Positions 1 through 31,942 of a stretch of DNA of 31,942 nt are shown one piece after another. Within the stretch, counting starts at the first letter, position 1. Every line of letters starts with the position of its first letter. Location of the stretch: the IMG/VR virus record IMGVR_UViG_3300011113_000058, positions 1-31,942 of that record; one strand, given 5' to 3'. Origin of the DNA: a virus. Position numbers and translations under genes: made by a program. A model generated the notes under the pieces. That model saw nothing but the letters and a program-made list of their open reading frames with translations. It had not been told where the DNA came from and searched no databases.

Positions 1-3000
1 AGCAATAAAGTTATTGCATTAGGTTCACTCGCAGCATATGACTTGATTGGTGCTACAGGTAGTATTTTTATAGGCAGTGGTAGTAATCCTTTAAATAATA
101 ATAGTGGAATCAATGAAATAGTAATAGGAACGGATGCTGTAGGTCTAGGATCTAATACTGCTGTGTTGGGTGCTACTCTGCAACAATCTGCTACAATATA
201 CGGAAATCTGTTTCTTACAACCGGAGGTATATCCACAAGCGGTGGTGCAACATTCGGTGGAAACATTTCTGCTCCTAATGTTGTGTACAGTATTAATAAT
301 CAATCAGGTAATTTAACTATTGCTGGTCTTGGTGGAGATCTGGTTACAACTGTTAATGGTTTAAGCGGAAACATTAATATTTTTGGTGCAACCGGAATTA
401 GTGTGTCTGCTGGTGGCAGAGGCATAACTCTTAGAAATACAGGAGTTTGGAGTGTTAATGGTTCTACTGGAGATGTGACTATTTCTGCCAGCGGTTTATG
501 TGGTGCGACAACTAATGTGTTTACTGCTATACAATCTCTAGTAGCAGGATTTACAACAAGCACTGATATTCGTGTAAACGGTATCAGTATGGGTAGAGGT
601 GGTGGAAATCGAGATCAAAATCTTGCTATTGGCATAAATGCGTTAGTAGCAAATAGTAATGGTATTAATAATGTTGCGGTTGGTCGGTCTGCGTTACAAG
701 CAAATACCCTTGGTGGATCGAATGTTGGGATTGGTATAAATGCACTAACAAGCAATACTTTCGGTTCTAGTAATACTGCAGTCGGTCCGAGTGCACTAAC
801 AAGCAATACTTCCGGTTCTAGTAATACTGCAGTCGGTCCGGATGCACTATTAAACAACACCTCAGGTTCTAGTAATACTGTGCTTGGTAGTGCTGCACTA
901 GCATACAATCAAACTGGTTCTGATAATACTGCAGTTGGTGTTGATGCTGGAGCATATCGAGGCGCAGAACCGTCAACTTTAAACTCTGCAACCGGAGGCA
1001 TCTTTATTGGTAGATCCGCTCGTGGTTCTGCAAACGGGCAAATAAATGAAATTGTTATAGGCACAAACGCTTTAGGTCTGGGCTCTAACACTGCAGTTCT
1101 TGGAGCAACTTTACAACAAGCAGCCACAATTTACGGTCGTTTAGATGTTCCTACCGGAGGATTGTCTGCCGCCCAAGATGCTTTGATAAACGGAATTAGA
1201 TTTGGTCGTGGTAGCACCGTCAGTAACCGTAACATTTATATAGGCGGTATCACCGGATTTACAGCAGGATCTCAAAATGTTTCTATAGGTATTAACGCTC
1301 TAGGCAATCTTGTTGTAGGAGAAAGAAACATTGCTATCGGCGGTGACGCTGGTGCATATTGGTCTGAAGGAACTATACCAACCATAACAAGTGCAACAGG
1401 CAGCGTATTTATAGGTCACAATACCAGAAGTTTTGATAATGATTCATCTGTGAATGAAATTGTTATAGGCACTAACGCTAGAGGTTTAGGAGCCAATAAC
1501 GCAGTTATAGGTGCAACTTTACAGTCTGCAGCCACAATTTACGGTCAATTAAATATCCCAACAGGCGATCTGTATGTGCGTGGCGTATCGTTATCTTTAG
1601 GATTGGGTGGTAATTCTAGAAGCGGTAATGTAGCAATAGGTCAAAGCCCGTTGCCTAATAATACTACTGGACAACAAAATGTTGCTATTGGTACCAGTGC
1701 ATTAAATGCAAATCAAACAGGTCAAGACAATGTTGCTTTAGGAAATAATGCTTTATATGGTAATTTAAGAAGCCAAAATATAGCTATAGGATCATATGCC
1801 GGTGTATTATATGGTCCTCCTGGAGTAGAAACCCCAGCAACAAATGTGACTGGAGGTGTGTATCTAGGATACGACTCAAGACCCAGTGCCGACTCTGTAG
1901 CTAATGAAATTGTTATTGGACGAAACGCCGTAGGTCTTGGATCTAATTCCACAGTTATTGGTGCTACTCTACAACAAGCAGCAACTATATACGGTCGTCT
2001 AAATCTTCCTACAGGAGGATTGTCGGCTAATGGTGGAGCAACATTTACTGGTAATATTTACGCTCCTAATCTTGTTACTGCAGTTAACGGTTTAACCGGA
2101 GGTATAACTCTGTTTGGTGCTACAGGCATCAGCGTGACTGCTGGTGGTAAAGGCATTACCGTGTTTAATACCGGTGTTTGGAGTGTTAACGGACAAACCG
2201 GAAACGTTCAAATTACTGATATTGCTGGAGTTATAACCGCATTTAATGGTTTAACCGGAGGCATAACTCTGTTTGGTGCTACAGGCATCAGCGTGACTGC
2301 TGGTGGTAAAGGCGTAACAGTATTCAATACCGGTGTTTGGAGTGTTAACGGACAAACCGGAAACGTTCAAATTACTGGTCTGTCTGGAGATTCTGTAATA
2401 TCTCTAGAAGGTGTTACAGGAATTGTGGATCTGATAGGAACCACAGGAATAAACATTTCCGGATCTGCCAGCAACAAGACAATAACTATACAGAACACCG
2501 GTGTTTGGAGTATTCTAGGTCAAACAGGACCGGTTACTGATGTAACAAGTTTTGTGAACGGTTTAACTGGCGGAATAACTTTGTTTGGTGCTACAGGCAT
2601 CAGCGTAGCTGCTGGTGGTAAAGGTATCACTTTACTGAACACTGGAGTGTGGAGTTTCAACGGATTAACAGGCGCAGTTACAGGAGTCACTACTTCTGTT
2701 GCTAACATATTTACAGCACTACAAACATTCTCAGCAGGCATCAGCAGTTCTGGAATTACTGTAAACGGAAGCGTAGTAAGTTCTGGAATAACTGTGAACG
2801 GAAACGCTTTAGTCACAGGTACTTTAGAAGTAGATACCGGACTAATACTACCAAACGGTCAAAATATTACTGGTGTTGTCAGTTTGATGAACGGTTTAAC
2901 TGGTGGCATAACTTTGTTTGGTGGTACCGGAATGAATGTGCTGGTTGCAGGTAAAGGTATAACACTTGTTAACACTGGAGTTCTGTCTTTCAATGGCTCG

Positions 3001-4044
3001 ACCGGAAATATTCGTGGTGTAGGAACTTTAAATGGAATTTCTGGAGGAGTAACTCTGTTCGGTGGAACAGGAATAGCAATCACTGTAAGTAGTGCGGGAA
3101 TAACTATAGGAAGCACAGTAACAGCAGTTCAGGCTTCTGCAGTCAACACATTTACAGCATTACAAATATTCGGTTCAGGTATCTCTGCTTCAAACGGAAT
3201 AACTGTTAGTGGAAGATCTACATTTATCGATGGCATAAATGCCACCGCCGGTTCTACTGTAGGCAATATCAGAATTGTTGGTGCTAACATTTCTACAACA
3301 GGAACTACTGCAGGTATATTTACAAATTCTAATACAACTATACAAATAGGTGGGGCAGGATATACTTTAATACTAGGTTCCACACTAACCAATTCTCAAA
3401 CTAAAAACAGATCTTGGATAAATCGAAGCGAAAACAGTTATTTCACCGGAACTGGTGCCAGTATAATGTATCCTTACGGTTTATTTAAAGAAACTTTCTA
3501 TAAGTCCTTTACTTTACCGGCAGAACAGAGCGGCGGTCAAGGCACTACTTTGTTTAACTTGTTACGTTTAGACAAAAGAGCTTACAGTGCGGTAGATGCA
3601 ACCGTTAGAATTACAAGAGGAGCTGAAGGTGGAGCTCCGACAAGCCAACAAATAACTAAACTAAATTTTACAAATATTTCTGATGCAGACAGTCTTCCAG
3701 CAACTGGTATTGAAGATTACTATTTTAATTATCAAATAAATTCTGAGTTTGCTGTGGGGGTAAAATCTAGTTACCAAAATCAAAGTGCTTCTGGATACAC
3801 TTTTGCTTTAATAGGTGTCACTTGGGACACTGGTAGTGCCAACGATACGATTGTAACATTGGAAATTCCTATAGATAAAGCATATACCTCAGATTCTAAA
3901 TATATTGTTCACACAGAAATTACTGGAACAAGACCAGGATTTAACGATTCGGGTGGTGCTGGAGGTGTTAGAGGATCGCCAGGCGATTCTACTTGTTGTA
4001 TTCCCGGTTCTCCATGTTTTGATCTTTGTCTAGCACAAGGTTAA
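1..4044 (+). CDS. Giant repetitive fibre/adhesin-like virion protein with YadA-type head repeats (5' end outside window)
   Basis: The reading frame is open from base 1, so the gene starts upstream; the TTG at 43 is not a convincing start because the 14 codons before it continue the same Gly/Ser/Ala-rich pattern. At least 1347 residues are visible. Three repeat families are seen: 17-residue units of the form NTAVGxxALxxNTSGSS (619-957, 1627-1810); a module with NEIVIGTNAxGLGSN followed by ATIYG (four copies); and a roughly 53-residue module with FGATGISV and NTGVWSxNGxTG (six or seven copies). The first matches the beta-roll head repeat of trimeric autotransporter adhesins, which is also found in phage fibres. 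From about 3390 onward the protein is non-repetitive and ends in a short GSPGDS-like stretch with four cysteines. No S74-type chaperone domain was recognised. A distal tail fibre or head fibre used for host attachment is inferred from repeat type, size and location beside the neck genes. Confidence 0.8.
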   Translation, partial: SNKVIALGSLAAYDLIGATGSIFIGSGSNPLNNNSGINEIVIGTDAVGLGSNTAVLGATLQQSATIYGNLFLTTGGISTSGGATFGGNISAPNVVYSINNQSGNLTIAGLGGDLVTTVNGLSGNINIFGATGISVSAGGRGITLRNTGVWSVNGSTGDVTISASGLCGATTNVFTAIQSLVAGFTTSTDIRVNGISMGRGGGNRDQNLAIGINALVANSNGINNVAVGRSALQANTLGGSNVGIGINALTSNTFGSSNTAVGPSALTSNTSGSSNTAVGPDALLNNTSGSSNTVLGSAALAYNQTGSDNTAVGVDAGAYRGAEPSTLNSATGGIFIGRSARGSANGQINEIVIGTNALGLGSNTAVLGATLQQAATIYGRLDVPTGGLSAAQDALINGIRFGRGSTVSNRNIYIGGITGFTAGSQNVSIGINALGNLVVGERNIAIGGDAGAYWSEGTIPTITSATGSVFIGHNTRSFDNDSSVNEIVIGTNARGLGANNAVIGATLQSAATIYGQLNIPTGDLYVRGVSLSLGLGGNSRSGNVAIGQSPLPNNTTGQQNVAIGTSALNANQTGQDNVALGNNALYGNLRSQNIAIGSYAGVLYGPPGVETPATNVTGGVYLGYDSRPSADSVANEIVIGRNAVGLGSNSTVIGATLQQAATIYGRLNLPTGGLSANGGATFTGNIYAPNLVTAVNGLTGGITLFGATGISVTAGGKGITVFNTGVWSVNGQTGNVQITDIAGVITAFNGLTGGITLFGATGISVTAGGKGVTVFNTGVWSVNGQTGNVQITGLSGDSVISLEGVTGIVDLIGTTGINISGSASNKTITIQNTGVWSILGQTGPVTDVTSFVNGLTGGITLFGATGISVAAGGKGITLLNTGVWSFNGLTGAVTGVTTSVANIFTALQTFSAGISSSGITVNGSVVSSGITVNGNALVTGTLEVDTGLILPNGQNITGVVSLMNGLTGGITLFGGTGMNVLVAGKGITLVNTGVLSFNGSTGNIRGVGTLNGISGGVTLFGGTGIAITVSSAGITIGSTVTAVQASAVNTFTALQIFGSGISASNGITVSGRSTFIDGINATAGSTVGNIRIVGANISTTGTTAGIFTNSNTTIQIGGAGYTLILGSTLTNSQTKNRSWINRSENSYFTGTGASIMYPYGLFKETFYKSFTLPAEQSGGQGTTLFNLLRLDKRAYSAVDATVRITRGAEGGAPTSQQITKLNFTNISDADSLPATGIEDYYFNYQINSEFAVGVKSSYQNQSASGYTFALIGVTWDTGSANDTIVTLEIPIDKAYTSDSKYIVHTEITGTRPGFNDSGGAGGVRGSPGDSTCCIPGSPCFDLCLAQG
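115..2030 (+). repeat. Four-copy super-module (NEIVIG ... ATIYG) in the fibre gene
   Basis: Copies begin near 115, 1045, 1453 and 1903. Each reads NEIVIG, then an alanine/glycine-rich linker, then GATLQ and ATIYG, then a short L-x-x-x-T-G-G/D segment. Each is preceded by a strand like GGIFIG or GSVFIG. Copies 2-4 are also preceded by YadA-like repeats of differing number, so the gene consists of a repeating cassette with variable repeat counts. Confidence 0.8.
619..957 (+). repeat. Tandem 51-bp (17-residue) YadA-head-like repeats
   Basis: Six consecutive 17-residue units plus a partial seventh lie within the fibre gene. They begin NLAIGINAL, NVAVGRSAL, NVGIGINAL, NTAVGPSAL, NTAVGPDAL, NTVLGSAAL and NTAVGVDAG. 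The 51-bp period is visible in the DNA: the GCACTAACAAGCAATACTT stretch near 742 recurs 51 bp later and, diverged, 51 bp after that. The two central units are nearly identical, which suggests recent unit duplication. Confidence 0.85.
2083..2379 (+). repeat. Near-identical 159-bp tandem duplication in the fibre gene
   Basis: TTAACCGGA at 2092 recurs at 2251, an offset of 159 bp (53 codons). The following roughly 125 bases are almost identical, including the segments encoding FGATGISVTAGGKG and NTGVWSVNGQTGNVQIT. Diverged copies of the same module occur near 352-500, 2401-2530, 2551-2690, 2881-3020 and, partially, 3030-3115. The low divergence of this pair suggests a recent in-frame duplication. 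Confidence 0.85.
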
Positions 4045-4061
4045 TTTTTAATCATTTCTCT

Positions 4062-4069
4062 TATAAATA
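4062..4069 (+). promoter_or_regulatory. Late promoter (TATAAATA) for the Cys-rich gene
   Basis: An exact TATAAATA, the T4 gp55-dependent late promoter element, lies in the 41-bp gap after the fibre gene. It is followed by a strong Shine-Dalgarno sequence (AGAGGAG, 4071-4077) and ATG at 4086. A gp55 homologue is encoded at 19961-20548. Confidence 0.75.
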
Positions 4070-4085
4070 AAGAGGAGAATATATT

Positions 4086-4607
4086 ATGAGCTGTGGTTGT
4101 AATAAAAACAAATCAAATCCAGAATCTAACAACACACCAGAAGAAAGCAAAAAACAACTTAAAGATATTTTTACCAGCAAACTAGGAATGATAGCAAGCT
4201 TTGCTCAATCTGTGGCATCTCGTGGTCTTACAGACAAAAAAATAGAAGAACCAATAAAACAACTACGAGTTTTAAGTTGTTTTGGTAATTTAGAATACGA
4301 AGGTGTAATTTCTCCTTGTGAACATTTAAAATCAAGCGAAACACCAGGAAAATTTTTCTGCGGAGGATGTGGTTGTGGAGACAAACCCAGAACCTGGCTG
4401 ATCGGAAACAGCGAAGAATACTCCAAATTGGATTATCCTTCTTTAAGATGCCCACTAAAAATGCCTGGATTTACCAATTACGAACAATCTACTGCCGAAG
4501 AACAACAAACACCAAATAACAGAAAATTCGCCATAGAAAACATAGATTATGCAGAATTACAAAAAATTAAAGTAACTACAAACGAAACTAAAGCACATTT
4601 AGAATAA
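4086..4607 (+). CDS. Cysteine-rich protein of unknown function, late-expressed
   Basis: This 173-residue protein is not recognised with confidence. It has eight cysteines: Cys3 and Cys5 at the N-terminus, then Cys65, Cys78, Cys92, Cys95, Cys97 and Cys122. The CxxCxC at 92-97 lies in a region that looks like a small zinc- or iron-sulfur-binding fold. A Lys/Asn-rich N-terminal tail and a polar C-terminal tail flank that core. The ATG follows an ideal AGAGGAG at the right spacing, and a TATAAATA lies just upstream, so the gene is probably expressed late with the virion genes. It sits alone between the fibre gene, whose C-terminus is also cysteine-rich, and gp13. Possible roles are a minor virion component, a metal-cluster protein or an assembly factor; none is proven by the sequence. 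Confidence 0.7.
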   Translation: MSCGCNKNKSNPESNNTPEESKKQLKDIFTSKLGMIASFAQSVASRGLTDKKIEEPIKQLRVLSCFGNLEYEGVISPCEHLKSSETPGKFFCGGCGCGDKPRTWLIGNSEEYSKLDYPSLRCPLKMPGFTNYEQSTAEEQQTPNNRKFAIENIDYAELQKIKVTTNETKAHLE

Positions 4608-4629
4608 TTGAAATATTAATAGCCATAAA

Positions 4630-4637
4630 TATAAATA
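4630..4637 (+). promoter_or_regulatory. Late promoter (TATAAATA) abutting gp13
   Basis: An exact TATAAATA, with an overlapping CATAAATA at 4624-4631. The box ends only 7 nt before the gp13 ATG (4645) and there is no Shine-Dalgarno sequence between them. T4 late transcripts start a few nucleotides after this box, so a leaderless or nearly leaderless mRNA is inferred. Confidence 0.7.
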
Positions 4638-4644
4638 GAAATTT

Positions 4645-5445
4645 ATGGCAACACCTAATTCCAGAGAAACCATCATACAATACGCTCTACGACAACTAGG
4701 CTCTCCTGTTGTGGATGTTAATGTGGATTGGCAACAATGCGAGGATCGTTTAGACGACGCTTTGCAATACTTTGTAGAACGTCATTTTGATGGTGTAGAA
4801 AAGGTATTTTTTAAATATCAAGTAACCGAGACAGACATTCAAAATGGTTATATTCCTACAGACGATATAACTTATCCTAATGGTGTAGATGGTCCTACAG
4901 GAAAGGATATTGTATCTGTTGTTCGCGTTATGCAATTTGGTCGTTTTACAAACATTAATATGTTTGATATACGTTATCAGTTAGCTTTAACAGATTATTT
5001 TGGTATTAATCGTAATCTTAGTGGTGTTCATTCTATGGGTCTTGCATCTTATGATGCAACTAAAAGATATATTAAACTTATAGAAGATTTATTTCAACCG
5101 GAAAAAGCAATAGTTTTTAGTAAAGTTACTAATAAATTATATTTAAACATGAATTGGGATGAAGAAGTGGAGCCGGGAGATTATCTAGTAATTCAAGCAT
5201 ATGCCGCACTAGATCCAGAAATTTACACCGAAATATTTAATGACAGATATTTAAAAAGATATGTAACTGCTCTTATTAAAAAACAATGGGGATCTAATAT
5301 GTCTAAATTTGATGGAGTGGCTCTTCCTGGAGGGGTAACTCTTAGAGGATCTCAGATATATGCAGAGGCAATAGCCGAAATAGCTGCTATAGAACAAGAC
5401 GTATTACGCAGTTATGAGCTACCTGTAGACTTTATGACAGGATAA
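4645..5445 (+). CDS. 13: Neck protein gp13 (head completion)
   Basis: The 266-residue protein resembles T4 gp13, which with gp14 forms the neck that closes the filled head and accepts the tail. The N-terminus (SRETIIQYALRQLGSPVVDVN, then a QCEDRLDDALQYF segment and HFDGVEK) is characteristic of the environmental T4-like gp13 family. It is shorter than T4 gp13 (309 residues), as in other non-enteric relatives. The ATG at 4645 has no Shine-Dalgarno sequence; a late promoter ends 7 nt upstream. It is followed 2 nt later by gp14, giving the canonical 13-14-15-16-17 order. Confidence 0.9.
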   Translation: MATPNSRETIIQYALRQLGSPVVDVNVDWQQCEDRLDDALQYFVERHFDGVEKVFFKYQVTETDIQNGYIPTDDITYPNGVDGPTGKDIVSVVRVMQFGRFTNINMFDIRYQLALTDYFGINRNLSGVHSMGLASYDATKRYIKLIEDLFQPEKAIVFSKVTNKLYLNMNWDEEVEPGDYLVIQAYAALDPEIYTEIFNDRYLKRYVTALIKKQWGSNMSKFDGVALPGGVTLRGSQIYAEAIAEIAAIEQDVLRSYELPVDFMTG

Positions 5446-5447
5446 AA

Positions 5448-6065
5448 ATGGCTACTAATCCATATTTTAAAGACTATTCTGGCGAACAAGATATTGTTGA
5501 AGATCTTACTGTAGAGATCATAAAAACAATGGGCCGTGACATGTTTTATATTCCCAGAGATATAGGAAATTTAGATCAAATATTTGGAGAAGGAAATCAA
5601 GTAAGTTTTACACACGGTGTTCCTTTAGAAATGTATATTGATACGGTTTCTGGTTTTCCTGGGCAAGGTGATATTTCTAGTAAATTTGGTATAGAAATTA
5701 AAGATAATATTTATCTAACTCTTTCTAAAAAAAGATTTATACAAGAAATTCAAGCTAGATTTCCTTTAATAACCAGACCTAGAGAAGGCGATCTGGTTTA
5801 TTTCCCATTAGCTAAAGCAATATTTGAAATAAATTTTGTAGAACACGAAAATCCATTTTATCAATTAGGAAAATTATACTCATATCAACTAACATGTGAA
5901 CTGTTCTCTTATGATCGTGAAGAATTTGATACAGGAAATACTGATATTGATGTCACTGAAGAAGAGCGAACAGGATTAACGGGAGAAAATCAAATATTTC
6001 AAAATGAGGATTTTGATGTGTTTGATTTTTCCGAAACAGATCCATTTTCTGAAGGAAACTACTAA
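5448..6065 (+). CDS. 14: Neck protein gp14
   Basis: The 205-residue protein has the typical gp14 opening (NPYFKDYSGEQDIVEDLTVE, then MGRDMFYIPRDIGNLDQIFGE). The family partners gp13 in the head-tail connector. The second half is acidic and ends in a Phe/Asp/Glu-rich tail. It begins 2 nt after the gp13 stop with AGGAT upstream of the ATG, and its stop overlaps the gp15 start (TAATG). T4 gp14 is 256 residues, so this is a compact version. Confidence 0.9.
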   Translation: MATNPYFKDYSGEQDIVEDLTVEIIKTMGRDMFYIPRDIGNLDQIFGEGNQVSFTHGVPLEMYIDTVSGFPGQGDISSKFGIEIKDNIYLTLSKKRFIQEIQARFPLITRPREGDLVYFPLAKAIFEINFVEHENPFYQLGKLYSYQLTCELFSYDREEFDTGNTDIDVTEEERTGLTGENQIFQNEDFDVFDFSETDPFSEGNY

Positions 6066-6724
6066 TGTTTAATTATTATAATAATCAAACTATACGAAAA
6101 TTAGTGGTAGGATTTGGGTCTTTATTTAATAGTATAAGCATAAAACAGACCAACAAAAGTGGAAGTGTTCGTACTAGTGTTATTCCATTAACATATGGCC
6201 CCAAAGAAAAATTCGTTAAACGTTTAACACAATTAAGCTCTATTAGTGATGCGACTCGTGTTCAATTTACTATACCCCAAATGGCCTTTGAAATGACTGG
6301 TATGGCATACGATCCAACTAGAGCATTTAATAAATTAAACATAAAAAGATGTGGAACAGGATTAACTGCATCTTATTCTTATGCAGAAACACCATATAAT
6401 TTTGCTTTTAGTTTATACGCTTACACCAGAAACATAGAAGAAAATTTACAAATTATGGAGCAAATTTTACCACAATTTACTCCTGAATTTATTGTAAGAA
6501 TTAATTTTAACGATTTAAATCAAAAAGTAGACGTTCCTATATTTTTAAATGCTACAGGATTAACAGAAGAATATGAAGGCGATTTTAGCACCAGAAGATT
6601 TGTGGTTAGTACTTATCAATTTATAGCAAAATCTTATGTATATGGAGAAATAAAAACAACTCCAACTATTTCTGGCATCACCTTAAGTGCTTCTGGTTTA
6701 TTTAGTGTTGGTATTACCGGATAA
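6065..6724 (+). CDS. 15: Tail terminator / sheath stabiliser gp15
   Basis: The 219-residue protein corresponds to T4 gp15, the hexameric ring that caps the finished tail and joins it to the neck. Family-typical stretches near the N-terminus are YNNQTIRKLVVGFGSLFNSI and VIPLTYGPKEKFVKRL, followed by an AETPYNFAFSLYAYTRNIEE region. It is translationally coupled to gp14 through a one-base TAATG overlap. T4 gp15 is 272 residues; the C-terminus here ends in a short Gly/Ser-rich strand. Confidence 0.9.
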   Translation: MFNYYNNQTIRKLVVGFGSLFNSISIKQTNKSGSVRTSVIPLTYGPKEKFVKRLTQLSSISDATRVQFTIPQMAFEMTGMAYDPTRAFNKLNIKRCGTGLTASYSYAETPYNFAFSLYAYTRNIEENLQIMEQILPQFTPEFIVRINFNDLNQKVDVPIFLNATGLTEEYEGDFSTRRFVVSTYQFIAKSYVYGEIKTTPTISGITLSASGLFSVGITG

Positions 6725-6727
6725 ATA
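6720..6727 (+). promoter_or_regulatory. Late-promoter-like GATAAATA before gp16
   Basis: GATAAATA overlaps the gp15 stop codon and ends 5 nt before the gp16 ATG (6733). No Shine-Dalgarno sequence is present. The same GATAAATA-N5-ATG arrangement occurs before the tube-fold gene at 16766. It is one mismatch from the late consensus, so it is weaker evidence than the exact boxes. Confidence 0.5.
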
Positions 6728-6732
6728 GTTGT

Positions 6733-7179
6733 ATGGAATCTTCTGATATTATATCAAAAAATCTTGGTATCGATTTTACTCCAGATCAAGAACAACAAAT
6801 AGTTAAAAAAACACAGTTATCTGGAATAAGTTTAGATGCAGATTTTGATTATGTGCGTGGTAATATAAAAAATTTAATATCTAACGGAACTGATGCTATA
6901 GATGAAATACTAAAAGTAGCAAAAGCAGGAGATTCGCCAAGAGCTTATGAGGTGGTTTCTCAACTATTAAAAACGGTAGCTGATATGAATAAAGATTTAA
7001 TTGATTTATATCAAAAAACTAAAATGGCAAAAAAAGAAGAAATAAAAGTCAATCATACTACAAACAATTCCATTTATGTTGGATCTACCAGTGATTTACA
7101 AGATTTAATAAACAAAGATCGTAGTCGATTGAAAGCTTTAGACAGTCAAAAATTTTTAGATAACAATAATGGGTTATAA
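6733..7179 (+). CDS. 16: Terminase small subunit gp16
   Basis: The 148-residue, mostly helical, charged protein matches T4 gp16 (164 residues) in position and pattern. A central helical segment (DEILKVAKAGDSPRAYEVV, then LLKTVADMNKDLIDLYQKT) is typical of the ring-forming small terminase that recognises concatemeric DNA and stimulates the gp17 motor. Its 3' end overlaps gp17 by 11 nt. The ATG lacks a Shine-Dalgarno sequence and lies 5 nt downstream of GATAAATA. Confidence 0.88.
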   Translation: MESSDIISKNLGIDFTPDQEQQIVKKTQLSGISLDADFDYVRGNIKNLISNGTDAIDEILKVAKAGDSPRAYEVVSQLLKTVADMNKDLIDLYQKTKMAKKEEIKVNHTTNNSIYVGSTSDLQDLINKDRSRLKALDSQKFLDNNNGL

Positions 7180-8857
7180 AAAGAAAACAGGATATCTTGG
7201 TAATCCCAACTTAAAAGAAGTTGGTACTCAGATAGAATTTACCAAAGAACAAGTAGAAGAGTATATTAAATGCTCTAATGATCCTGTATATTTTATTAAA
7301 AAATATATTAAAATTGTTACACTGGATAAAGGTTTAGAACCTTTTAGTTTGTATGATTATCAAGAAAAAATAGTTAATACTATTCAAAATAACAGATATG
7401 TTATTGCCAAACTCCCGCGACAAACAGGAAAAAGCACTACAACAGTAGCATGGATGGTTCATTATTTAATTTTTAATCAAAATGTTAATATTGCTATTCT
7501 AGCAAATAAATTAAAAACTGCCACTGAAATTATGAAAAGATTAAAGGAAGCATACGAATATCTTCCTAAATGGTTACAACATGGTGTAGTGGAATGGAAT
7601 AAAACATCTATTGCTCTTGAAAATGGATCTAGAGTCATGGCATCAGCAACATCTGCTTCTGCTGTTCGTGGTGGTTCGTATAATGTTATTTTTCTTGACG
7701 AGTTTGCACACGTTCCGTCTAATGTTGCAGACGAATTTTTTAGCTCCGTGTACCCTACAATCACTTCAGGACAAACGACTAAAGTGGTTATAGTATCTAC
7801 TCCAAACGGTTTAAACATGTTTTATAGCCTTTGGCAAGGAGCCAACAGAAAACGTGGTGAAGAAGGCAAAAATGAATATGTTCCTATTGAAGTACATTGG
7901 AGTCAAGTTCCACTATATCCTAGTGGCCCTCTACGAGACCAAAAATGGAAAGAACGAACAATTAAGCAATTAGGGGGAGGATCTGGTGGAGAACAAAAAT
8001 TTCGTAGCGAATATGACTGCGATTTTATAGGATCTTCTAATACTTTAATCTCTACTTCAAAACTTCATGTTCTTTCTCCTAAAACTCCTATCTCAGTCTC
8101 TAAAGAAGGTCTCTGGATTTACGAAGAACCCAGAGAAAATAGAATTTATGTGATGACTGTAGATACTTCTAGAGGTCAAGGAAAGGATTATAGTGCGGCG
8201 GTTGTGCTTGACATTACAGAAGCACCGTATCGTATTGTCGCAAAATACAGAAATAATATAATTTCTCCTATGTTATTCCCGACACTTTTATCCGCTTTAG
8301 GTAAAAAGTATGGGAATGCATACATTTTAATTGAAGTAAACGATATTGGTGGTCAAGTTGCAGATATTTTACATTACGATTTAGAATACGACAATTTACT
8401 AATGAGTATGAATAAAGGACGCTCTGGAATGGTTTTAAACGGTGGATTTGGTCGTGGCGAAACTATAATGGGAGTAAGAACAACATCTACAGTTAAAAAA
8501 TTAGGTTGTTCTATATTAAAAAGTTTAATAGAACAAGATAAACTAATAATAGAAGATGAAGACACCATAAAAGAATTACTTTCATTTGTTGCAAAATGGA
8601 ATAGTTTTGGTGCCGATGATGGGCACACAGACGATCTTGTTATGTGTTTGGTTATTTTTGCGTGGTTAACAAAACAGGGATATTTTAAAGAAATAACGAA
8701 TATTGACATCCGAAAAGAGCTTTTTCAGGGAGAAATTAAAAAAATTGAAGAGGATGACTGGTTTAGTTTTGGCTATATTTCTTCTATAGACCAAAACGAA
8801 GAAACAATAAAACCAGAAGAAAGCGGAGGAGATTTTTGGCATAAAGTTAATCCTTGA
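7169..8857 (+). CDS. 17: Terminase large subunit gp17 (DNA packaging ATPase/nuclease)
   Basis: The 562-residue protein has both terminase domains. The ATPase has Walker A LPRQTGKST (82-90, Lys88), Walker B VIFLDE (173-178, catalytic Glu178) and coupling motif VIVSTPNG (207-214). The C-terminal RNase H-fold nuclease has acidic residues in VDTSRGQG (Asp332), ILIEVND (Glu389) and DDGHTDDLV (Asp488/489), matching the triad of T4 gp17. It packages DNA through the portal and cuts at headful. The ATG at 7169 lies inside gp16 and has no clear Shine-Dalgarno sequence, so translational coupling is likely. Confidence 0.97.
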   Translation: MGYKKKTGYLGNPNLKEVGTQIEFTKEQVEEYIKCSNDPVYFIKKYIKIVTLDKGLEPFSLYDYQEKIVNTIQNNRYVIAKLPRQTGKSTTTVAWMVHYLIFNQNVNIAILANKLKTATEIMKRLKEAYEYLPKWLQHGVVEWNKTSIALENGSRVMASATSASAVRGGSYNVIFLDEFAHVPSNVADEFFSSVYPTITSGQTTKVVIVSTPNGLNMFYSLWQGANRKRGEEGKNEYVPIEVHWSQVPLYPSGPLRDQKWKERTIKQLGGGSGGEQKFRSEYDCDFIGSSNTLISTSKLHVLSPKTPISVSKEGLWIYEEPRENRIYVMTVDTSRGQGKDYSAAVVLDITEAPYRIVAKYRNNIISPMLFPTLLSALGKKYGNAYILIEVNDIGGQVADILHYDLEYDNLLMSMNKGRSGMVLNGGFGRGETIMGVRTTSTVKKLGCSILKSLIEQDKLIIEDEDTIKELLSFVAKWNSFGADDGHTDDLVMCLVIFAWLTKQGYFKEITNIDIRKELFQGEIKKIEEDDWFSFGYISSIDQNEETIKPEESGGDFWHKVNP

Positions 8858-8862
8858 AAAAT

Positions 8863-8870
8863 TATAAATA
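8863..8870 (+). promoter_or_regulatory. Late promoter (TATAAATA) for gp18
   Basis: An exact TATAAATA lies in the 42-bp gap after gp17, about 30 nt upstream of the gp18 ATG. A proper Shine-Dalgarno sequence (AGGAG, 8890-8894) lies between them, so this promoter makes a conventional leader. Confidence 0.75.
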
Positions 8871-8899
8871 TAATGTAAATTATAATATTAGGAGCAAAA

Positions 8900-10087
8900 A
8901 TGCCAATAACAGTTAAAGATAATACATTTACTTCATCAACAGTTAGCGAGGCTCCTTCTGCATTTGTTGCTGGTACTATGTCTTTTAACGGTTTAGTTAA
9001 CTTGTTCGGGACTACTGGCTCTACTGGAAGTTCTGAAACTGAACTAGGATACATGACAGTTCCTACATTAACAGACTGGTTTTCCAGATTATATTCAAAA
9101 TCTTATGGAATTTCTGGGCCTACTGGTGCATGGGCTGGAGAATGGTGGGCTATTCACAATTATTTACAATACGGAGGTCGTTGTGTAATTGGTGGAACGG
9201 GTAGCACTGGAGATTATTTTTCTGCTAATGGCAGCATAACACCAACACAAACGCCCTTACACAATACTTCATTGCTTTCTCTTGATGCGGTTTTTGATTC
9301 TGGTACTACTGCTTCTGCACAAGTAGCTATAGATGTGGCGACAAAACGGCAAGATTGTGTTGCAATAATTGGTAATTATAAAAGAATAACTGGAGCCCCA
9401 GGATTAACACAAAATTATTCTGGAAGAACTGCAGATTTTGGTTTTAATACTTCCAGTCCGTATGTTATATACGTTGCGGGAAGAAAAAAGTTTGTTGCTG
9501 GTATAAGCGAACAAGTTAATATTTTAGAAGCAAATATGAGTCCTGATGTTGCTGGTTGTATGGCACGCTCTGCACGCGATGAAAGAATTTGGGCATCTCC
9601 TGCAGGAAAAACGAGAGGAAGAATATTAGGAGTAGTAGCGTTACAGCAAGCATTTTTGGATGCAGATTCTACTTATATGTTAAATTCTAATGTTAATCCT
9701 ATAATGACCATACCGGGTCAGGGAACATATCTTATGGGAAACGAAACATCACAGACTACTGGAATATTAAGTCGAATAAATGCTGTGATGATGATTGCGT
9801 ATTTAAGAAAACAATTAGAAAATATAGCAGAAAATTTCTTGTTTCAAGTAAACAATTCTAATACCAGACAAGAAATAATATCGTCTATGATTCCAATTTT
9901 AGAAGATGTAAAAGGAGGAAACGGTATTTCTAATTATAAAGTAGTGTGTGATGAAACAAACAATACAACTTCTACGATCAATAATAGCCAGTTAATTATT
10001 GATGTTTTCGTGGATTCTGTGTATGTTGCAGAAACTATACAGATACAAATAGTAAACAGCACCACGACAGAAACTTTTATAGCATAA
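8900..10087 (+). CDS. 18: Contractile tail sheath protein gp18
   Basis: The 395-residue protein belongs to the contractile sheath family. The signature is a C-terminal half with SPDVAGCMARSARDERIWAS and PAGKTRGRILGV, followed by a GILSRINAVMMIAYLRKQLE segment that forms the conserved contractile core. The N-terminus (AFVAGTMSFNGLVNLFGTTG) fits the usual start of sheath proteins. It is far shorter than T4 gp18 (659 residues); the protruding middle domains appear absent and only a small variable insert remains. It is preceded by a TATAAATA and a strong Shine-Dalgarno sequence, as expected for an abundant late protein. The tube protein follows 10 nt downstream. Confidence 0.93.
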   Translation: MPITVKDNTFTSSTVSEAPSAFVAGTMSFNGLVNLFGTTGSTGSSETELGYMTVPTLTDWFSRLYSKSYGISGPTGAWAGEWWAIHNYLQYGGRCVIGGTGSTGDYFSANGSITPTQTPLHNTSLLSLDAVFDSGTTASAQVAIDVATKRQDCVAIIGNYKRITGAPGLTQNYSGRTADFGFNTSSPYVIYVAGRKKFVAGISEQVNILEANMSPDVAGCMARSARDERIWASPAGKTRGRILGVVALQQAFLDADSTYMLNSNVNPIMTIPGQGTYLMGNETSQTTGILSRINAVMMIAYLRKQLENIAENFLFQVNNSNTRQEIISSMIPILEDVKGGNGISNYKVVCDETNNTTSTINNSQLIIDVFVDSVYVAETIQIQIVNSTTTETFIA

Positions 10088-10097
10088 GGATCTATTA

Positions 10098-10649
10098 GTG
10101 TCTCAATCAATAACAAACTTTATTTCTGGGTTTGGTGGGGGTACTCGTCCAAACAGATTTAAAATTATAGGAAATATTGGTGGTACCGTGACCCAAGGAA
10201 AATTTACAGATTTTCATGTAAATTCTGCCAGTTTGCCTTCTGCTACTGTTTCTCCTATAGGAATAAATTATCGTGGAAGAACTGTTCTTTATCCTGGAGA
10301 TCGTTCTTATCAGCCTTGGAATATAGTAGTATTAGATGAAAATCCTAATCAAAAAAGACAAGGCCAAAACAAAACTATTTACGGTGCTTTTCACGAATGG
10401 CAAGAAAGCATAAATAATCACGAAGCAAATACAACAACACAACTAGATCCTTCTAAGCACTTTTCTAGCGTATGGAATGTTATTCAATATGATACAAACG
10501 GAACAACACCAATAAGACGGTTTGATTTATATAATTGTTGGCCTGTGGCTGTTGGACCAATCCAACTGGATATGAGTCAAGACAATTCGTTATGTTATTT
10601 TCCTGTTACTATCGTGTTTAGTCATTATAAGTTTACTGATAAAAAATAA
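10098..10649 (+). CDS. 19: Tail tube protein gp19
   Basis: The 183-residue protein is a tail tube subunit of the gp19 family: a TRPNRFKIIG strand near the N-terminus, the FTDFHVNSASLPSATVSPIG loop, and a C-terminal FDLYNCWPVAVGPIQLDMSQ segment followed by a final beta-strand. T4 gp19 is 163 residues. Translation starts at GTG (10098), with AAGGA at 10085-10089 giving acceptable spacing; no in-frame ATG gives a complete N-terminus. It lies directly between gp18 and gp20 as in T4 and probably shares the gp18 late transcript. Confidence 0.92.
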   Translation: MSQSITNFISGFGGGTRPNRFKIIGNIGGTVTQGKFTDFHVNSASLPSATVSPIGINYRGRTVLYPGDRSYQPWNIVVLDENPNQKRQGQNKTIYGAFHEWQESINNHEANTTTQLDPSKHFSSVWNVIQYDTNGTTPIRRFDLYNCWPVAVGPIQLDMSQDNSLCYFPVTIVFSHYKFTDKK

Positions 10650-10661
10650 TAGGTGAAATTT

Positions 10662-12242
10662 ATGGAATTAGAATTATTTGGATTTTCAATAGGCCGAAAA
10701 AAGAAAGAAGAAGAACAAAAAGCTATTCAAGAAGTTATTACCCCCGATTCTTACGATGGTTCTTACATTTTAGAAACTGGTGGTGTTTTTGGTACATTTG
10801 TTGATTTTTCTGGTGCCGTGCGCGATGAAAATCAGATGATTCAACATTACAGAGCTATGGCTTTGTATCCTGAAGTTGATGCTGCTATCGAAGATATCAC
10901 TAATGAAGCTATAGTTTTAGATCAAGATAGAAAACCAATAAAATTAAATTTAGACAGAGTAAATCTTTCCGAAACTATAAAAACAAAAATATATTCTGAA
11001 TACAATTATCTTTTAAAACTATTAGATTTTTCAAATAAAGCATCAGATATTTTTAGGCGTTGGTATATCGACTCTAAACTTTATTATTATAAAAAAATAG
11101 ATAAAAACGATTTAAGAAAAGGTATAGTAGAACTTGTACCTATAGATCCTGTAAAGATTAAAAAGATTAGAAAAATTGAAAAAGACAAATCTATACATGG
11201 TGGAATGGGTCCATTTTCTCCTATAAAAAATATTCAAGAATATTTTGTTTATGTTGATACAGACAGAGATTCTGCGTTTCCTACTTCATCATCAGGATGG
11301 AAAATTTCATTAGATACTATAACTTATTCTCACTCAGGGATTATTGATTCTGCCACAAAACGAGTTGTAGGATATTTACAGAAAGCGGTTCGTCCATTAA
11401 ATTTGTTACGACAAATTGAAGATGCTGTGGCAATTTATCGCATTTCTCGTGCTCCTGAACGTCGTATTTTTTACGTAGACGTTGGTAACCTGCCTAAACA
11501 AAAAGCAGAACAATATTTACGTGAAATTATGAACAGATATCGTAATAAAGTTATTTACGATCCCAAGACTGGAGAAATAAAAGACGAACGTAATCACATG
11601 AGTATGTTGGAAGATTATTGGATGCCTAGAAGAGAAGGTGGTAGAGGCACAGAAATTAGTACTTTAGATGGTGGTCAAAATCTAGGACAGATGGAAGACG
11701 TGATGTATCTTCTACAAAAACTGTACAGGGCTTTAGGAGTTCCTCTTTCTCGTATGATGCCTGATACAGGATTTAATATGGGAAGATCTGCAGAAATTAC
11801 CAGAGATGAAGTAAAGTTTAATAAATTTATTGACAGACTAAGACACAAATTTAGTTTTATGTTGTTAGATCTTTTAAAGACTCAGGTGTTATTAAAAGGA
11901 TTAATGACTGAAGAAGATTGGAATAGAATAAGCCAAGATGTTAGTTTTAAATTCAACAATGATTCGTACTTTACAGAATTAAAAAATAACGATATATTGC
12001 GTGAAAGAATAGACATTATTGCTGCAGTTACTCCATTTATAGGTAAATTTTTCTCTGAAGAATATATAAGAAAAAATTTATTGAAACAATCAGAAGAAGA
12101 AATGTTAGAAATAGACGCACAAATAAACAGAGAAATGCAACGACAATTAGAAGCACAAGAAATGCAAGCGTATCAACAAATGATGTCCGGAGAAACACCA
12201 GAAGAAAACACGGAAGAAGCTGAAGAGGAACAACAGCAATGA
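10662..12242 (+). CDS. 20: Portal protein gp20
   Basis: This is the dodecameric head portal through which DNA enters and leaves. Family-typical segments include the N-terminal GTFVDFSGAVRDENQMIQHY, then ALYPEVDAAIEDITNEAIV, the VRPLNLLRQIEDAVAIYRIS clip/stem region with RAPERRIFYVDVGNLPKQKA after it, and the IDRLRHKFSFMLLDLLKTQ helix. With start ATG 10662 the protein is 526 residues (T4: 524). A GTG at 10653 is in frame, but AGG at 10651-10653 fits better as the Shine-Dalgarno sequence for 10662. The C-terminus is Glu/Gln-rich. The stop overlaps the next gene by ATGA. Confidence 0.95.
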   Translation: MELELFGFSIGRKKKEEEQKAIQEVITPDSYDGSYILETGGVFGTFVDFSGAVRDENQMIQHYRAMALYPEVDAAIEDITNEAIVLDQDRKPIKLNLDRVNLSETIKTKIYSEYNYLLKLLDFSNKASDIFRRWYIDSKLYYYKKIDKNDLRKGIVELVPIDPVKIKKIRKIEKDKSIHGGMGPFSPIKNIQEYFVYVDTDRDSAFPTSSSGWKISLDTITYSHSGIIDSATKRVVGYLQKAVRPLNLLRQIEDAVAIYRISRAPERRIFYVDVGNLPKQKAEQYLREIMNRYRNKVIYDPKTGEIKDERNHMSMLEDYWMPRREGGRGTEISTLDGGQNLGQMEDVMYLLQKLYRALGVPLSRMMPDTGFNMGRSAEITRDEVKFNKFIDRLRHKFSFMLLDLLKTQVLLKGLMTEEDWNRISQDVSFKFNNDSYFTELKNNDILRERIDIIAAVTPFIGKFFSEEYIRKNLLKQSEEEMLEIDAQINREMQRQLEAQEMQAYQQMMSGETPEENTEEAEEEQQQ

Positions 12243-12661
12243 ATACTACAAAACGGATGGTAGAAATGTTATTAAGAGGAAAAGGAGATCAATTTAAAAA
12301 CATAATGAAAGAAGAATTGATTCATCGTGCCTCTGTTTTATTAGAAAAACTTTATAAAAATAATAGTAAAAACGTTTTGGCTGATGACTCTAAAACGGAA
12401 CAATGCAAAAATAATGAAATTGTTACCACACAAGATATGGCGGAACAAGTAAAAATTCCTACAAAATTTGTACCGGAAACCACCTATTATCTAAAAGATG
12501 GTAATTTAGGTATATTAAACGAATCAGAAAAACAGTTAATTTCTAAATTACACGAAAAACTAAATAATATAAACAAGGAAAGATTAGTAAAACTATTATC
12601 AGAATCTAAAGAATCTTTTAATAGAATTTTAAATTTGGCAAAAGTAGAGAATAACAAGTAA
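12239..12661 (+). CDS. Probable prohead core protein (gp67/gp68-like position)
   Basis: The 140-residue helical, Lys/Glu-rich protein overlaps gp20 by 4 nt (ATGA), so it is translationally coupled. In T4 the small prohead-core genes 67 and 68 occupy this interval between the portal and the gp21 protease. The N-terminus (MVEMLLRGKGDQFKNIMKEEL) has the alternating hydrophobic pattern seen at the start of small core proteins, and resembles loosely the next gene's N-terminus. No catalytic motif is visible. A role as an internal scaffold component is inferred from location and composition only. Confidence 0.6.
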   Translation: MNTTKRMVEMLLRGKGDQFKNIMKEELIHRASVLLEKLYKNNSKNVLADDSKTEQCKNNEIVTTQDMAEQVKIPTKFVPETTYYLKDGNLGILNESEKQLISKLHEKLNNINKERLVKLLSESKESFNRILNLAKVENNK

Positions 12662-12670
12662 GGAAATCAA

Positions 12671-13027
12671 ATGGAAAACGATATTAAAAAATTTATAAAT
12701 TTAGTCATGACAGAAGACCTGGTAAAAGCTAAAGAAACAGTGAATGAACTGTTAAATAATAAATTATCAGTTTCTTTGACCACAAAATTTGACGAATATG
12801 CTCCTACCATGTTTGAAGCAGCAAAACCAGATTTCTTGGATTTAGACAAAGACGGGAACACTGAAGAACCAATGAAACAGGCTGCAAAACAAGCTGAAGG
12901 AGACGATGAAGATGTGGATGAGGACGAGGAGCAATCTGAGAAAGAAGAAGAAAGTGAGACCGAAGACGAAGACAGCGAGGAAGATTCAGAAGAAAACGAA
13001 GAAGAAGAAGAAAAAGAGGAAGATTGA
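12671..13027 (+). CDS. 67: Acidic prohead core protein, gp67-like
   Basis: The 118-residue protein has a short helical N-terminal region (about residues 1-60) and a C-terminal half made almost entirely of Glu and Asp with some Ser. T4 gp67, an 80-residue prohead core protein cleaved by gp21, has the same design: a helical start containing a NDLVAAR-like motif (here TEDLVKAKETVNELL) and a long acidic tail. AAGGAAATCAA precedes the ATG. It immediately precedes the protease, as gp67 nearly does in T4. The assignment rests on architecture and synteny, since low-complexity tails align poorly. Confidence 0.7.
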   Translation: MENDIKKFINLVMTEDLVKAKETVNELLNNKLSVSLTTKFDEYAPTMFEAAKPDFLDLDKDGNTEEPMKQAAKQAEGDDEDVDEDEEQSEKEEESETEDEDSEEDSEENEEEEEKEED

Positions 13028-13674
13028 TGAAACTAATAACAGAAACAGTTGAAGAAGTAAATTTTTTGACTGAAGCCGCTGTAGACGGTGGTAAAAATTA
13101 TTTTATTGAGGGCACTTTTATGCAAGCTGATACCCTTAATAGAAATAAAAGAATATACCCCAAACACATTTTATTAAACGAAGTGTCTCGTTATACCCGA
13201 GAATACGTAGAAAATAAAAGAGCTTTCGGTGAATTGAATCACCCATCTGGTCCCACTGTTAATCTTGATCGTGTTGCTATAATTATTACAGAATTAAACT
13301 GTAATGGTGGAGATGTTTACGGTAAAGCTAAAGTTATGAGCACACCTATGGGCGAAATAGTAAAAAGTTTAATTAAAGAAGGTGCTCGTCTTGGTGTGTC
13401 TACTCGTGGTATGGGATCTCTTAAAGCTAAAAATGGTTACAATGAAGTTCAACCAGATTTTATGCTTTCTGCTGTGGATATTGTGGCAGATCCGTCTGCG
13501 CCTAATGCTTTTGTTAACGGTATAATGGAAGGAAAAGAATGGATCTGGGATAATGGAATTTTAATAGAAAAACATATTGAACAGTATCGCAAAGAAATTG
13601 AAAGTGTCAATAAACGTGATCTAGAACGTAAAGCTGTATCACTTTTTGAGGACTTTTTAAAAAGATTAAAATAA
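13027..13674 (+). CDS. 21: Prohead protease gp21
   Basis: The 215-residue serine protease matches T4 gp21 (212 residues) and matures the prohead by cutting core proteins, gp23 and itself. The herpesvirus-protease-like catalytic elements are visible: His72 in FGELNHPSG, Ser125 in LGVSTRGMGS, and Asp151 or Asp155 in AVDIVADPSAPNAF. The N-terminal YFIEGTFMQADTLNRNKRIY segment is also typical. I place the start at ATG 13027, which overlaps the previous TGA (TGATG); an in-frame TTG lies one codon earlier. It is coupled to the acidic core gene. Confidence 0.93.
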   Translation: MKLITETVEEVNFLTEAAVDGGKNYFIEGTFMQADTLNRNKRIYPKHILLNEVSRYTREYVENKRAFGELNHPSGPTVNLDRVAIIITELNCNGGDVYGKAKVMSTPMGEIVKSLIKEGARLGVSTRGMGSLKAKNGYNEVQPDFMLSAVDIVADPSAPNAFVNGIMEGKEWIWDNGILIEKHIEQYRKEIESVNKRDLERKAVSLFEDFLKRLK

Positions 13675-13678
13675 AGAT

Positions 13679-14218
13679 ATGAATAACCAGACACCATCAT
13701 ATAGATTTAAAAAAAACGAATTAACAAATCTTGTTAAACAAGATTTGCATGAGATTTTTAATGTAGATTGGCTGGATTTATTTAAAAGAATATCTAGAAG
13801 ACCTGTAAATCCTGGTATGGTTAGAGCATTTAAGGCCAAACAAGCAAAAGATCCAAATGTTAAACCTCCATGGGAGGTAGATCCTGAAACTGGACAAAAT
13901 TATATTCCCACATTAAATTATGGAGAAACTTGGGCAAAAACACCACCAGAACGCAGAATTCCAGCAATGACTGGTATGATTGCACAACAAGGATTTAGCA
14001 AAGAAGCTGCACAAGATTATGAAAAATACTACAAAACACTGTATCAAGGTGCTAAAAGTATGACATCTCCATTAACCGCATTATTGCCGAAAAAAATAAG
14101 AGATGTATTTTCTGGTGGTGCTGTTTCTAAACTAATAGATCCAGGATTAGAAGCACAATTGCCATCTTTAATGGCAGCAGCGTCTTTTGATCCACGGGTA
14201 TTGGCTTTAAAAACGTAA
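13679..14218 (+). CDS. Unrecognised protein between the prohead protease and scaffold genes
   Basis: The 179-residue basic protein was not recognised. The N-terminus (YRFKKNELTNLVKQDLHEIF) is followed by a Pro-rich stretch (RRPVNPGMVRAFKAK, then KPPWEVDPETGQNYIPT) and an Ala/Leu-rich C-terminal part (DPGLEAQLPSLMAAASFDPR). An LHE at residues 23-25 fits the (L/I)xE cleavage preference of T4 gp21, so the N-terminal peptide might be removed in the prohead; this is speculation. It begins 4 nt after the gp21 stop (AAAGATATG, weak Shine-Dalgarno) and lies in the head-assembly operon, where T4 has no extra gene. A capsid-internal or decoration protein is the most natural guess. Confidence 0.65.
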   Translation: MNNQTPSYRFKKNELTNLVKQDLHEIFNVDWLDLFKRISRRPVNPGMVRAFKAKQAKDPNVKPPWEVDPETGQNYIPTLNYGETWAKTPPERRIPAMTGMIAQQGFSKEAAQDYEKYYKTLYQGAKSMTSPLTALLPKKIRDVFSGGAVSKLIDPGLEAQLPSLMAAASFDPRVLALKT

Positions 14219-14237
14219 TTTTTAAAAAAGTAAAATT

Positions 14238-14245
14238 TATAAATA
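14238..14245 (+). promoter_or_regulatory. Late promoter (TATAAATA) for gp22
   Basis: An exact TATAAATA in the 50-bp gap before gp22, followed by TTAGGA (14255-14260) as Shine-Dalgarno sequence and ATG at 14269. It gives a short conventional leader. Confidence 0.75.
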
Positions 14246-14268
14246 AAATAGTAATTAGGAAAAAACAC

Positions 14269-15204
14269 ATGAAAGACCAAAAACAACAAAAATCACACGT
14301 AATGGATGCCACCGGTAAAGGAGACTTCGATACTTCTGGCCGTGGTAGTTTTCTAGGAACTTTAGATAATTCTGCTGGAGCAGCAGCAACAAAAAGAAAC
14401 ATGACTCTTGCTCCAGGAGTAGGAGGAGTAGAAGATCCCCGCGCAGAAGGTATGGCTAAACAACAAAGCAAAACCGTGGTTCAGCCTGTAACCGAACATC
14501 TACAAACCTTATTCAGTGGCCAAGACCTTTCAGAAGAATTCATGAATAAAGCTTCTGTAGTATTCGAAGCAGCTTTGAATGAAAGAACTTCAGTTATTCG
14601 TGAAGAACTGCTACAAGAAAGTGCTACACTACTGGAACAAGAAGTTAGCAAAACTGTAAACGAACTTGCTACTCGTCTAGACGAATATCTAAATTATGTT
14701 GTAGAAGAGTGGATGCAAGAAAATAAACTTGCTGTAGAATCAGGTATTCGTACAGAAATTGCTGAAAGTTTCATTACTGGTCTAAAGACTCTGTTCGAAA
14801 CTCATTACGTAGAAGTACCTGAAAGCAAGCATGATGTTCTAGAAGATCTGTTTGCTGAAAATCAAAAACTAGAAGAATCGTTAAACGAACAGATTAAAAA
14901 CAACATGGATATGAAACAAGAAATTGTTGCAGGACAAGCTCGTTCAGTTTTCTTAGAAACCATTTCGGACATGTCTAAAGTAGACGCTGAACGTCTTGCT
15001 TCTCTGGCAGAAAGTGTTGAATTTACCAGTGTTGAAGATTTTTCTAATAAATTAACAATTCTTAAAGAAAATTACATGAAAGCTGCTCCAACTGCAGCAA
15101 ATGAACCAGAAATTATAGCAGAACAAAAAGACCAAACTCAAACTAGTGAAGGTCCTATGTCTGCTTATGTAACCGCCGTATCTCGTCAAGTTAAAAAATT
15201 CTAA
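14269..15204 (+). CDS. 22: Prohead scaffold (core) protein gp22
   Basis: The 311-residue protein is the main internal scaffold that shapes the prohead and is degraded by gp21. The first 75 residues are Gly/Ala-rich and disordered. The rest is strongly helical and Glu-rich, with predicted coiled coil from roughly 95 to 240 (EEFMNKASVVFEAALNERTS, then VVEEWMQENKLAVESGIRTE and IAESFITGLKTLFETHYVEV, all typical of the family). T4 gp22 is 269 residues. It has its own TATAAATA and Shine-Dalgarno sequence and is followed 34 nt later by gp23. Leucine is often encoded by CTA here, as in gp23. Confidence 0.93.
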   Translation: MKDQKQQKSHVMDATGKGDFDTSGRGSFLGTLDNSAGAAATKRNMTLAPGVGGVEDPRAEGMAKQQSKTVVQPVTEHLQTLFSGQDLSEEFMNKASVVFEAALNERTSVIREELLQESATLLEQEVSKTVNELATRLDEYLNYVVEEWMQENKLAVESGIRTEIAESFITGLKTLFETHYVEVPESKHDVLEDLFAENQKLEESLNEQIKNNMDMKQEIVAGQARSVFLETISDMSKVDAERLASLAESVEFTSVEDFSNKLTILKENYMKAAPTAANEPEIIAEQKDQTQTSEGPMSAYVTAVSRQVKKF

Positions 15205-15206
15205 AA

Positions 15207-15214
15207 TATAAATA
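15207..15214 (+). promoter_or_regulatory. Late promoter (TATAAATA) for gp23
   Basis: An exact TATAAATA lies 24 nt upstream of the gp23 ATG. A strong AAGGAG (15225-15230) provides ribosome binding, consistent with the very high expression expected of the major capsid protein. Confidence 0.8.
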
Positions 15215-15238
15215 AATTAAAATCAAGGAGAAAAACAA

Positions 15239-16687
15239 ATGGATTTTGCTAACACAACCCCCTACGATACTCTCGTAGAAAAATGGAATCCTCTACTAAG
15301 TCACGAGGCTCTTCCTGAAATTCAAGACTCGTACAAAAAGAAGGTAACTGCTGTTCTACTAGAAAATCAAGAAAAAGCTCTACGTGAACAGTATCTAATT
15401 GAAACCCCAGCCAACGCCATGGGTGGTAACCCTGTTGTAACTAACAGCGGTGCTGCTATTCAAGCTGGTGCTGGTGGTATCGCAGGTTATGATCCTATTC
15501 TGATCAGCCTAGTTCGTCGTAGCATGCCAAATCTAATGGCTTATGATCTTGCTGGTGTTCAACCAATGAGTGCACCAACCGGTCTAATTTTTGCTATGCG
15601 TAGTCGTTACACTTCTCAAGGAACTCGTGGTCAAGTTCAAGGTACCGGTGGAGGAAATGGTACTGAAGCTCTATTCCAAGAATCTTTTGCTAAATTCGGT
15701 GGTTCTGGTAACACTTCTGCTGGCGCTGCATTCTCTGCCACTGGTGGTATCAATCCTGTAGGTTTTAGCGGTGGTAGCAGCGGTGGATTTGCTCAAGGAC
15801 CAAACTTTGGTATTAGAGACACCTCTTTTGCTATGAACGATTTCCGTGGTATTCTAACTTCAACCGCAGAACAACTAGGCGAAAGTGGTAAGCCATTCTC
15901 AGAGATGGCGTTCAGCATTGAACGTATCGCTGTAGAAGCTAAGACTCGCGCTCTAAAAGCAGAATACACCACTGAGCTTGCTCAAGATCTTAAAGCTGTT
16001 CACGGTCTTGACGCTGAGAGTGAACTTGCTAACATCCTTAGCACCGAAATTCTTAACGAAATCAATCGTGAGCTAATTTATACTCTATATCGTACAGCTA
16101 AAGCTGGTGCACAACAAAGCGACCTTCAAGGAAAAGGAGTTTATGATCTAAACACCGATTCTGATGGTCGTTGGAGTGCAGAACGTTTCCGTGGACTCAT
16201 GTTCCAAATTGAACGTGAAGCCAACGTAATCGCCAAGGAAACCCGTCGCGGTAAAGGCAACTTTGTTGTTTGCTCTAGCGACGTAGCCTCTGCTCTAGCC
16301 ATGGGTGGCTTCTTAAATCTTACTCCTGCTCTTCAACCTCAATTAGAAGTTGATGATACTGGCAATACTTTTGCTGGTATTCTAAACGGTAAGTTCAAGG
16401 TTTATATTGATCCATATGCTGCTCTAGGTGCTAATTTCTGCCTAGTAGGCTATCGTGGATCTAGCCCATACGATGCTGGTGTGTTCTATTGTCCATACGT
16501 TCCTCTCCAAATGGTGAGAGCAGTAGATCAAAGCACTTTCCAACCCAAGATTGGATTTAAGACTCGTTACGGTATGGTTGCCAATCCTTTTGCTGAGAAC
16601 ACTGATCTCAACACACTAGGTGGAAATCAATACTACCGTCTATTTGCTGTAGATAACCTACACGGTAACACTGGTTTCGGTCTCTGA
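15239..16687 (+). CDS. 23: Major capsid protein gp23
   Basis: The 482-residue HK97-fold capsid protein corresponds to T4 gp23 (521 residues). The N-terminal delta region (residues 1 to about 55) is helical and ends in QYLIE-T, where LIE (53-55) fits the gp21 cleavage consensus just before the Gly/Asn-rich arm. Family hallmarks include DPILISLVRRSMPNLMAYDL, the ELIYTLYRTAKAGAQQSDLQ region, NFVVCSSDVASALAMGGFL, and a C-terminal FGARYG-like PKIGFKTRYGMVANPFAENT. It has its own late promoter and Shine-Dalgarno sequence, strongly biased codons (GGT, CGT, CTA), and a strong terminator directly downstream. Confidence 0.97.
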   Translation: MDFANTTPYDTLVEKWNPLLSHEALPEIQDSYKKKVTAVLLENQEKALREQYLIETPANAMGGNPVVTNSGAAIQAGAGGIAGYDPILISLVRRSMPNLMAYDLAGVQPMSAPTGLIFAMRSRYTSQGTRGQVQGTGGGNGTEALFQESFAKFGGSGNTSAGAAFSATGGINPVGFSGGSSGGFAQGPNFGIRDTSFAMNDFRGILTSTAEQLGESGKPFSEMAFSIERIAVEAKTRALKAEYTTELAQDLKAVHGLDAESELANILSTEILNEINRELIYTLYRTAKAGAQQSDLQGKGVYDLNTDSDGRWSAERFRGLMFQIEREANVIAKETRRGKGNFVVCSSDVASALAMGGFLNLTPALQPQLEVDDTGNTFAGILNGKFKVYIDPYAALGANFCLVGYRGSSPYDAGVFYCPYVPLQMVRAVDQSTFQPKIGFKTRYGMVANPFAENTDLNTLGGNQYYRLFAVDNLHGNTGFGL

Positions 16688-16716
16688 TCTAAACCTTAAT
16701 AATAACAACTAACGTC

Positions 16717-16746
16717 AAGGGCTCCCCCTAAAAAGGGAGCCCTTTT
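16717..16746 (+). terminator. Intrinsic terminator after gp23
   Basis: A perfect 10-bp stem (AAGGGCTCCC, 16717-16726, with GGGAGCCCTT, 16735-16744) encloses an 8-nt loop and runs into TTTT. This is the strongest hairpin noticed in the window and separates the head operon from the next gene. Confidence 0.93.
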
Positions 16747-16752
16747 CGTTTA

Positions 16753-16760
16753 GATAAATA
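16753..16760 (+). promoter_or_regulatory. Late-promoter-like GATAAATA before the tube-fold gene
   Basis: GATAAATA lies just after the gp23 terminator and ends 5 nt before ATG 16766. There is no Shine-Dalgarno sequence. Since transcription from gp23 should end upstream, this gene needs its own promoter, which strengthens this otherwise one-mismatch box. Confidence 0.55.
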
Positions 16761-16765
16761 ATAAT

Positions 16766-17263
16766 ATGACAACATGCGACACTTCAAGTAATCCATTATT
16801 AACAAATTATTTTAAATTTACTTTAAGTCGTGTACCAAACATGGTTTATTTTTGCCAGACAGCAAATCTACCAGGAATAGGATACGGAACATCTTTACAA
16901 CCAACCAGTTTAGGATATCCTGTTAAAAGACCTACAGGAGCAATAATGTTTGAAGATTTGTTGCTAACATTCAAAGTAGACGAAAATCTAGCAAATTGGA
17001 GAGAACTTCATAATTGGATATACGAAACTTCTAATTATGGTGATGATGCGTCAACAAAAAGAGAACCTTTAAAAGTTTCTGAAGCAAATCTAGTAATAAC
17101 AAATAGTTCTTATAGACCAAAATATTCTATATTATTTCGAGAAGTTTTTCCAATATATTTAAGTGGATTGGATTTTAGTGTTACCCAACCACAATCTGTT
17201 CCTGTGGTTGCTGCTGTGCGGTTTTCTTATACAGATTACACTGTAACTGCTGTTACTTCTTAA
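16766..17263 (+). CDS. Tail-tube-fold structural protein (gp19/gp54-like)
   Basis: The 165-residue protein follows the tail-tube plan: an N-terminal NYFKFTLSRVPNMVYFCQTA strand, then NLPGIGYGT, a FEDLLLTFKVDENLANWREL middle, and a C-terminal EVFPIYLSGLDFSVTQPQ with a final aromatic strand. This parallels the gp19 layout (F-x-x-Q, LP loop, DDW segment, W-P-x-x-V-G). It is a second tube-like protein besides the one at 10098, so a tube initiator, tube terminator or gp3-like completion role is possible. Gp3 is often encoded right after gp23 in cyanophages, but I cannot tell which applies. It is transcribed separately from gp23 by a GATAAATA. Confidence 0.7.
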   Translation: MTTCDTSSNPLLTNYFKFTLSRVPNMVYFCQTANLPGIGYGTSLQPTSLGYPVKRPTGAIMFEDLLLTFKVDENLANWRELHNWIYETSNYGDDASTKREPLKVSEANLVITNSSYRPKYSILFREVFPIYLSGLDFSVTQPQSVPVVAAVRFSYTDYTVTAVTS

Positions 17264-17265
17264 AT

Positions 17266-17295
17266 TTGTATTTTTAATATTTTGGTGTATATTAT
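17266..17295 (+). promoter_or_regulatory. Candidate sigma70-type promoter abutting uvsY
   Basis: TTGTAT (17266-17271), an 18-bp spacer and TATTAT (17290-17295) lie in the 37-bp gap before uvsY. An alternative -10 TATATT at 17288-17293 gives a 16-bp spacer. The -10 ends 5 nt before ATG 17301 and no Shine-Dalgarno sequence is seen, so the transcript could be leaderless. The match is moderate. Confidence 0.45.
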
Positions 17296-17300
17296 ACAAA

Positions 17301-17735
17301 ATGACTTTAGATGAACTTAAAAAAATGGTAGCAGAAGACATCAAGATAGATCAAACAGAACTTGATCGTGAATCTGCAAATACTCCACAATTACACAATA
17401 AATATCTGACATTTTTTATGGATGAGCGACTAAAGCACCAAAAACTAGAAAGAGAAGCTTCGGCTCTTCGCAGAAATAAATGGCTATACTATACAGGCCG
17501 AATGAGCAAAGAAGAATTAGAACAATTTGGTTGGGAGCCGTTTGAACTAAATGTTCTTAAAACTGAAGCCGACGATCTGATTGAATCTGATTCAGATTGG
17601 CTTAAACTTCAAGAAAAGGTATCATTTCAAAAAGAAAAAGTCAACTATCTTGAGGGTGTTGTCAAAATTATCAATAATCGTCAATGGCAGATTCGTGCCA
17701 TGATAGATTGGATTAAATTTACTCAAGGAGCGTAA
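17301..17735 (+). CDS. uvsY: Recombination mediator UvsY
   Basis: The 144-residue protein matches UvsY (T4: 137 residues), which helps load the UvsX recombinase onto single-stranded DNA coated by gp32. Recognisable family segments are LHNKYLTFFMDERLKHQKLE, the RRNKWLYYTGRMSKEELEQF helix-turn region, and the C-terminal VVKIINNRQWQIRAMIDWIK with FTQG. It is all-helical and charged. It directly abuts uvsW, whose TTG start follows its TAA stop. UvsX and gp32 are not in this window. Confidence 0.93.
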   Translation: MTLDELKKMVAEDIKIDQTELDRESANTPQLHNKYLTFFMDERLKHQKLEREASALRRNKWLYYTGRMSKEELEQFGWEPFELNVLKTEADDLIESDSDWLKLQEKVSFQKEKVNYLEGVVKIINNRQWQIRAMIDWIKFTQGA

Positions 17736-19262
17736 TTGGCTGATTTAAAGATCACTCAACCTGATGCAGTAATGCTTAAAATTCATTGTGATCGCTCTTT
17801 GGCTAAAGAGCTGAACAGCTACTTTACGTTCACCGTTCCTAATTTTCAATACACACCCGCCTTTAAAAACCGAGTTTGGGACGGTAAAATACGATTATTT
17901 AATCTGTATACCCAGACTATATTTGCTGGTTTAGAAGGCCAACTAGTTAAATTTGCAAAAGATCGTGGATACACTTGGGAGGAATCTTTACTCCCATATT
18001 CTATCCCAGATACACAAACAGTCAAGGAGTTTATAGACGGTTTAACAATAACCGCAGGAGGCAAAGAGGTTCGTCCTTACGAGTATCAGGTGGAGGCCGT
18101 TCAACACGCCCTGAATCGATCCAGAGCCCTCCTGGTGTCTCCTACAGGCTCTGGTAAGTCGCTAATGATATACCTGCTATGTCGCTGGATATTAGACCAA
18201 AACCCAACCGGAAAATTGCTAATAATAGTTCCTACCACTAGTTTGGTAGCCCAGATGTTAGCAGATTTTCGAGACTACTCTAAACAAGACTCGTGGAGGG
18301 CAGACCGAAATATCCATACCATCATGTCTGGAAAAGACAAGAATACGAGTAAGCGTTTAGTTATTTCCACATGGCAAAGCATATACAATCAGCCACAAGA
18401 ATACTTTAATGAATTTATTGGAGTGTTTGGAGACGAGTGCCATCTGTTTAAAGCCAAGTCCCTAACCTCTATAATGACTAAAGCAAAAAATACCAAATAC
18501 CGTATTGGAACAACAGGTACGTTAGATGGTACCCAAACTCATCGTTTAGTTATTGAAGGATTGTTTGGCCCAACGTATCACACCACAACAACCAAAAAAC
18601 TAATAGATCAAGATTTATTGTCTAGTATTAATATCGATTGTCTACAACTTCAGTACACGCCTGAAGATATTCAAACCACCAAAAAGATGATATACGCAGA
18701 CGAGATTCGTTGGGTTGTAAGTAATACTAGACGTAACAAATTTATTAAAAATCTTTGCAACAAGTTGTCTGGTAATACTTTAGTTCTTTTTAACTTTGTA
18801 GAGTTACAAGGCAAACCACTTTACGAGTTAATTAAATCTACTTCCACCAAGCCTGTGTATTTTATTCATGGAGCAACTGAAGTAGATGAACGCGAACAGA
18901 TCCGAAAAGTTATGGACAAAGGATCTGATGCCACTCTTATAGCTTCTTACGGCACATGTTCCACAGGCATAAATATAAGAAACATACACAATATTGTTTT
19001 TGCTTCGCCATCCAAATCGGTGATACGAATTTTACAATCAATCGGTAGAGGACTGCGTAAAAGCGAAACAAAAGTAAAAATGAAACTGATTGATATTGCA
19101 GATGATCTTCGTTATAAGAAACACGTCAACCACGGAATGAATCATTTGCATGAACGTTTAAAAATATATACTAATGAAGGATTTCCGTATAAATTAGTGT
19201 CGGTACAATTACCAAAGGAGTCTCATGAAACATTACAAAATACTGAAACTGAAATCGGGTGA
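17736..19262 (+). CDS. uvsW: Recombination helicase UvsW
   Basis: This superfamily 2 helicase of 508 residues (T4 about 503) branch-migrates recombination intermediates and unwinds R-loops, which in T4 shuts off origin-dependent replication late. Visible motifs are a Q-like RPYEYQ (113-118), Walker A SPTGSGKS (135-142, Lys141), motif II DECH (233-236), motif III-like GTTGTLDG (258-265) and motif VI SIGRGLRK (435-442). The N-terminal domain (1-100) has the small UvsW substrate-binding region (NRVWDGKIRLFN). The start is TTG at 17736, directly after the uvsY stop. The 3' end overlaps the next gene by 38 bp. Confidence 0.95.
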   Translation: MADLKITQPDAVMLKIHCDRSLAKELNSYFTFTVPNFQYTPAFKNRVWDGKIRLFNLYTQTIFAGLEGQLVKFAKDRGYTWEESLLPYSIPDTQTVKEFIDGLTITAGGKEVRPYEYQVEAVQHALNRSRALLVSPTGSGKSLMIYLLCRWILDQNPTGKLLIIVPTTSLVAQMLADFRDYSKQDSWRADRNIHTIMSGKDKNTSKRLVISTWQSIYNQPQEYFNEFIGVFGDECHLFKAKSLTSIMTKAKNTKYRIGTTGTLDGTQTHRLVIEGLFGPTYHTTTTKKLIDQDLLSSINIDCLQLQYTPEDIQTTKKMIYADEIRWVVSNTRRNKFIKNLCNKLSGNTLVLFNFVELQGKPLYELIKSTSTKPVYFIHGATEVDEREQIRKVMDKGSDATLIASYGTCSTGINIRNIHNIVFASPSKSVIRILQSIGRGLRKSETKVKMKLIDIADDLRYKKHVNHGMNHLHERLKIYTNEGFPYKLVSVQLPKESHETLQNTETEIG

Positions 19263-19914
19263 AGATTTAGTTGGTTTAGTTAGAGCGAGCAAAGATGGAA
19301 TGATTAAAATTCATAGACCTATGGTAATGAAATCTATGGTATCTCAAGATCTTTTTGGTTATATGAAAGAGATTTTTATGCTTAAAAATTGGTTAACTCT
19401 TTCTGATGATCGTGTAGCTGTAATTTCTAAAGATTCTGTGAACACTATTGTTAATGCTTCCAAAGATGTTTCAGAATTATATGATATGGAAAAATTAAAA
19501 CAAGATGCTATGCCTAACCGAAAAGTAAAAACTAATATGCCTCCTGTGGCTAAAAGCAATCAACAATTTGATGACAGTTTTATTGAGTCATTAACCAAAC
19601 AGCTTGAAGATATGCTACATCAAGATGCGAAAAACGACGAAAAAGATTCGAACTTAAAAGATCTTGATAAACCAAAATTTGATGATAAAATGATATTTAT
19701 GAACATGGTTTTCTCTCCTAACATACTCATTGAAATGTTAAAGAACGGTATGTTAGACCGTAAAGAGTTTGGCGAGATGGTTAATGAGATTACCAATGGA
19801 AATGGCGAGGGGATGAATCCCCAAAAATACACTGGTAATAAGAAAGATAAAAAGAATCTAGGAAACGACTGGACTGATTGGCCAGCCGACCCCAACTCCT
19901 CGGATTATAAATAA
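19225..19914 (+). CDS. Unknown protein with a possible Sm-like N-terminal domain
   Basis: The 229-residue protein begins with a beta-rich stretch (HYKILKLKSGEDLVGLVRAS, then KDGMIKIHRPMVMKS) reminiscent of the Sm1/Sm2 pattern found in short LSm-like proteins of cyanophages. That fold often binds RNA. The middle (about 100-150) is charged and probably disordered. A second conserved-looking segment (DDKMIFMNMVFSPNILIEML, then KNGMLDRKEFGEMVNEI) follows, and the tail is Asp/Asn/Lys-rich. It starts inside uvsW with a good AAGGAG before ATG 19225. The Sm-like call is a pattern judgement and is uncertain. Confidence 0.7.
   Translation: MKHYKILKLKSGEDLVGLVRASKDGMIKIHRPMVMKSMVSQDLFGYMKEIFMLKNWLTLSDDRVAVISKDSVNTIVNASKDVSELYDMEKLKQDAMPNRKVKTNMPPVAKSNQQFDDSFIESLTKQLEDMLHQDAKNDEKDSNLKDLDKPKFDDKMIFMNMVFSPNILIEMLKNGMLDRKEFGEMVNEITNGNGEGMNPQKYTGNKKDKKNLGNDWTDWPADPNSSDYK
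19906..19913 (+). promoter_or_regulatory. TATAAATA box upstream of the gp55 gene
   Basis: An exact TATAAATA overlaps the stop codon of the preceding gene, 47 nt upstream of the gp55 ATG. It could let the late sigma factor transcribe its own gene, or be a chance product of an Asn-Tyr-Lys-stop codon run in AT-rich DNA. Confidence 0.4.
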
Positions 19915-19960
19915 TTCTTTATTTTTCCCAGACAAACTATTATAGCAGGAATTTTATATC

Positions 19961-20548
19961 ATGTCAAGTGGAAAACTTAAAAAAAATAAAAAGATAAAAA
20001 CAGAAAAAATAGATACTAAAATAGCAAAAGAATTAACTAAAGAACATTATATTGATAATAAACGTTTCCTTGCGGAAATGATTAAATGGAAAAAAGAAAT
20101 ACGAGAAGCGGAAGATAGCGGAGACGAAACTCCACCAGTGTCGGAATATATTGGTCAATGCTTTATGAAGATTGCAGAACGTTTATCTTCTAAAGCTAAT
20201 TTCATGAATTATCCGTATAAAGAAGAAATGATTGGAGACGGAATTGAAAATTGTTTGATGTATGCCCATAATTTCAATCCACGCAAATCAAAAAATCCAT
20301 TCTCTTATTTTACTCAAATAATATATTATGCATTTCTCCGTCGAATAGAAAGAGAAAAAAAGCAGGGTTATATAAAATATAAGTTGACAGAAGAGATGGA
20401 TGATGGTACACTACACAAGTGGTTTAAAGAAAATTACTTTGAAAAGAATAATGAACGCGAAGCTCTTAGTGAATTATTTCAAATATCAGAAAATGATATA
20501 AAGAAATACGAACCAAAGAAGAGAAAGAAACGTCGTAAGAAATCATGA
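19961..20548 (+). CDS. 55: Late-transcription sigma factor gp55
   Basis: The 195-residue protein matches T4 gp55 (185 residues), the divergent sigma factor that redirects host RNA polymerase to TATAAATA late promoters together with gp33 and the gp45 clamp. The core reads SSKANFMNYPYKEEMIGDGI, then ENCLMYAHNFNPRKSKNPFS and YFTQIIYYAFLRRIEREKKQ, which is the sigma region 2-like segment conserved in the family. Both ends are Lys-rich. Spacer sequence AGCAGGA supplies the Shine-Dalgarno sequence. Its stop overlaps gp47 by ATGA. The matching late boxes in this window support the assignment. Confidence 0.93.
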   Translation: MSSGKLKKNKKIKTEKIDTKIAKELTKEHYIDNKRFLAEMIKWKKEIREAEDSGDETPPVSEYIGQCFMKIAERLSSKANFMNYPYKEEMIGDGIENCLMYAHNFNPRKSKNPFSYFTQIIYYAFLRRIEREKKQGYIKYKLTEEMDDGTLHKWFKENYFEKNNEREALSELFQISENDIKKYEPKKRKKRRKKS

Positions 20549-21582
20549 AAATTGCAATTATTGGTGATACGCATTTTGGAGCTCGTGGTGATGCTCCAAT
20601 ATTCTTGAATCATTTCTTAAAGTTTTTTGAAGAACAATTTTTTCCGTATCTTAAAGAACACGGAATAACTAAAGTGATTCATCTGGGCGATCTATTTGAT
20701 CGTCGTAAATTTATCAATTTTAATACTCTACACCATGTCCGAAATCGATTTGTTAATTGGTTTGAAACTAATGGCGTAGAGCTGCATTGTATTCTAGGCA
20801 ATCATGACGTGTTTTATAAAAACACAAACCGACTAAATTCTCCCAAAGAAATCCTATCTGATTGTCATAGCAGTTTTCATTTGTACGAAGAACCAACAGA
20901 AGTGTGTTTTAACGGAGCAACTATCTTGATGCTTCCTTGGATCAACGAAGAAAATCAAGAACAATTCATGCAAACGATCAAAGACACTAAAGCAACCATA
21001 CTTGCAGGCCATCTAGAACTTAATGGCTATGAAGTAATGGCCGGTGTTAAGTTTTCGGATGGTATGGATGATCAATTTTTAGAAAAATTTGATTTGGTTC
21101 TGTCTGGACATTTTCATAAAAAAAGCTCTAAAGGAAATGTTCATTATCTGGGAACACAGTATCAGATGACCAGTGTAGATACCAATGAAATTAAAGGATT
21201 TCATATTTTACATACCGAAACACGAGAATTAGAATTTGTGGCTAATCCAAACAAGATGTTCCGAAACATCGAATGGAGAAACAAAGTTGTTATTTCAGAT
21301 TTTGATCCTAACAAATATAAAGGAACTTACGTTAAAGTAATAGTTTACGAAAAAAAGAGTGAATCGGAATTTGACAAGTTCTTGGATATGTTGTATGCTG
21401 CCGAACCAGCAGGAGTTAGTATTATTGAAGATTATAGTGATCGCACAACAGAAGATGCTGAAATCGATATCGGAGAAGACACACTAACTCTTATTAACAA
21501 AGAAATCGATACCATGGAAACAGATGGCCGAGAAGAACTAAAAAATATGGTACGAGAAATTTATATGGAGAGTCTTGATTGA
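20545..21582 (+). CDS. 47: Recombination nuclease subunit gp47 (Mre11-like)
   Basis: The 345-residue metallophosphoesterase matches T4 gp47 (339 residues). Metal-binding motifs are in order: IGDTHFG (Asp8, His10), HLGDLFDRR (Asp49), LGNHD (Asn86, His87), AGHLE (His156) and SGHFHKK (His189, His191). With gp46 it forms the Mre11/Rad50-type complex that resects DNA ends for recombination-dependent replication. The ATGA overlap with gp55 and the TTGA overlap with gp46 indicate tight translational coupling and equimolar synthesis. The C-terminal third is the gp46-binding and capping region. Confidence 0.96.
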   Translation: MKIAIIGDTHFGARGDAPIFLNHFLKFFEEQFFPYLKEHGITKVIHLGDLFDRRKFINFNTLHHVRNRFVNWFETNGVELHCILGNHDVFYKNTNRLNSPKEILSDCHSSFHLYEEPTEVCFNGATILMLPWINEENQEQFMQTIKDTKATILAGHLELNGYEVMAGVKFSDGMDDQFLEKFDLVLSGHFHKKSSKGNVHYLGTQYQMTSVDTNEIKGFHILHTETRELEFVANPNKMFRNIEWRNKVVISDFDPNKYKGTYVKVIVYEKKSESEFDKFLDMLYAAEPAGVSIIEDYSDRTTEDAEIDIGEDTLTLINKEIDTMETDGREELKNMVREIYMESLD

Positions 21583-23303
21583 TCACATTTAAAACTGTTC
21601 GTTTTAAAAATTTTGGATCATTTGGAAACACGAATACAGAAATTCATCTAAGCAAAAATGCCACTACTCTCGTATGTGGTTCTAATGGTAATGGAAAGTC
21701 TTTTGCTTTTTTGGATTCTATCTGCTTTGCTCTGTTTGGTAAACCGTTTCGAAATATGAATATTCCTCAACTTGTAAACAGTATTAATAAAAAGAACTGT
21801 CAGGTTGAGTTAGAATTTCAAGTAGGTAAAACAGAATATAAGATTGTTCGTGGTCTTGCTCCTAAACTATTTAAAATTTATAAAGACGGTCAATTATTAA
21901 ATGAAGACGCTAAAAGCAAAGATTATCAGAAAGTTTTAGAAGAACAGATTGTAGGAATGAACTACAAAACATTTTCTCAGGTGGTAGTTCTGGGTTCATC
22001 TTCTTTTATTCCATTTATGCAGTTAACTCCTGCAGACCGACGAGCTGTTATTGAAACTATTTTGGATATCGGTATATTTTCTCAGATGAACACAACTCTT
22101 AAAACCAAAATAGGAGTTGCTCGTGGAAACTTACAAACAGTAGATTCGGAATTGCTGGTATTAAATGAAAAGATATCTGCCACCAAAGAAGTGTTAGAAT
22201 CGTATCAAAAAAATACAAGTGATCGTGTAGCAGACCGTAAACGCTCTTTAGAAGAAAATACAGAAACTATTAAAACTCTTTCTAAAGAAATTAAACAATT
22301 AAACAAAACAATTAAAGATCTGGAACCAGAACTAGAAACCGGCGATCAAATCAATGCGGAACTCAAGAAACAACAGATAGTCCTGTTCAAATTAGAAAAC
22401 TCTTTAGAAAGCATACAAGAAGATATGAAGTTTTTCCGAGAGAATCATTCTTGTCCAACTTGTAAGCAAGCTATCACCAAAGAACACAAAGAGTCGGTTA
22501 TCAACGAAAAAAATCAAAAAGCAGAAGAACAACAGCGTTCATTGGATCGCATAAAAGAAGCTATTAACATGTCAAAGAACAACCTGAATAAGATTACAGG
22601 AGTTCAAAATAAAATAAATGACATGTTAATTAAATCTTCTGCCAAAGAACAAACCATGGAATCTCTTATCAAACTAAACGAAAAATTAGATCAAGAGATG
22701 GTTATGGTTGTAGAAACAGCAAACACACAATCTAAGATTCAAGAATCTCAAGAAAAATTAACGGATCTTCTTTCCAAACAAGCAGATTTATTAAAGAAAA
22801 AACAAAAAATAGTCGATACGCTTCGTGGATACGACAAGCTTTTAGTCCTGTTTAAAGATACAGGAATTAAAGCAAAGATTATTAAATATTACATTCCACT
22901 AATAAACAAACACGTAAATAAGTATCTTAATTCTATGGATTTTGATGCAAACTTTCATTTAGACGAAGGATTCAATGAGGTAATTAAAAGTCGTCATCGT
23001 GATCAATTTTCATACGAATCTTTTAGCGAAGGTGAAAAAATGCGTATAGATCTAGCTCTTTTATTAACGTGGAGAGAGATTGCCAAACTAAAAAATAGTG
23101 TAAGCACAAACTTATTGATCCTAGATGAGGTATTTGATTCTAGTTTAGATAGTGGTGGCATAGACGAATTCATGAAACTTCTATCTAGTTTTGGAACTAA
23201 AGCTAATATATTTGTTATTAGTCACAAAACAGATCAATTACTAGATAGATTTAATCATGTTGTACAATTTGAGAAGAAAAAGAACTTTAGTAGAATAGTA
23301 TGA
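21579..23303 (+). CDS. 46: Recombination nuclease subunit gp46 (Rad50-like ATPase)
   Basis: The 574-residue SMC-type ATPase matches T4 gp46 (560 residues). It has Walker A GSNGNGKS (34-41), a long coiled coil from about 185 to 425 interrupted by the zinc-hook CPTC (292-295), the ABC signature FSEGE (482-486), Walker B LLILDE (512-517) and switch His549 in VISHK. It partners gp47 in end resection. The start is TTG at 21579, overlapping the gp47 stop. Its stop overlaps the next gene by ATGA. Confidence 0.96.
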   Translation: MITFKTVRFKNFGSFGNTNTEIHLSKNATTLVCGSNGNGKSFAFLDSICFALFGKPFRNMNIPQLVNSINKKNCQVELEFQVGKTEYKIVRGLAPKLFKIYKDGQLLNEDAKSKDYQKVLEEQIVGMNYKTFSQVVVLGSSSFIPFMQLTPADRRAVIETILDIGIFSQMNTTLKTKIGVARGNLQTVDSELLVLNEKISATKEVLESYQKNTSDRVADRKRSLEENTETIKTLSKEIKQLNKTIKDLEPELETGDQINAELKKQQIVLFKLENSLESIQEDMKFFRENHSCPTCKQAITKEHKESVINEKNQKAEEQQRSLDRIKEAINMSKNNLNKITGVQNKINDMLIKSSAKEQTMESLIKLNEKLDQEMVMVVETANTQSKIQESQEKLTDLLSKQADLLKKKQKIVDTLRGYDKLLVLFKDTGIKAKIIKYYIPLINKHVNKYLNSMDFDANFHLDEGFNEVIKSRHRDQFSYESFSEGEKMRIDLALLLTWREIAKLKNSVSTNLLILDEVFDSSLDSGGIDEFMKLLSSFGTKANIFVISHKTDQLLDRFNHVVQFEKKKNFSRIV

Positions 23304-24031
23304 AAAAGAAAAAGAAAAAAGTATCTCGTAGAATTGGCCGAGGAGATTCTGTTGATTCGCTGATTATGGGCAGCGAGCCTGTATGGAAAGATGCAGACAA
23401 ACTAACCCCAGAAGAGTACGATAGCAAAGTATTGAAAGCTATTAATTGGTATAGTTATTCTTGTGATAACAATCTATGTAAGCCTTGGGTTATAGATTGG
23501 ATGAGTAAAAATGATTATTCTAAGAAAGATATACGAGCCGCAGCAGCATGTGATATTGATGCTATGGAGTTTATGTACATAGGTAGTCGCTGCCGTATCA
23601 TGAATCTGGGAGCAAAACTAAGACCAGAAACTGTAGAAATGGTTCGTAGAAATGTAGATCAAATTATTCAATTAGGTTTATTGCGACCAACTAAAACTGT
23701 AGAAAAAGAAAAAGTAAACGTACAAGAACGCATTTTAAATAAATCTAAAGAATACATGGAAGTAATTGAGGCAAGATTAGATCAGTTTTACAGTCTAGCC
23801 GAAAAAGATCAATTAAAAAATATAGATCATGCAGAATGGCTTCGTATGGAAGGCATAAAACACGTACACCATAAACGTTTAGTAAAAATTTTAGATCCAC
23901 ACATTAAAGAACTAAAACAAGCATATAAAGGTGATCCTGATTTAAAAGAAGCATTTGGATTTTTAGGAAAGCGTAAAATTAAGCAAATGATTACTGTTTT
24001 GGAACAATTTAAAACAGTTTTAAACTCTTAA
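23300..24031 (+). CDS. Conserved-looking unknown protein downstream of gp46
   Basis: The 243-residue protein is coupled to gp46 by an ATGA overlap. It opens with a very basic tail (MKKKKKKVSRRIGRG), then a helical domain with NWYSYSCDNNLCKPWVIDWM and SKNDYSKKDIRAAAACDIDA, and a C-terminal helical domain rich in Lys/Glu that ends QMITVLEQFKTVLNS. I recall similar uncharacterised proteins at this place in environmental T4-like phages, but cannot name a function. The basic tail and operon position suggest a nucleic-acid-linked role in recombination or replication; this is inference. Confidence 0.7.
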   Translation: MKKKKKKVSRRIGRGDSVDSLIMGSEPVWKDADKLTPEEYDSKVLKAINWYSYSCDNNLCKPWVIDWMSKNDYSKKDIRAAAACDIDAMEFMYIGSRCRIMNLGAKLRPETVEMVRRNVDQIIQLGLLRPTKTVEKEKVNVQERILNKSKEYMEVIEARLDQFYSLAEKDQLKNIDHAEWLRMEGIKHVHHKRLVKILDPHIKELKQAYKGDPDLKEAFGFLGKRKIKQMITVLEQFKTVLNS

Positions 24032-24032
24032 T

Positions 24033-24060
24033 TTGACTTTATGATAAATTGGAGTATAAT
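24033..24060 (+). promoter_or_regulatory. Near-consensus sigma70 promoter abutting the RNase H gene
   Basis: TTGACT (24033-24038), a 16-bp spacer and a perfect TATAAT (24055-24060) lie in the gap after the previous stop codon. The -10 ends 6 nt before ATG 24067, so transcription should start at or next to the start codon. The only GGAG (24051-24054) lies upstream of the -10 and would not be transcribed. Confidence 0.8.
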
Positions 24061-24066
24061 TTAAGT

Positions 24067-24903
24067 ATGTTACTTATTGACAACAGCCAGATTATTTTGG
24101 CTAATATATTTCAGGCATCCAAGGACGGACAGCCTTTAAATGAAGATTATATCAGACACACCGTGTTGAATACTTACAGAAAGTATCGTGTTCAATTTCG
24201 TGATTTTGGTCAGCTTGTTGTTTGTAATGACGGATCAGACTATTGGCGAAAGGGCATCTTTCCTCAATACAAACAAAACCGACGAAAGCAACAAGAAGCA
24301 CGAAAAGACGAATGGGCTGAAGTATTCAAAGTTCTTGATAAGATTCGCGATGAAATTAAGGACAATTTTCCTTATCCTAGTATCAAACTTCGTGGTGCTG
24401 AAGCAGATGATATCATTTATGTGTTAACTAAAGCACATTATCAGTCTGAGCCTGTTCTTATTCTTTCTAATGATAAAGATTTTCAGCAGCTTCAAATTTT
24501 TCCTAATGTTAAACAATATAGTCCTATGACTAAAGAATTTATTACTTGTCCAGATCCTAGAGAATTTCTTTTTAATCAAATTATTTTTGGAGATAGTTCT
24601 GATGGAATTCCTAACATTTTTTCAGATGACGATACATTCGTCACAGATGGAAAGCGTCAAGTACGAATGACCCAAAAGCGTATTGCAGAACTTAAAGAAT
24701 CTGCAGAACACTCTTCATTTTTTGAAAATCCTAAATATATTAGAAACAAAACTCTTATTGATCTTACATCTATTCCCGATGATATACAAGAGCGTATCCT
24801 TGAAGAATTTAATAACCAGCAAGGTAAAGGCAGAGAAAAACTGCTTAATTATTTCATGGAGCATAAACTAAAGACTCTGCTACCTGATATTGAGGAATTT
24901 TAA
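24067..24903 (+). CDS. rnh: RNase H (5'-3' exonuclease, FEN-like)
   Basis: The 278-residue FEN-family nuclease matches T4 RNase H (305 residues), which removes RNA primers and flap DNA from lagging-strand fragments. The acidic metal-binding residues are in LLIDNSQ (Asp5), CNDGSDYWRKG (Asp55), GAEADDII (Glu112, Asp114, Asp115), SNDKDFQQL (Asp136, Asp138) and GDSSDGIPN (Asp176, Asp179). The C-terminus (KLKTLLPDIEEF) fits the gp32/clamp-interacting tail. ATG 24067 is preferred over TTG 24049 because the family begins with this LLIDNSQ strand and a promoter overlaps the TTG region. Confidence 0.93.
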   Translation: MLLIDNSQIILANIFQASKDGQPLNEDYIRHTVLNTYRKYRVQFRDFGQLVVCNDGSDYWRKGIFPQYKQNRRKQQEARKDEWAEVFKVLDKIRDEIKDNFPYPSIKLRGAEADDIIYVLTKAHYQSEPVLILSNDKDFQQLQIFPNVKQYSPMTKEFITCPDPREFLFNQIIFGDSSDGIPNIFSDDDTFVTDGKRQVRMTQKRIAELKESAEHSSFFENPKYIRNKTLIDLTSIPDDIQERILEEFNNQQGKGREKLLNYFMEHKLKTLLPDIEEF

Positions 24904-25085
24904 TGTACACTCCCGAACCAGAATCAGAATATGAGCGTTGGCGACGAGAACAAAAAGAAGCAGCAGCCCGAAGAAAGAAAAAGCGTGGTCGTAAACCAAA
25001 CCAACAAAGTTGGTTAAACGATCTGCGACATGGACACACTTCTGATGGCGATGACTTTGAAAACTTTGAACGATTTAATAAATAA
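24903..25085 (+). CDS. Small basic protein with AT-hook-like motif
   Basis: This 60-residue protein is linked to both neighbours by one-base TAATG overlaps, which supports a real gene. An N-terminal acidic/aromatic stretch (PEPESEYERWRREQKEAAA) leads into RRKKKRGRKPNQ, where RGRKP resembles an AT-hook. The tail is acidic (DGDDFENFERF). DNA binding in the minor groove is a reasonable guess given the motif and the location inside the replication block. No function is established. Confidence 0.65.
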   Translation: MYTPEPESEYERWRREQKEAAARRKKKRGRKPNQQSWLNDLRHGHTSDGDDFENFERFNK

Positions 25086-25675
25086 TGAAAACTATAATCC
25101 AAATAGGAATTGCTAATGCTGAAGATCATGTTAAAGATTTTATTTTAAAATATCCAAATGATTATTTTATTTATTTAATAGAACCAATTATGGAATCTAA
25201 TTCTTTAATTGAAGAGGCTTATTCGTTTACAAATAATAAAATTATATTTAATGTAGCTATATCAAATACAAACGGTTATTTAGATTTATTTGCTAATCGA
25301 CAACATGGTGGCAATAATGCCCATTGTTCTGTTAATTATAATCATTTAATAATACACGGTAATCCAGAACAACAGATATATAAAATCAATGTTCCTTGTT
25401 TGGATTTGAACACTTTAATAAATTATATTATTCAAAATAAAGAAATTGAATATCTTTTTATAGATACTGAAGGACACGATTGTGATATTTTATTAAGTAC
25501 AGATTTTTTAAATTTTAATATAAAAAATATAATATTTGAAGACACACATACCGATGGTCCATTTACTAAAGGCGAAAAATACGAAAAAACAAAACAACAT
25601 TTAAATTCTTTTGGTTATAATGAAAATACTAAAAGTGAATTTAACTGCTGTGGAAATGTTTGTTTTACAAGATAA
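25085..25675 (+). CDS. FkbM-family SAM-dependent methyltransferase
   Basis: The 196-residue protein shows the FkbM pattern: glycine-containing SAM motif IQIGIANAED (5-14), the acidic end of strand 2 in YLIEP (Glu33), and the family DTEGHD (127-132) followed by ILLSTDFL. FkbM proteins O-methylate sugars or related compounds; phage copies are usually accessory genes. It sits between the replication genes RNase H and gp45, with TTA/AAT/ATT-rich codons, while the adjacent gp45 uses more AAG and CTA. This suggests an independently acquired insert. The substrate is unknown; it may act with the glycosyltransferases after RegA. Confidence 0.85.
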   Translation: MKTIIQIGIANAEDHVKDFILKYPNDYFIYLIEPIMESNSLIEEAYSFTNNKIIFNVAISNTNGYLDLFANRQHGGNNAHCSVNYNHLIIHGNPEQQIYKINVPCLDLNTLINYIIQNKEIEYLFIDTEGHDCDILLSTDFLNFNIKNIIFEDTHTDGPFTKGEKYEKTKQHLNSFGYNENTKSEFNCCGNVCFTR

Positions 25676-25688
25676 AGGATTTTATATT

Positions 25689-26375
25689 ATGACTAAAGCG
25701 ACAATAACAATTAGTAAAGACACTCTAAATATCCTAAAGAACTTTAGCGGTATTAATTCGAACCTGTTTGTAAAGCCAGGATCAAAGCTTACAACCATGT
25801 CTCCGACCAAGAATATTATGGCCGAGGCTCAAATTGAAGAGACATTTGATATAGAATTTGGTATCTGGGATCTTAACAAGGTTCTAGGTGTTATTTCTTT
25901 GTTTGAACAGCCTGAGTTTGAATTTCAAGACAAGTACATGAATATAACTGGTGTTCGTGGATCTACTGTAAAGTATTATTATTCGGATCCCAAGCTGCTT
26001 TCGTATCCTACCAAGAGCATCAAGAAGATTGATCCGGTTGTAGAGTTTGATCTGACAGCAGACGATTTTAATGAACTACAGCGTGCAGGAGCGGTTCTAG
26101 GTAATCCTGATCTTTGCTTTGTGTCTAACGGTGACAAGGTTATGGCCGTGGTACAAGATCTCAAAGATCCAACATGCAACGTATTTTCTATTGAAGTTGG
26201 TGATAACAAGTCTGAATCAGAATTTTCATTCAACTTTAAATTAGAAAACATGAAGATGATTGATGGTGATTACAGTGTTGCTCTTTCCAAGAATGTTATT
26301 GGCCAGTTTACAAACAAGAATCAACCTATAACATACTGGGTAGCAATGGATGCCAGCAGTCATTACGAAAGATAA
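25689..26375 (+). CDS. 45: Sliding clamp gp45 (DNA polymerase processivity factor)
   Basis: With start ATG 25689 the protein is 228 residues, the same as T4 gp45. The opening TKATITISKDTLNILKNFSG and the following NIMAEAQIEETFDIEFGIWD and LNKVLGVISLFEQPEFEF match the clamp family. The trimeric ring tethers DNA polymerase and also activates late transcription with gp55. AAAGGA (about 25674-25679) is a good Shine-Dalgarno sequence for 25689. An in-frame ATG at 25611 would lie inside the FkbM gene and add 26 residues that do not fit the family. gp44 follows one base after the stop. Confidence 0.94.
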   Translation: MTKATITISKDTLNILKNFSGINSNLFVKPGSKLTTMSPTKNIMAEAQIEETFDIEFGIWDLNKVLGVISLFEQPEFEFQDKYMNITGVRGSTVKYYYSDPKLLSYPTKSIKKIDPVVEFDLTADDFNELQRAGAVLGNPDLCFVSNGDKVMAVVQDLKDPTCNVFSIEVGDNKSESEFSFNFKLENMKMIDGDYSVALSKNVIGQFTNKNQPITYWVAMDASSHYER

Positions 26376-26376
26376 A

Positions 26377-27339
26377 ATGCCTATTACAATTAATCAAGCA
26401 ATCGGTCTTCTCGTAGAGAAGTATCGTCCTACTATTATTGATCATTGTGTACTTCCCCAAGACCTCAAGGATACATTTAACGCTATCGTGGAGTCTGGAG
26501 AATGCCCTAATTTGCTCTTAGCAGGCAAGCCTGGTATGGGCAAGACCACAGTGGCCAAGGCTTTATGTGCTCAATTAGGTGCAGACCACATCCTGATTAA
26601 CTGTTCTGAAGATGGTAATATTGATACTCTGCGAACTAAAATTCGTCAATTTGCCAGTACAGTGTCTCTGTCGGAGGGAGCCAAGCAAAAGATTGTTATT
26701 TTGGACGAGTTTGATTACTCTAATGCTCAGAGTATTCAGCCTGCCCTTCGTGGGGCTATTGAAGAATTTGCCAAGACGTGTCGATTTATTCTGACTTGTA
26801 ATTATAAAAATCGTATTATTGAGCCTATTCATTCTCGTTGTACGGTTATTGATTTTAATTTTCCTGCTAAGGAACGTCCCGAACTAGCCAAACAGTTCTT
26901 AGCTCGTTGTCAGGCTATCTTGGAAGAAGAGGGCATTGAATACGATCTAAAAGTTCTGTCTAAAGTTGTAGTTAAATATTTTCCAGATTTTCGTCGTACT
27001 TTAAATGAACTTCAGCGATACTCTGCTGCTGGAATTATTGATATTGGAATTCTTAGTACGGCTGGAGAACTTAACATCAAGGAACTGATGGGGTTCTTAA
27101 AAACTAAGAACTTTACAGAGATCCGTAAGTGGATAGCCAACAACTTAGACAACAGCCCCCAGGATGTGTTTAGAAAGGTCTACGATGGCTTATACGAGCA
27201 TCTAGACCCCAAGAGCATTCCACAGGCGGTTGTAATTATAGGCGAATATCAGTACAAAGCGGCTTTTGTAAGCGATCCAGAGATTAACCTGTGTGCGTTT
27301 ATGGTGGAACTAATGATGAACTGTGAGTTTAAAGAATGA
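26377..27339 (+). CDS. 44: Clamp loader large subunit gp44
   Basis: The 320-residue AAA+ ATPase matches T4 gp44 (319 residues), four copies of which with one gp62 open and load the gp45 clamp. Motifs are Walker A GKPGMGKT (50-57, Lys56), Walker B VILDEFD (107-113), sensor 1 LTCNYKNR (139-146) and the SRC box (153-155) that carries the trans arginine finger. The N-terminal LVEKYRP is typical of clamp-loader subunits. I use ATG 26377, one base after the gp45 stop, because 26350 lies within gp45 and adds nine atypical residues. Its stop overlaps gp62 by ATGA. Confidence 0.95.
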   Translation: MPITINQAIGLLVEKYRPTIIDHCVLPQDLKDTFNAIVESGECPNLLLAGKPGMGKTTVAKALCAQLGADHILINCSEDGNIDTLRTKIRQFASTVSLSEGAKQKIVILDEFDYSNAQSIQPALRGAIEEFAKTCRFILTCNYKNRIIEPIHSRCTVIDFNFPAKERPELAKQFLARCQAILEEEGIEYDLKVLSKVVVKYFPDFRRTLNELQRYSAAGIIDIGILSTAGELNIKELMGFLKTKNFTEIRKWIANNLDNSPQDVFRKVYDGLYEHLDPKSIPQAVVIIGEYQYKAAFVSDPEINLCAFMVELMMNCEFKE

Positions 27340-27731
27340 GTCCTTTTGACTTCCTAAATTCCATAAATCAGACAAAAATTTCACTTATGGACGAAGATCC
27401 GGGGTGTGAACGAGAGTACAATCCGTTTCTAGCCAATCGTGGTCTTTCTTACTTTTTGGACACCATTTTTTTGGCAAATGAAATGAATCGTATACCTGGG
27501 CTAGGCAAAAAACTTCAATACGATTTTCTTCGAATTTCTGTGAGAGCCCGTAAACGATACAGCAAGTGGATCAAGGACGAGTCTAATGACCGTATAGAGG
27601 CTTTAAAGACCTTATATGGATACTCTCACACCAAAGCCAAACAAGCAGTAGAACTGATATCTGAGGCTGATTGGAAGATTATTTTTGCTATTATAGACCA
27701 GGGCGGCACAAATACCAAAATTCCTAAATAA
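27336..27731 (+). CDS. 62: Clamp loader small subunit gp62
   Basis: The 131-residue protein lies directly after gp44 with a 4-nt ATGA overlap, as in T4. It contains NPFLANRGLSYFLDTIFLAN and ARKRYSKWIKD, which resemble the compact gp62 of environmental T4-like phages; the RGKRYGKW-like motif is also present in T4 gp62. It is shorter than T4 gp62 (187 residues). The C-terminal half (DRIEALKTLYGYSHTKAKQA) is helical. Its role is to complete the gp44-4/gp62-1 loader. Confidence 0.85.
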   Translation: MSPFDFLNSINQTKISLMDEDPGCEREYNPFLANRGLSYFLDTIFLANEMNRIPGLGKKLQYDFLRISVRARKRYSKWIKDESNDRIEALKTLYGYSHTKAKQAVELISEADWKIIFAIIDQGGTNTKIPK

Positions 27732-27752
27732 TTCGGTGTTACTGAATTTTTT
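27731..27752 (+). terminator. Candidate intrinsic terminator/attenuator between gp62 and regA
   Basis: ATTCGGT (27731-27737), a GTT loop and ACTGAAT (27741-27747) form a 7-bp stem with one G-T pair, followed by a T-run ending at 27752. It starts at the gp62 stop and precedes the regA ATG by 17 nt. The stem is short and AT-rich, so partial termination is more likely than full. Confidence 0.5.
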
Positions 27753-27769
27753 AATGAAAGCCGGTTATT

Positions 27770-28177
27770 ATGGAAGAAACAGAAGACATTTTTGAAGGAT
27801 TGGGAGTCGAAGTACGATTAAAAACCAAAGACGACTTTCTTAAAGTGCGCGAAACTTTAACTCGTATGGGGGTGTCGTCCAAGAAAGAAAAAAAACTGTA
27901 TCAAAGTTGCCATATACTCCACAAGCGTGGACGATACGCTATTATGCATTTTAAAGAAATGCTAGAACTTGACGGATTAGATACAGATATTACAGACAAT
28001 GATCTTGGTCGTAGAAACATTATTGTAAAACTTTTAGTGGATTGGGGATTAGTCGAAGCAGTAGATCCCGAAGAATATGCAGAACCTATGTTGTCCTTAG
28101 CCCAATTAAAAATAATTCCTCATAAAGAAAAAGGAGAGTGGCAATTAGTGCCTAAATATCATATAGGAAACTCTTAA
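27770..28177 (+). CDS. regA: Translational repressor RegA
   Basis: The 135-residue protein is clearly RegA (T4: 122 residues), which binds start-codon regions of early mRNAs, including those of clamp and clamp-loader genes, and represses translation. The central segments KDDFLKVRETLTRMGVSSKK and LYQSCHILHKRGRYAIMHFK are nearly the T4 sequence, followed by MLELDG and RRNIIVKLLVDWGLVE. The C-terminal WQLVPKYHIGN also matches. The N-terminus is about a dozen residues longer (MEETEDIFEGLG). No strong Shine-Dalgarno sequence precedes the ATG, which may reflect autoregulation at the start region; that last point is inference. Confidence 0.96.
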   Translation: MEETEDIFEGLGVEVRLKTKDDFLKVRETLTRMGVSSKKEKKLYQSCHILHKRGRYAIMHFKEMLELDGLDTDITDNDLGRRNIIVKLLVDWGLVEAVDPEEYAEPMLSLAQLKIIPHKEKGEWQLVPKYHIGNS

Positions 28178-28179
28178 TT

Positions 28180-28818
28180 ATGCAGACTGAAATAATCTCT
28201 TTTTATAGCGATATAGACGGTAAAACATATTATAGTGATCACGCTAAACGATTAACAGAACAGCTGATTCGTTTAGGAGTACCTCACGATATTCGAGAAA
28301 AACAATCTTTAGGTTCGTATCAACAAAATTGTTTAAGTAAACCACAATTCATATATCAACTTTTAGTAGAAAAACAAAAACCAGTCGTATGGTTGGATAT
28401 AGATTCTGATGTTCGTAAGTCTTTATCTATTTTTGATAATTTTTATAAAAATACAGATGTAGCCGTTGCTTGTTCTACAAATAAACTACATGCCGCTAAA
28501 GCTTCTCCCATATATCTTGATTTTAATTCAAGAACATTAGAATTTTTACAACATTGGACTTTTATGGCTAGACAAATGGCAAAAACAGGCCAATGGTTTG
28601 ATCATGAAGCTCTTATAGGAATGTTGCATTCTTTTTATCAAAAAGAAGGATTTAAAATGAAATTTATAGGACCAGAATATTGTGTATGGCCTGGTCAAGA
28701 AAACGAAAACAGTATTATTGTTATGGGGCTTGCAGATGTTGAGTCTAAAAAACAAGCACTAAAAGGATTAGGAATGAGTGAGGATTTAATAGCATGGCAG
28801 AGTCCAGGTACAAAATAA
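28180..28818 (+). CDS. Putative glycosyltransferase with DxD motif
   Basis: The 212-residue protein begins 2 nt after the RegA stop. A DxD-type metal/nucleotide-sugar motif is present in VVWLDIDSDV (Asp73, Asp75, Asp77), followed by a TDVAVAC strand, and a WFDHEALIGMLHSF segment (139-152) at the position where GT-A enzymes bind the acceptor or catalyse. The fold resembles the nucleotide-diphospho-sugar transferase group (PF03407-like). The donor and acceptor are unknown. It is the first gene of an AT-rich cassette of sugar-modifying genes and overlaps the next gene by 25 bp. Confidence 0.72.
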   Translation: MQTEIISFYSDIDGKTYYSDHAKRLTEQLIRLGVPHDIREKQSLGSYQQNCLSKPQFIYQLLVEKQKPVVWLDIDSDVRKSLSIFDNFYKNTDVAVACSTNKLHAAKASPIYLDFNSRTLEFLQHWTFMARQMAKTGQWFDHEALIGMLHSFYQKEGFKMKFIGPEYCVWPGQENENSIIVMGLADVESKKQALKGLGMSEDLIAWQSPGTK

Positions 28819-29681
28819 AAGCGGTAGGTGCTCCGTTTGAGCTACAGCATTCTTCTTGTTCTGACATAAAACCACAAAAATTTGATTGGTCTGATCAAAA
28901 ACAAGATATAGTCGTACATATAGATCGCGGAATGTTTACAGCTCCGGATCCTTTAATAACAAAAGATAAAACTTTTGGTTGGGTTTGTGAATCTAGATTT
29001 ATTGTTCCAGATGTTTATAATTTTTTAATACACAATCACAAAATATTATTTAATAATTATTACAACAAAATATTTACATGCGATTCCGAATTAATGAAAT
29101 TAAATTCTAATTTTGTTTATTGCCCGAATGGAAGTAATTATCCTTGGATTAAAAAAAACATTTGGTCTATTTACAATAAGTATAAATTATGTTCCATGTT
29201 TTGTTCACCAAAGCTTTTAACTCAAGGTCACGTTTATAGGCATCAAATAGCAAGACTAGCAATAGATAACGGATTTGATGTTTATGGTGGAGCTCACGGA
29301 ACACAAAGATTAATAGTAGATCAAAAAAATCCTTGGGACAATAAACCACCAGCACCTTGGGATAGTAAATTCCCCGGTTTGATTGCTTATATGTTTAGTA
29401 TAGTTATAGAAAATGGTGTTTATGATTCGTATTGGACAGAAAAAATAACAGATTGTTTTGCAACAGGAACTATTCCAGTATATTGTGGTACAAAGAAAGT
29501 ACTTGACTTTTTTGATGGAGATGGTATAATATTTTTAGAACCCAATAAAGAAATAGAAACAATTCAAAAATTGTCTACAGATTTATATAATTCAAAAATA
29601 TCAGCAATTAAAAATAATTTTAATGCAGTTAAAAATATTAAATTAGCTGATGATTATCTTTTTGATCAAATTATAAAATGA
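28794..29681 (+). CDS. GT10-like glycosyltransferase (fucosyltransferase-type), copy 1
   Basis: The 295-residue protein carries the C-terminal GT10 donor-binding signature: FSIVIEN (201-207), YWTEKITD (213-220) and GTIPVYCG (225-232), equivalent to the F-x-x-x-x-E-N, TEK and G-x-x-P-V-x-x-G blocks of alpha-1,3-fucosyltransferases. The N-terminal half is the divergent acceptor domain. Fucose from GDP-fucose is the usual donor in the family, but GT10-like phage enzymes are uncharacterised. The start at ATG 28794 overlaps the previous gene. A TTGACT-N16-TATAAT lies inside its 3' part. It overlaps the next gene by 4 nt. Confidence 0.8.
   Translation: MAESRYKIKAVGAPFELQHSSCSDIKPQKFDWSDQKQDIVVHIDRGMFTAPDPLITKDKTFGWVCESRFIVPDVYNFLIHNHKILFNNYYNKIFTCDSELMKLNSNFVYCPNGSNYPWIKKNIWSIYNKYKLCSMFCSPKLLTQGHVYRHQIARLAIDNGFDVYGGAHGTQRLIVDQKNPWDNKPPAPWDSKFPGLIAYMFSIVIENGVYDSYWTEKITDCFATGTIPVYCGTKKVLDFFDGDGIIFLEPNKEIETIQKLSTDLYNSKISAIKNNFNAVKNIKLADDYLFDQIIK
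29503..29530 (+). promoter_or_regulatory. Candidate internal sigma70 promoter inside the first GT10 gene
   Basis: TTGACT (29503-29508), a 16-bp spacer and TATAAT (29525-29530) match exactly the hexamers and spacing found before the RNase H gene. It would drive the downstream GT10, GT2-like and methyltransferase genes. It lies in coding sequence (VLDFFDGDGI), so chance cannot be excluded. Confidence 0.5.
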
Positions 29682-30511
29682 AACCATTAATATTAAATGC
29701 TGATTATTTAATATCACCCGATTCTCTTCCAGATTTATCAGAATCTTATGAAATACATTTTACTAGATTTGGTAAAAATGCTAGACCAGGTGGGCCTGTT
29801 CAATTTTATTCTGATGCTAAAAATAAAATATTTGTCAATATAAACGAACCAACAACTTCTGCTTGGGTAGAACAAGCAGATCATGTTATAGCAAATCAAC
29901 ACCACTATACTAAAATTGTAACATCTAATCCTAAAATATTAGAACACTGTTCTCATGCAGTCAAACAACCGTATGGAACTACATGGTTAAATAAATCACC
30001 ACATCATCCAGACGCTATTGGTACATTTACAGAAGATTTAGGAATTCTTATTAAACAAAATAGTGTTAGTATGGTTTGCGGAGCATTAACAGGAAAACAA
30101 GGATACAATATTCGTCATCTTATTTGGAATAATAAAGATAAAATTCTAGCAAAATTAAATTTTTATTCTTCAACAAGATTTCCTATACCAAATACACCAA
30201 CACTACCGAATGATAATAAAATTCATTTATTTAATTCTATGTATTCTGTAGTTATTGAAAGCTCAAGCGAGCCTAATTATTTTACAGAAAAACTAGTAGA
30301 TTGTTTGATAACAAAAACAATTCCAATTTATTGGGGATGTACTAATATATCAGAATATTTTGATACTAGTTATTGGATTGCACCAGAAAATATTTTAAAT
30401 TTTAATTATACAGAAGATTATTATAATCAAAATATTAATAAGATTAATGATAATTTTGAAAGATCAAAAAAATATTGTGAACCGCTCCTAAATAGAATAC
30501 TAGCGTGTTAA
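29678..30511 (+). CDS. GT10-like glycosyltransferase, copy 2
   Basis: The 277-residue protein is a diverged paralogue of the preceding gene. The shared blocks are YSVVIESSSEPNYFTEKLVD (189-208) and TIPIYWG (214-220), plus an upstream segment where VTSNPKILEHCSHAVKQPYG aligns with the first copy's FTCDSELMKLNSNFVYCPNG. The N-terminal acceptor domain differs strongly, so it probably acts on another acceptor or position. It is coupled by an ATGA overlap to copy 1. Consecutive paired GT10 genes suggest stepwise assembly of one glycan; this is inference. Confidence 0.78.
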   Translation: MKPLILNADYLISPDSLPDLSESYEIHFTRFGKNARPGGPVQFYSDAKNKIFVNINEPTTSAWVEQADHVIANQHHYTKIVTSNPKILEHCSHAVKQPYGTTWLNKSPHHPDAIGTFTEDLGILIKQNSVSMVCGALTGKQGYNIRHLIWNNKDKILAKLNFYSSTRFPIPNTPTLPNDNKIHLFNSMYSVVIESSSEPNYFTEKLVDCLITKTIPIYWGCTNISEYFDTSYWIAPENILNFNYTEDYYNQNINKINDNFERSKKYCEPLLNRILAC

Positions 30512-30515
30512 TATT

Positions 30516-31355
30516 ATGATACAAATAACCATAACAAGAGACGAATTATTTTTAATAAAAGAACTTATGCCACAATGGCAAAAGTATGCTGACGGTTTTG
30601 TTTTTATGGTCGATTCTTGTACAGACGGAACATATGAATATTTAATGGACAACAGAAAAACATTTAATATTTTAAATGTTATTCCTAGTGGGATTAATCG
30701 TGATGATCTTACAACAAATATTGAATCCGAAATACGACAGAGATTATATGATGAAGCATTTAAACATGATGGAAATATTCTCTGTCTAGACACTGACGAG
30801 TATTTTGATGGAAATATGAGTAAACAAGATTTAAAAAATCTAATGAATGCTCATAAAGATACACTAATTCACACCAGATGGATACAGTATACAGATAAAA
30901 ATCAAATACGAATAGATGGTCCTTGGGGCCAAAATTTCAAAGACAGAATAGGTAGTTACAGTAAACGAGTTATATTTAAACCGGCGCAAATGCATTCAGA
31001 ACATTTGCCTGTTCCAGAACGGCAAGGAGTAATAAACGTTCCAAACCTATTCATAGCTCATTTGCAGTGGTTATGTAAAAATACTGTTGCAGTAAAACAA
31101 TATTTTTGGAAAATATGTGATCATGTAAATAGAACTAAATTTGGCATTGATACAATACCAGCAAGTGCATATGACGCATCTGTTAATAATTTTAATTGGG
31201 CATATGCTTCTTTTGAGTTTCCATTAAAAATAGATCCTAAAATTTACGATAAGCATGATATTAAAAATAGTTATAAATTTAAATTTATAAAAGAAAATAT
31301 AAAAAAATACAATATTCCTAATTTAAATGATTGGGGTATGAGAATTCATTCATAA
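30516..31355 (+). CDS. Putative GT2/GT92-like glycosyltransferase
   Basis: The 279-residue protein begins with a strand plus LFLIKELMPQW, then VDSCTDGTYEYL (32-43), the D-x-S-x-D-G-T pattern of GT-A family 2-like enzymes, and LDTDEYFD (91-98) as the DxD metal site. A His-rich part follows (MHSEHLPVPE, then LFIAHLQWLCKN), as in GT92/GT2-related proteins. It starts 4 nt after the second GT10 gene; the ATATT before its ATG is not a clear Shine-Dalgarno sequence. Substrate is unknown. Base composition is very AT-rich, like the rest of the cassette. Confidence 0.72.
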   Translation: MIQITITRDELFLIKELMPQWQKYADGFVFMVDSCTDGTYEYLMDNRKTFNILNVIPSGINRDDLTTNIESEIRQRLYDEAFKHDGNILCLDTDEYFDGNMSKQDLKNLMNAHKDTLIHTRWIQYTDKNQIRIDGPWGQNFKDRIGSYSKRVIFKPAQMHSEHLPVPERQGVINVPNLFIAHLQWLCKNTVAVKQYFWKICDHVNRTKFGIDTIPASAYDASVNNFNWAYASFEFPLKIDPKIYDKHDIKNSYKFKFIKENIKKYNIPNLNDWGMRIHS

Positions 31356-31367
31356 AAAAGAGTAAAA

Positions 31368-31942
31368 ATGAAAATTAAAAATTTTAATAAACAATACTTA
31401 AAATATTTGTTCCCACAAAGAACAAGATTAACAACAGAATATAGTCTAACAACAGAATCAGAACAAATTAAAATTGATGAAGCTATAACAATCATGGTTC
31501 AAAAAGATTTTGATATGATTAAAGATTTTTTACCTAAAAAATGCAATAACATTTTAGATATTGGTTGTGGTTTAGCATTAATTGATATATTTTTATACAA
31601 ACATTATGAAAATACTAATATTTATCTTTTAGATAAAACAGAATTAAATACAGAAAAAATTTCTGGTTTTAATAAAGAATATAAATGCTATAATAGTATG
31701 GAGGCAGCAAAAGAAACCTTAATAAACAATGGAGTAAATTTAAATAAAATTAACATGTACGAAACAACAGAGTATAATAATTTATTTAATGTAAAATTTG
31801 ATGTAATTTCTTCATTCTTATCATGTGGTTGGCATTTTCATGTAAATGCTTATATAGATTTAATACATGAAACATTATCATCAAATGGTATTTTAATTTT
31901 AGATATCAGACATAATACAAATCAATTAGAAGCTTTATCTCC
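31368..31942 (+). CDS. SAM-dependent methyltransferase, 3' end cut by window
   Basis: The reading frame is open from ATG 31368 to the last base, giving at least 191 residues. The class I methyltransferase fold is visible: motif I NNILDIGCGLALID (about 60-73), an acidic strand-2 end in IYLLDKTE, motif IV-like FDVISSFLSCGWHFH, and a post-motif strand GILILDIRH. AGTAAAA precedes the ATG, with no strong Shine-Dalgarno sequence. It begins 12 nt after the GT2-like gene, so it likely belongs to the same transcript. It may methylate the glycan made by its neighbours. The C-terminus is not visible. Confidence 0.8.
   Translation, partial: MKIKNFNKQYLKYLFPQRTRLTTEYSLTTESEQIKIDEAITIMVQKDFDMIKDFLPKKCNNILDIGCGLALIDIFLYKHYENTNIYLLDKTELNTEKISGFNKEYKCYNSMEAAKETLINNGVNLNKINMYETTEYNNLFNVKFDVISSFLSCGWHFHVNAYIDLIHETLSSNGILILDIRHNTNQLEALS

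What the first reader, a model, noticed from the sequence alone, without database searches (positions are those of the whole stretch)
4630..24069. Promoter boxes directly abutting start codons predict leaderless phage mRNAs
The TATAAATA before gp13 ends 7 nt from the ATG. The GATAAATA before gp16 (6720-6727) and before the tube-fold gene (16753-16760) each end 5 nt from the ATG. The sigma70-like -10 boxes before uvsY and RNase H end 5 and 6 nt from their ATGs. None has a Shine-Dalgarno sequence in the predicted transcript; in the RNase H gene a GGAG exists but lies upstream of the -10. T4-type late transcription begins a few nt after the box, so start codons would sit at or near +1. In contrast the Cys-rich gene, gp18, gp22 and gp23 have a TATAAATA plus a leader with AGGAG-like sites. 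Two translation-initiation classes under one late sigma factor would be an unusual control layer, perhaps setting low versus high output.
Basis: partly seen in the sequence, partly recalled or inferred. Interest (0 to 1): 0.75.

Follow-up and report, generated by a model that had tools for sequence, protein, structure and literature searches.

The report
Leaderless mRNAs in T4-like phages
In a group of environmental T4-like phages, and in cultured relatives that infect SAR11 bacteria, many genes have their promoter so close to the start codon that the messenger RNA should begin at the AUG itself, with no ribosome-binding leader, whereas T4 and a cyanophage show no such sites.

Summary
The core of the finding holds and is larger than reported. 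Late boxes (NATAAATA type) ending exactly 5 nt from an ATG form a sharp peak across 11 contigs of the window's clade: 27 sites, against 0-10 at any other gap below 14. The same peak is in the SAR11 phages HTVC008M (11) and Mosig (6), weakly in Melnitz (3), and absent from T4, Syn9, phiM12 and RHph_I1_9. Sigma70-type promoters peak one base further out (gap 6), as promoter geometry predicts if both start RNA at the A of AUG. At these sites the base before AUG is a pyrimidine (29/30 and 22/23, against 53% of all ATGs), an initiator signature. In gp13 orthologues a Shine-Dalgarno is present when the box is at least 15 nt away (17/19), never when nearer (0/19). The gp3-like gene is the clearest case: terminator, box, 5 nt, AUG. 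Corrections: the conserved gp13 box is 4624-4631 and uvsY -10 is 17288-17293; gp16 is weak; the Cys-rich gene is a poor contrast. Leaderless starts also occur under sigma70. gp18, gp22 and gp23 keep leaders, mostly with SD, which fits an output difference but does not test it. No RNA data; host unknown.

The parts
16711..16750 (+). Terminator-like hairpin with T-rich tail after gp23, directly upstream of the gp3-like gene's promoter box
   Evidence: fold -24 kcal/mol, z -6.6; conserved in nearly all close relatives
16753..16760 (+). gp55-type late box GATAAATA, 5 nt before the ATG, so predicted +1 = A of AUG
   Evidence: gap 5 in 8 of 9 deduplicated close relatives and gap 8 in the other; the two divergent orthologues in the same table have gap 20-21 with SD
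16766..17263 (+). gp3-like tail-tube terminator / tail completion protein, predicted leaderless (clearest case)
   Evidence: PHROG tail tube E 1.5e-28; matches annotated cyanophage gp3; no in-frame ATG between codon 1 and codon 27
17266..17271 (+). -35-like TTGTAT of the uvsY promoter, 16-nt spacer
   Evidence: window sequence aligned by eye with relatives' TTGAAA/TTGTAA at spacer 16
17288..17293 (+). -10 TATATT of uvsY (conserved register), 7 nt before the ATG
   Evidence: -10 at gap 5-7 in 24 of 30 deduplicated relatives
17301..17735 (+). uvsY recombination mediator, predicted leaderless or near-leaderless from a sigma70-type promoter
   Evidence: PHROG UvsY E 9e-43
24033..24038 (+). -35 TTGACT of the RNase H promoter, 16-nt spacer
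   Evidence: TTGACTT conserved in most of 19 relatives
24055..24060 (+). -10 TATAAT of the RNase H gene, 6 nt before the ATG, so predicted +1 = A of AUG
   Evidence: gap 6 in 8 and gap 7 in 2 of 10 deduplicated relatives
24067..24903 (+). RNase H-like exonuclease (T4 rnh type), ATG at 24067, predicted leaderless
   Evidence: PHROG exonuclease E 6e-56; relatives match from residue 1
4624..4631 (+). Conserved gp13 late box CATAAATA in gCCATAAATA, 13 nt before the ATG
   Evidence: a late box in 38 of 41 deduplicated gp13 orthologues
4630..4637 (+).
4645..5445 (+). gp13 neck protein; predicted leader 8 nt (or 2 nt), no SD
   Evidence: PHROG head-tail adaptor Ad2 E 6e-37
6720..6727 (+). GATAAATA before gp16, sharing TAA with the gp15 stop; 5 nt before the ATG (weak case)
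6733..7179 (+). gp16 small terminase, possibly leaderless, possibly coupled to gp15
   Evidence: PHROG terminase small subunit E 1e-33
8863..8870 (+). Late box of gp18 (leadered class), gap 29, with AGGAG
14238..14245 (+). Late box of gp22 (leadered class), gap 23, with AGGA
15207..15214 (+). Late box of gp23 (leadered class), gap 24, with AGGAG
19961..20548 (+). gp55-type late sigma factor expected to read these late boxes
   Evidence: PHROG late sigma transcription factor E 9e-57
25611..26375 (+). gp45-type sliding clamp (processivity factor), activator of T4 late promoters
   Evidence: PHROG DNA polymerase processivity factor E 4e-71

Best explanation
The phages of this clade express a substantial set of genes from leaderless or near-leaderless mRNAs. 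The promoter's -10 element (gp55 late box at -13 to -6, or sigma70 -10 at -12 to -7) sits where a Shine-Dalgarno sequence would normally be, so RNA polymerase starts at the A of the AUG, or within two bases of it, and the ribosome starts on the 5'-terminal AUG without SD pairing. Other genes, consistently the most abundant virion proteins gp18, gp22 and gp23, keep a leader, mostly with an SD. Shown by sequence: exact register, conservation, base preferences and SD pattern. Inferred: the actual RNA 5' ends, 70S-type initiation, and any effect on output.
For: Late boxes: gap 5 = 27 sites, gaps 6 and 7 = 10 each in clade contigs, in 24 unrelated families at gaps 4-8; only TAAATA of 15 A4T2 permutations gives a peak of this size, apart from the one-base-shifted overlap ATAAAT; shuffles give about 0.1-0.5 per genome. 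Sigma70-type promoters: gap 6 = 18, gap 7 = 10. The one-base offset between the two classes (Fisher 4e-8) matches the T4 late box lying at -13 to -6 (PMC2988020, PMC7892883) and sigma70 -10 at -12 to -7 (general knowledge). Pyrimidine at -1: 29/30 and 22/23 against 53%; by family 27/29, p 2e-6. Starts: ATG 47 at gaps 5-7, GTG 0, TTG 2. gp13 orthologues: SD 0/19 at gap up to 14, 17/19 at 15 or more. Terminator-like hairpins precede 12/74 leaderless sites, against 2/154 leadered and 3/1145 box-less starts. HTVC008M GenBank starts coincide with 7 predicted leaderless ATGs. NATAAATA is a recognised late promoter in S-PM2 (PMC2984593).
Against: No RNA 5' end has been mapped in any of these phages as far as I could find. 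Counts partly repeat orthologues. ORFs in the clade contigs were called by a simple greedy script, not curated. Read-through from upstream genes is possible for gp16 and some others. SD absence at gaps 5-7 is partly forced, because the box occupies the SD site. The host, and so its tolerance of leaderless mRNA, is unknown (host searches found nothing).
Confidence: 0.82

Rival explanations
1. The boxes are real promoters, but the protein is mostly made from longer read-through RNAs; the short RNAs are untranslated or minor.
For: gp16 lies 8 nt after the gp15 stop in a dense same-strand gene block and most orthologues lack the box. Some relatives (e.g. L366, L368, L372, L374) replace the uvsY promoter by an SD-like site.
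Against: Strong terminator-like hairpins lie immediately before the gp3 box in nearly all close relatives and before several unrelated leaderless genes. SD sites are missing from the read-through RNA as well. Read-through does not explain exact register, pyrimidine -1, or the SD threshold in gp13.
Confidence: 0.1
2. RNA starts a few bases upstream of the assumed +1 (start-site slippage or a shifted register in this phage's RNA polymerase complex), giving 3-8 nt leaders rather than true leaderless mRNA.
For: Late gaps of 6, 7 and 8-13 also occur; the conserved gp13 box in the window predicts an 8-nt leader.
Against: The peak is exactly at 5 (late) and 6 (sigma70), with pyrimidine -1 at just those gaps and not at late gaps 6-7 (8/22).
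Confidence: 0.1
3. The AT-rich motif is a translation-enhancing or stop-codon-derived sequence, not a promoter; the match to the late box is compositional chance.
For: The genomes are AT-rich; gp16's box shares the gp15 stop codon.
Against: Only the late-box core peaks among 15 permutations; the same box is at gap 21-34 in gp18, gp22 and gp23; sigma70-type sites with -35 elements show the parallel pattern one base further out; T4, at similar GC (35%), has none.
Confidence: 0.04

Closest known systems
T4 late promoters (gp55/gp33/gp45-dependent TATAAATA)
   Same: Same 8-bp box, gp55 and clamp homologues encoded in the window, and leadered gp18, gp22, gp23 as in classic late genes.
   Different: In T4 and Syn9 such boxes are essentially absent within 8 nt of a called start codon (T4 none, mode 28 nt; Syn9 one at gap 2); here a large subset abuts the AUG.
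Deinococcus-Thermus '-10 motif adjacent to ORF' leaderless genes (PMC12340547)
   Same: -10 element directly next to the ORF, no SD, predicted RNA start at the start codon.
   Different: Cellular sigma factor and cellular genes; here a lytic-type phage using both a phage late sigma and sigma70-type promoters.
Leaderless mRNAs of Caulobacter, Sinorhizobium and mycobacteria (PMC4117421, PMC4633059)
   Same: 5'-terminal AUG, no SD; common in some alphaproteobacteria, the class that includes SAR11.
   Different: Bacterial genes with mapped 5' ends. The T4-like phage phiM12 of Sinorhizobium shows no such sites, so host class alone does not decide it.
Phage lambda cI leaderless mRNA
   Same: Phage mRNA starting at AUG from a sigma70 promoter (general knowledge; mentioned in PMC9031893).
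   Different: A single repressor gene; here a genome-wide mode that includes virion genes.

Membership tests
Leaderless mRNA genes | RNA 5' end at or within a few nt of the start codon | not testable with these tools
   Predicted only: gap 5 (late) and gap 6 (sigma70) both put +1 on the A of AUG; needs 5'-end mapping
Leaderless mRNA genes | No Shine-Dalgarno sequence | tested here: met
   0/47 gap 5-7 sites have a 4-nt SD core, against 70% of gap 14-35 sites; partly forced by the box position
Leaderless mRNA genes | AUG rather than GUG/UUG start | tested here: met
   ATG 47, GTG 0, TTG 2 at gaps 5-7, out of 758, 223 and 292 genes with such candidates
Leaderless mRNA genes | Translation by 70S binding to the 5'-terminal AUG | not testable with these tools
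   needs toeprinting or ribosome profiling
T4-type late promoter | TATAAATA-type box (NATAAATA accepted in cyanophages, PMC2984593) | tested here: met
   core TAAATA fixed by the search pattern, A or C before it
T4-type late promoter | gp55 late sigma and gp45 clamp encoded | tested here: met
   window 19961-20548 and 25611-26375
T4-type late promoter | gp33 co-activator encoded | not tested
   window is a fragment; not searched
Sigma70-type promoter (uvsY, RNase H) | TTGACA-like -35, 15-19 nt spacer, TATAAT-like -10 | tested here: met
   RNase H TTGACT-16-TATAAT; uvsY TTGTAT-16-TATATT in the window (weak), TTGAAA-16-TATAAT in relatives

The most novel reading that the evidence does not exclude
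Leaderless expression is a genome-wide translation mode of a lineage of T4-like phages (and of SAR11 phages), under both sigma70 and gp55 control, that sets output: minor virion parts and enzymes are leaderless while gp18, gp22 and gp23 keep SD leaders, and genes switch between the modes in evolution by moving the start codon relative to a fixed promoter box.
Probability: 0.35. Interest if true: 0.78.

Novelty: new variant of a known kind. Interest (0 to 1): 0.66.

Why it matters
T4 late transcription is a textbook system in which genes have SD leaders. A related lineage that puts the late box directly on the AUG shows that the sigma-factor module and the translation-initiation mode can be uncoupled, makes phage gene starts predictable from promoter register, and warns that SD-based gene callers may misplace starts in these aquatic phages. 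Because HTVC008M and Mosig are cultured, the claim can be tested now.

Tried and rejected
Host identification: genome-contig scans with a phage IMPDH and a glycosyltransferase found no relatives; psbA is absent from 15 contigs, so these are not obviously cyanophages, but the host stays unknown. A first control pattern (ATAAATHN) overlapped the box itself and was replaced by all A4T2 permutations and dinucleotide shuffles. A plain TATAAT gap histogram showed no clear peak; requiring a -35 element brought out gap 6-7. The idea that the class is confined to the late sigma was rejected. The literature library gave no report of leaderless T4-type late genes; that library lacks most subscription papers, and the Syn9 transcriptome study (Doron et al. 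2016) did not appear in it.
Full report
WHAT THE WINDOW IS. The 31,942-base window is a whole IMG/VR virus record, a fragment with no host named, of a T4-like phage at 34% GC. It carries gp13 to gp23, a gp3-like tail gene, uvsY, uvsW, gp55, gp47, gp46, an RNase H-like exonuclease and the sliding clamp (gene names without a search result are from gene order and sequence). Close relatives come from many environmental contigs. Named relatives infect Synechococcus, Prochlorococcus, Pelagibacter and Methylophilales, with major capsid protein identity of about 55%.

CHECK OF THE OBSERVATION. T4 late boxes occupy -13 to -6 relative to +1: PMC2988020 gives T(-13), and the cryo-EM paper PMC7892883 places A(-12), A(-9) and A(-8) in protein pockets. 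A gap of 5 nt therefore puts +1 on the A of AUG. For sigma70 (-10 at -12 to -7, general knowledge) the gap must be 6. Orthologues correct two registers: the conserved gp13 box is gCCATAAATA at 4624-4631 (38 of 41 deduplicated orthologues have a late box), and the uvsY -10 is TATATT at 17288-17293. gp16 is weak: its box shares the gp15 stop codon and only 8 of 37 deduplicated orthologues keep a box at gap 5-7. The Cys-rich gene is a poor contrast, because its predicted RNA begins inside the AGGAG and relatives keep the SD rather than the box.

GENOME-WIDE TEST. I fetched long clade contigs and outgroups and measured the gap from every [N][ACT]TAAATA box to candidate ATG starts. In the clade the counts at gaps 0-13 are 1,0,5,1,1,27,10,10,3,5,3,2,4,2; a second, broad mode, mostly with SD sites, lies at 14-31. 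HTVC008M has 11 at gap 5, Mosig 6, Melnitz 3; T4, Syn9, phiM12, RHph_I1_9 and four outgroup contigs have none, P-HM2 has 2, and G017 has 1. Dinucleotide shuffles give 0.05-0.53 per genome. The 51 clade hits at gaps 4-8 fall in 24 protein families, including baseplate wedge and hub, tail fibre, a fibre-assembly-like protein and a RuvC-like protein. Of 15 permutations of the core, only TAAATA peaks this way (27 at gap 5); ATAAAT (23 at gap 6) is the same sites shifted by one base.

SIGMA70 GENES. Requiring a TTG-type -35 with a 15-19 nt spacer, clade promoters peak at gap 6 (18) and gap 7 (10), with little background; T4, Syn9 and phiM12 have none at gaps 5-8. RNase H (19 relatives) and uvsY (most close relatives) keep this arrangement, while most distant orthologues have the -10 some 17-30 nt from the ATG, usually with an SD in the case of uvsY. 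The one-base offset between the two classes (Fisher 4e-8; orthologues repeat, so nominal) is what promoter geometry predicts if both start RNA at AUG.

INITIATOR AND SD SIGNALS. The base before AUG is a pyrimidine in 29/30 late gap-5 sites and 22/23 sigma70 gap-6 sites, against 53% of all ATGs and 8/22 at late gaps 6-7. Counting families once, it is 27 of 29 (p 2e-6). RNA polymerase favours a pyrimidine at -1 and a purine at +1 (general knowledge). In gp13 orthologues the box is fixed and the ATG moves: no SD in 19 cases with gap 14 or less, an SD in 17 of 19 with gap 15 or more. At gaps 10-14 an SD would still fit in the DNA but not inside the predicted RNA, so this is not simply lack of room. 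Across the clade, SD cores occur in 0/47 gap 5-7 sites and 70% of gap 14-35 sites.

TERMINATORS. The gp3-like gene follows a hairpin of -24 kcal/mol (z -6.6) whose T-rich tail runs straight into the box, in nearly all close relatives. Terminator-like hairpins precede 12/74 leaderless sites (five genes by inspection), against 2/154 leadered and 3/1145 box-less starts. For these genes read-through is an unlikely source of translated RNA.

MECHANISM AND LIMITS. Best reading: RNA polymerase with gp55 or sigma70 starts at AUG and ribosomes initiate on the 5'-terminal AUG. Leaders are kept by gp18, gp22 and gp23, mostly with an SD core; these are high-copy proteins in T4 (general knowledge). No transcript data were available and the host is unknown.

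NOVELTY. Leaderless genes are known in bacteria (PMC12340547, PMC4117421), and one paper remarks in passing that phage transcripts are often leaderless (PMC5312081). I found no report, in the papers held, of a leaderless class in T4-type phages; subscription papers were not searchable.

Noticed in passing
L283, L288, L302, L321 and others, upstream of the RNase H ATG: Distant RNase H orthologues share a conserved SD-less leader, GAAACTATTGAAAGTTTRTT, ending at the ATG; function unknown.
   Followed up: no
window 4623-4632 and gp13 orthologues: The gp13 late box is nearly always preceded by GC (tGCCATAAATAc), a stronger context than at other late boxes; reason unknown.
   Followed up: no
L366, L368, L372, L374 upstream of uvsY: A sub-lineage has lost the uvsY sigma70 promoter and carries an AGGAA-type SD instead: a switch from leaderless to leadered initiation.
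   Followed up: partly
HTVC008M 7562 (locus L537:2063): The curli-type gene annotated CsgF, followed by csgG, has a TATAAATA exactly 5 nt before its ATG.
   Followed up: no
window 28180-28818: A gene whose upstream coding region holds a CCTAAATA box at gap 21 in all 8 clade copies listed, with an AGGAA-type SD; possibly an internal late promoter.
   Followed up: no
window 43-4044: Long repetitive ORF cut by the left end, with a Cys-containing C-terminus, followed by a Cys-rich small protein (4086-4607) with no PHROG match.
   Followed up: no
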